In this document: piece after piece, positions 1-64,000 of the stretch
Position numbering within the stretch: position 1 is the stretch's first letter
Layout of the letters: each line of letters opens with the position of its first letter
DNA from: Dendrophyllia cribrosa
Lineage: Eukaryota; Cnidaria; Anthozoa; Scleractinia; Dendrophylliidae
Length of the DNA stretch: 64,000 bases
Assembly (NCBI GenBank): GCA_024195265.1
Contig: JAJLRJ010000013.1
Span: 13,454,322 to 13,518,321, forward strand
Direction: 5' to 3'
Translations under genes and position numbers: made by a program
The notes under the pieces: generated by a model
Database searches by the model: none
What the model was told of the DNA's origin: nothing
Seen by the model: the letters and a program-made list of their open reading frames with translations, nothing else

Positions 1-507
1 ATCATTCGTAGCAATTCTGAAGTTTTGAGTAGTGCGTAAATATGCGATAATATTGTCAATGTAGTGAGAACCACTTTGGCACGAATGACATAAGTATGCT
101 ACTTTTCGGATATCATGTTTTATATTACCTTGTCACTAACTTTGCAAAAGCTTGAACATGGCCTAGCTATTACGCGTACACCAAACACAGTCTGTTACAA
201 CTTGTGTAGCTACAGTTTGTGCCATATTCTTGGTGCCACCCTCTTTAAAAATTGTTATTTATTTATTTATATTCTACTCTCTAAGGTACTTACTCAGCTT
301 GAATCTATCCATCAGATTTCTTATTGCCACGAACGTTTCAGTTGAATTTTTCAACGTAGCAATCTGTTTATAAGACAAAAAATGTCAGTTGGGCTGATGC
401 AATGCCATGTTGTGAAAGAGGTACGCAGTGCTTGCAAATGTTTCGTTTCTCTTGAGTGCTCAATATTCTACTCAGGCATGTTCATACGTAAAACGCACAT
501 TTTGTAC
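1..507. other. Intronic sequence of gene A, no exon recognised
   Basis: AT-rich sequence downstream of the M3 exon. I searched the minus strand for a counterpart of gene B's S2 exons and saw none. Nothing else is recognised. Confidence 0.5.
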
Positions 508-676
508 TTTACTTTTGGCCGAACTCTTTTGTCCCCCAGTAGTCTTCGTACTCACAGTCACAGTGAGATCTGCCGTCAGGCCAGCAGAAAAGAGACCAAA
601 CACAACTAGTCCGACTAAGAACCAGACCATGGCAAAAGCCTTGGCTTTATTGGATTTTGGGGTACGGTCTCCATAC
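508..676 (-). CDS. Gene A exon: YGD filter end and M3 helix
   Basis: Acceptor ATGTTGCAG| at 677-678; the exon enters in phase 2 and completes G, then YGDRTPKSNKAKAF and a helix (MVWFLVGLVVFGLFSAGLTA) ending DLTVTV. With the preceding exon this gives TMTTLGYGD. It matches gene B 56866-57031. The 3' border is unresolved: homology in length favours a weak donor after 508 (AAA|GTACAA), while a stronger donor (GTGAGT) would end the exon at 556. Both are phase 0. The S2, M4 and tail exons are not found in 1-507 and should lie outside the window. Confidence 0.85.
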
Positions 677-1227
677 CTGCAACATAATAAGCTAAGTTTA
701 TTAGAAAATTATTGCAAAATATGCAAAAAGAGTTAACTGAGATATCTTTTTCTCTAACTGGTTGGGTGAAAATCTTCACACAGATTTTTTCACTTAAATA
801 ACGAGTAAGTCAGGTCAAAAATTTTACAAATAATTAAATCTCCAACTTTCTTTCGGAGAAAGATACACTGATTTTCAAAATCTGTCCTCGTAAATAGATT
901 TGAATTTAATAGCTGTCTAAAAATCGTTCTTAGTTAAAAATTTATGTATTTGGGTCTATTAAGTTTCGACTAAGTGTGCGTAGAAAAACAGAAATAAAAA
1001 CTTCCAACACATATAGAGTTTTTGTTCAGAAAACGAAGAATACCGGTAAAGAAAGTGATCTATTAAAAAAAATAGAATAGGGGACGCTGACCATCTTAAG
1101 AGAGAAAAATCTGAGAAAAGTAAACGACAAGGCCATTAGCGTTATATGTGATTTCTTACTATATGTGATTTGATTTCTCTCTCGGCACGCACTCCAAATA
1201 CATTAATGAAGTAGACTTTTTGCTTAC

Positions 1228-1322
1228 CCTAACGTTGTCATGGTGATGAATGCCCACCAGAATCCTTCCCCGGCGCCTTTATAAAATATCGGCGGGAATT
1301 CATCAGGATTGCTGCTTGTATC
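1228..1322 (-). CDS. Gene A exon: pore helix and first half of K+ filter
   Basis: 95-nt exon, acceptor CTACTAAAG|, donor TTAGG|GTAAGC, phase 0 in and 2 out. It encodes DTSSNPDEFPP then GAGEGFWWAFITMTTLG, a pore helix and filter start almost identical to those of Kv-type and GluR0-type channels. The last codon is completed by the next exon, which begins YGD. The homologous gene B exon (48664-48758) has the same length and phases. The pore loop follows M1 and precedes M3, as in glutamate receptors with inverted pore topology. Confidence 0.92.
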
Positions 1323-1716
1323 CTTTAGTAGACAATGGCTAAATTTCATTATCACATTAAGACTACTTAGTCCTGGAGATAACAGGAGACTGCTTGTACA
1401 ACAACTATGGAACATTATGGCTAAAAGCTGTCTCTCTCTGAGGTGGATTTACTAATATTGGAGCGGGCCAGTGTTACCTACCATGGACATATTTCAGTGT
1501 ACATCATCAAGTCGCAGACGAGCCGCAGGAGACCCACACGTCTGAAGATTAACCCGGTTTCTGTAAGCAACTAGGAGTATTGCTATCCCTCCCCCCTCCC
1601 CGCTCCCTCCTGGATGGGATACTAGTCCATAGCAAGGTTCCCCCAGTACACATTTATACGCATGGGTGGAGTGAGACAATGTGAAGCAAAGTTTTCTGTT
1701 TAAGGAGTCATAATAT

Positions 1717-1978
1717 AGTGCTACCAGAAACCCATAAGTGGGTTGAAACGTGTAACGCGCATTCACAGCTTCCGAAGATTCATTTTTTGCTTAGTACCAT
1801 ATTTGGAAACCCCTCGATCCTTCGAGATTGGAAGCAAATTGTTCTAGCGAATTGATTGGTTAATATTTTCACCTTGATTGTAACAACCTCTTAGCAAATT
1901 GAATAATCGGAAGCTTGTTTTGAAGCGTACAAGAGATAGTTGCACGTTTCAAGCCACTTATGGGTTTCTGGTGCTACT
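1717..1978. mobile_element. MITE-like element with about 36-bp inverted repeats
   Basis: The left end (CAGAAACCCATAAGTGGGTT) returns inverted at 1943-1978 with few mismatches (36 bp each side). The 262-bp unit lies in the intron between the pore and S1 exons and has no coding capacity. Confidence 0.7.
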
Positions 1979-2052
1979 TAGTATAATGCTACTGTTACCC
2001 GCACGAAATATATACAAAACGTTTAAAAAAAGAACAGAATAACAATCCTTAC

Positions 2053-2438
2053 CAATACCCAAATCAGCAAACCAGCCAAAAGCGTCATAACCCCAGAAAT
2101 TGCAAATATGGGCCACGAGGTGAACACTGCTGACGCAATTTCCTTCTCCATGCCAGTTGGCGGAGGCTTCCTCTGAACAATAGCAAGGCCAGGCACCTCA
2201 ATTACAGCCACGAACGTACCGCTAGACGCATAAGTACCGGATATCACTACTGGATAATTGATATTCACATCTCCATCCGAAACTGTTGTCTTGTTCAGTT
2301 TTGTTTTGCCAAACGCGTGACAAATACCACAAACGTCAACAACTAGACCTTCGATTATTTCTGCCAACGAGATGTGTTTATCATCTAAGGTACTAGGATT
2401 TTCGACAATACTTAAAGTTTCGGGACAACTGCAAGTTT
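2053..2438 (-). CDS. Gene A exon: S1-like segment and M1 helix
   Basis: 386-nt exon, phase 1 in (acceptor TTTTTCAG|) and phase 0 out (donor TTG|GTAAGG). It starts ETCSCPETLSIVE, contains CGIC and the strand pattern FVAVIEVPGLAIVQRK, and ends in a hydrophobic helix, FAISGVMTLLAGLLIWVL. It aligns along its whole length with gene B 47759-48159 (shared ETCxCP, CGxC, FVAVxEVPG). Position before M1 and the closing strand suit the S1 half of a glutamate-receptor-type binding domain, but it is short (about 100 residues before M1). At the place where the ligand-binding arginine of iGluRs would fall by hand alignment, this gene shows no arginine. Confidence 0.82.
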
Positions 2439-2880
2439 CTGAAAAACAAAAAAAGGACGATAGACTGTGAAGAGAAAATTCAAAAAACCTGAACACAACA
2501 CAATCTTCAATTCACAGCAATGATTTTTATCATGGAAGTGGTTATGTGGCACTGCTAGGTCAGTATAAAGCGTACACTATCGTCACAGCCCTAACACAGG
2601 AAAAACTAATCACGCGAGGGTTTGTCAACAGCTTTCTCTTTTACTTCTGTAGCTAACTAAATCACGTAACACGTGGGATTGTTAGTTCTTTTCAGTATAA
2701 GCTGTTCGCCACTGTTAGCAGTTGAAGGGTGAAAATGTCTGGAGTGTACAACTAGTCGTTTCGTTGGAAAGCTTTTCGGTAGTCCAAAAGTCATTTTCAA
2801 GTGTTTCCTCAGAAATAAAAGTTGACGAACGATTTTTTTCAAGTAAAATATAAAATGTGTTCTCTGGTAAAAACTATGAG

Positions 2881-2920
2881 CTTTCGACAGTCAGTCTACT
2901 GTCTTCAACAGATAAAAATG
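2881..2920 (-). ncRNA. Hammerhead-ribozyme-like motif of Penelope-like terminus
   Basis: Just downstream of the GIY-YIG relic the minus strand reads TTGAAGA, a short hairpin (CAGT...ACTG), then TCGAAAG. This is the CUGANGA / stem II / GAAA core of hammerhead ribozymes, which Penelope-like terminal repeats are known to carry. The first C of CUGANGA is T here, so the copy is probably inactive. Confidence 0.4.
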
Positions 2921-2954
2921 TGTGATGAAATGAAATCTAAAAATTTTTGAATAT

Positions 2955-3438
2955 AGCGGGTAATTCGCATAAATAAATAATACATTTAAAAAGAATGTTC
3001 GGGAGAATACTAAGAAGTGCTAAAATTAATGTTACTTTGTTTAAAAGAATGTTATATTGTCTCGGGAGCGGGCATGAGTTGTTGTCAGCCTCAACAGTTT
3101 TGGCCGTGTGCCATGATTCCAGTGCCTTTCTAGTGCGATTGTTTCCTTTGTCAATGATCGTAGAGTTAATTGTCAAAGTCGATAACAAGATCAAAAGTCC
3201 ATGCATGTTTCGCAACATTAGGACCTTTAACACATTATTTTGTATTTCTGACATGCTCTTTGTTTCTGGTGCTAAATGATCTTTTTGTTTCGCCAATGTA
3301 ATTCCATGAACATGATGCACAAGGGATTTTTTCCCTACCAAGCATTGTTAAGTAATGATCCGCATAAGAAGGAAAGCGCTGAACGGCAATGCACGATGGA
3401 ATGACAACTTTTTTCATTGTTGCAACTAGTGATTTCAT
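2955..3438 (-). pseudogene. Penelope-like element relic: GIY-YIG endonuclease domain
   Basis: Two overlapping minus-strand frames read as one decayed 3' part of a Penelope-like element. The first (3438 downwards) has IPCASCSWNYIGETKRSFSTR, fitting the GIY-YIG nuclease with its CxxC and R...R..EH pattern (NKEHVRN). The second frame continues with IIDKGNNRTRKALESWHTAK and ADNNSCPLPRQYNIL, which is the usual end of the family. A frameshift separates them near 3240-3270. The reverse transcriptase part is not seen, so the copy is 5'-truncated. It lies in the gene A intron between FN3 domain 5 and S1. Confidence 0.65.
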
Positions 3439-4795
3439 TGGCCTAGACTTAAAAACCGCTAAAAGTTACGGTTCAAGGTGCATTTTGTCTATTTTTTTTA
3501 AGGTTTCAAGTAATTTAAGACCCAATCGCACAACATGCAATTTTTAAAAGATATTGTATTTGGGGAACTTCATCAAAGAAGCAAAACTATTAGCTATTGT
3601 CTTCTGCTATTCTGATTGGTTAAGCACGAACATTTCCTAAAATTGATTTGACGCAAATAGATTTTCTTTATTTTTATACTGAAATATAATTATGAACCAT
3701 CAGCCCCTCCTCTATTCTTGAAACCAAAGATATTCTATGTGGGAACGAGCCAATGCCGCAGAACAATGAAGTTTACGGTAGTTCTTATGTGCAGCATTGC
3801 TTAAAAACGTAGGTCACCATGCTCGCGATGGACTGAAGTTACCCTATTTATTCATGTAGTACTGCCCATCACGCGCGTGATTTTTTGATCGGTTCACGTT
3901 ACTTTACGCGCTAGTTTAAAGCATAGCTGAAATGAAATGTTTGAAAAACTGTAATAGATATAGTGTGTCGACCATAAGGAACAATTTGATATATGATGTA
4001 CGGCAAAGGCACACAGCCTCAAACTGCAATGACTCGAAATGTTCCTTGCCTGCATGATCTAAAGGTCATGATTTTATGGCCACGAGTGATGGGTATGTAC
4101 GTGTTTTTACCGATAACTTTTTTGCTGACGAAGAAATTTTTTAAAACTCTTTGAACTTAAAGAGAATGCTTTTTAGGGTAATATTAAGCAATAAAAAAGA
4201 AAGGTCACCATGCTCGTTTTGGAGAAAATAATTTCTTGTTTATTTGGCCAACTTATACTCAATGGAAAACCTCTTGGTTCGGACTGTCGCGCGCTAATGA
4301 CGCAAGAAATTATGCGCAGTAGTGATGTGCAATGCAATACTAAGGAATCACCTTAAAACTTCTTAATAAATTAGATTAAAAACTACGGTTTTCTAAAGTA
4401 AAATGTCGCCTCAAGCTCTTGTACCATCGCAAAATTGAACGCCTGCTGTTTTTGGAGGAATAAAAGATGTCCAGTTTTGGGTACCGGAAATAAGGTCAGC
4501 TAGGAGCTAGTAAATTTGGGGGATAGCTTTCACATAGTTTCCTTTAAAGGCACTAAAATGATATGAGAGAAGAAGTAGAACGCCATTTCAAGCGTTCTCT
4601 TAATGTATTCCTCGTCGGGTGTCCCTGAAATGTACACTAGGAGAAAATGTTAATCTGTTTGGGAGGATGTTCCTTCCACAACAAATATGTGCAACTACAA
4701 ATAAGGAACATATATCGTTGTTGCTATTATTGCCATAATGTAGAAATCACTTTATCGACTTTTGTTTTATTAGCCACGAAACATTAATGATTTAC
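3439..4795. other. Gene A intron, mostly unassigned
   Basis: About 1.3 kb without recognisable coding sequence. The 14-mer GGTCACCATGCTCG occurs twice in direct orientation (about 3812 and 4204), which hints at an old dispersed repeat. Otherwise nothing is seen. Confidence 0.5.
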
Positions 4796-5077
4796 CTCCA
4801 TATGCGATTTCACTAAAGGGACTGAAGCCTTTTCTTGTGCTGGCCGCCACTTGGATCCTATATTGAGTGTTGATGTCAAGATCAGTTAAAGTGATTTGAG
4901 GTGAACAAGTCATGACTTCTCGCGTTAGCCAGGTACCATTTTCCAATCTATTCTCAAATACGATCTTGTAACCTGTTAGTTCACCGTATAGTTGGGGAGG
5001 TGGACTCCATGTTACGTTCATGGTGTTGGTGCTTGTAAAACTGACAGGTGTCACATCAACAGGAGGAAAAGGTAGAA
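4796..5077 (-). CDS. Gene A exon: FN3 domain 5 (membrane-proximal)
   Basis: Phase 1-1 exon of 282 nt, acceptor TTGCTCCTAG|, donor TATGGAG|GTAAAT. It reads VLPFPPVDVTPVSFTSTNT, NVTWSPPPQLYGELTGYKI and the tyrosine corner INTQYRIQVAASTRKGFSPF. This is the last FN3 domain before the channel core. It lacks the YC pair and looks more like a generic FN3 domain, as does the last FN3 of gene B (45931-46230), so these two are probably orthologous positions of the stalk. Confidence 0.88.
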
Positions 5078-5777
5078 CTAGGAGCAAAACAGAACAGCAT
5101 AAATATTCATAGCTTCTGTGTGAGAGCGTGGGGGAGTGTGCTTTGGCTTGTATTGAGAAGAGACGTAACTTTATTTTAGTAAGTACAAACGAAGGGCTGA
5201 GCTGAGAAAGGGACTATGTTCATTTATGGGCTCAATTTTCAAATCGACTATTTTTAAATAAAAAAGCAACAAATCATCTGTTTGTTATGTCTTTACAATT
5301 GTACAGCCTTTATGATAATAAAGATAATGATAATGATAATTCGATAAAAAGATTCTGCGCTAAAACTATCATTTAAGGCATTATTAAAATGCGCTAGTGA
5401 CAAGCGTTCTATAACGTATTCAGAAGTCAAATGACTACTAAAAAAAAGAACGAATTCAAATTTAAGTGTACGTTTAGTTGGAAGCTTACTGGATTTGATG
5501 TCACGTGTATTTTTACTCTTGGCCAATTTAGTTCGCGGTACAGTTTCAGAACATATAACTAAGGCGAGTGCATATATTTTTTATACAAACATCATCTCGA
5601 AGTTAAAAAAAAAACAGAGACCTACGTGTAATTAGTACTCAAAATTTCATAACAATATAATTAAGTTAGACGAGTTTTTGTCTAATCAATCAATCATTCA
5701 ATCAATCAGTCATGTCTTGGAAGATAAACGATACAAGTAAAATATGCCAGCTGTTAATGTATAAACCACCATCCTAC

Positions 5778-6080
5778 CTTCATCGTCAGTCGTTACGTTG
5801 AAACAGTCGCTCCAGTTTCCATGACCAACTCGAGTCCTCCCGGCCACACGAATACAGTACTTGGTATATATTGGTAGATTTTCTATGTCTTTTGACAACT
5901 CTTCAGGCCCGGTATCGATTGTTTTTTGAGTTTCACCACTGTTAATCATTTCGTATAAAATCAGCGTGTAACCTAACAGATATCCATGGATGAAGTCGGT
6001 AGGTATGTGGGTCCAATTTAAAAAAAGACTTGTCGAGCTCGTGTTAAATCCTGTTGTAATGTTTGGTGGTAAACTGGGAA
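5778..6080 (-). CDS. Gene A exon: FN3 domain 4
   Basis: Phase 1-1 exon of 303 nt, acceptor TATTTTTACAG|, donor GATGAAG|GTAGGA. It reads VPSLPPNITTGFNTSSTSLF, then LNWTHIP, HGYLLGYTLILYE and the tyrosine corner LPIYTKYCIRVAGRTRVGHG. Several N-x-S/T sites (NITT, NTSS, NWTH) suggest N-glycosylation of an extracellular domain. It is the clearest relative of gene B FN3 exons 2 and 3. Confidence 0.88.
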
Positions 6081-6591
6081 CTGTAAAAATAAAGATAAAA
6101 AGTGCCAATGGGATTTGCTACAGCCCCTGATGTTGTTTCTGGCTTCTGTAGCATGGATATGATGATAGTCAACAGGTTATCGTAGCTGTATTCCAATGTC
6201 AGGATGGATAATAATAATAGTAATAATAATAATAACGATCCAATATTTATGCAGGATAACCCTTCAGTATAGATAAATACAGATCAGTAAAATGTCTTAA
6301 CACAAGCAAACAATAAAAGGTCGTAAAGTTTAATTCAATTGACTGATCGGCCAATTATGAATTAGTTTTGACAGGTTTAAACTACCAGCGGAGCTCCATA
6401 CTTACAGAATGGGTAGATAAACATGACGTTTAGATAGTCATGGAATGGCGTATGTACGGATGTTATGGCTTTAGTAAATTTTAAACTGACCACCATTCCC
6501 CAAAAATGAATCGTTCGAGGGAGCGCGTCCCCAGTTTAAAGTTTAATTTTAATTTTAAAGCGTTTTGACAAAAAAGTAAAAAAATTCACAT

Positions 6592-6817
6592 TTTTGAGGT
6601 GTGAGGACACTAATCAAAACATATTATCTTAATTTACTCTAGGAAACTTTCCATATAACTGGCAGATACACTTTTCTAGCATAAAACGAGTTGTAAGAAA
6701 ACACATATAGTGCTTTTTGAGGTGTGAGGACACTAATCAAAACATATTATCTTAATTTACTCTAGAAAATTTTCCGTACTGGCAGATATGCTTTTGTAGC
6801 GTAAAACTAGTTGTAGC
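6592..6817. repeat. Two-copy tandem duplication, period about 122 bp
   Basis: TTTTTGAGGTGTGAGGACAC starts each copy, near 6592 and 6714. The copies share long identical blocks and differ by small substitutions and indels. Noncoding, in the gene A intron. Confidence 0.8.
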
Positions 6818-7588
6818 ATTTGGGTAAAGATGTCACTTGATCGCTCGATCGGCTGTAAAGGCTTCGAGCTCTGGAGGACTTCAAATGAATTTTTTAAGAC
6901 TTAGATAAACGCTTTAGCACGGTAAATGTTGTTTTTAATGTGTAGCCTGCGAGCAAGCTCTCAGGCTCGGAGCATAAACCAAATTTTGTTTCTGCTGGCA
7001 ATGAATAAAAAAAAAAAACATATGTTAGCGTGACACAAATACGTAATCGGAACTGGTTGACGTAATGTTTTACATTTGTTTACTCATCAATTCCTTTGAT
7101 ACCCTGGGTGCCAAAGCTTGTCTCACGCTCTCATCTCTCTCTTACATTTTCGCCGCGAGAAAAGTCTGCTGCAACTTCTCACGAAAGCGTACGGCGAGAG
7201 AACCACTGGTCCCCAGGGTAATTCTTTTACTGCTCTGTGAAACAACAAAAAGCCTAGACTGATAAAGGGAACCCATACGCTTATTTGTAAACTGAATACG
7301 CCTTTTTGTAAACTGCAAATCGAATTAAAAAAGCAAGTTAACATCTACCGTTTTAATTCCATTTGCAGTTTTTAAATAAGCGTATTCCGTTTACCAATAT
7401 AATAAGAGTGTGGGTTGCCTCACTACGCTTCACTCAAAGGTCACAACAAATTTAACACAATAAGTCATCCAGTTGTCTCGCTTCACACAATGCATATTTA
7501 TGTAATTTATGTCACGCTAAGATGTAAAAAAAGAGCGTTTCATACTCGTTCAAACCTACAACAGCCGTTACACATTTCAAATGCTTAC
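6818..7588. other. Gene A intron with decayed repeats
   Basis: Contains a stretch bounded by inverted ACCCTGGG / CCCAGGGT ends (about 7100-7221) and a short inverted repeat near 7270-7400 (TAAACTG.. / ..CAGTTTTTAAATAAGCG). No credible coding sequence. Confidence 0.4.
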
Positions 7589-7930
7589 CATCCTCGTCTG
7601 TCAGAACACACAACCAGTCGCTCAAATTTCCGTCTCCTTTGCTATTAAAACCCCAAATTTGCATGCAATAGTTGGTAAACTTTTCCAGTCCTTCCAGAGT
7701 CCAAGTAACATTGTACTCTACCAGAACAACATTATTTGACAGTGCTAGACTTCGTCGTCTTCGGCGAGATAGCGCTCCTAATTCCGGTTGCGCTTCCGTC
7801 TTTCCGTAGGTGATACGATACCCGAGTATAATCCCGTGCTGTAGATTTTCTGCAATTGGTTCCCAAGTTACATCGATGCTTGTAGAACTTGCATTTTTTG
7901 CTGTAATATTCAAGGGTGGGCCACCAGGAA
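7589..7930 (-). CDS. Gene A exon: FN3 domain 3, with basic insert
   Basis: Phase 1-1 exon of 342 nt, acceptor TTTTTTTAG|, donor GAGGATG|GTAAGC. It begins VPGGPPLNITAKNASSTSID and shows VTWEPI, HGIILGYRITYGK and the tyrosine corner LEKFTNYCMQIWGFNSKGDGN. It is about 14 residues longer than the neighbouring FN3 exons because of an arginine cluster (ALSRRRRRSLALS) in the C'-E region. An exposed basic loop like this could be a furin-type cleavage or heparin-binding site; that is inference. Confidence 0.88.
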
Positions 7931-8012
7931 CTAAAAAAATGTAACATTTTGCTTTAGACATGCCTGAAGGCTTAATCATGGATGGCATTTCCTTTCTTTA
8001 GCAGGCTGCCTC

Positions 8013-8043
8013 CCCCCTCCCCCCCCCCCCCCCCCCCCCCCCC
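8013..8043. repeat. Poly-C tract
   Basis: A nearly pure run of C just upstream (in gene A's sense) of the FN3 domain 3 acceptor. Similar runs lie at 12887-12909 and 25742-25763. Confidence 0.9.
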
Positions 8044-8751
8044 GGTTGGTTGCCCTAATGTTCGCTGTCACCTATTTCACCTGGGTAAAAGAGACAATTT
8101 GGAGCATACTTCATGGTTTAACAAAATCAACCATATTAAGGTGGCTCCCTATAATTTTACCAAACGCAACTACAGCGAAAAATATGAGTTACAAAAGAAT
8201 TCCTAATTATGTCGTCATTTGTTTGGTAAATGGCAAATATTTTGCAAGAACAGACCTTAATTCTTTAATATCTCGAGCTTCCTTTAGCGAATTTTTTTTC
8301 TAAACTCTACTAACTTACGGAAATGGTTGACATACATTTTGGAAGGAAAAAACATAGGGTCGTTCAGACGATTTTAAACTGGTAGCGTTAAAAAATCACC
8401 AAAGGAAACGCGAGAAAATCTGCGGTTAAGTTTGCTTTTTCAGTTTGCTTTGTTGATGTCATAAATTATCAGAAAAACCTACATTTTCGTGTGAGCGCCG
8501 CAAAATTACTAACGCCCACGTCACAGGGAGCTTCCGTCGGCAGCTCTTAAATTCTAAACTACGGTTGACAAAATCTGAAAAAACTACACTGGGGCACTCC
8601 GTGCACAACCAAGACTGTTCGACATTACTGCATTATGACACCTGAATTTAAAAAGAGTGGAGGGTTTTTGCTATGTCAGCCCGCGGGCGCCCGATTATGC
8701 TGAACCAACAGTTTTAACTTATAATAATAAATGATTAAACAAGACATTTAC
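8044..8751. other. Gene A intron, nothing recognised
   Basis: About 700 bp of AT-rich sequence between FN3 exons 2 and 3; short open frames here look random. Confidence 0.5.
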
Positions 8752-9048
8752 CTTCTTCGTCTGTGAACACGCACTTGTGGTTATCCACGTTTGTATCAAT
8801 TCCGTCATTATTGAAGGAGATCACATTGAAACAGTAGTTTGTAAATATGCTTAAATTGCTAAACACGTAGTCAGAACTATAATTACAAATATACAATGTA
8901 CTTTGAGGCTCAGTATCCTCTGCTTTGTGAAAGTCTATTCTAAATCCTCTCATTTTATCCCCTTCTGTGAGAAAGGCTGGCAAGGTTGAATTCCACTTTA
9001 ATTCGATGGATGTTGAGCTTTTGTTAACTGCGGTAAATTCCACTCTTA
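8752..9048 (-). CDS. Gene A exon: FN3 domain 2
   Basis: Phase 1-1 exon of 297 nt, acceptor CTTTTACAG|, donor GAAGAAG|GTAAAT. The sequence shows VEFTAVNKSSTSIELKWNST (A and B strands with tryptophan), MRGFRIDFHKA, and the tyrosine corner SIFTNYCFNVISFN. The start lacks the usual double proline, so the linker is atypical. The TIR element at 9618-10937 occupies the intron between FN3 domains 1 and 2. Confidence 0.86.
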
Positions 9049-9617
9049 CTGTAAAAGATGAAAAAGTATTGTCAGTAGCTTATGGTAAATCGCATTCATA
9101 GAGCTTTTTGCAGTATTCATCGTAATGTTAATCGCATTTGCATCATGAAATGCGCTCTTCAATTCAACTGTGGGACAAGATGGGATGCCCACATAACATA
9201 CAGCGCTTGCTGGCAGCCGCTACCAGTCCATTTATAACCCAAACAAATTATGGATGGATGTGAACACTCGAGTCACACCCCTCTCTAATTTGCAACAGGG
9301 ATGTGGGTTATTATAACTCCTGAAGACATGAAAGCTAACAGTTGCGGGCTAATTCACTCGATCGCTCCATCGCTCGCTCGTTCGACCAGTGCATAAGGTT
9401 TGCGTTGTTCTCATCCCAAATGCAAAGAAATATCACAGAGACTAGAGAATACTCGACCGCCGAAAAACAGGACACTATGAAAGTGATGTCCTGATCTTTC
9501 GAGTTTGGAGTTCTTCGATTTTCAATTACAAGTGACAAGCTTTCGAAAGTTAAAACTGATCTGCGGACTTCAAGTGGATTTTCAATGTAAATGGTTTCCA
9601 CTGGATGTTTGTCTTTA

Positions 9618-10937
9618 CAGTGCGGTGCCCAAAAGTGTGACCACTTTTAATTAATTCGCATTCTTTTGTGCCGATTATCCAATCAGAGGGCGAAGATAGT
9701 TTTACAGCCAACCGCAAAAAAAATCAAGGCAACATGTTACGAAAGCAAAATTGCTCTTTCATGAATACAGCTGTACCATTTTTGGACGCTTTTTCAGCTG
9801 AACTTTGGCGTTTTTGGCCTCAAGGTCAAATTTTGGCAAATCGACATCGGCTTACCTGCTGTAGTAAACGGTAAACGTTCGGCCGGGCGACGTATCAATT
9901 TAATAGCAAGAGCGCATTTTCCACGGCCAGAAGAACATAATTGCAAATATTTATTTCTCCTATCATTGGTGTAATAATTCAAAACTATCCTGAGGTAATT
10001 GTGTATTTATGTTCTATTTATGTCCCGTATGTTTGGCTATTTTTCTGTATAGTAAAGCGAAACCGCCGCGCGATCTCGGCGGAGTTAATTACAACCACTG
10101 AATTAGAGCTGTTCATAACGCTCGGTGTTTCGCTATTCGAAAACAATGTTCTTCAAAGCCTGCGTAAAATAAAAAGAAACTTTTCTCATCTTTCATTGAG
10201 GACCATGCTGTTGCAGCAAGCTAGGAAGTTTTTGCAAAATGCCCATTTAATAAAAAGCTATCCACAAACACAACTCCGCACATGATGCTTCGCCAGGTTT
10301 CACAGACGTGGGCATGGATCATATATCTTTTCATGTTCGGAAGTTACAAATGCTAACTGTCATGACTAAAAACAAAATTCATAAGCCCTCTGAAAACTGC
10401 GAACTTGATGATTTCAATAGCTATTGCCAAATTAGTAGAGTCAGCAGAGTCAGATTCTCGGGAAATGCCCTGAACTTGTTATTTCGCTCGCGCTGAGTTG
10501 GAATAGGTTTGTACGTAACAATTATCCACCACTGAGACTCACCGAATATCGACTAGCCCGGGTACACTGAGTTAAGGTTTCTTTTTTCGTTTAGGGATTT
10601 TGTTCAAGGAAAAAAACACTTGATATTTTGAGCGACAATTTGAAGTCGGTGACCCGCATCTGTCAGCACGGTCAATTTTTTCACTTCTATAAACGGCCGT
10701 AAAAATATAAACAAAAGCCCCATAATATAAATTTCATGTGGAAATAAGCAAAGACATCGTTATATCGGCTGTAAAACTTACTTTATTCAGCTTTATCGTC
10801 GACCATTGATCTGAGCAGTGGCATGAAATTCTTCATAACAAAATTGCGGTGAGCGGATATCGAAGCGCACGATTTTCCCGCAACAATTCCCACTTTAAAT
10901 TTAATTAAAAGTGGTCACACTTTTGGGCGCTGCACTG
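9618..10937. mobile_element. 1.3-kb TIR element with TA target duplication (Tc1/mariner-like ends)
   Basis: The left end starts CAGTGCGGTGCCCAAAAGTG and continues GTGACCACTTTTAATTAA; the right end is its inverted copy closing GGGCGCTGCACTG. TA dinucleotides flank both sides (9616-9617 and 10938-10939), as for Tc1/mariner insertions. The 1320-bp interior has no recognisable transposase, so this is a non-autonomous or gutted copy. It lies in the gene A intron between FN3 domains 1 and 2. Confidence 0.8.
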
Positions 10938-11154
10938 TAAAGTGTGGAGTTTCGCTGCTCGGTAAACCGAAATTTGGCGAAATTGACAACCTTCATGGAA
11001 AGTCTCAATTTAAGTACTTTATTTCTACAACTGTGACATAAAACATTCGACTCTGAAGGAAAACCTGTAGCGATATTTTTCATTATGTTTTACGTGACGA
11101 AAGTTATTTACCGCGGCGGTAAGGTCAGTAGAGACACTACTAAGCGTAAAATAC

Positions 11155-11454
11155 CTTTTTCTCCAGTGACTGCTACAATACAGGAACTGCTGTTTCCTTT
11201 TCCGTATTTATTAAAGGTTGTCACATAAACACAGTACACAGTGTTTTCTTCCAGATCCTTAATGTTCATTCCTTCTGCGTGACAGCTTGAATATATCAAA
11301 CGTGCCACAGTACTTGTGTCCCCCAATTTTGTTACCCTGACAATGTAGCCGCTCATTGGGTCATCAAACAGGACTAAGGGTGGCTTCCACTGGATGTTAA
11401 TGTAGTTATGACTTGTGTTAAATACTTGGAGGTATTGTGGAGGGCCTGGAGGTC
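11155..11454 (-). CDS. Gene A exon: FN3 domain 1
   Basis: One FN3 domain in a symmetrical phase 1-1 exon of 300 nt (acceptor CAATTAG|, donor GAAAAAG|GTATTT). Visible FN3 marks are the proline-rich start GPPGPPQYLQV, the B-strand tryptophan in NIQWKPP, the SGYIVRV strand, and the tyrosine corner EENTVYCVYVTTFN. It contributes to the extracellular stalk of gene A. The YC pair at the tyrosine corner recurs in most FN3 exons of both genes, which suggests copies of one module. Confidence 0.88.
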
Positions 11455-11540
11455 CTAATTGGAAATAATAGTGATTCAACATGATATGAATTATGATATT
11501 TTAACAACAACAAGTAGCTTTATTTGCATGACCATAAATG

Positions 11541-11722
11541 GACAAATTCGGCTGACGCATTGTTGTACCCAATTCAAACCTTCTGGGAAAAAGATTCTTT
11601 GTTCGCAATATTTCCATATAATTTCCATGTCAGTGCTTCATTGATATGGAAATATGACGAACAAAGAGTTCTAATCCCAAAAGGTTTGAATTGGGTACAA
11701 CAATGCGTTAGCCGAATTTGTC
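11541..11722. mobile_element. 182-bp foldback MITE
   Basis: Near-perfect palindrome: GACAAATTCGGCTGACGCAT at the left is mirrored at 11703-11722, and homology continues through about 45 bp per arm (TTGTTGTACCCAATTCAAACC). It sits 86 bp upstream of the FN3 domain 1 acceptor of gene A. Confidence 0.85.
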
Positions 11723-11930
11723 TATTCGTGCAGTATTGTAAAAGCATACAACTTACCAAAAAGAAAGAACAATAATGTTAAACACAATTAAGTTACATCA
11801 GTTTGAATTGATGATGGATTATTGCGGAAATCTAAGCATGGTAACATGAACTTCGTCATTTTAATATTACACCGGCTACCATTAACACGGCGCGACCCAT
11901 CGCATTTCATTCCAGAAGGTCAAACTTGAG

Positions 11931-12475
11931 TTTGGTGGACGTCAATCAAAGGAAAGCCGTTTGCATTGTTTTTTTTTTTCGAACAATTTTACCAAAAAGA
12001 AATAGTAAAAGTTTTAAAACAACCAAAAAGTCAATTACAGTTTTTAAGAGTAGATTTCATTCAACATGATAAAAAATTGGCGCTGAGTGCAGCGGCGGTC
12101 CGCCTACCATTGCTCTGAGTTGCAAATTATCTCGTGCAGTGAAATTTCAGAAACTTAAAAGTTTTGTTTTAAAAATACGGTTTCTGCAAACGGCAGCTTT
12201 TCTTTATGTTTAAACTGGCTTGGAAATCAATTTTGATTCATTCACCTTCCCTTAGCTGGTAAAATTGTCGATCTTTAGCTCTGTTTGATTAAAATCCTGT
12301 CAGAATCTAGTCTGAAGTGTTAGACGCTTTCTCGCCCTACACCTTATGGGCGCCGGAGAGAGAACTCTCTCGCCGGCGCCCACAGGGGGTAGGGTGAGGA
12401 AGCGTCTGACACTTCAGACTAGTCAGAATCCAAAATAATTTTAACAGCTTTTCTTTGATTGACGTCCACTAAAAC
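11931..12475. mobile_element. MITE with GTGGACGTCAATCAAA ends and internal hairpin
   Basis: GTGGACGTCAATCAAAGGAAA near 11936 returns inverted near 12450-12470. Inside it, 12308-12422 folds into a separate long hairpin with arms TAGTCTGAAGTGTTAGACGC and CGCCGGCGCCCA. The hairpin may be a later insertion into the MITE. Confidence 0.7.
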
Positions 12476-12886
12476 CCAACTGTATCCACCTCTTTTGAAG
12501 GATGTGGCTCGCGTGTTATTTATAACCGCTGTAACAAAATAATTGGAAAAGTTTATTAATTCTTAGTGGCTTATATAGCAGGTTATTGTTTTGATTAGAT
12601 CCACAAGTAGGGCATAGTTTATTATCCCTCGGTATTTGATCAAATTTACCAATCTCAACAATTAGTTTATATAATTTTTTAACACTGAGAAATACTTACA
12701 GCGGTTATTTAGTAGAACGTTGCTTTTTATTGAAATTTGCGACTTTTTTTGTAAAACATTTTGTGGTAACTTTTTGGGGTGAAAGATTTTGGTAAGGACA
12801 TTTTTTGAAGTCGACAAAAAGCATATTAACCTTTTTACGCAGAGAGAAAAGAGACCTTTTGCAGTTTGGCATCATTCACAACCTCG

Positions 12887-12909
12887 CCCCCCCCCCCCCC
12901 CCCCCCCCT
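12887..12909. repeat. Poly-C tract
   Basis: A run of C just downstream of the second discoidin exon (in gene A's sense), ending about 66 bp from the donor. Confidence 0.9.
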
Positions 12910-12974
12910 ATGGTTTTTTATGCTTTCTTAACTTAACATCTCAACCTGGCCCTGTATGTTATAAAATAAAGTAC

Positions 12975-13122
12975 CTAGTGTAGCCACTTGTCCGTAAATC
13001 TCAACTCTCATACAAGGAAAATCCTGCCACGATACAGGCCAGATACGCAAAGCTTCAGCCAATTTTCCGGCTTGTAGAGTAAACTTTGCTGTTGCATGGT
13101 GGTTTTTGTTACCGGTTATGTT
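12975..13122 (-). CDS. Gene A exon: F5/8 type C domain, last third
   Basis: This is a 148-nt exon from acceptor TTTTACAG| to donor CTAG|GTACTT, phase 0 to 1. It reads NITGNKNHHATAKFTLQ, then ALRIWPVSWQDFPCMRVEIYG, which is the end of a discoidin domain (usual consensus: aRyiRi.P..W....cmRvE.yG). Joined to the previous exon it gives one complete domain of about 150 residues. It leaves in phase 1 into the first FN3 exon. A long poly-C run lies just downstream in the intron (12887-12909). Confidence 0.87.
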
Positions 13123-13500
13123 CTGTAAAATATATATATATGTATGTCATTCTACAATAAAAAAGGAGATACGTTGAAGTATCGTAGGCTATGAAGTTAA
13201 GTATCGTGGGGGATTTTAGGGTCAATTTTCAGAGTTCAGGTCAGGACTTTTCCAGAGTACAATCCTAATTAGCAGATAAGTGTCAAGTAAGAATTAAAAC
13301 TAAAAGACCAGAATGGTATTTCAAACCGGGATCTGTTGATGACTAGTTACTGATTTGGCTCCATATATTTCGGTTGGGGATAACTGCCCCCTGCCAAATG
13401 ACACAAATATGCTCGGGATTAGGAAGTCTTTTTCTGAGAAGACATGAAAGCACTGATTACCACATTTGTATTAGAGCGATTTCCAATTTAATATTAGTAC

Positions 13501-13811
13501 CGTTCCGTAAAACTCCCATTGATTCTCAGAAGTGTAGAACTGGAGCTTGTATTCTTTAACAAAGCCTTTTGCCTGGACAAAGTGACCTTGAGTGGATACT
13601 GCGCAGATAAAGTGAGTAGTGCTCAGAGTTATTTCCATATATTGATCTGCGTTGTTGGAATTGCTGCACCAAGCACTGGTGTGTCCAAGACGACCATTCT
13701 TGGCTTGATAATTGGATTGCTCGGAAGTTGCTGTTATGTTAGCATCAGGTATAAATCCGTACTCCACTCCAAGCGGAGATTTATGGCACTCGTCAGAAAT
13801 GTGTTGATCGA
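13501..13811 (-). CDS. Gene A exon: F5/8 type C (discoidin) domain, first two thirds
   Basis: The exon enters in phase 1 after TTTTGACAG| and ends in phase 0 at GGAACG|GTACTA, 311 nt. The peptide carries the discoidin hallmarks: a starting cysteine then PLGVEYG, I.ATSEQSNY, the glycine-rich turn GRLGHTSAWC, DQYMEITL, ICAVSTQGH and a strand with EYKLQFYTSENQWEFYG. The fold finishes in the exon at 12975-13122. Discoidin domains bind membranes, collagen or glycans on the cell surface. It lies directly after the lectin exon and before the FN3 exons. Confidence 0.9.
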
Positions 13812-14208
13812 CTGTCAAAAGAATTAAAAAGCGAAAATGTCACTTTTCTTCTTTCCTTTTTTATCTCATTTCAAATGTAATTTTTTGCGAAGTCTTGTTT
13901 AGTCTTTTCCATCCGCACACTTCTGCGACCTTCTTACATCGATTTCATTTTATATTTAAACAATTTTTATATGAAACAGCTTACTTTTACTTCGTCAATT
14001 TTATTCACTTTGCTCTAATGTAGATCAGCTAAGAGTGAATTGCGATGATGCAGCAATGTAAAGGCATATAATTTTACTTGCTATGTGGTAGACAATAGGC
14101 TTTTGATTTTGATAGCTAACGTCGTTAGCAAAAGAAATAGTAAGTTTATAAAAGAAACACATTCATATTCCGACAAATTGTGCAAAAATGTGACAAATAA
14201 TTTTTTAC

Positions 14209-14583
14209 CATTCTTCGTACAGATATTTCCAATAGATTTATTTCCCAAAACGTTATTCCATTTTCCGGTGCTTCTTTCGATTTCAACATAGTCAAAGTCA
14301 TTTCCATTGGGTTTTGGAGAGCCAGTGTTCCAATTACTATAATCACCGAAAGCGATGTCACCATTCCATACAAATTCTCCTTCTATTGTCCGGTCATTTA
14401 ATCCAAGCCACGCTGAAGAACTGCTCATTTGGGATTGGAGAAATTCGTTTACAGCAATAGAATTTGATATTGCTGCGTATGCATGATAGTTGTTGCACTC
14501 TGCAGTCGCTTGTGTTTTGGTGAGGATGACGTTTGAAAAGAAATAGCAACGCTTCCAGTATTTTATCCAACTATCTGAACAAT
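14209..14583 (-). CDS. Gene A exon: C-type lectin-like domain (CTLD)
   Basis: The exon runs from acceptor TCTGCAG| to donor AATG|GTAAAA, phase 1 to 1, 375 nt. It encodes a complete lectin fold: CSDSW...KRCYFF at the start, the alpha-1 cysteine in ATAECNNYH, the core WLGLND, then EGEFVWNGD, NWNTGSPKPNG, GKWNN and a final ICTKN. C-type lectins bind sugars or proteins outside the cell. Two conserved cysteines are absent: the one usually before VEI (here NDFDYVEI) and the one usually after WN (here GKWNNVLGN). These two normally pair, so a whole disulphide has been lost. The KPN and WNN signatures are only partly canonical, so calcium-dependent sugar binding is uncertain. It is the outermost recognised domain of gene A. 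Confidence 0.88.
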
Positions 14584-15719
14584 CTGCAGACGAAAGCAAA
14601 AATGATATCGATAATTTTAGAGAAAAGACATCCTACCCCACGGCTTGAGATCAAAGGATCCATGAGTTCTAGTTTGGGATGAGTTTCAGTTGAGTTCGGG
14701 TTTAATTAAGAAACGTGACAGTTGAAAATACTGATGATTCTAGAGGGGTTCGAACTGTCCATACCATGCATGTTCGATGGACACTTCATGATTTCAATTT
14801 CAGAAAGTATTTGCTAAGCAATAGAGAAAACAAGAGAGTAATTAGCATTGTTTAGCAAAAAATATGTTTATCTATAATAAGTTTATCTAATGCTTCGGCA
14901 AAGACTTCAGGGAAAAAAAGCATGAAAAGTCGAAACATCATGATTACATTTTAACACTTTTAACAATTTTTCCGTTGTTATGGTATTAACTAAGCTAACA
15001 CGCGAGGTGTAAAGTTGCACAGCGTGTATTCCAAATACTCCAAAGGATAAACATCAAAAAATAACAAAATTTAAATGATGGGAGTGGACTGCATATCGAA
15101 AGGGCTCTGCTGAAGTGGTTGCACATTGGTTGGCAATAACAGATGGGACGGTACATTAAATTGGTCCAAACTGATATCATCTCTATGTAGAGGAAGGTCC
15201 TGATTGTATTGTGAAAGCTGCCCATACCACTAGATCTTGAGATGCCTATCATGTCAGTGCATGCGCTTTCTATATATTACAGAGAGGTGCATTTAAGGAA
15301 AACACAGAACGCAGGGACTTAGATTTACATCATGTAATGTTTTGCAAATCAGTAAGTATGTGAAATGTAAATTTATATTTTCCACTGATACAGTTATATG
15401 GAAATTTCGGGCGAATGGTTTTTGGAGAACAAGGCGAGATAGGTCTTGCTTTTAAATCATTATCCATGCCAACAAGGTCATTCTGGCCAATTTTGGTTCT
15501 CAAATGACATTTTTAACCCTGATTCACTTTATCTTCCGGACTAAAAACAAAAAGATGGGGAAGTTGCACTTTACCTAGACAAACTTATCAGCATTTGCTA
15601 TAGGGTCATTGTTATTGATGGACGCCGTGTTTGCTTTAGTTACCAAATTATAGATTATGAGTTTCCGCTTGTCATTAGTTAGTGGATCCTAAATTAAGAG
15701 CATGCACAAATCATTCTTA
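14584..15719. other. Noncoding, part of gene A intron
   Basis: No exon with good splice signals is seen. Two hydrophobic starts on the minus strand (about 14940 and 14840) lack donors and were not accepted. Confidence 0.4.
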
Positions 15720-16320
15720 GGGCCTGTTTACATGGAGGGAGGGTGACCCGCGTACCAGGGTCACCCTCCTAGCCGGGCTAAAACATAGCCCGCCTTTACA
15801 TGGGCGGGCTATTAGGGCAGGCTATCATATAGGCGAGCTATCTTTTTTTTTGGCGGGCTCTTAAATTGTTTTGGCGGGCTCATGTTTTAGCGGAATTTTA
15901 TTATTGCAACGGCACGCTTTATTAAGCACGACATATCAACAAACATGGCAGCAAGAAGAAAGGCTATAGCGGCGAGTTTGCTGTTTTTATCGCCATTTTC
16001 GCGGGTAATTTCAAGTCAAAAGAAATAGCCCGCCTAGGAGGGTGACCCTGGGGTGGCCGTTTACATACAGAAAAGATAGCCCGCCTAGGAGGGTGACCCT
16101 GGGGTGACCGTTTACATGCAGAAAAGATAGCCTGCCTAGGAGGGTGACCCTGGCAAGCAGACAGGGTAACCCGGGTAGGCGGGTGACCCTGTCTATCATG
16201 TAAACACTTCAGTGTGCTTTGTAAAGAAATGTATGAAAAGTTGGCCCTCTCAGGGTAGCCCGGCTAGGAGGGTGACGACCCTGCTACCCGGGTCACCCTC
16301 CCTCCATGTAAACAGGCCCC
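15720..16320. mobile_element. Foldback element with internal GGGTGACCCT minisatellite
   Basis: Ends GGGCCTGTTTACATGGAGGG and its inverted copy close the 601-bp unit (GGGTGACCC also mirrored). Inside, a unit of about 57 bp built on CCTAGGAGGGTGACCCTGG repeats three times (16026-16155). Confidence 0.8.
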
Positions 16321-16591
16321 TACTGCCTGTTATTACTATGCATGCTAGCTTATTAGAATGAAAATTTGCAGACAAGATACCAAAAGATGGCTGCCAACAA
16401 AAAGAAAAACAAAGAGGGAATGCAAGAAAGCTTTTAGGAAATTAACCGCCTTTTTTTATCGCACATCAGTTTAGCTTAGAAAGGATTCTAGCTGACTGGT
16501 GATATGAATTTGAACCCGCCATTTTAGTTGAGACGAAAGGATTTTCTGCGAAAGGCCTGTAACAGATGTAAACAAAGGTTACTGTGCTGCC

Positions 16592-18027
16592 ACTGTCACC
16601 GGGGCCACTTAAACTAAACTAACCAATCAGATTACGGGAAACGAACAATACATTCAAACTAAAATCGTTTGAGCCAATCAACGTTCAGAACAAAAAAATC
16701 AGCGAAAGATAACTTGTCAAAAGACTACGCGAAGGAAATCTATGGATGGATACCAGTTGTATTCGAGAAGGTTTCTTCCTGCTGCTTTTTATGGCTGTGC
16801 GAGGGTTGAAAGGGACGCATATTCGAAACCAGGTAGAAGAAAATAGTTAACAATGCGAAAAGCAGTCGTTGGGCAGTCGCGCCGCAAACTCAGAGTGAAC
16901 TTGACGAGTTTCGCCTTGAACAGTCCGCAAGTGTAAGTTTTACATTAACTTCCAATAATTACTATCCATTCTACATAGCTAGCCGTTAGCTAGCCGTTCA
17001 AAAAAGTCTTCAGCCGTTCGAACGGCTAGGGCTATCCGTTCAGAAAAAATATTCAGCCGTTCGAACGGCTAATGTTAGTATCCGTTTAGACAAAAACGAA
17101 CGGCTACGCTTATCCGTTCACAAACGATTAAAAAGATTTCCAGCCATTTCAACGGCTTTCGAAATAGCTCTAGTCTTTTGGCTGGTGACTTAACAGTTGA
17201 TTTATTTTTGTTTTCGTTCGCTCACCACGCAATTTGCATATGTCAAAAGTAAATTTGAAACCTTTTGAATATAAACATCTCGCTATTTACAGAATTATAG
17301 ACACGCATTCAAAAGAGAATCACCTCCAGAGTAGGTAGTCATTCTATTGCCGAAATGATACTTGGAAATGAAAGCAGGGAGTTTGGAAAAGCTTAGTCTT
17401 AATTTTGTCCAGCAAAACTACAAAGAAAACAGAGAATTTTTAGAAGCGGACAGTCAAAAAGTGTCTCGTATGCAAATTTAGCAAAACGCAGTATAAATCT
17501 GATGGTTTCATCGTCCTTAATAAAGTGCTCGGTAAATGTAAACATTAAGCGTGCAATTTACTTGAAGAGTTTTGATTTTAAGACCGAAAAAGACTCGGGT
17601 TTTGATTTTAATTGTTCCTTCGCGTCTTTGATTGTTCGCTCAAAATTTTTCGATATCCGTTTTAGCCGTTTACAGCCAGCCGTTCGAAATTTTTCTTCTG
17701 CCATTCAGCCGTTCAACTTCATCCGTTCGAAACGTTTCTTCTGTCGTTCAACTTCATCCGTTCAAAATGTTTCCTCATCCGTTAAAGGTATTAACTGTTT
17801 TAAAAGGCTCGGCCATCCGTTTTTCATCCGTTCACTAGCCGTGCGTTATGCCGTTCGAACGGATAGCCGTTTATTAGTATCGTTTTCGCGTGAGAGGTCA
17901 CATTTTACGCTTCGGGTCATTGTTTCCTCTGCGCTGTTGATTGGCTCAAACGAGTTTTAGTTGTAATGTATTGTTCGTTTCCTGTAATCCGATTGGTTAG
18001 TTTAGTTTAAGTGGCCCCGGTAACAGT
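16592..18027. mobile_element. 1.4-kb TIR element with about 90-bp inverted ends
   Basis: Ends start ACTGTCACCGGGGCCACTTA at the left and the matching inverted form at 17938-18027, sharing AACTAACCAATC and GAACAATACATT. The interior carries about 15 copies of a self-complementary motif around AGCCGTTCGAACGGCT on both sides. An open frame at 17502-17960 consists of these repeats and is not a gene. No transposase is recognised. Confidence 0.8.
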
Positions 18028-18400
18028 ATTTATTTATTTATTTATTTACTCAACTTTAATTATACAGATCTTAACGTACTATACAAATTAAAGAAAATTA
18101 ACAATTAAAATAATTGTAAAAATACAAGATCTGAATAATTAGGTCAGTTTATACAGAATACAAAGATTCCTTATAAAAATAAACTGCCTCAATGTAGCTC
18201 AAATAGTATAAAATATCATGACAATATATTATCAATTAATTATAAGCACAGTAATAAAACACGGATTCTTTTGGAATGTCTTAGACAGTACAAAAGATTT
18301 TCCGGTGAAATAAACTTAAATAATTAATGGTTGCATGTTGAAGCTATAAATCTTTGTTACAATAGTAACATCCTGTCATCCTGTAACAGTTGACAGTAAA
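18028..18400. repeat. AT-rich repeat, possible antisense LINE 3' end
   Basis: Starts with (TATT)n at about 18029-18049 directly next to the TIR element, followed by AT-rich sequence. This could be the tail and 3' UTR of a LINE in antisense; no coding part is present, so this is weak. Confidence 0.3.
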
Positions 18401-18604
18401 ATGGGCAACTTGGAAACCGAATATCGGAAGAACAAAAGACAGTTGAAATCAAAAGCTTTTCTCAAACTCTTTTCACCAGCATTCTTATTGCCCCGTTCTT
18501 AACTCGTGAATACGCCAAGAGCGTAAAACGAGTTGTAGGATTTAGGAGAAAATGTTACTCGATCACTTACTCACTGGGCTGTTAACGTTTGTTGATAATC
18601 ATTA

Positions 18605-18971
18605 GGGAGCTTAAGCAACGACGACGGCAACGCCAAGGAAAACGTCACTTGAAAAAAGGATTCGCGCTATTTTAAACTACTTTGCAGTTGCTCCAATTTG
18701 TTTAGTTTGTCTAATGTGACTGGATTGTCCAGGAGCTGAATTTGAAGGGATGGCTTTCCGGTTCAAATGGAGAAAGGAAAATTAACCGTCGTGTGTTCAC
18801 GTTCTCCAAAAAAACCTATAATTTGATCATTTGACGTTGTTGTTTTGCAGGGAACGGCAAGAAAATGTACCAAAATGTAAAACGCACGTGCAGAGGTATT
18901 GTTTTCGCTCATTAAGCCTATTGTTTTGTGCCGTTCTCGCTGCCGTCGGCGTCGTGGTTGCTTAAGCTCCC
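18605..18971. mobile_element. MITE with GGGAGCTTAAGCAACGAC ends
   Basis: Left GGGAGCTTAAGCAACGACGA is mirrored at 18941-18971 (..GTCGTGGTTGCTTAAGCTCCC). TA lies on both outer sides. 367 bp, noncoding. Confidence 0.8.
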
Positions 18972-19805
18972 TATTAATAAGAAGTGCATTACGTCATTCA
19001 GTTGCTTCGTTCCACACAATGCATATTTATGTCACGCTAAGATGTTTTCATCGTTTTAAATCTGTTTACTGCTCAATTCTATGGCTTCAAACTCAGTATG
19101 GAAAATAAAAACTAATCTGTGGACTTCAAATGATTTTTTTATGATTTAGAACGGTACAGCATGACAAATGTTTTTAAATGTGTATCCTGCAAGAAAGCGC
19201 TCGGTCTAGGGGGCAAATTTTGGAATTAAAATAACATGTCTTAGGGTTGCTTTGAGCACATTGCGTAACCAGATCAAAATTACAAGTAACCAAACTAATA
19301 GCTAATTTATCGACAGTTCAAATGACAAAAGCGCGCGAATTAAAAATTGCGGGAGACGAAGCGCTCGTGATCACTTCTCTTGTCGTAATTCTGCCTTTAT
19401 TTCTGCGAAGGATAAGCCGTTTTTTCTTTAAAAGATGCGTTTTATGTATCTGCAGGCGACGACGAACCGACGAAATGTTCCAAAGAGTCGTAAAGGATTG
19501 TTGAACCCATCTGCCATTTTAAAAGCTCAGATCAAGAATCACGAGGCCAGCGTAATAATTTGACGGGATTTGTCACTATGCTCTTTGGTTACGGTTGTTA
19601 AAAAAAACATCAAGAAGTATGCTATATGGGAAACCAGAATATTAAGTCCATATCTCGGAAACTCTCATATAATCCGAAAGTGTTGGCAGATAATCGTAAC
19701 TATATAATAAACTCTAGGTATTACTTATATTATGGAAAGGTGACTTCAGAAGTCATTGTTCAATGCGGCCAATTCTTTAAACTGGGAGTTAACCCGCTTG
19801 TCATT

Positions 19806-20349
19806 GTCAGGAGCCCATTACCCGGAGCGTGCAACTACCATAAATTCGTGCAACGGCGATTTTACAAGTAGGTTTATTTTTAGATAAGCCTTTCCCGCGA
19901 ATTGGTTTCGGAAAGCCAATCACAAGCAATTACATAATTAATAACTATTCACATGTTCACATTCCTGTGTGGCGAATGTCTGATTTCCAGTCGCTATGTG
20001 AATATGTGAATGCTATTAATTATGCAATTGCTTGTGATTGGTTTTCCGAAACCAATTCACGGGAAAGGCTTATCTAAAAATAAACCTACTTGTTAAAACG
20101 CCGTTTCACAGGCGCAGTATGGAATATACCATGCGCGATTTAGGGGTAACACTTATTCTTTTGTTAAAACAATAGAATATTAGAGCACAAAAGAACGACA
20201 ATACAATAGAATACAATACCATAGAATATATTAGAATACATAATTTTACCTAATACAATGAATGTGTACAATGTACAATAGAGCTAACACCCTAAATCGG
20301 GCATCATATGGTATGGAAGTTGCACGCTCCGGGATTATGGGCTCCTGTC
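19806..20349. mobile_element. Outer MITE of a nested pair
   Basis: CAGGAGCCCATTACCCGGAG and GCGTGCAACT near 19808-19838 return inverted at 20318-20349. A second palindromic element sits inside it. Confidence 0.7.
19853..20104. mobile_element. Inner palindromic MITE of a nested pair
   Basis: Arms of about 95 bp: AAGTAGGTTTATTTTTAGAT and AAGCCTTTCCCG, AATTGGTTTCGGAAA are mirrored with few mismatches. The arms start ACGGCG and end CGCCGT. Confidence 0.85.
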
Positions 20350-20454
20350 ATTGTTAGATTTTACACCGAAATTACAGTGGATCTACAATGCATGTATTAC
20401 TGAGTTATTTCCTCGAAGACCATTTTTATCAATTGCTATATAAACGTTGACGAA

Positions 20455-20810
20455 TTCTCTTTTATTTTCTGTCTTTTATTTTTCTGTTTTTTCGCTGATC
20501 ACTCCATAAGGTATATATTTTGCCCTTTCCAAATAGGACGTCCTTATAGCAAAACGCGTAGCAGAAGTGACGGTCCGCACGTTGTTTCGTATTCACGAGT
20601 TGGCTCTCAGAGCACTTTGATTAATAAATATAATACGAATTCTCTTTTATTTTCCTGTCCATTCGCTGATCACTGCATAAGGCTTTCGCATATATTTGAC
20701 TCTTTCCCAACAGGACATCCGTACAGTAAAACGTGTAGCAGAGGTGACGGTCCGAACGTTGTTTCGTATTCACGAGTGGGCTCTTAGAGCGCTTTGATTT
20801 GTTGCGGTAG
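20455..20810. repeat. Two-copy direct duplication, about 180 bp
   Basis: Both copies share CTCTTTTATTTT, TCGCTGATCACT, AAGTGACGGTCCG / GAGGTGACGGTCCG and GTTGTTTCGTATTCACGAGT. The end (ATTCACGAGT..GGCTCT) belongs to a family scattered through the window. Confidence 0.8.
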
Positions 20811-20866
20811 ATTTGCGAGTAAATATTATACATCAAGAAGGGAAGCCAGAGTATACGAGTACTTAC

Positions 20867-20921
20867 TGCATTGTTTGGTTACAATATCACAATTTTGACT
20901 CCAGACCACATTATGATGCAC
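20867..20921 (-). CDS. Gene A candidate exon 2: short extracellular linker with two cysteines
   Basis: A 55-nt exon lies between a good acceptor (TTGTATTCCAG) and a consensus donor (GTAAGT). It is open only in the frame that enters in phase 0, and reads VHHNVVWSQNCDIVTKQC before leaving in phase 1. That is exactly the phase needed to enter the C-type lectin exon. The two cysteines and the polar sequence suit a linker between signal peptide and lectin domain. No domain is recognised. Support is splice signals and phase only. Confidence 0.4.
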
Positions 20922-20999
20922 CTGGAATACAATAATGAAAAATTATTAATAATTTATTTTAGACAAAAAATACTTACAGTAGTTGTAGTAGGATGGTTC

Positions 21000-21190
21000 G
21001 AGTAGACTGCAAAACAGTCGTATTTTTTGCGTTGGTCATCCGAATGCGTGCAGTCTTTGAACGAAAGGATTGGAGTGAGTGTGAATACGAAGAGTGGGAC
21101 TGGAGAGTGACCCCTACGTGCGTGAGAGGCTCGTGCGCGCGCGCGCGACGATGCACGCTTTTTGTTTGCATTTTAATTTGTAATCTAATT
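21000..21190. repeat. Dispersed repeat beginning GACTGCAAAACAGTCG
   Basis: Begins with an inverted repeat GACTGCAAAACAGTC and includes a (CG)n run at 21137-21148. The form resembles a dispersed repeat that I recall from coral genomes; recognition is from memory only. The open frame 20993-21502 running through it shows no known domain and is not called. Confidence 0.45.
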
Positions 21191-21790
21191 TTAATTAAAA
21201 TTCTTATCACCATTCTGAAGTTTCTCTTGGGACCTGTGACTTTTCCTCTCCAATCTGGGCTAGAGAGTTTGGAACAGCAACTTTCTTATGAAAGTAAACT
21301 GTATTCAGTTCGTCTCATGCCAATTTTTATTGCATTACATCTCCCACCGACACTGCACCGCAATTTTCTTAAAAAAAAGAATAGATTTCTTGAAGAAGAG
21401 CTGTCCAGAGGAGAATTAGAACTACCAAGAAGACAAGAAATATTCAGCCTAGCAGAGAGAATACTAATCAAGCAGCCGGCCCTAAGCTGCAGGCGGAACT
21501 AAAACAACAATCAGCGCGACTGAGCGGTCATTCATGTACGAAACTGTCAGCCACGAACGTTACAATCCGGGTACAGATTATTATCTTTCGAGAGACACGG
21601 TTATCTTTGTAATATTTGCATTCTGCTCACTCCTTGCTGCTGAAGATGGATTGACAATCTTTGGAGCTTCAAGAGTTAAATGCATATCAGAAACATAAAC
21701 ACTGTCTTTCTCCATCGAAGTCGTATTAAATTTCAAAGAGGATTTTCTTTTTAATTTTGGCGTTTTTTATCGGTTGGTTATCAGTGATTA

Positions 21791-22073
21791 AGGCCCGGGA
21801 CAAACGTCGAACTTTTCATGAGTCGAACTAAATTCAGCGAATTAAGTTCATGAGAAGTTCGACGTTTGTCTCAATTAAATTCGACGGACTCATTTGGATC
21901 GACCAACACGTTCTATCCGTCTGGAGCAGACGGATAGAACGTGTTGAATTTGGTTCGTCTGAATTAAGTTCGACGTTTGACCCAACAGACGAAAATAATT
22001 ACATTGTAATTTGGGTCGACCCAAACTGCAATTTAGTTCGACTCATGAAAAGTTCGACGTTTGTCCCGAGCCT
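21791..22073. mobile_element. 283-bp foldback element with GTTCGACGTTTG repeats
   Basis: Ends AGGCCCGGGACAAACGTCGA and inverted TTCGACGTTTGTCCCGAGCCT. The arms contain further inverted units (AACACGTTCTATCCGTCT.. palindrome at the centre, about 21908-21945). Confidence 0.85.
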
Positions 22074-23053
22074 AAGTGATTTAAAAAACCTAAAATGTCT
22101 CCGTTAGGAGCACCGTGGAAAAATGAATGATAACAGAATAAGTACGGCAATTAAATACTGGCTCCGAGCCATATCTGACATATCCATTCTTTAAACTTTA
22201 ATTTCTAGATGCTTCATGCAGAACATAACAACCACAAGAAAACAAAGTTGATCTCGTAAATATGAAAAACGCTCAGATTACGTTTTTTGCAATTGCATGT
22301 TTGTAATTAATAACAACAAAAAGTATTTAACTAATCATAAGAATCTAAAAACCAACTCTTATATTTCGGGCAGTGAAAAATTCAGTCGTTTTTACAAGGA
22401 TGTATGAGGTAAGATATACATTACACTCGTATGAAAACAAATATGATGACATAATATTCTTTTAGAATATATTTTTTACAATATTTAAAAAAAAGTTTGT
22501 TTGCACGCTTAAATTGAAACCGACCAAAAATTAAAATAAGATCAAGAAACCTAAAAGCTAAGGTTAACGTCGGCAAAATTAAGCATTTTTGTCATTTTTA
22601 ATAAACTGCCAAAACATATAGAAGCCACACGAAAACATATTTGATGTTATAAATATCCAAAGTTTCGGTAAAATACGTTTCTTCGCGTTTTGAATTAAAA
22701 GTAACTAAGACAAAACATTGGCAAACTTTTTGCATTCATTTAGGATGCCTTGCATTGAGTCAAGATGCCTACGGCGGAAAAAAAATGTTATTATTTTTTT
22801 TGATGGAAACAAAGACGGTGGAATAACTAAAGTTTAAACCAGTATTTTCTATTCTTTTTCTGGATCTCTCAAACGTTACCAGCGATGACAATGAGATTTC
22901 TCTTCTCTAAAACCATGTACGATTACTTTTTTCATTTGGGTTGTTAATACCAGCAAATTAAGAAGTGAGAAAAAGCTTCCTTTAACCAAGCTTTCGCGAA
23001 AAATATTTGAGCCATTTTAGCTATACTTTTTAAGTTGTTATTTCAATGCATAC
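22074..23053. other. AT-rich noncoding, intron of candidate gene A 5' part
   Basis: About 1 kb without repeats or open frames that I can recognise. Confidence 0.4.
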
Positions 23054-23104
23054 CAGCCAGATGAAAACTATAAGGATGGCACCAATCCGCACTGTTGAAT
23101 CCAT
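23054..23104 (-). CDS. Gene A candidate exon 1: signal peptide
   Basis: ATG at 23104-23102 opens a 17-codon stretch, MDSTVRIGAILIVFIWL, a typical signal-peptide start with a hydrophobic core. A donor, CTG|GTATGC, follows at 23053 and the exon ends in phase 0. It fits the next candidate exon (20867-20921), which enters in phase 0 and leaves in phase 1, as the lectin exon requires. The call rests only on the hydrophobic peptide, the donor and phase logic. Another hydrophobic start near 14940 lacks a usable donor. If correct, genes A and B start about 4.2 kb apart, head to head. Confidence 0.4.
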
Positions 23105-23958
23105 CGTATGCTTTCATCTACTGGACTATCTCTTGAACAGATAAACTAACCATGATGAACGCAAATGACAGTTCATTAAAGAAAACATTCGGGGTGTAAT
23201 GAAGACTGGTATATTTGCATGTTATCGCCGTACAATGAAATGGCAGGTGATACGATTTCCCTTTTTAAAGCACCAATAGATAAATTTCTTAGCCGTTTGT
23301 CTCAAACAAAGGCAGTTTAAATTTTAATTATATGCGTCACCTGTATTTGTTAGAAAATACGATTCTTAGTTTAAACCAGCTTTATCTGAAAGTCAAGATG
23401 AAACCAAATATGCTTAAAAGATAAGTAAGTTGATTTTTCAGCTGTCATTTATCAGCGAAAAGATTGCTAAAAGCAAGGATCGTTGAATTGTACGCAATGT
23501 TCTGCGAGTTTCGAAATGAAATCAATGACTTCACAAATTATTTTTCAAACGCCTTATTTTGACTTGCATTAATACAAATATGTGTCACTTAAAAGCACAA
23601 TATTTTTGTGAGGTAAATTGAACAAAATTATTGCATACCACAGTACCGTTTGCTCTGTAAAATGGCAACCTGAAATTTGTTTTGAAAATATATAAAACAA
23701 CAGACGATTGCATGCGGCGGATACAGTTGGATATTGCTATGTTTTGATTTCTGATTTTAAGCGTGCATTTGTTTGGCCGTATTCCGAAACATATGATTTC
23801 ACAGAATAATTACAAATCCCTCACATAAGGCATGACACTATACTTCTCAAATATACCTTAAATATTTGTAAAGATTCACCGTTTGTTTTCATTCCAGAAC
23901 GCAGCTTGTGTTTTTATTACTGGTAACATGCTCAGGGCTGCCAGTAAACAATATACAT

Positions 23959-24146
23959 ATCACTTGAATAGCACTAACAGTCGATGAATTGCACCACCAG
24001 CAAAGTGGTCGTTTCTGTCTCTATGGTAACGGTAATAAACTTGCTTTATTATATATGACTTGAATAGCACTTGAAAACACTCACAGTCAATAAATCGCAC
24101 TACCAGCAATGTGGCCGTTTCTGTTTCTATGGTTACGAAAATAACC
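23959..24146. repeat. Two-copy direct duplication, about 95 bp
   Basis: Copies share ACTTGAATAGCACT, CACTACCAGCAA / CACCACCAGCAA and TTTCTATGG. Diverged by roughly a tenth. Confidence 0.75.
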
Positions 24147-24228
24147 TTTCCTAATCCACTGTATGCAGCTTTCCACTCGTTGTCATAAATGATAAAACCG
24201 TTTCCCTTGGGCAGTGAAGTTTTACATT

Positions 24229-24888
24229 AAGGACGTTCGCGCTAATTGTTTATGCGCATCCTTACTGCGCACGCAATTCATGTCGCAACGCCATGCTACG
24301 TCATGCACGAGCGCGCGCGCAAGAGAAGAAATCTAAGCACATGAAGGGCTGGTAGCCGTTTTGTTAACTTTGCTTAGATTTAACTCGCTTGGATGGTCGG
24401 TGACCCCCAATTTTTTTTTTTGATAGATAATTTTCTTTGCCAATTCTCGACAGATTGTAAAAAAATGAACAAAAATCAATGTAGGAAGTTTAAATTTTTT
24501 CCATTTTTCTACCCCCCGCGACATCGAATCCTCGCAACTTGCGGCTGTCAGAGTTTGCAAATGCTGTTGTTTACAGATTAGATATCCTCTAAAGAACGTT
24601 ACCAGTTGAACGAATTTGCTTAATAGACCCACTCATACAAAATTTGGCACAGAAAATTGCATTTTAGAGATTCATTAACAATATTTTTGGACTAACAGAC
24701 ATTGGGGCCATATCGAGTTGGGAAGGCCGATTTTCGAAATTAGGGTCACCTTTCAGATATCTTATCACCGAAACGAAGTGGTGACCCCCCATTTTTTTTG
24801 CATTTCTGATACGAGTAACACATTGCCTAACTGCAGCAAAAGTTTTATAAAAAAATCAATGTTAGAAGATTTTCGCGCGAACGTCCTT
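24229..24888. mobile_element. MITE with 14-bp AAGGACGTTCGCGC ends
   Basis: AAGGACGTTCGCGC at 24229-24242 is mirrored exactly at 24875-24888. Inside, GGTGACCCCCAATTTTTT and GGTGACCCCCCATTTTTT form a direct repeat. Confidence 0.7.
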
Positions 24889-25233
24889 GAATTACTACTA
24901 ACTGTCAGGCCGAGGCCGTTTTGAGTGATCGAGAAAAAGGAAGTCCAGTGTTGTCATCGATTGTATGTGGTTAAAATGTTCCAAGCTCTTTCAATGTCAT
25001 CTTGTATGACCGCCAAGTTTGTTTTGCTAAACTAACTCTTGTTGAACCTTCATATTAGTTATACATTTTAAAAGGGGTCCACTTAATATTTAGGTACTTT
25101 AGCCCTGTTATAGTAGGCGGTCGTTACTATAGGGAATGGGGATTGAAGATAGTGAGTTCAGCGGTGATAAAAACAACTTTTTGCGACGTTCTTTCGCTGT
25201 ATTTCAAATAAATTGCCCGAGGCTTTAGTTCCC

Positions 25234-25372
25234 AGGGGGGGGGGGGGGGGGAAGGGGTACTCAGGTATATTAGTGGCGGGGAGATGCGAATGAGGCCAAA
25301 TTGTTAGACCCCAAATAAGTCCTATCAGGCTAAAACCAGACCCCCCCCCCCCAAAAAAAAAAAAAAAACAAC
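25234..25372. repeat. Poly-G tract and C/A homopolymer tract
   Basis: A run of G (about 25236-25251) is followed 90 bp later by C(12)A(16). Open frames across them are artefacts of low complexity. Confidence 0.85.
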
Positions 25373-25741
25373 GGCCCAGAACGTAACCCAAAACAAGCCC
25401 ATTTTTTTCTCTGCATAAAAAAGTTACAAAAATGCACATCAAGAGAGTTCCAGGCAGTTTTTGCGTCCACCTTTCTTTATTCATCATGCATCTGTCACAA
25501 ACTTTAGGCAGACTGCAGTCATTTTTTGAAAGTGAGGAGCAATACATTGTTATTCAGGGGAAACAACAAATGGAACTCTCAATATATTACATATTAATAT
25601 ATATATTACATATATGTCTTGTTATATTAGAAAATGAAGGTATGATGCTGCTTTATATATAATTTATAACTACGAAAAGGAAATATCGCAAGTCTTGTAA
25701 TTCACCTTCAACCCCTCAAAAACGTCCTTACCAAAATCTTT

Positions 25742-25742
25742 C

Positions 25743-25773
<31 letters not shown>

Positions 25774-25798
25774 AAAATATATATATATATATATATTA
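25742..25798. repeat. C-run, A-run and (TA)n tract
   Basis: About 18 C, then 13 A, then about ten TA units. Confidence 0.9.
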
Positions 25799-27210
25799 AA
25801 AATATGGTATGTAACGCGACAACAAACAAAAATCGATCCAAATCTACGCCTTGGTCTTCCACTATAATTTATAATTTAATTATCACTGAACTACGCAGTT
25901 TGTTTGCAATAGCAAACGTTGTAAACATTCAATAACCCAACTCAAAATTATATCAGGACCAACCAACCAATCGTTTCGGTGAAAAATATGTTCGAAAGGC
26001 CTTAGTCGTAATTATATAGAATGAAAACTTGAGTTGTTTCAATAAAATTTTAAAGACTTTAAAGTGTCTGCTCAATCTTTCGTAAAATCGGAAAATTTAA
26101 CGCCTGTTATTTTCGGAGGGATATAACATCTCGCCAATGATAGCTACGGCTCCAGAAGGGCTTAAAATTGGTTGGATATGACCAGGCACCGATATTAAAA
26201 TTATATTGGCAAGCGTAATGTCAGAAAACAATCATTAAATTTGCAAAAACGTCTTCGTTCGGGCCGTCACCAAAGGGTTAAGGTCAGCTAAGATTTTCGG
26301 AAAAGAGAATTAAAGTAGTAAATTCGGGGAAAAAGATTTATAGTTCTTAAAATTTTCTGCCGCTGAAATATTCAGCTAAAAGAACCCCAGGCGAAAAGAT
26401 CTGTATTCGCTTTCGCATAATTTTTTTTACAGGCACTTAAATGATATGGAAAAACAGTACATTCCTCGTAGGGTGCCCTGTTACCAAGATAACCCCCGAT
26501 TTTAGTAACTCTCTTACCGCTCGTCAGCTATTTTTAGAATCAATAAAAAGACTTATGACCAATTTTCAGCAACGGTAGAACCCTGAAAACAATGATAATA
26601 ACCCAATTTTGTGTAACGTTTCTATCCATCAGAGTAGTGCACTTAAACTATTAAGCGTGGATGGCTGAATGAATTAATTGATGGACGAAGTTTTCAACCT
26701 TAATTTGTCGTTTTATCTAAGTGGATATCTTCGTTTTCATGTTGTAGAACCGTTGAAAATTTTGTGGGTTACGTAAAATATATTGTAAAATATATTGAAT
26801 CAAGAATTTATTTTTTCTAAAGTCAGAATCACTTTATCTTACACTTTTTTGTGATTCTTTTTATCAACGGGTTTTGTTCAGGCGGCTTAGTTGTTTCTGT
26901 AATATTTAATTGACCATCCTTAAAACTTCCTGCTGCAGCGTAGTCACAAAATACTCAATAATAACTACAGAGGTGCTTAAATAATTAATTAATCGAACAT
27001 ATACAAACTTTTCATTTAAAAGGTACTTTAGGTTGTTAAACATCGGTTTCTTGTTAATTCAGTTGGTCGATTTCCGATTTTCAAAATAGCAGATTATTAC
27101 TGAAGTGTAATATCGTGGCAATATAACTCCACAAAATAATATCAATAGATGAAAAGAAAATATCCAATTTAAGCTTAAAAGAAATAATGTATTTGTTTTG
27201 AAATAATATT

Positions 27211-27220
27211 CTATATAGCT
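27211..27220 (+). promoter_or_regulatory. Possible TATA element of gene B
   Basis: CTATATAGCT about 115 bp upstream of the gene B ATG. Only a sequence match; transcription start unknown. Confidence 0.25.
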
Positions 27221-27331
27221 GTGAAGCCAGCTGCTTCATTAAGAGATAAATAAGCTAGTGTTAAGGGAACCACATAATTATATCATCCATATATTGGTAG
27301 CTGAAAGAGTGAGAGCGGCTTTAGGAGAAAC

Positions 27332-27434
27332 ATGAAGTGCGGCACGAAACATTATTCGCTTTTGCAAATACTTCTTTTTCTCTTCAGTCAGTTTATTTTG
27401 TGGATAAACGGGTTTGTATCGGGTACGCTATTAG
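27332..27434 (+). CDS. Gene B exon 1: start codon and signal peptide
   Basis: ATG at 27332 opens MKCGTKHYSLLQILLFLFSQ then FILWINGFVSGTLLG, a clear signal peptide. It ends at the strong donor TTAG|GTAAGT in phase 1, which matches the phase of every FN3 exon. This ATG is chosen because it is the first one directly before the hydrophobic core. Confidence 0.85.
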
Positions 27435-28386
27435 GTAAGTCAACTTAAATGTTAGCCGATATATTTTTTTCGATTGATACTGAATCACCAGACAACGTTA
27501 ATTTTTTCAAGTGGTGCAACTCTTAAATTGTGAGGTAACGTCTTAAAAGCTCTTCCTTTTCAGCATTGTGACATTCTTAGCCGCAACAAAATATGTATTT
27601 AAAAACCATTGCGTAACCATTGCGTGCCAGGCAGAAAAATTGCTTGTTGAAGTTCTAAAATATACTGTTTTACAATGTTATTACTAATTCTTTATTCTAA
27701 AACATACCGAACCAGCACATAACTGAAATCTACGCGGCAATAAAGTTAACATTCTTCAGTTATGGGTGGCATTATTTGCCCCGTCGTAATCTTCTGATGT
27801 TACATCGAGATATATCTTTTTAATTTACAGATCAACGAATAAAGATAACTGTAAAACGTCCTAGGCTTGTTGTTTTTATTAAACGTTCAGCACGTCAATG
27901 AATTACGAATTAATGAATTTCTTTTTGCAGAAGGTTGTTTACCTTTGGCGCCACTGAAATAGTTTTTTCTACTTGTATACTAGTAGCAAAATTACTGATC
28001 AATCTTAGTTGTGCTGAGGTTTTTTTAAATACTTATTGCATATCGGATTAAGGTTGTTACAGGGCCCTGAGCTAGGATTCAGATTTATTATTCCTTCTTT
28101 CCTTCTCGAATCTTGTGGGATTTAAGAAAATAATTAACATCGTTTCTATTAAAATTTAGTATTTCTATTTCTAGATTGTTCCATGATATTCCAACAATTC
28201 GGTATTTCAGGACCCCCATCGCGAAAGCAATTTGCAGTCTAACAAACATAAATACTAAACCAAATAAGTCATTCTACAATTTCTTGATTAAAAATTCTTG
28301 ATAGCTTAAGTTTGATTTGCTGTCAACAGAGGTGAGAATGTTTGTGAAATGCATGTCATCATGAGTTAATATGAGGCCGTCAGGCA

Positions 28387-28747
28387 AGTTGAAAGGAAAG
28401 GAGATGAGATGAAAGTAGAAAACAAGGGAAAAATAGGCGAGGAGAGGAAACGACATGAGATGAGGTGAGATGAGAGTGGAAAAGAAGAGTGGAGATGAGA
28501 TGAAAAATAGAAAAGAAGAGAGGAGATGAGATGAGAGTAGAAAAGAAGAGAGGAGAGGAGAGGAGATGAGATAAGAATACAAAATAAAAGAGAAGATGAG
28601 ATGGATGAGATAAGATGAGATGAGAGTTAAAATAAGAGAGAAAATGAGATGAGAGTAGAAAAGAAAAGAGGAAATGAGATGAGATAAGAGTACAAAATAA
28701 TAGAGAAGATGAGATGAGAGTAGAAAAGATGAAATGAGATGAGAGTT
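28387..28747. repeat. Purine-rich GAGATGAGAT minisatellite
   Basis: About 360 bp of imperfect GAGATGAGATGAGAGTAGAA units on the plus strand. The long Ser/Leu-rich open frames on the minus strand are this repeat read backwards. It ends 137 bp before the first FN3 exon of gene B. Confidence 0.92.
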
Positions 28748-28883
28748 GTACAGATAAAACTTTAAAATAAGTTGTCTCTGCACAGGGTAACCAATAATTA
28801 AAGGCTACTCGTATATGCGTACTGTGCAAAAAAGTGTTATTAAATACAATGCTTAACGGATGTTATTTTTTTCGTTTCCTTAG

Positions 28884-29177
28884 AACCGCCGTCAAACATT
28901 TTTGCCTACAACACAAGTTCGTCATCCATCAAAGTTTCATGGGATATTATATCACCGCTCGACCAAGGAAACTCGATTAGCGGCTACAGAGTGAGTTTCA
29001 GAGAACAAAGTTTGAACCAAGAGATGAAGAATGTTCTGTGTTCATCGCCGTATGTTTACTCAATTACACTTAGCTATTTGAAAGTGTTCACAAACTACTG
29101 CATCGAGATTGCTTCTTTCACAAGAGACAGCGTTAGTAACAGAAGCAAGTGTCTCTTCATAACCACAGGCGAAGAAG
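28884..29177 (+). CDS. Gene B exon 2: FN3 domain 1
   Basis: Phase 1-1 exon of 294 nt (TTTCCTTAG| to GAAGAAG|GTACAT). It reads EPPSNIFAYNTSSSSIKVSW, SGYRVSFRE and the tyrosine corner LKVFTNYCIEIASFTRDSVS. It carries FN3 strands A-G in the usual length. N-x-S sites (NTSS, NRSK) fit an extracellular location. The next coding exon is 11.6 kb away because of inserted elements. Confidence 0.88.
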
Positions 29178-29804
29178 GTACATAATCAGGAGCCCATGAC
29201 ATAATCAAGCAAAGGTTTATATGAGCAAACTCGTGAATATAGGTCCTAAATAACGTATTTTTCACTGAAATATTTCATAGCTTTATCATAACAGAAGAAA
29301 GCGGTGAAGCCACTGGGCGATTTTTTGGGTGATATGCTGTACTTACTGTTTATTTCAAAACAAGAACTCTACGAGTCGGTAAAGTCGAGCTTTAAGGTCT
29401 TGTAAGTGCCCCTAAAGCACGGGAATTAATCCAATTGTTATGATTTGTTTAACAGTCGTTTTTGCGGTCACACAAGGTGATCCGTCAAGCACGTTACTAC
29501 GTCTAGTGCATGCAAGGTCCATTCTGATCTGTTCCTCGAAAGAAAGAAAAGGAAATAGTTATCGATTGGAACTCTCGCCAAATCCGGCAACAATGTAACT
29601 CCCTTTTACTGATATGTTTCGTTTCGTCATTTTCTTTTTTCTTTTGTTGTAAATTGATTTTCAGTTTCACGATATTGATAATGCTTAGTTGCTATCTGAT
29701 CTATTATGACCTTAAAGTTGCCATGTCAAGTGATATGACGTCACTTTGTGGTCATTTTTATCTGTGAATACGCGAAGCAGTGTCTTTGACTTCAAACTCA
29801 GGAT
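29178..29804. other. Gene B intron, nothing coding
   Basis: AT-rich sequence; the end (about 29755-29804, GTGAATACGCGAAG, CTTCAAACTCAGGATGG) belongs to a dispersed repeat also at 18500-19140. Confidence 0.45.
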
Positions 29805-29816
29805 GGAAAATTAAAA

Positions 29817-30032
29817 CAACTATACTATATTTCGGCTGGCCAAACCAGCCTTCTTCAGGTACAATGAGATGCAATTTACATTGTTATATTTATATATACT
29901 AGGTGACATGTTTATGTAACAACGGAAATACGTAGGGCTCCACCTAGAAAAATAACAATGATAGACAGAAATAAAACTAGCAAATAACGAAAAATATACA
30001 AAAAACAATGAAAGGAAACTAACACGAAAATG
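29817..30032 (-). mobile_element. Short Penelope-like terminal fragment with 11-bp target duplication
   Basis: A 216-bp insert splits a copy of a dispersed repeat. GAAAATTAAAA lies on both sides (29806-29816 and 30033-30043). On the minus strand the insert ends with a hammerhead-like core, as expected for the terminal repeat of a Penelope-like element. No coding sequence. Confidence 0.55.
29820..29900 (-). ncRNA. Hammerhead-ribozyme-like motif
   Basis: Minus strand: ACAATG ... CATTGT (stem I), then CTGAAGA, a hairpin GGCTGG-TTTG-CCAGCC (stem II), then CGAAATATAG. CUGANGA and GAAA are intact. The bases next to stem I do not pair perfectly and stem III would be weak (UAUA/UAUA), so activity is uncertain. 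Confidence 0.45.
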
Positions 30033-30043
30033 AGAAAATTAAA

Positions 30044-30929
30044 AACGATCTGTGGACTTCAAATGGATTTCTCAAGACTTCGGTAACGCTGCAGCACGAT
30101 ATGTGTTTCTAAATGTGAAGCCATTCGAGAAAGCGCCAACCTTTTAATAAATTCATCTAAACTCTTAATCTCAAAAACACTTGAAACAGAAATACTTAGC
30201 CGCAGGCTACAAAACTCTTGAAAAAAACTCTTGAAACAGACTTTTCTTACGGAGAAACATCTTTATTGAGAATACCTACTTCCACTCGAAAGTGCTTTAC
30301 AAAAGGGTCCTCCTACTTAGTTACAAATACTAATACCAATACATAAGATATACCAGAAAAACTACAAACAAAAAACAACGTGTTAATTATATTACAAATC
30401 TATAACTAAAATAGTCTAATTAGCAGTAACTAAATTCATAAATATTACAATGCTTGCAGCCAAGCAGCACGACTAGAAAACCTTTTTTGGTTTGAGTGGT
30501 ATTACAACATTGGAAATTTGTTGGGAACTGGGTGCTCGTGGAGGCCCCGGGTGGCGGCTAACACGACCATCTTAAAATCCTGCGATTTTTTACCAGCTTG
30601 AAGCTGGCCACGAAAGTACGCTGTTTGCGAAGTTTAAGTTGGGGCAACCTAATTTGGGCGAGATATAAGCGACTGAAATTCCGTCTCTAACATGAAATAA
30701 TAAATTTAGCGGAAAAAAACTTGATTACATATATATTTTGGCCTTTTACGGCTAACAGCTTTATGGTAATGTCATACTTATAAGGTCGAGGAAGCACCCA
30801 ACCCTACAGACGGGGCCTCTTTTAATCAACAATTTCTATTTCAACACATTTCAACACGAGATTTTGTGGTAAAAAAAAGGAACGAGGATCGCATGTAGAA
30901 AAACTTATTTCTTCCAGTGAATATCCTAA
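30044..30929. other. Gene B intron, unassigned AT-rich sequence
   Basis: Continuation of a dispersed repeat (CGATCTGTGGACTTCAAATG, to about 30140), then sequence I cannot assign. Confidence 0.4.
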
Positions 30930-30939
30930 TCTAAAAGAA

Positions 30940-32144
30940 AACACTGCGCAATTTTAAGAAAGCTTACCAAGATAAACTGTTAATTCAGAGACAGCAAGGA
31001 AATGTACAACAAGTTACGTCGCTTAAGAGATTACCTCGTGGTCGTCCCCTTTTGCTTCTTGAGCTTGACTGCAAACTAATTTCATTTGCGAAAAACGTCA
31101 GAGCCAGAGGAAGAGTGGTAAATGGCAGCGTAATATCTGCAGCTGCAAAAGGGTTGATTAGAAACAATCCATCGTTGCATCAAAGGCATAATTCCTTTGA
31201 GCTTGCACGTGGCTGGATACAGTCAATATATAGACGCTGTAACTTTTCTCGCCTGGCAGGAACCACAATAAGGCCGCCAGTTCCCAGGAGCATGTATGAA
31301 GAGTGTAAACTTTCATTTCTCCCTGACATTGACAAATGCATCAGAAAGCATAAGATTTCACCAGCGCTCGTACTCAATGCAGATCAGACCCCAAGTTTCT
31401 ATGTGTCTGTAGGTAGAATGACAGTGGCTGAGAAGAATTCGCAGTCGGTGCCAATCAAAGGACTAACAGACAAGAGAAATATCACTGTCACATTCGTGAT
31501 TTCTTTGGCTGGCGAGTTTTTGCCGATGCAAGTGATATACCAGGGCAAAACAAGAGCAAATCTTCCTCGAAATTTTTTTTCCAAGGGATTTTGTCTTTCT
31601 CAAAACCCCAAAACACTACTCCAACGAAGAGGAAACTCTTAAACTGATTGATTTCGTTATCAACTCGTATCTGGTACAGACACGCCAGCAGTTGAAGTTA
31701 CCACCTACCCAGAAAGCAATACTCATCTGGGATGTTTTTAGAGGCCAGAAAACAGAGTTTTGTCAAAACTGGCTTCTTTAAACAACGAAGTCGTAACTTT
31801 CCCTACGAATATGACTCATTTTTTTTCAGCCTTTAGACTTAACAGTTAATGGCCAGGCTAAGAAATTCTGCAAAGAGAAGTTTACCACCTGGTACTTGGG
31901 AGAGGTTCAAAGGCAGTTAGACAGTGGGACAAGCTTTGAAGACAAAGAGGTTGATCTCAGGATGTCAGTAATCAAGCCAATTCACGCATCAGTCTGGCTT
32001 GTCGAATTATACGACTATCTGACTGGCGCTGAAGAAAGGAAATATATCCTCAAGGGATGGGAGAAAGCGGGAGTCAAGGAAATTGCCAACAGCGTCAAAC
32101 CACTACCACCTGTTGATCCATTTGAAGTAATCTACCGGGCTTGA
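30940..32144 (+). pseudogene. DDE-superfamily (Tigger/pogo-like) transposase relic
   Basis: Frames on the plus strand add up to a broken transposase. The first long frame (about 30945-31642) has a basic LPRGRPLLL tract, a helix-rich DNA-binding part (ALVLNADQTPSFY holds the first catalytic Asp) and ITVTFVISLAGEFLPMQVIY. A frameshift near 31585 moves to a frame with ILIWDVFRGQKTEF (second Asp), then a stop. The last frame (31840-32144) carries QPLDLTVNGQAKKF (third Asp) and VDLRMSVIKPIHASVWLVEL. At least two frameshifts make it non-functional. It lies in the second intron of gene B, 98 bp before the Gypsy element. Confidence 0.75.
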
Positions 32145-32242
32145 TCGGTGTTGTTAGAATGTTAATGGTTACTCGTACAAGAAGCATTGACTTTGTGTGA
32201 AAATGTAAATATGAGCGAGGACAGCATTAAGATATGACATTG

Positions 32243-32413
32243 TGTAGCAAGCAAGTCGCAAGAGACTGGGCCTAGTCCCGAGTTGATATTATGGGATGTA
32301 AAAGAATCCCATGTGCGAAGTTCGAGTTGTAAAAAAGTCGGATCACTCGATGTTTTCTGTGTGTGCGTCTGTTTTCGAAGAAAGATTAAAGAACATTTTG
32401 TCGGAGTGTAACA
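32243..32413 (+). repeat. 5' LTR of Gypsy element 1
   Basis: Starts TGTAGCAAGCAAGTCGCAAG and ends GGAGTGTAACA; 171 bp, TG...CA ends. Contains AGATTAAAGAACA near the 3' end. Confidence 0.95.
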
Positions 32414-32415
32414 TT

Positions 32416-32433
32416 TGGTGACCCCGACGTGAC
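32416..32433 (+). promoter_or_regulatory. Primer-binding site, complementary to tRNA-Trp 3' end
   Basis: TGGTGACCCCGACGTGAC begins two bases after the LTR. Its first 17 bases are the complement of the conserved 3' end of metazoan tRNA-Trp (..TCACGTCGGGGTCA plus CCA), as I recall that tRNA. Confidence 0.7.
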
Positions 32434-33796
32434 ACAGAGGAATGGCCAGCGTAGTGGAAGAAACCCAGATCGAATTAAGAGCCGCAGTTTGTCAGACGAA
32501 GCGAATCTTCGGGAGCTATGTGTGGAATTACAAATCGAGTTAAAGGAGAACGAGACGGGCCGCCTTGCCCTAATTCAACGAGTTACTAAATACTTGGACG
32601 CCGAAGAATTAGAAATAGAAGCATTGCAGAAACTGAGAGCGACGGTTGTGACGAAGAAGAAATCTCTTGCGAAGGTCAAGAGCGAACAGGACACGGAAAA
32701 GAAGGCATCCGAGCAGAAATCAAATCAGCCCGAGGCGAGTGTGCTGAGTGTAGATACATCGAAAGGATTTACAGCAGTCCCACCATTCAAGAAAGAGTTT
32801 AAAATATCGGGACAGATCGGGGATTCGCGTCAAAAGGATCGCCTTAGCTTTACCAGCTTGGCTCATCAAATTAACGCTGGGTTAAATCGTGGCTACAACG
32901 AAAAGGATGTAACGGAGGCGGTCATCCGGGCGATCAATCCTGGACTAAGGCTAAGAAGTTACCTTGAAGGTAAGCCCGATTTGACTTTAGCCACACTACG
33001 TAAAATTCTTCGGTCGCACTACCAAGAAAAAGGGGCGACTGAAATGTACCAAATGCTCAGTTCTGGGGTTCAAGAGGGTGCTGAAACCCCCCAGGACTTT
33101 CTTGTCCGCCTCCTGGACCTTAAGCAGAAAGTACTGTTCGCCTCCCAAGAAGCAGGTTCTGATTTGAAGTATGACCCTAAGCTTGTCCAATGCATGTTCC
33201 TACACTCATTGCTAACTGGCTTACAGAGTGACAGTATTAAATCAGAAGTAAAGCCTTACCTTCAAAATGCTGATGTGACGGATGAAGAACTGTTTGAAAA
33301 GCTAAATGAAGCAGTTGGCAATGAAATGGAACGATGTTAAAAGCTTGGCCCCCGGCGTGAACAGCACCTGAGACAGGGCCCCCTACAACAAGTAGCTCAA
33401 ATGGTTTCCTCAGGTGAAAACCAAGGTGTGGCGGAGGGTAAGACCCCGGAAAAGCCAGCAAAAGTCAACTTACTTACTGAAGTTAGAGAAATGAAAGCAG
33501 AACTAGCAGCCATCAGGGAAACCATGGGAAACCAACGTAACACTGGCCCCCCAAATCAATACAGATTTGTAGAGCAGGGGAGGTCGCGCCCCAGGGGTTG
33601 CTTGAGTTGCCAAAGAGAAGGTGTAGGTTACCGTTGTGACCGTTGCTTCAGTTGTGGAGGGCGTGGACATTTCAGTTACCAGTGTTTCAGACCAAGGTTA
33701 CAAAGCCCAGAACATTTCCAGGGAAACGGCATGGGGTCGCCACCGCGGGACAGGAGGCAACCCAGAAGATACATGAACAGTCCCTACAATGCATGA
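32429..33796 (+). pseudogene. Gag of Gypsy element 1, with in-frame stop
   Basis: One frame runs 32429-33796 apart from a single TAA at 33338-33340. It holds a basic N-terminus, a capsid-like helical region (LSFTSLAHQINAGLNRGYN...) and, near the end, a CCHC zinc knuckle [14 protein letters not shown]. No in-frame ATG is seen near the start, so the initiation codon is unclear or lost. The frame overlaps pol by about 157 nt; pol is in the -1 frame, so pol was probably made by -1 frameshifting. Confidence 0.85.
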
Positions 33797-36700
33797 ATTG
33801 TGGGAAAAGGGAACAACAGGGCAACAGGCACTTACGCTGCTCACAGTGCCATGCCAGCTATTATTGTTCAAAAGTGTGTCAGAGGACACATTGGGAGGAT
33901 TACAAAACACTTTGCCAAGCCATTAGAGAGGTGGAATCCAGACAAACCAGGGCAAGTGTTGGAGACATGAATACGTCATTTCCCTCTCATCGAACACCAC
34001 GACAGCGTACAAAATTGACCAAGTTAGTGGGAAGAAGATGTATGGTAAGCTGTGTACTGCAGGGGAGAAGAGTGGATGCCCTGTGGGATACTGGTGCTCA
34101 GGTCTGTGTTATGTCGAAGCGTTGGAAAGAGATTCATTTACCTGAAGAACCAGTAAGAGACATCAGTGAGTTACTGGAGGGAGAGGAACTGAATCTTCAA
34201 GCTGTAAATGGTACGGAAATTCCATATGATTGTTGGGTCAAGGTAGATTTTCAGCTAGCCGGAGGGAACGAAGAATCTGAACTATTGACAATTCCCATAC
34301 TCGTAGGAAGTCAGGATAACCAAGAACATCCCATCATCGGGTTTAATGTCATTGAAGAGGTGATAAAAAGAAATGGGAGTCCTGACGCCCCAAATGTCTT
34401 AACTCAAATAGTGAATGATTCATTTCCATCAGTAGTGGGAGGCAAGGCAAAATCGCTTGTTAACTTCCTTCAAACCAAGGAAAAGGAGGCTGATACCGGG
34501 GTGCTTAGAGTTGGAAAGCATGACATACATCTAGCACCAGGAGAGACTGTAAGGATTAAGTGTGTAGTGCACTTTGGGCCATTAGAGGAAGATGTACCAG
34601 TTGTGTTTGAACCTAAAGAAGACGGGATGTGGCCTGAGGGACTAGAAGTGAAAGAATGCCTTAACCGGATCCAGGCCGGGTCGTCGAGCAGAATATTTGT
34701 CCCAGTATGCAACCAGACACAGAGGGGGATAACTTTACGCAAACGTACCGAACTGGGCACGATACAGTTAGTGCAGTCTGTTACCCCATTGCCATTCGAA
34801 GACAACAAGCAAGAGGAGCCTGAAAGCAGAAGTAGTGTTACAGAGGAAGCCAACATCGGAAATGATGCAAGTGATGGTAATCGAAAGTCTGAAAAGTTTG
34901 AACAAGGAGAAGGACAATGGGTTCCGCCAGTTGACCTTAGCCATTTGTCGTGTGAACAGAGAGGAATAGTAGAGGCAATGTTAAAGGAGGAGTCCGGAGC
35001 CTTTGCTATGGATGACGGTGACATTGGTTATGCTAGGGAATTGGAACTTGATATTAACCTTAATGATGATAAGCCAGTGCAGAAAACTTACAACTCCATC
35101 CCAAAGCCCTTGTACGGAGAGGTAAAAGCGCATCTGCAAGACATGATTACTCGTGGTTGGATAAGCAAATCAAAGTCACCATATTCATCACCAGTGGTTT
35201 GCGTCAGAAAAAAAGATGGTACCTTGAGATTATGTGTCGATTATCGTCAATTAAACAGCAAAACCAAAGATGATCGCCAACCGATCCCCCGTATCCAAGA
35301 CATCCTGAACAGCCTTAGTGGTAACACCCACTTCTCAGTTCTCGACCAAGGGAGAGCATATCACCAGGGATTCGTAGCAGAAGAACACCGCCACTTAACA
35401 GCATTCATCACACCTTGGGGGTTGTACCAATGGAACCGCATTCCATTTGGTTTAAAAAATGTCCCAGCAGCTTATCAGAGGTACATGGAGAACTGCTTAG
35501 AGGGCCTGCGAGATGAGATATGTATCCCCTACCTGGACGACATCCTAGTATATAGTAAAACGTTTATGGAGCATGTAGAAGATGTAAGACAGGTACTGAA
35601 ACGTTTGCAAGGACATGGCATTAAACTTAAGGCAAAGAAGTGTGATCTGTTTAAGCCAAGTGTTCGTTACTTGGGAAAGATAGTTACAGCGGATGGTTAC
35701 ACAATGGATCCCGCTGATCTGGCAGCCGTAACAGCCCTCAAAGAAATGAAGCCAAAGACTGTAGGTGCCCTACGCAAACTCCTCGGTTTCATTAGCTATT
35801 ACCGGCAGTACATAAAGGACTTCTCCAGACTAGCTAAGCCACTCTATGACCTGCTGTCATCAGCTAAAGACATAAGTAACCAAGGCATCACAACTGGGAA
35901 ACGGAAAGAGCCCAAGAGGTCAACACCTCCAGGAGGACAACTGTCATCAAACCAACAAATCAATTAGACTGAGCAACATCAAGAACGACTAAACCTCTTA
36001 GTCGACCTTTTGTTGCAGCCAGGAGTAATGGCTTACCCTGACTTTGAGAAACCATTTGTGTTACACACAGACGCCTCGTGTGAAGGCCTTGGAGCGGTCC
36101 TGTATCAGGAACAGGAGGGCAAGCTGAGAGTTGTTGGATACGGCTCAAGGACACTCACACCAGCAGAGCGTAACTATCATCTTCATTCCAGGAAACTGGA
36201 ATTTCTGGCCCTGAAATGGGCCATCACTGACAAATTCCGGGACTATCTATTCTATGCGCCGTCTTTCGTTGTATTCACCGACAACAACCCACTGACGTAC
36301 GTTATGTTATCGGCCAAGTTGAATGCAACCGGTCATAGATGGGTGGAGGAATTGGCGGACTATAATTTTACCATCAAGTATAGGCCCGGTCACTTGAATG
36401 TTGACGCAGATGTTCTGTCAAGGATGCCATTAGACATGGACAGATACATGAGAACCTGTACCGAAGACGTATCTCAGGAAGTCCTTGGAGCCACAATCGA
36501 AGCAGTGAGGGAACAGTCAAAAGGTACAACTCCGTGGATAACAGCGATCACTGGTGGTTTGACAACAGCTGAACTTACACTTGGGGATCTAGACATGAAG
36601 ACATTCAGTCCACAAGAAATCAAGGAGGCACAGCACAAGGACACTGTTATTAGTCGAGTAATCCAATACAAGTCCCATGGAGCCAGACCGCATGGAACCC

Positions 36701-38496
36701 AACTGAAACACGATCCCCGTGTTGTCACCACCCTGGTACGAGAATGGAACAAACTGGAAATTGATGATAATGGTATTCTACAGCGACGAACTAGCTCTAA
36801 CATACAATTAGTCCTGCCGAAGCAGTTTATACCATTGGTGTTAAAGGAACTTCATGTAGAGATGGGACACCTCGGAGTGGAAAGAGTAGCTGATCTGGCA
36901 AGATCTCGCTTTTACTGGCCCCATATGTATGATGACATTGAACAGTTTGTGAAACACAGGTGCACATGCCTTAAACAGAAGAAACCTAACACGACTGCCA
37001 AGGCACCTATGAGCAGCATAATGACATCGGCACCCTTTGAACTGGTGTCCATCGATTTTCTACATCTGGACAAGAGCAAGGGTGGATATGAATACGTATT
37101 GCTTATTGTCGACCATTTTACTAGATATGCACAAGCGTACGCGACACGCAACAAGACAGCCCGCACAGCTGCTGAGAAGATCTACAACGAGTTTATTCCA
37201 AGGTTTGGTTTTCCCGCACGTGTACACCACGATCAAGGTGGAGAGTTTGAAAACAAATTGTTTCATCACCTTGAACGCCTGAGTGGGGTGGCTAAATCTC
37301 GGACCACCCCATATCACCCACAGGGCAACGGACAGGTGGAGCGCATAAACCGTACCCTACTATCAATGTTGAGAACCCTACCGGAGGAAAAGAAAGCAAA
37401 CTGGAAAGACTCTTTGAACAAACTCATCCATGCTTACAATTGTACAAAGCATGAAGCCACTGGCTTTTCTCCATTTTACCTAATGTTTGGCCGTACGCCA
37501 CGTTTACCAGTTGACCTGATGTTTGATGTAGGCAACGACGATCAGCAGTGTGATTACCCGGATTATGTAAAGAAATGGCAAAGAGAAATGCGAAAAGCAT
37601 ACGCCCTATCATCCAGGCGAATTGAGAAATCATCTGTCAGAGGTAAAGCGTATTATGACAGGAAAGCTCCTAGTGCTGTTCTACACCCTGGTGACCGTGT
37701 ACTTGTGAGAAATCTCTCAGAAAGAGGAGGACCCAGGAAACTCCGTTCACACTGGGAACAGCAAATACATGTAGTCGAAGAACGTATATCTGACAGCCCA
37801 GTCTACCGAATAAAACCCGAGCATGGCCGTGGCAAACAGAGAGTACTACACCGTAATTTGCTCCTTCCCTGTGATGCCTTACCATTAGATCTGCCAGACT
37901 ATAAGAGAGAGTTTCGCAAGTTGACCCAGCCTACCCACACTGCACTACAAGTATCTCCCTCCGGAGGCAATGAAGAAAGTTCTGACGATGAATATGGAAT
38001 TGATATACCATATCCTTCTGTTGTCCACGACGCTGACCGTGATGGATATGAAATAGACAGCCCGTCTATTGACCCAGAGGAACAGTGTCACCCTATGGAT
38101 TCTCAGGACAATTCCGATATTCACTCTGAGACCCAGTTTGACCCAGAAGTAGATGATGGTTCACAGGCAGCAGAAGAAGCCGAACTATTTGAAACAGAGG
38201 GCTACAATTCCCCAGAAAGTGCAGACTCGGATTCTGACGAACACTTAGCGGCTACTACGCGGCCAAGGAGAGACAGACAACCACCCCTGATCCTTACTTA
38301 TAACCAGCTGGGAGTACCAGAGTATCAGCGCCTGAATCCTGTAGTAGACGTGATCCAAGCCCCCCAGATGATGTCCCCACCAGTCATGGCTGGCTGGCTA
38401 CTGCCTAATTGCACCCAACACATCCCGTGGTACCCACTGTACCAACCACAGTTACCGATTACATTTCCACAGCCCGTATGGATAAGCCAGTACTAG
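33640..38496 (+). pseudogene. Pol of Gypsy element 1 (MYND finger, PR, RT, RH, IN), one in-frame stop
   Basis: In order: a MYND-like zinc finger (33790-33915), retropepsin with [10 protein letters not shown] (about 34090), reverse transcriptase with the catalytic YLDD box (about 35530), a TAG stop at 35965-35967 between RT and RNase H, then RNase H with HTDAS and FTDNNPL, and integrase with an HHCC-type finger and the D,D,E core (SIDF, HHDQGGEF, GQVERINRTL). A GPY/F-like module (RKLRSHW.., VLHRNLL) and a long acidic tail follow. Everything except the stop is open. Transposition from this copy is not expected. Confidence 0.92.
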
Positions 38497-38850
38497 GCAT
38501 GTCTTACTGATAACACATGATACTATGGGTTGACATTCTCTCCATACCAGTGGACAACGTCACCATGGTAGACAAGAAGGATTTAAATGCAGGAACTGAG
38601 GAACTGATAGTATTCGGAATTAATTACTGAAAGGACATACAGGATTGTCACAAACGAACAATGACCAAGTCAGTGCTATCAATAAGTTTACTTAGTTTAA
38701 AATAGGAAATGACACTCATTTCAGCAGCGGCCACTAGGGCCACCAGAATCAGTGTTTATTTGTCTTTCAGTTGCCTTTGTAATTGAAATTAAGTATAGCT
38801 CATATGTACTATGCAAATGTCGGGACGACATTTCAGCTGGAGGGGGAGTG

Positions 38851-39021
38851 TGTAGCAAGCAAGTCGCAAGAGGCTGGGCCTAGTCCCGAGTTGATATTAT
38901 GGGATGTAAAAGAATCCCATGTGCGAAGTTCGAGTTGTAAAAAAGTCGGATCACTCGATGTTATCTGTGTGTGCGTCTGTTTTCGAAGAAAGATTAAAGA
39001 ACATTTTGTCGGAGTGTAACA
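38851..39021 (+). repeat. 3' LTR of Gypsy element 1
   Basis: 171 bp, identical to the 5' LTR except for two substitutions. Preceded by a polypurine tract and followed by the ATTG target duplication. Confidence 0.95.
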
Positions 39022-39120
39022 ATTGCAGTTGCAGTTTCGTTTGTTTCGGTTCAAAATTGAGTTTCAGAACGTTGTATGATTTTGTTTTTATCGCATTAAA
39101 GTGATTTAAATGAAGCTATT

Positions 39121-39565
39121 GGCCGTTTTTATGCTAGAGACGTTAATATCGTCTGAGACGTTAAAGTCGTCTCGAGACGACTTTAACGTCTCGGTATAAA
39201 AACAGAAAATAAGCCAGACGGATTTAACGTCTGACGACTTTAACGTCTTATTTTAAGTGCGTCGTTCAGACGCACTTAACAGACGACTTAAACGTCTCAG
39301 ACGTTAAATACGTCTAGTATAAAAACGAGACGGCCTTAACTGGTACGAATTTAGCCCTATTTGTATATTCGTGCTCTTAAAATTTATTTGGCGACGAGTT
39401 TAGTCGTGTCCAGTCACTTCCGAGAATAGCTTTTTTAAGAAAATCTTGTGTTTTCTCTGTTTGGCCATCTACTTTAATGCGTCCCGTTTTTATTCCAGAC
39501 GCATTTAACGTCTGAGACGTTTAATACGTCTAGACGACTTTAACGTCTCTAGCATAAAAACGGCC
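39121..39565. mobile_element. Foldback element rich in GACGTTAA / TTAACGTC
   Basis: Perfect 26-bp inverted ends (GGCCGTTTTTATGCTAGAGA...). The interior is built of many alternating GACGTTAA, AGACGACTTTAACGTCT and GTATAAAAAC units, so the whole 445 bp can fold back in several registers. Starts 96 bp after the Gypsy target duplication. Confidence 0.85.
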
Positions 39566-39659
39566 GACGTTTATAACTTTTCACATAAATGTTCTATTAA
39601 AGTTTTGAATAAATTCGCCAAAGTTTCAGTTCGTGAAATCGCGAAAATTAAGTGACTTA

Positions 39660-39822
39660 GGGCTTGCTCGCACTACAGTCAAAACCAAAAATTAGCCCGT
39701 GCAAAATGACATACGAACAAAAGCATTCCACAAAAAGAGTGTCCCACCGAAGCGATTTCTTTTGTTTTCCTCTATTTTTGCACGGGCTAATTTTTGTTTT
39801 TGACTGTAGTGCGACCAGGCCC
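39660..39822. mobile_element. 163-bp MITE with TTA duplication
   Basis: Arms of about 46 bp: GGGCTTGCTCGCACTACAGT and AAAATTAGCCCGTGCAAAA are mirrored at 39775-39822. TTA flanks both sides (39657-39659, 39823-39825). Confidence 0.8.
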
Positions 39823-39825
39823 TTA

Positions 39826-40185
39826 TGTTCCAAAATTTACGAAAAATCGCTAAATTAAGTGCCGCTAAATATGAATTTTTCAAAATCGCTAAATTAACGT
39901 GTCGCCAAAATTTCATGTAATAAGGTACATAGAAGGAGACAACTTGAACTTTTATTGTGTTTGGTGTTATTTTTATTGCCGTTTTTAATCCTTTTGGAGC
40001 CATTTTGATATAGCTTTCTGTTCGTTGCTTCGAAGTTTCCACGTTTATCTTCAACTCTCGGCAAACGCTCGATATCCAACTTATACTTTGCTGGAAGGGA
40101 CTTCTTACTCTCTTGAATATGGTTGCCAAATGATCGATGACGTGTACAACTTGATTGATAGGTGGCGTTTGTCAAACTAAAGTTA
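39826..40185. other. Gene B intron, unassigned
   Basis: An antisense open frame here (to 40129) shows no known domain, so no gene is called. Confidence 0.4.
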
Positions 40186-40340
40186 TAACATTTTGCGTCA
40201 AATTTATTACATTTTGCGTTACTTTAGTTTATTACATTTTGCGCCAAAAGTTATTACATTTTGGGTTACCAAGTTTATTACATTTTGCGTCAAAAGTTAT
40301 TACATTTTGGGTTACTATTACATTTTGCGTCATTTTGTGG
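40186..40340. repeat. Minisatellite of TTATTACATTTTGCG units
   Basis: Eight or so copies of ATTACATTTTG(C/G)G with variable AAAGTT or CAAGTT spacers. Confidence 0.85.
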
Positions 40341-40744
40341 CGTAACAGTACGACCGTGTGGACGCTTAAGTACGCTTCTTGACTATTGACACCAATGGTC
40401 ATTTTATGAGCAGTTATAATTCCTCGAGCACTGTTCCATGCTTTTACTATATAACGTAAGATATAAAGCCATCGCTTGCGGCATGGCCTCCTCCAATACA
40501 ACATTGGTTAGTATGCTTCATGCACCCAATTACACACTATTGTAATGGAGCCCAAAACAATGTGGGGAAGAGGGAGAGGGGGTAATTACTAAAAATTGGG
40601 CCCAAGGGGGTTGGGACGGTCCCCACTTTCAGACCTCATGAAGGATATGCCTTGGAAAAATTAATCTTTCAGATAATTTTTTACTTCCTGCCTCGCACCA
40701 TAACCAGTCCCTAATATTATTGCAAAACTTGTCTTGTTCTTCAG

Positions 40745-41062
40745 TTCCAACTGCCCCTCCTCAGAACTTTTCGGTTTTTAACACAAGCTCCACAAGCATT
40801 CGTGTCACATGGGATCCATTACCACTGGAGAATAGACGAGGGATTATCCTGGGATACAAAATATTTTACCAAAAAATTGTTCAAAGTCAACGCGTGTCTC
40901 GAAGCATCGAAGGTGGAGAGCAATCCATAGAAGCCGGTGTCCTTGGCTCTGATATCATGGGATTGGAGAAATTTGCTAACTATTGTGTATGGGGTATGGC
41001 TTTCAATAAAATGGGAAGCGGAAATGAAACAGAGGCTGTTTGCATAAGCACGGAAGAAGACG
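40745..41062 (+). CDS. Gene B exon 3: FN3 domain 2
   Basis: Phase 1-1 exon of 318 nt (TTCTTCAG| to GAAGACG|GTAAAA). It reads VPTAPPQNFSVFNTSSTSIR, VTWDPL, RGIILGYKIFYQK and the tyrosine corner LEKFANYCVWGMAFNKMGSG. Closest in appearance to gene A FN3 domain 3, including the GIILGY turn, so these may derive from the same ancestral module. Confidence 0.88.
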
Positions 41063-41106
41063 GTAAAATTTTATGAATTTTAGTCCCACCTGGAATATAA
41101 ATTGTT

Positions 41107-41141
41107 CATATCAATATCAATATCAATATCAATATCAATAG
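41107..41141. repeat. (ATATCA)n short tandem repeat
   Basis: About five to six hexamer units in the intron. Confidence 0.9.
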
Positions 41142-41378
41142 TTAATTGATTTTTGTTTGCGCCATTTTGAATCCACGCCAATCGTTTGACGCCTAAATAT
41201 TAGTTGGTATTTCGGCTTTCCTTAACTTCTGAAGTTTTCCTTGTGCTTTTTAATTAAAAAGTGTTCCTGAAAATAAAAAAAACGTTGTGTTTTGTTATGA
41301 TCTAGTGCAAATTAAAGTAGATAACGCCTAAATAGATATAATTAGCCCCCTTAAGTCTTTCTTAACGTTTCGTTGCAG

Positions 41379-41681
41379 TTCCTACCCATCCTCCTTTGAA
41401 CATATCAGCTTACAATACAAGCTCCACCAGTGTTTATGTTCGGTGGGATGCTATACCAACAGAATTTATCCCCGGAATACTTCTAGGCTACAAAGTGCTT
41501 TATGGTAAAGCAACTGACTCTTCCTTACAGCACAGTCACGTGATCCTGGGCACTGGTCAGTTGAATGTTGAACTATTGAATCTTGACATGTTAACGGTTT
41601 ACTGCATACAGTTAGCTGGTTTTACAAGAATTGGAGATGGTAACAGAAGCGAATGCGTTTATGTGACTACCGACGAAAGCG
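41379..41681 (+). CDS. Gene B exon 4: FN3 domain 3
   Basis: Phase 1-1 exon of 303 nt (CGTTGCAG| to GAAAGCG|GTGAGT). It reads VPTHPPLNISAYNTSSTSVY, VRWDAIP, PGILLGYKVLYGK and the tyrosine corner LDMLTVYCIQLAGFTRIGDG. N-x-S/T sites (NISA, NTSS, NRSE) suit an extracellular domain. Closely resembles gene A FN3 domain 4. Confidence 0.88.
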
Positions 41682-41709
41682 GTGAGTTCCAGTCTTTTTT
41701 AACTTATTT

Positions 41710-41925
41710 TCAGTGACACGCGATTCTGTAGAGAAACACGACGACGAAAATGCAATGACGCTGAAAATGAAAATAATGGACCATAATGAGGAGGATTATG
41801 ACGATGATAAAGAACATGATGATGGTGATGAGAATAACCATCATGAGGATGATGAAGATGACGATCATATACATTCCCCAAAAGTAATGATAGCAAAAAT
41901 TTTGGCTTTAAACACAAAGTTTTAA
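41710..41925. repeat. GA/GAT-rich low-complexity stretch
   Basis: Imperfect GATGATGAAGATGACGAT-type sequence in the intron just after the FN3 domain 3 donor; a related GAT/CAT-rich stretch lies near 45470-45540. Confidence 0.6.
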
Positions 41926-42039
41926 CTTTGTATTTGTGCTAGGTCTTATTGGGCTACTCTTCACATTAAAACATTTTCAACTTTATAGGATTTTAAGTGA
42001 TGCGACTCAAAATATAATGTTTTTTGTTTTTCAAAAATC

Positions 42040-42745
42040 AAGTGTTCCGCGAGTTTTTGCCTTTTGTTCCTTTAATTACTTTAGGAACAAACTAAATATG
42101 TATAAAAAATAATATTTGTTCCTTCGCAAATCAGTTAAAGGAACAAAGATCAGCTAAATTCAGAACAAATTGTTCCTTTTGTTGTATTTGGGAACACAAA
42201 GTTTCTATTTGTAGAACTTGGGAACACGAAGTTCCTCTTTATTTAGGTGAAAAGGAACAACTGGTTCCTATTTGTAGTACTTATGAACACGGCGTTCCTA
42301 TTAACCCAGGTGAAAAAGAACAACTGGTTCCCTTTGTATTACTTGGGAACACGAAGTTCCTATTTTTAGTCAGGTGAAAAGGAACAAATGATTCCTATTT
42401 GTATTACTTGTCCTTTTTGGGTGGTTCCGATTTTTCTATCTGTTCTCTTTTGAGAGAAAGGAGAACAAATGTTCCTAACTGACTGCCCACTTAACCCAAT
42501 TAAGGAACGCTTTGTTCCTGTTAACTAGCATATTACGCTTTTGAAGCCTTCTCTGATGCGCAATGAGGAACGTGTTGTTCCTAATTGACTGCTTGTCGTT
42601 CCCATGTTGTTTAAAAGGTTCCTATTAGTGTCACAAAGGAACAAGTTTGTTCCTAATCAAACTGTTCCTATTTCAACTGAATGGGAACTATTATTCCGTT
42701 TTTACTGCCACAGTAAGTTCCGCTTATAATCGAACAGGAACTGGC
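42040..42745. repeat. Array of GTTCC / GGAAC short inverted units
   Basis: More than twenty GTTCC or GGAAC words. Part is a tandem unit of about 60 bp (GGTGAAAAGGAACAACTGGT, TCCTATTTGTA, GGGAACACGAAGTTCCT). A shorter inverted copy occurs at 45335-45435. Confidence 0.8.
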
Positions 42746-43499
42746 TTTCCATTTTGTTTTAAATGCTTTAAGTAATAGCAACGATGGATCCCATTTAGCG
42801 TTAGCAGTCAGGCACTTACGTTCCCGATGTTAGTCTGCCATTCTAACGAACTACTTCTCTGTCATTCTGGCTTGCCTACGACATGATTAATTTAAAATCT
42901 AAATCTAAATCGAAGACTGAGCAAAGCTCCTACATGGGATATATGTGCACAGGGAACGATCAGCGGTCTTTCAATTATAGCAATCACGTTAGGGCATGCA
43001 GGCCCATGCAAGTTTGGAATTGTCCTTTTGTTCCGTTTGGTTATGTGTCAGCCCTAAAACAAATCTGTTTAACTGTGTTGTGCAAACAATGGGACATGAA
43101 AAAGACAATGCGGCAAGGGACAAGCTTTTTTAGCCAAACATCGAATGATGTCTCTTGGGAAGGATAAACAAGCCAGCTAATATATGTAGAAACCGCGCGA
43201 GAGACGACAAAAACGTTTTAAAGTGATCGCGTAAAAAGGACGAAAACGGGAGAAGGCTAGCAAGTTCCACATACTCACTGTTTGGTATGGCCGCTATGGC
43301 GCTGTTGGAAAGATGGCTGGCAAGTGAAGGCAGTCTGTAGTTGGAGTGGAGAGTGGCTGCATGATCTGGGAGGCCAAGATTTAGGTTGTTGTTTCGTCCG
43401 CCATTCTGTCCGCCATTGCTTGGTTGTGGCAGAGCGGGAGTTGGGATGATGAGCGGACGGAAAATGCGACGGACGTGGACGTGGGATATTTAACGGTGA
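42746..43499. other. Gene B intron, unassigned
   Basis: Between two GGAAC arrays; probably the interior of a mobile element. A 94-codon frame at 42883-43167 shows no known domain. Confidence 0.35.
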
Positions 43500-43624
43500 G
43501 CATTAAATAACATCGGGTGAAACCTGATTTCTGCGCCCGCGCAAGAATTGAGCAACGCCACAAACCAATTGTTTTCACTGCGACCGCTGGGCAGAAATCA
43601 GGTTTCACTCGATGTAATCTAATG
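43500..43624. mobile_element. 125-bp hairpin MITE
   Basis: Arms of about 36 bp: GTGAAACCTGATTTCTGC at 43516-43533 is mirrored at 43588-43607, with GCATTA / TAATGC outer ends. Confidence 0.8.
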
Positions 43625-43916
43625 CCGACCCGTTGGAACTGGGACGGAAGTCCTGGCGCCTAGTAGTTCTGGTTGGTTCGTGTCTGACGTGTTTACAATG
43701 TGTGCAGTGTTCTGGCTGATAATTGTAGAATTTAACGCTGCCAATTTGCCATCTACATTGGAGGCGATCGTGGCAACCAAACGCTCTTCGGGTACCGAAT
43801 ACTGATGTCGATGGTGCTGCGTCGTGCTCTTGCAGCCGGGCGATCAGGTCACGTCGTGGCCCTGTTTGCACCAGCCGACGTTGTGATAGGATTTGTCGAA
43901 GTGCTTCGACAGGCAT
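43605..43916 (-). pseudogene. SAP-domain fragment, probably from a mobile element
   Basis: The frame starts MPVEALRQILSQRRLVQTGP and RRDLIARLQEHD, a good match to the SAP DNA-binding helix-turn-helix (about residues 1-33). The rest (103 residues) has no recognised domain and runs into the hairpin MITE. SAP motifs are frequent at the start of transposon proteins, so this is most likely an element relic in antisense to gene B. A host gene fragment cannot be excluded. Confidence 0.5.
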
Positions 43917-44499
43917 TGCCGCTTAGTTAATATAAACCTCGGTCGAGCCTCGAGAGTTGGGCCGGTTGGTTCTAGCTAAGCTGACGTTGGTCTCACCTTG
44001 TGCCGTCGAGTTTCTATGCAGATACCACGCAGCTCTCAACAACCTCTAATTTGATTGGACCCCTATATCACGCAGCTCTTTTCTTTTCAGGGCTAGGGTC
44101 CATTGTTGTGTTGTTTGTCCTATTGTTCTCTCAGCAAATCAGAGAAGACCTTGTAAGAGCTGCGTACTGCCCCTTTCTCTGGGTGCCGCGGGATTTGCGT
44201 AGTTTGGCATCGTATAGATGTAAGAAAATACGCGGACAATGAGAACACTAAGGAAAAATATACGGACACGATACCAGCTAGAAGAGCGAAACTCAAATGT
44301 GGGGTGGTTCGTGTACAGTAGATTAACTAGTGTCCGAACTGCATGCTCAAATCACATGATAATGTGAGGGAAATCACTGGGAACTTATTCGTTAACAATT
44401 GGTTCACTCAAGAAGATAGAGTTACGCTTCTTTCGTGCTCTCCAAACTTCCCACGTGCTCCATAACTCGATAGTGCACAGCTAAAAGCACGAACCGATT

Positions 44500-44660
44500 G
44501 TTTTATAACATAGCCGGTGGAATTGTACATCAAATCCGACGCGAATTCTGGCAAAGCGATTTGCTCACGCTATCAGCGTGCACTATCGGGATTTGAGCAC
44601 GCTTACGTATACTGAATTTGATTGCGCGGCTCTGCTAGCTATGTTATAAAACAAGTTAGA
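44500..44660. repeat. Inverted repeat TTGTTTTATAACATAGC
   Basis: TTGTTTTATAACATAGC near 44499 is mirrored near 44639-44655, with further inner pairing (AGCACG.. / ..GTGCT). Confidence 0.65.
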
Positions 44661-45334
44661 ACTGTAAAGTAGTATTACTTAACGCTTGAAATTGCCTACA
44701 GGAATGTTGCACTATAGAACCTAGACATAGACTATTGCACTAGTGACCGAAAACAGAATGGCAGAATCACATGACAGCATGAGTGGGAAATCACTGGAGC
44801 TTTGACCTACAATTTAACCTAGTTAAAGTACAATTACTTTAGGCAGGCAATGACCTATGGATTGTTGCAAAGCAGAGACTTCAAAGCTCATTAATTTCAG
44901 TTTAATAGCTAAAACTTGTAATTGTTCCTTTTTACCTGAATTAATATGTATTTCCCTTGGGGCACGCATAACGGTATGCGTGTCATATACACAGGAGTGG
45001 TATTTATACCACTCCTTGATTCACATTCGTTATTGAAGCCTACCAGTATTCTTACGACGAGGTTGTTCCTCGGGGCTACTTTTCATATTTGCGTATTTTT
45101 CTGCCCCAGGTTATTATCATTATACGCACCAGTTATGTATAAATTGTGTTTACGATATACTGCAATCGCGGCATGTATTTCATCTTAGTTAGAATACATC
45201 CTATTTATATTGTATCTTTGGTATATGTACACATTCTGTAACAATAAAGATTACTGGCGGGCCCTCCTCCAACTCGTGTGAGTGTTACATTGGAAATGAT
45301 TTCTGTGCGGCTAAGCGTAGCGCAAGAGAACAGA
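44661..45334. other. Possible LTR-like or element end, not resolved
   Basis: 45220-45293 has AATAAAGATTACTGG followed by GTGTGAGTGTTACATTGG, which looks like the polyadenylation region and end of an LTR. No partner LTR was found. Confidence 0.25.
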
Positions 45335-45435
45335 AAGGAACGTCGTATTCCTAAGTACTACAAATAGGAACCAGTTGTTCCTTTTCAAATGAATAGGAAC
45401 TTCGTGTTCCCAAGTAATACAAATAGGAACTTTGT
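45335..45435. repeat. Inverted copy of the GTTCC / GGAAC array
   Basis: AATAGGAACCAGTTGTTCCTTTT and AATAGGAACTTCGTGTTCCC-type units, the reverse complement of units in 42040-42745 (each shown word under 25 bases; key words GGAAC, GTTCC). Confidence 0.75.
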
Positions 45436-45930
45436 GCTTATCATTAATTTGGAGAATGTTTATGTGGATGATGAAGGATCGTTGAGGACGATGACGAGAT
45501 TGATGATGAGAATCATTGTCATCATCATCATCATCATATAGAAGTAGTAGGCAAACTACATTTCTAAAGTGGAATGGAGCTATGCCACCCCTTATGAATT
45601 CCGGAAAAGCATCTGCGGAAGTGATCATGATGATAACGATTTTCATATTAACTCAATGAACTTGAATTTGAACAAGATTCTCCAAATGGCAAATTACACA
45701 AGTTACCACACATTTTGACGTTTGTCTGGTCGGTTTATAGTGTTGAATAGTCAATTGAAAAAGGCCGGTGAATTAGATGGTTCTAACTATTAAGTCTGTT
45801 AAATAATTTAAAGGTGTGACCATTCTAATGTGCAGTACGTTCATGTCATGCTGTTAGTTCTTCGTTAGCGTTTATACACTTCACAGTGAAATACACACAG
45901 AACTAACGTGAGATATTTTATATGTTATAG

Positions 45931-46230
45931 ATGTCATTTGGGTTCCACAACTAGTCGTCGTAATGACTTACAGTCCAACAGCTGTCAAAGTAACATGGGA
46001 AATGCCTTCTGATTTACAAGGGACTATCAGTGGATATAAACTGCATATAGTAGAAACCAGCAGCTCCACTGGGCCACCAGAAACCCTATTCGAGGAATTA
46101 ATAATTATACAAAATGCTTCACAAACGTCTTTAATAATAAGCAATCTTACGATATTCACAAACTATCAGATTCGGATGGCTGCCTTCAATTCCAAAGGAA
46201 TGGGAAATTTCAGTGATCCAGTTAATGCTG
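45931..46230 (+). CDS. Gene B exon 5: FN3 domain 4 (membrane-proximal)
   Basis: Phase 1-1 exon of 300 nt (ATGTTATAG| to AATGCTG|GTAAGA). It reads DVIWVPQLVVVMTYSPTAVK, VTWEMPSDLQGTISGYKLHI and the tyrosine corner LTIFTNYQIRMAAFNSKGMG. It lacks the YC pair, as does the last FN3 domain of gene A, so both are probably the same ancestral membrane-proximal repeat. Confidence 0.87.
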
Positions 46231-47504
46231 GTAAGAAATGTTTTGACTTCGGAAAATATTTCTGAATGGAAATAACAACAACAAAAACAACAACATGTGC
46301 GGCGTGCACTAATTATCAGTGAGTGAGTAAGTAAAGAAAGGATGTATTGTGTTCCTTCTGTCGAGTTATCGGGACATAAGACCCACTATGAAAACCCTGG
46401 TGGGCAATCCTGGGTAACATATGATTGATTCGATCCCCGTGTGACTTGACTTATACTAGTAATAATCATAGATTAGTAAAGTGCGTTCGATGTGTGGTAA
46501 AATGATATTTTATTGTCTTGATTACCCAGAAATACTCAGTAAGTGGCGTTTTGGGTTGCTTTTAAGTGGTGTAATAAACCAGTTTCAAAGTTTAACACAA
46601 CAATAATCAATAACTAGGTTGAGTTATTTTTTGACCACTTACTATAAACATGGTCATAAGACCCGAAGGCCACCCAGCTATATAACTGGGATTTGTGTAT
46701 TTGGTTGCCTGACCACCTACTATAAACATGGTCAGAAACTCAAGTTTTTGACCATGGCTCAGGAACTTGAAATATTTCACAATCATATTATCAATTCAAA
46801 ATACAGTACTAAATTGTGACGTCCAGAAACTTAAATTTGGGATTTATGGGATTTTATTTGACGAAAAACGCCCGCTTGCCAAAAATGAGCATCCTATTAA
46901 AATTAGGGTGAGATATTGGCCCCTTTTGCTCTGATGACTCCATACAAACCCTTCTAATTTTGCCTTGGTTCATTACAAAATGAAACACTGTACAGCTTTC
47001 CGATGTTTTGATGAGTAGCTACAGTCATATTTCCAAGCTAGAGTTCGGATAAATAAACACAATTTCACTTGCCTTGGGGAAAACAGCAAAAGAAAAACTT
47101 GACTTCCGAAATTTGAGCGGACGTAGCTAGCTGACGAGAGCAAATCGAGCACATGTTCAGATGTTCTGAGCCTGCAACATTTTGTTCGCTTACATACACG
47201 CATGCACTCATTACACGTCACCACTGTCGATTTTGAGCCTACAAACAATGGACAGTTGTAACTTCCATAACACTATAGCTACAGCATGGGCTCGAGGCCC
47301 TCACATGAAAACGAGGCGAGTGGTCAGCCAGTCCAAGATGGCGCCCAAACCCTGAAATCGCATGGTATCGGCGCCATCCAGACCGATACCCTTCCCACAA
47401 TTCCCTGTGCGCTCCCTCTCTGCCTCTTTCTAAGCGACTGGGTACAGGTTTGTTTCCCCCGATACCCGACGAAATTAGAAAGCGTTCTCCTATCGTCGAA
47501 CGCA
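46231..47504. other. Gene B intron, mostly unassigned
   Basis: Contains a short direct duplication (ACTATAAACATGGTCA near 46644 and 46718). Nothing coding is recognised. Confidence 0.4.
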
Positions 47505-47794
47505 ATGAGCCATTGGGCTATTAAAACCGCCAGACACATCCGGTATCAAATTTTATAGTGACATAAAACTCCAATTTAAACTGTTTTGCTGTTCTTTACT
47601 TCAGAAACTTTTCATTGCCTCAAATATTTGTCAACGTCCGTAATATGATATGGGACTCTATGAGCCATTGGACTGTTAAAACTGCTAAACTCGTCCGTAT
47701 CTAATTTTATAGTTACATAAAACTCCAATTAAAACAGTTTGAATGCTCTTTACTGCAGAAACTTGTCATTGCCCCAAATATTTGTCAACGTCTG
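47505..47794 (+). repeat. Tandem duplication covering the S1 acceptor and exon start (pseudo-exon)
   Basis: Two copies, 47505-47640 and 47660-47794, each run from ATGAGCCATTGG through an acceptor and the first 36 nt of the S1 exon. The second copy is the real exon start. In the first, the acceptor TTCAG| at 47600-47604 survives, but the first cysteine codon has become Phe and a TGA stop follows at 47646-47648. Confidence 0.85.
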
Positions 47795-48159
47795 TTAGTC
47801 CTTCCCCGCTGGCTCAAGGCGGACCTGGAGGAATAACCGAAGTCATCGCAAACGTTATCAAGAAAACATGTGGCGTCTGCAAGGAGCATGGCGAAACAGA
47901 GCTGATTATTTCCAACAGTTACGACGGAGAATCAAGCCTTCGTTTCCCTATTTCTTTGACAACTCCAAGAGGCAGCAAATCGAGCAAGTTTGTTGCTGTA
48001 TTGGAAGTACCCGGCGTTTTGGTAGTAAAGCGGAGAGGTGATAAGTCTACTCAGCGATATTATGAACAAGTCATGACTGGCTCCCTACTTGACACGTTGT
48101 CGGTCATTATTCTGAGTCTGTTAATGGTATATGTAGCAGGCGTCATAGTCTGGTTTTTG
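47759..48159 (+). CDS. Gene B exon 6: S1-like segment and M1 helix
   Basis: 401-nt exon, phase 1 in (TACTGCAG|), phase 0 out (TTTTTG|GTGAGT). It starts ETCHCPKYLSTSVS, includes GITEVIANVIKKTCGVCKEH and SLRFPISLTTPRGS, then FVAVLEVPGVLVVKRRG, and ends in the hydrophobic helix TLSVIILSLLMVYVAGVIVW. It matches gene A 2053-2438 and occupies the place of S1 and M1 in a glutamate receptor. An arginine in SLTTPRGS falls where iGluRs keep their alpha-carboxylate-binding arginine in a rough hand alignment. Four cysteines in CxC and CxxC pairs are shared by both genes. Confidence 0.83.
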
Positions 48160-48189
48160 GTGAGTTCAATATTTAAAACACTGTAATAG

Positions 48190-48410
48190 GAAGCGAAGTC
48201 GGAGTCAGAGTCGGAAGCGTAAGGAGCCTTACTTGCAATCGGAGTCGGATCAGAAGGTTTCCTTTTTCTTCCGATTCCGCTTCTGCTTCCGTCGCTTACT
48301 ACCAGCTTACGTCGTTTTGATTCAATTTTCACTAGATCGTAAGGTTCTTGCGATTCCAATTCCGCTTATGATTACGCTTACGTTGCTAACGTCGTTAGTG
48401 GGAACCAAGC
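48190..48410. repeat. Repeat of GAAGCGGAATCGGA-type words
   Basis: GAAGTCGGAGTCAGAGTCGG on one side and inverted TTCCGATTCCGCTTCTGCTT on the other suggest a decayed foldback MITE. Minus-strand frame here is not a gene. Confidence 0.45.
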
Positions 48411-48663
48411 TTAAAGAAACGATTTTTGGAGACTGGGCACTACTATTAGGATATCTGGCGCGCCATGGTAGACATTACGACGACGACCTTTAAAGAAGAT
48501 TTAGGAATTCCTGGCTGAGAACCGTTGGATTGAAATTTAAAGCAAACCTTTATTGTTGCCGAAATTCCATAGACATATTTTTTTTTCTATAATGCTTCTA
48601 AAGGTGAGACTGCTTTTATCCTCTCTTAATATCGTATTGCATAATTACCATTGCTTATTTCAG

Positions 48664-48758
48664 GATACAAAAGAAAACCCTGATGATTTTTCTAGCAACT
48701 TCTTCAAAGGCGCTTACGAAGGCTTTTGGTGGGCTTTCATCACCATGACAACCGTGGG
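48664..48758 (+). CDS. Gene B exon 7: pore helix and first half of K+ filter
   Basis: 95-nt exon (TTATTTCAG| to ACCGTGGG|GTAAGT), phase 0 in, 2 out. It reads DTKENPDDFSSNFFKGAYEG then FWWAFITMTTVG, the pore helix and first part of the K+ signature. The same length and phases as gene A's exon show common descent. The intron that follows is 8.1 kb and contains a whole Gypsy element. Confidence 0.93.
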
Positions 48759-50026
48759 GTAAGTTAAAAGCTTCTAAATAAGTCTGTGATCTTATATCCT
48801 AAGATTCTTGTGTCATCCATAAACTCAAAACAAATCTGATAACCTTTGATAACATTTTTAAGTCGTGAATACGACTTATCGCGGTTACTGGAGAAAAGTC
48901 ACTCGCTCATCGTAAACTTTATATTAAATTTATATTAAATTGTTGATATGTTACACTTCGGTAATAGCATACATGGAGGACATGAGAGTAAACCAAGTCC
49001 GCCATTACGGTCGTTGTGTTTACGAATGTTCGATGAGTTGAAACGTCGGTTTGGGAAAACGTTGGGGTTCTTTTACTTGTTATTATTGTTTGGCAAGGAT
49101 ATCTGAAATTGATAATGAAGGAAAAGGTAAGTTTGTCCCTTAATTTTCATTTTCGCTAGTAAACACATTCCTTCGTGTGAGGCTGACATACATAAATTTT
49201 TGCCGAGCTGAGATTGCACAGTACGGACTGTAATTCATCTTTAAAGTATTGTTGATAAAAATCACAGTGGATTTTACCTGCCACGTGTTTGCTATACGCT
49301 CTGGAGAATAACCCAGGACTCCCTCAGCTACACATTAAGGTTTTAGAGGTCCTTTTTTGGGAAAAAATATTGGTACGTGGATCTGCAACATAAGGGAAGT
49401 AGTCATAACATGTAAATCTAAGAGGACCCACCTTGTGTAGGGTAGGAAAAAGTCCGATGGTTGTTTCATATTCACGACTTGGCTCGCAAGGAGCCTTTGA
49501 TTTACATCAGGTTTAATTCTATGCCGTTAAATTAATTTCCTGCATTTTGTAAAATTACAAAAATACACTAGCTGTTTAAAGCAGATTTCTACTGTGAAGC
49601 GTTGAACGAGTTATTGTATAGGAAAGAGATATGCAAATTAGCACTCGATCAGTTGGGGCATCACTGGGATGTAAACTTTTCTTGCACACGCGATTTAACG
49701 CACATCTTCGTTAAAATATTAAAATTTGACCTCTCAAATTGGTTAATTCGTAATGGCCATGTGGATTATTTGCTGTTATTCCGTTCGAAGGACGCGAGAT
49801 CGAACCCTGGTGAGGAAGTATAAGTGATTTGTTTTTTGCGTTTGAAATCGTTCAATTTTCCAAAACTATCGAATCGTGTTTCCAACGATGTCCTGGAGTG
49901 AAATGTTGTCAAACTTGTTTCATTCGCGTTACAAATATCTTCAGTTGTTCTTCTGCATAAAATAAGAGATATTTTGGTCTTAACACGGCGAGAAGAAGCT
50001 TTAACTATATTGCGAACAATATAACG
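48759..50026. other. First part of the filter intron
   Basis: Includes decayed dispersed repeat ends (GTCGTGAATACGACTT near 48863 and ATATTCACGACTTGGCTCGC near 49468). An ACGCGAGATCGAACCCTGG match to a tRNA B box at 49793-49811 stands alone. No gene. Confidence 0.4.
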
Positions 50027-50179
50027 TGTTGCATATTAGCATAGGCATGACATTCATGTTGTAAATTAGCATATGCGGAGTATTTAAGGTTTGAATATTC
50101 ATTTAAAGACTTTAACGTGTGCCTGGCTGCGGGCAGCCAAATTGTGAAGCGAATGTTTGTGTCCTGATTAAATACTACA
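50027..50179 (+). repeat. 5' LTR of Gypsy element 2
   Basis: Starts TGTTGCATATTAGCATAG and ends AAATACTACA; 153 bp. Followed by TTTTGGCGACGAGG, the likely primer-binding region (TGGCGACGAGG). Confidence 0.88.
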
Positions 50180-50520
50180 TTTTGGCGACGAGGTTTGTTT
50201 CGTTCATCGTAAGAGTGGGCAAATTTACGAGAGACAAGGAAACATTTGGCGCTTACGTAGAGTGAATGGAAATGTTTTTCGCGGCGAATGCCATCGTTGA
50301 AACTCCTGGTTCGGAGCACGTGGTTGCGAATCAACGCATCGCAGAGCGAAAGAAGGCAATTTTTCGTACAGAAGTCGGGTCTTTCTGCAAGTACCGGAAC
50401 ACATTGTGTTTCTATTGTTTGTGAGGTTTTGCATTATAGTCTTGTTTGGAGTTATATTGTTTTCTGTCTTTTCCTTCTTTTGTTTTACGTCATTCGTGCT
50501 CCAGTACCCACAGAAGGAAC

Positions 50521-51456
50521 CCAGAAGTCGGTACAGAAGTTTATTCTATATTAAGCGATCTCTTATCGCCAGAAAAACCAAGTGATTCGTCCTTCCTAGA
50601 TATTGTGCAGCGCCTCAAAGATAATAATGAACCCGCTCCGTTGGAAATAACCGAAAGTTTCCATTTTGGCACGCGGAATCAACAACCGAGTGAGTCGATC
50701 AACGATTACATTGAAGCTTTGAAGTAATTGTCCATTCATTGCAATTGGCGAATTCTTAAACCGTGCGTTGAGGGACAGATTTGTCTGTGGCCTGAACAGT
50801 GAAAAGATCCAAATCAAATTACTGAACACTCCAAGTTTAACGTTTGAAAGTGCCTACAAGAATTCCATTACCATGGAATTGGCAGATATGAATTGTCGTG
50901 AGTTTAGTTCAAGAATAGTCGTAAGTTCAGGTACGGAAGCGGCAAGCTCGGTTAACAAAGTAAGTGCAAGCGACAATAGGAATGGCGCTGAGCAACAAGG
51001 TGAAAAGTGTTTCCGAAGCAATGACATCCACTCATTCCGGACCTGGATGAGCTGGGAATTTTCAGTCTGTATGCTACTAGCGGCGGTGGAGCGAAAAAAA
51101 GGCTACATTGTTAAATTGGAAGTAAATGGCATGAATGTTGATATGCAGGTTGACACAGCGGCGGACTTCTCCATTATGAGCAAAGATACGTACTTAAGAA
51201 CATTCCATAACAGGACACTGATGTGAAGTTGAAGACGTATACAGGGGAAACCTTAAGCACATGTGGTCAAATACAATGCAAAGTCGTGTACAAAGGGGAA
51301 GAATGTACACCTCTAATGATCGTGGCTGAGTATGATGATAAGCCAACTTTGCTGGGAAGGAATTGGCTCGAGAAATTAAATCTCGATTGGAGCGAATTTT
51401 TAATTTGCACACACCGGGGAGTGAAAATCTGGATCGCCTTCTTAAAAATCACGTAA
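50521..51456 (+). pseudogene. Gag and protease fragments of Gypsy element 2
   Basis: Gag-like pieces: DLLSPEKPSDSSFLDIVQRL and FGTRNQQPSESINDYI, a stop, then FVCGLNSEKIQIKLLN in another frame. Protease: MQVDTAADFSIMS (DTA in place of DTG), then a stop and a shift to LLGRNWLEKL. No zinc knuckle is visible in the piece between. Confidence 0.75.
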
Positions 51457-52619
51457 AACTTTTTAATGAAGGTTATGATGGCATGAAGGGGCTGGAGGCC
51501 CACATTCGGGTACATGAAGGTTCTTCGCCAATTTACTTCAAAGCACGCCCGGTACCCTATGCTTCGAAAGAGGCAGAGGCAGAGCTCAACAAACTGGAGG
51601 AAAATGGTGTTATTGTTAAAATTGAGCAGAGTGACTGGGTAAGCCCGATAGTTGTAGTGCCAAAGGCTGATGGGTCTGTGCGAATATGCGGTGATTACAA
51701 GGTGACCATTAATCAAGTGGTTGATGATGAACAATATCCTCTTCCAACGGCGCAAGACTTGTATTCCATTCTTGCTGGATCCAAGGAGTGTTCACCAAAC
51801 TCGATCTTTCACATGCTTATGCACAAATGAGTGTCAATAAAGTCAGCCAGAAATGCTTAAGTATCAACACCCATAAAGGACTGTACGCCTACACGAAGTT
51901 GCCGTATGGTGTAAAATCTGCGCCAAAGATTTTCCAAGCGACCATGGACAAGATTTTACAAGGGGTTGAGAAATGTGTGTGCAATCAAGATGATATTCTT
52001 ACTGGCAGTGTTGACACTAAAGAGAACCTGGGAATTCTGGCCGAGGTATTAGAAAGGACTACACAAGTATAATATGCGGTTAAAGCTGAGCAAGTGTATT
52101 TTCCTGACGAAGCAAGTTGTGTTTCTTGTCCTACGTGTTGATGGTGACGAGTTGCACCCAGTTCAGGAGAAGATTGCAGCCATTAAGAATGCCCCAGTTC
52201 CGACGAATGTGAGTGAATGTCGGTCTTTCTTTGGCATGGTACAGTACTACTTACTAGGGTTGGCCACCACTCTCGCACCTTTGCACCAGTTGGTAAAGAA
52301 AGATACCCAGTGGAAGTGGACCCGTGAAGCACAGAAAGCATATGAAAGATGCAAGACAAGTCTTACCAGCGACGCCCTCCTTGTACATTATGATTCCAAA
52401 CGGGAACTTCGACTGGCGTGTGATGCTTTATCTTATGGACTTGGTGCAGTAATCAGTCATGTGATGGATGACGGGCATGAAAGACCGATTGCATTTGCGT
52501 CAAGAACATTGACTACCAGTGAGAAAAATTATGCCCAAATCGAAAAAGAAGCTTTATCCTTGGTGTTTGTGGTAAAGAGATTCCATCAATTCCTGTATGG
52601 CCGTAAATTCACCCTGTGA
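51363..52619 (+). pseudogene. Reverse transcriptase / RNase H fragments of Gypsy element 2
   Basis: Three frames: the first has YFKARPVPYASKEAEAELNK and SPIVVVPKADGSVRICGDY; the second FTKLDLSHAYAQ and a degenerate catalytic box (CNQDD, the usual first residue Tyr is Asn or Gln); the third FFGMVQYY, LACDALSYGLGAVISH and IEKEALSLVFVVKRFHQFLY. The frame changes near 51780 and 52072 and the RNase H ends at a stop at 52617-52619. Confidence 0.85.
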
Positions 52620-52967
52620 CCGACCACAAGCCCTTCCAAGCAATCTTGGGTCCCAAATCTGCAGTTCCAACCTTAGCAGCAGCACGTATGCAAAGATGGG
52701 CACTCGTGCCATCGGCATGATTATGACCTCGAGTATCGCAGGTCGGAGAAACATTCCATCGCTGACGCTCTATCGAGATTGCCTCATTAGAACTCAAGTG
52801 AGGGCATGGAGTGTGAAATCTATACAATTAGATCAGTTCGTAAATATTTCCCGGTTATGGCCGCGGATATTGCGCAGGAGACGCTAAATGATCGATGTTT
52901 GTGCAGGGTGTATGAGAATAATTTGAATGGATGGCCTGAGATGTGTGATGATGTGGAGCTGAAACCA

Positions 52968-53398
52968 TTAATCTTTAATCTTTAATCTTTAATCTTTAAT
53001 CTTTAATCTTTAATCTTTAATCTTTAATCTTTAATCTTTAATCTTTAATCTTTAATCTTTAATCTTTAATCTTTAATCTTTAATCTTTAATCTTTAATCT
53101 TTAATCTTTAATCTTTAATCTTTAATCTTTAGTCTTTAATCTTTAATCTTTAATCTTTAATCTTTAATCTTTAATCTTTAATCTTTAATCTTTAATCTTT
53201 AATCTTTAATCTTTAATCTTTAATCTTTAATCTTTAATCTTTAATCTTTAATCTTTAATCTTTAATCTTTAATCTTTAATCTTTAATCTTTAATCTTTAA
53301 TCTTTAATCTTTAATCTTTAATCTTTAATCTTTAATCTTTAATCTTTAATCTTTAATCTTTAATCTTTAATCTTTAATCTTTAATCTTTAATCTTTAT
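52968..53398. repeat. (TTTAATC)n heptamer array, about 61 copies
   Basis: Almost perfect 7-bp repeat over 430 bp with one substitution (G at 53132). It joins directly to the 3' end of the minus-strand LINE. Confidence 0.97.
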
Positions 53399-53542
53399 TT
53401 ATACACGGTAAAAAAAATCATCAGGTATAAAAATTCCTATACAATAACTAACGTACTAAAACCTTAAAATCCTAATCTTAACATTAAATATTAACTTAAA
53501 ACAATAAGCCACGCAAAAACCTGATTTCCATGAATGCCGTGT

Positions 53543-54577
53543 TTAAAAATTATAGTAGAGAAGGCGTTTAAATTCACTTAATGAATAAGACTCTCTAATG
53601 TTACAGGGTAAGCTGTTCCAAACGGTTGCCCCGCTGTAACTAAAACTATTTTTCATGTAGTTAGTTCTTGGAAAGGGGACAACAAGTTTGTTTACCGAGT
53701 TCCTCAAAGAATAGTTTGATTCATTTCGCTTTATAAATTTACATGTGAGATATTCAGGTACCAGACCGTTTAAAGACTTGAAGACCATTAAGGCGTTCTG
53801 AATTTGACGTTGAGAATACAAGTCTTTCCAGTTGAGTTTGTGAAACAAGGAATAAACATATACGTCATAGTTTGACGAAGTTATTACTCGTGCAGCACGG
53901 TTTTGTAGTTTTTGTAGCTTATTAGATAATGTTTTGCCACAATTACCCCAGATTGGGCTGCAGTAATCAAAGTGAGATTGAACTAATGAGTTGTATATAT
54001 TGAGTAGAATGGATTGAGGCACAAATGGCTTAACTCGCTTTATGGCTCCAATTGCAGAAGCGATCTTTTTACACAGTTTATCAATGTGGGAATGCCACGT
54101 TAAATTTTCATCGATATAAATTCCAAGTGATTTCACAGAAGAAACTTGTTCAATTGGAACATTATCAATGGAAAGTTTGAGTGTATCATATAGAGTACTT
54201 AATCTTTGCCTTGAGCCGATCAACATAAATTCAGTCTTTGTAGCGTTCAAGGTAAGTCTGTTAGACAGAAGCCATTTACTTAGCTTTTCAAGTTCTTGAG
54301 ATAGACTAGACTGAATCGAATGCAAATCAGAACCAGCATAAGTAATGTGGGTGTCATCAGCATACATTCTAGGCACGCTGAACGATAGACAGTTAGGTAA
54401 GTCGTTAATATAAATTAGAAATAAAAGAGGGCCAAGGATCGTTCCTTGTGGCACACCACATTTAAGAGTGGTGAAGTCAGAGAGACAGCCATTAACTGAG
54501 CACTGTTGTGTGCGATTCGTCAAGTACGATTTAAACCAATGAAGAGTTTTACCTTGAATCCCACATCGATTCATCAT
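53543..54577 (-). CDS. Non-LTR reverse transcriptase (jockey/CR1-like), C-terminal part
   Basis: 344-residue open frame ending at TAA. It begins inside the RT palm with GIQGKTLHWFKSYLTNR, then CGVPQGTILGPLLFLIYIND, the catalytic MYADDTHI (YADD), KSLGIYIDENLTWHSHI and the typical C-terminus with CSPIWGN and GATVWNSLP. These are the marks of jockey-clade or related LINEs. The endonuclease and early RT are missing because of 5' truncation; the apparent start is just the truncation point. No frame breaks inside, so the insertion is rather young. It is antisense to gene B. Confidence 0.88.
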   Translation of the reverse strand: MMNRCGIQGKTLHWFKSYLTNRTQQCSVNGCLSDFTTLKCGVPQGTILGPLLFLIYINDLPNCLSFSVPRMYADDTHITYAGSDLHSIQSSLSQELEKLSKWLLSNRLTLNATKTEFMLIGSRQRLSTLYDTLKLSIDNVPIEQVSSVKSLGIYIDENLTWHSHIDKLCKKIASAIGAIKRVKPFVPQSILLNIYNSLVQSHFDYCSPIWGNCGKTLSNKLQKLQNRAARVITSSNYDVYVYSLFHKLNWKDLYSQRQIQNALMVFKSLNGLVPEYLTCKFIKRNESNYSLRNSVNKLVVPFPRTNYMKNSFSYSGATVWNSLPCNIRESYSLSEFKRLLYYNF

Positions 54578-54599
54578 TCATCATTCATCATTCCATAAT

Positions 54600-55250
54600 A
54601 GAAGGCATGAACTGTCCTGTGAGCAAGGATGTGTCCTCTGGAGAATTCGAGTGAATGTTCCTGCGAGGTTTAGAAGTCATTTGCTGAAGGAATTGTACTG
54701 GGAACATCTGGGCGTGTGTAGTATGAAAGCCATTGCTCGAAGTTTCATGTGGTGGCCTGGACTGGACGGAGAAATCGAATCGGTGGTCAAGAGTTGTACA
54801 GTGTGTCAGAATGTGAGAAGTTTGCCACCCAAAATGCCTTTGTATTCCCAGAAATGGCCAACAAAACCCTTTCAGAGAGTTCACATTGACTTCTACCAGA
54901 AGGGAAAAGATTACTTTCTTGTGCTCGTTGACAGTCATTCTAAATGGATAGACGTAAAGCACATGACCTCCACCACAACTGAGCGAACCATTGACGAATT
55001 AAGGCTCATCTTTGCTGAGCATGGCTTGCCGGAACAATTGGTGTCCGATAATGGTCCACAGTTTACGTCAGATGCATTTGCTAAGTTCATGTGTCAGAAC
55101 TGAATCAAGCATAGGTTGGTTCCCCCATACCACCCGGTTTCAAATGGTGCAGCGGACAGGTCAGTCCGTGTAGTGAAGGAAGCCTTGGAGACATGTCAAT
55201 GAAGCACAGACTGGCCAATTTTCTGATCAAGTACCGATCTACACCCACAG
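54600..55250 (+). pseudogene. Integrase fragment of Gypsy element 2
   Basis: Continues after the LINE: HLLKELYWEHLGVCSMKAIA, CTVCQNVRSLPP (zinc-finger CxxC), VHIDFYQKGKDYFLVLVDSH (first Asp), LVSDNGPQFTS (second Asp), then stops and frameshifts. The Glu region is damaged (SNGAADRSV). Confidence 0.85.
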
Positions 55251-55939
55251 TGTGACCGGGCGAACTCCAGCTGAACTTATGGTGAAGAGACTTTGCAGAA
55301 ACCAAATCTGGCACAAGCTGTTGAGAGCAAACAGATGAAACAAAAGTAGTACCATGAAAAGTCTCAGATTGAGTGAGTATTCAAGGAGAATGATCCTGTT
55401 AGAGTTCGCAGTTCTGTCAGAGGATTTAAGCCGGAGTTGGTGGAAGTCGGTGGTATCTGGTTCAAGCGGAAAACTTGACAAGGCACGTTCACGCAGATCA
55501 TCTCATTACAGCACTCGATAATGAGGAGGCCTCAACCGATCCGGGAAATTTTTTTGAGCCGACAGGAAGCATGTCTGAACCTGATGTTTGCGTACAAGTG
55601 GTTCCTGGAAGTAATTTTAAGTCACAGTCAAGTCGCACCCCACAACTGATTCCTGAGAGTAATCAAACTGAACCTGTGCTGTCGCTCGCTCCTGCACCCG
55701 AAACAGCAAACTTGCCTTTTCCTGGAGAGGCACAAACAGGGAAAGCACCAGAAATAACATCATCGCCACTCCGAACTCTGAGACGCTCGGGTAGAATAAG
55801 GAAGCCGGTCGTAAAGATGAATTTGTGAAAATCAGACTTGTATCAGACAAAAATAAGAACAGAGAACAATGTCGTACTTTTTCTATTACTGTTTATGTAT
55901 TTTTCATATCTTGTTTACCTCTTTTTGGTGGGAAAGTGG
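55251..55939 (+). pseudogene. 3' coding remnant of Gypsy element 2
   Basis: A 117-codon frame at 55475-55828 (VQVVPGSNFKSQSSRTPQL..., ending LRRSGRIRKPVVKMNL) is the Pro/Ser-rich tail after integrase that Gypsy elements often carry. Ends shortly before the polypurine tract. Confidence 0.65.
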
Positions 55940-56095
55940 TGTTGCCTATTAGCATATTCATGTCATTCATGTTGCAAATTAGCATATGCGGAGTATTTAA
56001 GGTTTGAATATTCATTTAAAGACTTTAACATGTGCCTGACTGCGGGCAGCCAAATTGTGTAGCGATGTTTGTGTCCTGCATGATTAAATACTACA
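55940..56095 (+). repeat. 3' LTR of Gypsy element 2
   Basis: Starts TGTTGCCTATTAGCATATTC after GGGAAAGTGG and ends TACTACA, followed by TAACG. 156 bp with several differences from the 5' LTR. Confidence 0.88.
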
Positions 56096-56100
56096 TAACG

Positions 56101-56865
56101 CATTTTGGTGAATTAGCTAAACTGGGACGTGTGCGTTTTAGGCGGCACGAAGTGCGACCTCGACATGTGTGACAATGATAATGTTTGAAACATCAAATAT
56201 GCATGTTTTGCACAATTTTGCATTTTGTATCTTGCCAAACAACCGCGCGATTTTGGGCTGAAGTTATTAAATGGTGTTGCGATCTGGGTGTAGTCATAAA
56301 CAACCTTTCAGATAAGGACATATTATTTCGTATACAGGAATGTGAAGACAATCTTTTCATTTAAATTTATATTTGTTTTCAAGTCGGAAAATAAAAAAAA
56401 TCGTTTTGCTCTTTAGCCTCGAAAGATTTTTAAAAAGAAAAGACAATCTATTCATGAATCATATTTTGTTGGTTGGTAAACAGCATATCTATGATTGTAG
56501 ACGCACCAAAACAAACCATCATAAAAAAAACTACGCTAAATCGCGAAACAAAATGTCCATTTATCTACGGAAATGACTTAAATATTGTAACAACAAAAAC
56601 CGATCATGAATGTCGACACTTGGCATGCATTACTTTATATCGGTACTGTCTTTGTGAATGTAATAAATGAAATAAAATAAAAAGGAATGAAATAAAAAGT
56701 CATTAAAATACAGAAATAAGCTTGAAACATAATTACACAACATCAAGAACAGTTATAATTAACCTTACGATGTTTTGTTTTCATGACATAGCTCTTAGAG
56801 CCCTTTGATTATGAATTATTATGTTTTACTTATTGCCTTATTTGTCTTTTGTTGCTTTTTTGCAG
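56101..56865. other. Last part of the filter intron
   Basis: AT-rich; includes a fragment of the dispersed repeat (TAGCTCTTAGAGCCCTTTGATT near 56787). No coding sequence. Confidence 0.45.
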
Positions 56866-57031
56866 TTATGGTGATCGTTGTCCCAAGTCGAACCGTGCCA
56901 AAGCTTTTGCCATTGTGTGGTTACTTACCAGTCTCATACTGTTTTCATTTTTGATGGGTGCAATATCTTCAATTTTAACTGTCACGGTGATTGAGTCAAG
57001 AATAATAGTCCCTAAAAGCGGTGGAAATAAG
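56866..57031 (+). CDS. Gene B exon 8: YGD filter end and M3 helix
   Basis: Acceptor TTTTTTGCAG|, phase 2 in; donor AATAAG|GTTATT, phase 0 out; 166 nt. It completes G then YGDRCPKSNRAKAFA and the helix IVWLLTSLILFSFLMGAISS followed by ILTVTVIES. The joined signature is TMTTVGYGD. YGDRxP followed by a helix ending in small residues resembles GluR0 more than Kv channels. After M3 the chain should be extracellular. Confidence 0.92.
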
Positions 57032-57863
57032 GTTATTAACATAAAGTACTTTTTTTAAACTGTGATGGGTATAATAGGATGTTGTTTGCACCAAAAAACG
57101 CACTTAATGATTTCTATTAGTCATACCAAACGACAAAGAACTACCATAATCCTTCGGAGCATAGAGTGGAGCCGAAAGCGCGTCAAAACTTGGGACGTGC
57201 ATTCCAAAATTTAGTAGAGCACTTTGGGTCTAATAAACATGAGCAAGTTCAAACAAACTAGGTTGAATGGAAGTAGAAGCAATTTTAAATCCCTAAATTT
57301 ATGGTGATCATTATATGGCTGGCTGTCAGGAGAAAATGTTTTTATAAATAGTTTTCGATTTCAGTTACCCGTCACATAATACAGTAGTTTGAATACAGTG
57401 TTGAGCAAATCTTCAAATCTAAAACAAAAATCGTAGAAAAGCTGGTAGTCCAAGTGATAACAACTTTACTTGTGGTTTTATTTGGAGACGATGGGGTGCT
57501 AAGCATTTCTATTTTTATAGAACAGAAAAATGGAAATCTATAATGGTAAACTATTTGAGATAACTTTACGGAAGACAAATATGAACAAAATGTGCGTTCC
57601 CGCGACAACAGGAAAAATCGTACAGAGCAGAAAATTGAGTGATCATGGCTGGATTTTCTGTTTTTCTGTTGTTGCTTCCGATTGTCATTTCGGGTGCAAT
57701 TTTTAGTCTATTGACGAATTTATTCCCTGATTATGCTTCTCGATTTTGATTTTGAATCCTTTGAAAGTTGGTTACTTGGTTAAATCTGAAAAGCGGGAAA
57801 CTGAATTCGGAAAAGCCCTGAAGTGAGAAGTGAAAACAACATAATTTTTATTTTGCTTAACAG
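57032..57863. other. Gene B intron, nothing recognised
   Basis: About 830 bp of AT-rich sequence between the M3 and S2 exons. Confidence 0.5.
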
Positions 57864-57936
57864 GTAGCAGCAATTACTAACTCGGCAGAAGAAAAGTTGG
57901 CAATTAAGGGACAGTTGGGAAGCAAGTTGAAGCTAA
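57864..57936 (+). CDS. Gene B exon 9: start of S2-like segment
   Basis: 73-nt exon (TGCTTAACAG| to GCTAA|GTATGA), phase 0 in, 1 out. It reads VAAITNSAEEKLAIKGQLGS then KLKL. This corresponds to the post-M3 start of S2 in glutamate receptors and periplasmic binding proteins (I.s..dL..k.i....gs). Recognised by frame continuity and position, so somewhat less certain than its neighbours. Confidence 0.7.
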
Positions 57937-58657
57937 GTATGATACATTCATCGTTCCATTTTTATGCTTTTTCTTGAACAGAACGTTAATTGATTGTTGC
58001 AGAAGGCCGAATGTTGCTCCACCAATATGTGTTATCTTTATATTTCTATTCATTAAACAGCTAAACCCCTTATTTAGAGCAAAGTTGTTATTTACGCAAG
58101 CTATATTTTTCCACTTGGTGTTTATGGTCCACTCTAGTCTGGCACCCAGACCCATCCCCTTAACGATTAAATGTACAGGTGGGTCTGACGGGACTCGTAC
58201 TGCGCATGATAATTTCACTAGTTAGTACATGTAGCTCTAGCTTAAAAATACGAGGCACTATCTTATCATGCGCTCGTGCGCAGTACGAGCCCTTCCAGAA
58301 CCAGCTCTCAATGGTGTGGGTGAACAGACGAAGACTACACAGCTCAGCTTGAGAGTATCCTCCCGAGTATCCTAGTCACACTAAATTCTTTACATTCTGT
58401 TTTACTGAACAAATTATATTCACACAAGCTATCATTGTCAGCGAAGAAAAGACAGTCAAAAAGTAAGGATAGATGAAGAGCTAAAAATATGGTAATAAGA
58501 AGATAATCATGAATATTTTAAATTCAAAATTGCAGTCAACTTGCATGTTAGTAAAGTCGTTAGGTAAAAGTAACCTGAATAGTCACTTCACCTCGTTCTT
58601 TTTACAGACCAATTACACGTATGTGTTTGCTGAACGACTGTATTTGTGTTTTCTTAG

Positions 58658-58923
58658 CCACAACATATTCAACTGTGGAAGCGCTGACCAGGTCTCTTAA
58701 GGAAGGCAAAGTGGACTACGTGATTGTTGACATGTATCTTCCAGTTAAACGTAAAGACTTGTTCAATGGTTCTTGGTTTGAAATTGTAGCATTGCTGGAA
58801 GTAGAATTGTACCACGGGGTCATTCTACAAGGGGATGCATTTAAACTGGCCTTAGCACTTGAAAGGATGATAAAATTCGACAATGTGCAGACGAAATATC
58901 TTGAAGACCAGGAAAAGGAAGAG
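58658..58923 (+). CDS. Gene B exon 10: main S2-like binding-protein half
   Basis: 266-nt exon (TTTTCTTAG| to GAAGAG|GTTCTT), phase 1 in, 0 out. It reads TYSTVEALTRSLKEGKVDYV then IVDMYLPVKRKDLFNGSWFE, then VELYHGVILQGDAFKLALAL and a helix LERMIKFDNVQTKYLED. The pattern (helix, GKVDYVIVD, then strand plus GVIL and a final helix ending KYL) is that of the second half of iGluR and SBP_bac_3 folds. The Asp in VIVDMYL stands where iGluRs keep the acidic residue that binds the ligand amino group, by hand alignment. An earlier AG at 58607-58608 would give a longer exon but breaks the frame. Confidence 0.8.
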
Positions 58924-59434
58924 GTTCTTTTTACACCTATTGCTTTTTTCTTCTTCTCTTCTTTCTGTATTTAATCTGAAATCACGACAAATGAAATCCG
59001 ACCTTAATGCACAAACATGCTGTAGGTAACAAAGCGGAAAATACTCCTTTGCAGTCACGATTGGTTCGAAAATATAAATGTGTTTATTGGTTAATACAGG
59101 TTTCTGTTAAATGGTATTTTAATCAAAGATATAACTCGCCACCTGCTATGAACACCAGCGCTGACTTCTATTAAGATATTCAAAAAAGGAACGGGGTCAT
59201 CAAGGAAAAAGAAAACTAAAAACATTGCGCGGCAAATATGTTCCTTAGTGTACCAGGCACAAGTAAAAAACACATGTATATCCTCGAATATATGGTAGTA
59301 CAACGAATTTTAATAATACTTTTAATAGCCGGTCAACTTTGCTACCGTCTTGAAACACTACATGATATTCCGAGAAAAAATTCAATAAGAACGGTAAAAA
59401 ATTGTTTCGACATTTTTTTGGTCTTTTTTTACAG

Positions 59435-59594
59435 GAACCAAGCCCAATAGAGTCCAAAGAGTCCTTGTTTTTCGATCCCTCCAGTCCTTTCTTCCAGTAT
59501 ATTTTGTATGCAAGCCTGGGTACCCTGTGTTTCTTCCTGGTCTGTGGTGGACTGTATCAAGTAATCTACCTTAAACAAAGAAGACGATCATATT
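59435..59594 (+). CDS. Gene B exon 11: M4 helix
   Basis: 160-nt exon (TTTTTTTACAG| to TATT|GTAAGT), phase 0 in, 1 out. After EPSPIESKESLFFDPSSPF it has the hydrophobic helix FQYILYASLGTLCFFLVCGG then LYQVIYLKQRRRSY. A single membrane span followed by basic residues is the M4 of the glutamate-receptor layout and puts the tail in the cytoplasm. Confidence 0.87.
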
Positions 59595-59996
59595 GTAAGT
59601 ATTGTTTTGTCCGGAAAACCACTACGGTTAGAGTCGAATGTAAACAGCGTAGATGTATGTAATCAAACAAGAATGCGAGTAGAACAATGTGCATGCGCAT
59701 GCTATCTGTCTATCTTCATTATTATTTTATTATTTTAATTTATTTCTGTTTTCAAACTTTACAAAAATCAGTGATTTACCAGTAATAACTTTGCCAAACA
59801 ACGTTTTGCATCCAGATTTTGGAATGTGCTAACGATACCAAGAGTTCCATACCGTGATGCTTAGCGCTTTCTCTAGCCTGTCTACACCACTATTTTTCGT
59901 GGCAAATAGCCTTACAGTCTATTAATAATATATTAATATGTACTTCTCTTGAACTAATTACTCACAGGCGTTTGTTTTACATTTGCTAAAAATGTT

Positions 59997-60209
59997 TAAC
60001 CCTTTCACTCCCAAGAGTGCCAAACAACAAAATTCAAGAAAAATTCCAAATTTCATTTTGTAAAATATCGAAAAACAAATGGTACCATGCAAAAGTACTG
60101 GCGAAGAGGTTTCATTTGAATGGTCACACCATAGGATTCCATCTACAGACTCAAAAGTTAGAACTACACTACATGTCTCCATAATGGACTCTGGGAGTGA
60201 AAGGGTTAA
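59997..60209. mobile_element. MITE with TTAACCCTTTCACTCCCA ends, copy 1
   Basis: TAACCCTTTCACTCCCAAGAG at the left and inverted CTCTGGGAGTGAAAGGGTTA at the right, 213 bp. It lies in the last intron of gene B, ending 39 bp before the final exon. A second copy is at 61276-61576. Confidence 0.85.
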
Positions 60210-60248
60210 ACATTTAAAACTGGATTCTTTTCTTTGCTGGAATTACAG

Positions 60249-60454
60249 GTGTATACACGGCAGATCTGGAGAAAAGCCGTAGAGAGCTAAAAGGCTTGGT
60301 CGATGAATTTTATCACTCCCTCCACCAGATTTGGAGGGAAATGAGAAAGAGGCACAAGCAAGAGCTTTTGGAGCTGGGGCGAAAGAAGAGAGAGAATAAA
60401 AGAAAGCGGAGCAACCGTAATAGAATAATTACGATTTTCAGTTCAAACAACTAG
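60249..60454 (+). CDS. Gene B exon 12: basic cytoplasmic tail and stop
   Basis: 206 nt from acceptor GGAATTACAG| to TAG at 60452-60454. It reads VYTADLEKSRRELKGLVDEF, YHSLHQIWREMRKRHKQELL, ELGRKKRENKRKRSNRNR, then IITIFSSNN. Heptad-like spacing of Leu and charged residues suggests a short coiled coil followed by a polybasic stretch. This could serve assembly or membrane-lipid or nuclear-signal-like contacts; that is inference. Confidence 0.85.
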
Positions 60455-60805
60455 TAGTACCTTATTCAGTATCACATACACAATGTGTGCCAGTTTCATA
60501 ATATAACGCTTTGAACACTTGGTATATAATTATTTGTCGTGGTCTTTTAGGACTGTGGAGAGCATTGGCTCTTTCATGCACTGTTTACTTTTCGCTAACA
60601 GTTAAAGAATGCGCATGGATAGTCGTTGAAATGTAAAAATATGTTGAGATTTTAGTTGTTAATGTTGCCTTGAAGTATCAGCTTCCAACTAACACAGCTA
60701 ATACGTGCTGGGTTTTAAAATGTATAAACGAACCGCGGCGCGGTGTAATAACAATTGTATCGTGGAAAATAATATGAAGTTATGTTAGCTGCAGAGGACA
60801 AAATG

Positions 60806-60811
60806 AATAAA
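60806..60811 (+). terminator. Candidate polyadenylation signal of gene B
   Basis: AATAAA about 350 bp after the stop codon; the first exact match downstream that I see. Confidence 0.35.
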
Positions 60812-60899
60812 AGTGAACAGGTCAATCCTGATTGACCTAAATCTAGGAAGTCCCGTAAGCTGTTGCAATAGCATTAATCTAGTCATAGATAACTTAACA

Positions 60900-61075
60900 C
60901 TCAAAAACAACAGCACAGTATCTCGGAGTAACAATTAACAAAAACATGACTTGGTGTGACCACATCGAGGCCATTTTTTCAAAATTAATTAAAGAATTGC
61001 CATGCTCAAACAAATTAGACATCTATTACCCGTTCAAACGCGTTACACAATGTACAATAGCTTAATTTTACCTTA
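60900..61075 (+). pseudogene. LINE reverse-transcriptase fragment
   Basis: One frame reads YLGVTINKNMTWCDHIEAIF, then SKLIKELPCSNKL, then YYPFKRVTQCTIA. YLGVTI...TW..HI is the post-palm motif of LINE reverse transcriptases. Only about 55 residues remain, with no flanking open frame. Confidence 0.5.
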
Positions 61076-61275
61076 AAGCTAGAGGTAGATTTTTACGTGC
61101 TTTCTTTGCATCTGCGGTGGTTGCTCTATAACTGCGACCATCACTTTTAAAAATATTTTTAGTTTCATGATATGTAGTGTGCACTGTGACAGGCTATTGT
61201 GAATAAAATGTATTTGTAATGGAATTGCAGTGGGACCTCCCCCAGCACCTTTTCATGCTCTTACTCGTCTCTTTT

Positions 61276-61576
61276 AACCCTTTAACTCCCAAGAGTGCCA
61301 AACATCAAAATTAAAGAAAAATCCCAAATTTTATTTTGTAAAATATTGGTAAACAAATGGTACCATGTAAAAGTACTACCGAAGAGGTTTCATTTGAATG
61401 GTCACACCATAGGATTTCATCAACAGACTCAAAAGTTAAAACAAATGGTACCATGCAAAAGTACTGCTGAAGAGCTTTCATTTGAATGGTCACATCATAG
61501 GATTTCGTCCACAGACTCAAAAGTTAGAACTAAAATACATGTCTCCATAATTGACTCTGGGAGTGAAAGGGTTAAC
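61276..61576. mobile_element. MITE with TTAACCCTTTAACTCCCA ends, copy 2 with internal duplication
   Basis: Same ends as 59997-60209. A unit of about 90 bp (ACAAATGGTACCATG...ACAGACTCAAAAGTTA) is present twice in tandem, making this copy longer. Confidence 0.85.
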
Positions 61577-62269
61577 GGGAGGAATATGACGAGGGAAATG
61601 TAACGAAGGTAATATGATGGGGGGAATATCGCGAGGGGAATATGTAATCCTTTCTTTTGCTATTGTTTTCAGCCCCGCCTCTCCCCTGTTACAATCAAAG
61701 CCACACCCAGCTTTTTAGACACTGTATTGAATGGAGCTATGTGATATATTCCCCTGAAAAGAACAAAGAAAACTAAGCTTGGTGAAAAATAAGCTATATT
61801 GTTCTGTTTTAAGTACCTTAATTAATAGAGCACAATTATTTGAAAAAGAAACAGTTCAGGTTCTGTGGATCTGATCTAGGGCTGCATTTAACTTTTGTTA
61901 TTTGTTGGTAGAGTTCCCTCAAGCTGTTAAGACACATTCATCGTTCAATAAAAATTGTATTGTAAGAAGTCTGTATTTTGTTGCCAAGTGAATTTTGTTG
62001 ATGTTCCAAGATACAAGAAAAAGTGGTCTGTTTCCCTTTGACTTTTGAGAATGACTGACATGACTGGTCTTTCGCTGGGTCAGACGTGACTGACACTGCG
62101 CATACTCTACGCTGACCAATTACAACTAATACTACGTTCACACCAACACTTAAACATGTTTAAATGTTGTTTAGTTTAAAACAGGTTTAGAAAAATACCT
62201 CCTAACCTGGCGTAATATTTGGAGTGAAATCTTTACTAAAAGAAACTTTATTGACTTTTGCATAGTTAA
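61577..62269. other. Downstream of gene B, unassigned
   Basis: A few GGGGAATAT-type words at 61575-61645; otherwise nothing recognised. Confidence 0.4.
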
Positions 62270-62515
62270 TCGTAACGATCGCTGCGACTCTTGCGACCCT
62301 TGCGATCATATGGAAACCAAAACGTTGCGATCCTTGCGATCGTTGCGATTGCGATCGCAGAGATAGGAATTTTTCTATCTCTGCCATCGTAATCGCAAGG
62401 ATCGCAACGATCGCAACGTTTTGGTTTCCATATGATCGCAAGGGTCGCAAGAATCGCAGCGATCGTCGATCGTAACCATCGCTGCGATCGTTGCGATTAT
62501 ATGGAAACCAGGCTT
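62270..62515. mobile_element. Long hairpin of CGATCGCAACG words
   Basis: CGATCGCTGCGACTCTTGCG / CATATGGAAACCAAAACGTT and their inverted copies fold 62270-62462 back on a centre at about 62368 (AGATAGGAATTTTTCTATCT). A third partial arm ends at 62511. Confidence 0.85.
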
Positions 62516-62689
62516 TAATCTCTCTATTGGCATGAAAACGACAGCGAGAGCGTGTAGAGCGTGCAGTAAAAAACTAGCTGTCAAAACTCGACATTTTATT
62601 GGTTGGTTTACCTTGGAAAACCAATCGCCCCTACTGTCTAGGAAGGCTTTTACCTATGAAAAAATCTATTGTTTTCCATGGCGTGACCA

Positions 62690-62940
62690 TTAAAATTTAC
62701 CCAGGTAAATTTTACCTAGGTAACATCGGTTACACGTAGAAAACCATTTACCCAGTTAAATTCAAATTTAAGGGTGCCGTTTAACAATGGCGCTATTGTT
62801 TTCCAGCACGTGCAAAGGGGGTAAATTTTACCTAGGTAAAATCGGTTACACGAAGAAAACAAGTTTACCTAGGTAAATGCAAATTTAAGCATGCCGCGGC
62901 TATTGTTATTTCGAATTTACCTAGGTAAAAGTTGTATCGT
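62690..62940. repeat. Array of palindromic TTTACCTAGGTAAA words
   Basis: Six or more ACCTAGGT or ACCCAGGT palindromes, with a unit of about 125 bp seen twice (ATCGGTTACACG(T/A)AGAAAAC, GCAAATTTAAG). Noncoding. Confidence 0.8.
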
Positions 62941-64000
62941 ATAACCGCGACTAATAAGAGAATAGGATCCGTGATAGAACGCTTGTAGATTTATACTAAA
63001 ACAAAGAAATAACACAACACAATCAATTTGAAATTATCACGTGACCCTTACACCCCGCACGCGCTTTCCTTACCAAGCCACTCATGAAATCCCAGAATTA
63101 AGGCCGTATGGGTATGTCAGGCCGGATTAGAAAATGTTTGGCTGTCTGCATTTGGCCATCGGCCCGAAATGATTTCCTTCTCATCTTGCGCTTTCCACTC
63201 AGTCAAAAACTACATTTGACCAACAGCTATAAGTAGGGATCATGATTTCTTATTAGGAGGGATGATTTTATAGACTGGAAAGGTGTCTTCAAACTTTGCA
63301 TAAATGAAATCAGTTTCTTTCTCGCTACCTGTCTTATTTTATTTTGGTGACAAACTTGATGAGAAAACTCGAGAGACTAGGGGCTGTTTGTTGTAAACAG
63401 TATGTGGTTTTCGCGCCCCATCACCCTAAACTCTAACCCTGATCCTAACCCTACCCTAACCCTAACCCTTATAATCACCGAAAAATAACTCTATTCAGTG
63501 CCACAAACATACACCACTACTATATACCTTAAACATAGCTTGAATTCATTTATGCTTAAATTCTTTATTTCAAGCGTATATTTTTGTTTTTATTTTTTCT
63601 GACCTAATGAAATTCAAAGCGTGAGTCCAGTTGACAGCTGTTACAAGAACGAGTCTCATACCGATTAAATGGGTTGCTTCGCATTTCAGAAGCTGGATAG
63701 TTTTAGTTATGACAACCACAAACAAAGACCTACTAAAATTTTGATATGTTCAGTGTAAATTGTGTTTTCGTTTGGAACAAGAATTTATGTTTGATAATCT
63801 TTAATAAGTATGTACTAAAAAATTATACTTTCCCCCTTTCGTCGTTATTGGAAAAAGCAAAGAAAAACAAAAAACATGAAGAAAATAAATCTACAACCTA
63901 AGAATGCTTGGTTTGCAACCACGTGACAAGGCGGCCATGTTGGTGGTCAATGCAATACAATTTTGTCGCAGAATTTGCATGAAAATAGAGTTTAGTTCCC
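62941..64000. other. Right end of window, no gene recognised
   Basis: Contains a short interstitial telomere-like tract (below) and, at 63910-63980, sequence starting AACCACGTGACAAGGCGGCC that looks like the start of another repeat cut by the window edge. Confidence 0.4.
63428..63469. repeat. Short interstitial telomere-like repeat (CCCTAA)n
   Basis: CTCTAACCCTGATCCTAACC then CTACCCTAACCCTAACCCTT: about six imperfect CCCTAA units. Confidence 0.75.

What the first reader, a model, noticed from the sequence alone, without database searches (positions are those of the whole stretch)
27332..60454. FN3-ectodomain channel that combines glutamate-receptor layout with a K+ filter
Gene B joins into one 894-residue frame with FN3 x4, an S1-like part, M1, TMTTVGYGD, M3, an S2-like part, M4 and a basic tail. 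K+-filtered glutamate receptors are known from bacteria (GluR0) and a rotifer (AvGluR1). An FN3 stalk in place of the usual amino-terminal domain is not something I know from any described receptor. It could link adhesion or a matrix ligand to K+ flow.
Basis: partly seen in the sequence, partly recalled or inferred. Interest (0 to 1): 0.92.

Follow-up and report, generated by a model that had tools for sequence, protein, structure and literature searches.

The report
Coral adhesion-type potassium glutamate receptor
Stony corals carry a membrane channel that looks like a glutamate receptor with a potassium-channel filter, in which the usual outer domain is replaced by a string of adhesion-type domains; it has probably not been described and could turn contact or a small molecule outside the cell into an inhibitory electrical signal.

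The parts
27332..27434 (+). gene B exon 1: start codon and signal peptide (MKCGTKHYSLLQILLFLFSQFILWINGFVSG)
   Evidence: frame and GT donor; hydrophobic 7-31; not matched by P0001 tblastn
28884..29177 (+). exon 2: FN3 domain 1, phase 1-1
   Evidence: Pfam fn3; tblastn P0001 48%
40745..41062 (+). exon 3: FN3 domain 2, phase 1-1
   Evidence: tblastn P0001 54%
41379..41681 (+). exon 4: FN3 domain 3, phase 1-1
   Evidence: tblastn P0001 61%
45931..46230 (+). exon 5: FN3 domain 4, phase 1-1
   Evidence: tblastn P0001 51%
47759..48159 (+). exon 6: S1-like lobe and M1
   Evidence: tblastn P0001 60%; structure of relatives
48664..48758 (+). exon 7: pore helix and start of filter (TMTTVG)
   Evidence: tblastn P0001 67%
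56866..57031 (+). exon 8: filter end (YGD), M3; the intron splits the codon of the first Gly of GYGD
   Evidence: tblastn P0001 61%
57864..57936 (+). exon 9: first strand and helix of S2 (VAAITNSAEEKLAI...)
   Evidence: border set by coral relatives; tblastn P0001 61%
58658..58923 (+). exon 10: S2 with the conserved Asp (VDMY) and N-glycosylation sequon NGS
   Evidence: tblastn P0001 62%
59435..59594 (+). exon 11: M4
   Evidence: hydrophobic 792-819; tblastn P0001 61%
60249..60454 (+). exon 12: basic cytoplasmic tail (19 K+R, 9 D+E in the last 68 residues), up to the last codon
   Evidence: tblastn P0001 52%
14213..14584 (-). gene A (paralogue): C-type lectin domain
   Evidence: Pfam Lectin_C 6.1e-13; tblastn P0011 43%
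12961..13812 (-). gene A: F5/8 type C (discoidin) domain in two exons (13812-13501, 13128-12961)
   Evidence: Pfam 1.9e-10 for the first piece, no family for the second; tblastn P0011 49%, 53%
4797..11479 (-). gene A: five FN3 exons (11479-11156, 9049-8756, 7967-7590, 6081-5776, 5066-4797)
   Evidence: Pfam fn3 in all five, E 4.6e-14 to 4.6e-6; tblastn P0011 48-59%
2053..2457 (-). gene A: S1-like lobe and M1
   Evidence: tblastn P0011 56%, P0002 34%; no Pfam family
292..1322 (-). gene A: pore helix (1322-1227), filter TTLG|YGD and M3 (675-496), start of S2 (363-292); the gene runs off the window
   Evidence: tblastn P0011 72% and 46%; frames

Best explanation
Gene B encodes a K+-selective receptor channel of the GluR0/AvGluR1 type in a stony coral. 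Four subunits would surround a K+ pore (inferred from the family). Outside, a two-lobed clamshell made of S1 and S2 sits on the pore linkers (shown only as a fold prediction for a relative). On top of it an array of four FN3 domains stands where animal iGluRs carry an amino-terminal domain (shown by sequence and orthologues). A ligand, either a small amino-acid-like molecule in the clamshell or a partner bound by the FN3 array, would close or pull the clamshell, open the M3 gate and let K+ out, which hyperpolarises the cell (inferred, untested). The paralogues keep the channel and exchange the outer domains (lectin, F5/8C, TSP1), as recognition receptors do.
Against: No current, ligand or transcript of this gene itself was seen. 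S1 profile: 0 of 16 GluR0-like at E<=1e-3; hhalign 0.06-0.37%. S2 profile by HMM: also 0 of 16 at E<=1e-3, best 0.004; S2 of the FN3-types alone against GluR0-like gives 51.8% over 23 columns. Lig_chan is below Pfam's cut-off in gene B. The Arg that holds the ligand carboxylate is uncertain: an Arg lies one alignment column from the GluR0-like Arg in 5 of 11 FN3-type rows (gene B among them) and not within one column in the other 6 nor in the 6 FN3-less rows. Structure models have middling confidence (mean pLDDT 75.7 and 70.3, 22 sequences) and are of relatives, not of gene B; the Z scale has a high background for large or helical models (note).
Confidence: 0.6

Rival explanations
1. The clamshell is a relic that no longer binds a small ligand; it only couples the FN3 array to the gate. 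The channel is opened by binding of a cell-surface or matrix partner, or by tension on the FN3 string.
For: S1 has no sequence match to GluR0-like proteins; no Arg within one column in 6 of 11 FN3-type rows and 6 of 6 FN3-less rows; paralogues differ in outer domains while the channel stays.
Against: The Asp in S2 is kept in 17 of 17 family rows aligned, and in a ten-row S2 alignment Asp and Leu are invariant and a Ser nearly so; the fold model keeps both lobes; no adhesion partner is known.
Confidence: 0.25
2. An adhesion receptor with a closed or leak K+ pore: the FN3 part does the work and the channel is a constant leak or silent.
For: FN3 strings are common in adhesion receptors (LAR match); annotation pipelines give relatives phosphatase-receptor names. 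FN3 domain 3 is as well kept as S2 between gene B and Oculina P0002 (69% and 70%).
Against: Between gene B and Oculina P0002 the pore, M3 and S2 exons are 71%, 71% and 70% identical, S1-M1 67%, against 51%, 64%, 69% and 51% for the four FN3 exons and 56% for M4. The filter is intact in 20 of 24 family rows, and the 4 without it are models that skip the pore. Both argue for conduction.
Confidence: 0.1
3. An ordinary two-pass K+ channel that acquired unrelated outer parts, with no tie to glutamate receptors.
For: By sequence search the PDB rows listed are K+ channels matched over the pore, KvAP first (60 rows listed of 274 and 473).
Against: M4, the S2 profile match to GluR0-like but not K+ channels, the S1-S2 fold and the nearer pore match to GluR0-like proteins all point the other way.
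Confidence: 0.03
4. Gene-model artefact or pseudogene: FN3 exons of one gene joined by eye to channel exons of another.
For: Introns are long and hold transposon-like frames; exon 1 has no independent match; two donors are weak.
Against: No stop or frameshift in 894 codons; collinear relatives in several corals; FN3-plus-channel frames of 753 aa and 666 aa recorded with contigs of 3,136 and 2,752 bases (P0004; P0017).
Confidence: 0.02

Closest known systems
GluR0 (Slr1257, Synechocystis) and GluR0-like proteins of prokaryotes
   Same: SBP-type clamshell split by a pore with TXVGYG; nearest known receptor type by profile and among the top fold matches.
   Different: GluR0 has no M4 and no ATD (passage of PMC11479355). 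Gene B has M4, a basic tail and four FN3 domains; its S1 has no sequence match.
AvGluR1 (rotifer Adineta vaga)
   Same: Animal iGluR layout with a K+ filter, K+-selective (passages of PMC12332018, PMC11479355, PMC12226733). The primary papers were not held.
   Different: Said to have the same architecture as other eukaryotic iGluRs (passage); no FN3 is mentioned in the passages seen. Its sequence was not compared here.
FN3-less K+-filter relatives (P0013, P0018, P0019, P0021, P0022, P0023, P0024; Macrostomum P0014)
   Same: Same pore and filter, and in the seven other than P0014 an S2 with the conserved Asp.
   Different: No FN3 listed. Named ones are Acropora palmata, Porites evermanni and Macrostomum; the rest come from sources without a species name. 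None carries a receptor name in the listing.
Animal iGluRs (NMDA, AMPA, kainate, delta, epsilon, lambda)
   Same: S1-M1-P-M3-S2-M4 order and fold.
   Different: Their pores lack the K+ signature and their outer domain is an LIVBP-like ATD (both recalled). In the main texts of two broad phylogenies, PMC6307864 and PMC12226733, the words 'fibronectin' and 'GYG' do not occur (word finds).
LAR-type receptor phosphatases and contactins
   Same: FN3 string.
   Different: No channel. Names such as 'receptor-type tyrosine-protein phosphatase S-like' (P0001) and 'PTPRQ-like' (P0011) look wrong: no phosphatase catalytic family was matched in these two, in three other coral FN3-type proteins or in gene B.

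Membership tests
iGluR superfamily | S1-M1-P loop-M3-S2-M4 order | tested here: met
   Hydropathy of gene B; Foldseek of relative P0016 to NMDA/AMPA receptors
iGluR superfamily | two-lobed type-II binding-protein clamshell from S1+S2 | tested here: met
iGluR superfamily | Pfam Lig_chan above curated cut-off | tested here: inconclusive
   gene B 26.6 bits vs 30.8; above cut-off in P0002 (32.4), P0009 (39.8), P0014 (32.2); below in P0001 (26.8), P0008 (30.3), P0011 (22.3), P0013 (30.3)
iGluR superfamily | ligand carboxylate Arg (GluA2 R485) and acidic residue (705) | tested here: inconclusive
   Asp in 17 of 17 family rows aligned; Arg one column off in 5 of 11 FN3-type rows, not within one column in the other 12 rows. 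Role of the two residues: passage of PMC6307864
GluR0/AvGluR1-type K+-filtered receptors | TXVGYG filter in an iGluR-type pore | tested here: met
   TMTTVGYGD; pore profile hits 16 of 16 GluR0-like at <=7.8e-21, best K+ channel of 56 at 2.3e-17
GluR0/AvGluR1-type K+-filtered receptors | ligand-gated K+ current | not testable with these tools
   needs electrophysiology
GluR0/AvGluR1-type K+-filtered receptors | S2 similarity to GluR0-like proteins | tested here: met
   by way of FN3-less relatives: 98.4% then 96.2%; directly only 51.8% over 23 columns and HMM best E 0.004
GluR0/AvGluR1-type K+-filtered receptors | S1 sequence similarity to GluR0-like proteins | tested here: not met
   0 of 16 at E<=1e-3; hhalign 0.06-0.37%
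animal iGluR with amino-terminal domain | LIVBP-like ATD ahead of S1 | tested here: not met
   four FN3 domains fill that place (fold of P0001)
receptor-type tyrosine phosphatase (database name of relatives) | phosphatase domain | tested here: not met
   no phosphatase catalytic family among matches at E<=1 in gene B, P0001, P0002, P0008, P0009, P0011 (the PF16656 match falls on the FN3 part)

The most novel reading that the evidence does not exclude
Corals have evolved a family of recognition receptors that signal by K+ efflux: an FN3 string, in paralogues headed by lectin, discoidin or TSP1 domains, binds a surface or matrix partner (kin, microbe, algal symbiont or skeleton matrix) and pulls an iGluR-type clamshell that opens a K+ pore, so that contact is read out directly as hyperpolarisation.
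Probability: 0.25. Interest if true: 0.95.

Novelty: new variant of a known kind. Interest (0 to 1): 0.78.

Why it matters
In the reviews seen here, K+-filtered glutamate receptors are a bacterial form plus one rotifer receptor (passages). The sequences found here suggest a wider family, by name at least in corals and a flatworm, with a coral branch in which the outer domain was swapped for adhesion-type domains. That makes three questions testable: when animals lost or kept the K+ filter, whether an iGluR clamshell can be driven by something other than an amino acid, and whether corals use inhibitory K+ receptors in contact sensing. It also corrects misleading database names for coral genes.

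Tried and rejected
First gene model (907 aa) had a weak exon 9/10 border; replaced by the 894-aa model. Two searches used the channel part of the 907-aa draft.

A shared C-terminal helix between FN3-types (11 rows) and FN3-less forms (5 rows) was suspected and not supported: hhalign 0.3%, 4 of 100 column-shuffled controls scored as high.

S1 homology by sequence: not shown.

Taxon range: (8 hits of 2106 candidates: 7 named corals and P0004) missed P0008, P0009 and P0011, which one search had found, so it cannot show absence elsewhere. Searches scored only the 7990 and 7997 candidates sharing most words. The window's species was not identified; in the tree gene B sits with Acropora and Montipora as against Oculina and Pocillopora, but Porites P0006 was not in it. 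The host genome search did not complete.

Tree: 40 rows; P0006, P0007, P0010, P0012, P0015 and P0020 were left out (broken pore, fragments, or a plain channel); 6 of 56 K+ channels chosen, of which one lacked the motif and 5 entered. P0016 was counted as FN3-type although its own record has no FN3, because it is 97% identical to P0004. Macrostomum and P0024 are long branches; GluR0-like rows are not shown to be one clade (58% of bootstrap trees). One search left out P0024, P0014 and the rows with broken or cut channel parts.

Literature: ten searches over open-access PMC text; I saw the listings, which were cut for (20 of 202; 20 of 27; 12 of 20; 15 of 68), and no title or abstract start names an FN3-bearing iGluR or a coral K+-filter iGluR. 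Passages were seen only of PMC12226733, PMC6307864, PMC12332018, PMC11479355 and PMC9989356. Subscription papers are mostly not held.
Full report
What is there. The twelve exons join without stop or frameshift into 894 codons; all 11 introns are GT-AG, two with weak donors. The protein has a signal peptide, four FN3 domains (Pfam fn3, E 3.4e-39, four stretches), a K+-channel pore (Ion_trans_2, E 3.6e-12) with the filter TMTTVGYGD, and a basic tail. Eleven N-glycosylation sequons lie in the FN3 part and one (residue 721) in S2; none lies after M4, which fits an outside FN3-S1-S2 and an inside tail. FN3 exons are all phase 1-1, the usual sign of exon shuffling (recalled).

It is not an accident of reading. 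Two are relatives without FN3 (P0013, Macrostomum P0014) and one is a plain channel (P0015). Montipora P0001 runs along exons 2-12 in order. P0004 (753 aa, FN3 and channel) is recorded with a contig of 3,136 bases and P0017 (666 aa, FN3 and channel) with one of 2,752; as the gene in this window spans 33 kb, such contigs are most simply spliced transcripts (inference). Of 24 family rows, 20 hold T[VL]GYGD; P0006, P0007, P0012 and P0020 do not, their models running from M1 (or FN3) straight to S2 or through foreign sequence (and for P0006 and P0012); since an intron splits the filter codon here, I take these as prediction errors (inference).

Gene A. On the minus strand, from about 14.6 kb to beyond the left end, lies a paralogue: C-type lectin, F5/8C, five FN3 exons, then S1-M1, a filter TTLG|YGD split by an intron at the same place, M3 and the start of S2. 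Montipora P0011 (CLEC, F5/8C, FN3, channel) runs along it in order. The two genes point away from each other with 12.7 kb between the first mapped exons. P0009 has F5/8C and TSP1. So one channel type is kept under changing outer domains.

Is it a glutamate receptor? The profile of six family members finds, after the family, 16 prokaryotic-type proteins with SBP_bac_3 and Lig_chan domains (best E 2.7e-28, weakest 6.2e-17) and only then plain K+ channels (best 4.2e-9). A profile of these 16 finds GluR0 (Slr1257) and AMPA receptors in the PDB, so they are GluR0-like. Cut into parts, the pore profile hits 16 of 16 GluR0-like at 7.8e-21 or better and 56 of 56 K+ channels, the best at 2.3e-17; these targets were picked by the earlier search, so the E-values are relative only. 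The S2 profile lists 16 of 16 GluR0-like, none at 1e-3 (best 0.004), and 9 of 56 K+ channels (best 1.9). The S1 profile lists 5 of 16 and 2 of 56, none better than E 5. Profile-profile comparison is clearer for S2: FN3-type to FN3-less 98.4% (E 4.4e-15), FN3-less to GluR0-like 96.2% (E 2.2e-9, 111 columns), FN3-type to GluR0-like directly 51.8% over 23 columns, K+-channel controls at or below 0.28%. S1 gives 88.5% between FN3-less and FN3-type and nothing to GluR0-like (0.06-0.37%).

Ligand. An Asp at the place kept by GluR0-like proteins is present in 17 of 17 family rows aligned (11 FN3-type, 6 FN3-less) and 14 of 16 GluR0-like rows; in iGluRs the acidic residue at GluA2 705 and Arg485 hold the ligand backbone (passage of PMC6307864). 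Equating the two places is my inference. The Arg is doubtful: the GluR0-like Arg column holds Arg in 12 of 16 GluR0-like rows; 5 of 11 FN3-type rows, gene B among them, have an Arg one column away, the other 6 and all 6 FN3-less rows have none within one column. So amino-acid gating is possible in gene B and, by the usual rule, unlikely in Acropora and Montipora.

History. In a 40-row tree the 11 FN3-type rows form one group with support 100/100 and in all of 200 bootstrap trees; FN3-less coral forms (Acropora palmata P0021, Porites P0023) lie next to them (95/93), other FN3-less forms further out. One fusion in the line to stony corals is the simplest reading. Named FN3-type members come from Acroporidae, Poritidae, Oculinidae, Pocilloporidae and Caryophylliidae (family names recalled), so the fusion looks old within stony corals.

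How it most likely works. Shown: architecture, ancestry of pore and S2, FN3 array. Predicted: two-lobed clamshell. Inferred: tetramer, K+ selectivity, opening by clamshell closure or pull from the FN3 array, hyperpolarising output. I hold the ancestry at about 0.93, K+ selectivity at about 0.85, small-ligand gating at about 0.5.

Known or new. K+-filtered iGluRs are described for GluR0 and AvGluR1 (passages). In the main texts of two broad iGluR phylogenies the words 'fibronectin' and 'GYG' do not occur (word finds), and no title or abstract start in ten literature listings, four of them cut, names such a protein. The library is open-access only. Relatives sit in databases as 'uncharacterized', 'hypothetical' or under phosphatase names. 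I call it a new variant of a known kind.

Noticed in passing
window 292-14584, - strand: Gene A, a paralogue with C-type lectin, F5/8C and five FN3 domains ahead of the same channel, running off the left end of the window.
   Followed up: yes
window 30935-32144, + strand (intron 2 of gene B): Open frames that look like a DDE (pogo/Tigger-type) transposase; label recalled from the look of the sequence, not searched.
   Followed up: no
window 32390-38496, + strand (intron 2): Long frames with zinc knuckle, protease, reverse transcriptase, RNase H and integrase-like parts of a Gypsy-type LTR element; label recalled, not searched.
   Followed up: no
window 50440-55828, both strands (intron 7): Broken pol-like frames of a second LTR-type element with a LINE-type reverse transcriptase frame (53543-54577, - strand) inside, in the intron that splits the filter codon; labels recalled, not searched.
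   Followed up: no
P0013, P0018, P0019, P0021, P0022, P0023, P0024, P0014: FN3-less proteins with a K+ filter, most with an S2-like part, including Acropora, Porites and Macrostomum and several unnamed sources: a seemingly undescribed wider family of K+-filtered iGluR-like proteins.
   Followed up: partly
P0006, P0007, P0012, P0020: Database models of Porites, Desmophyllum and Stylophora relatives lack the filter; probably gene-prediction errors.
   Followed up: partly
window 62200-62700: Repetitive-looking sequence open in several frames on both strands.
   Followed up: no
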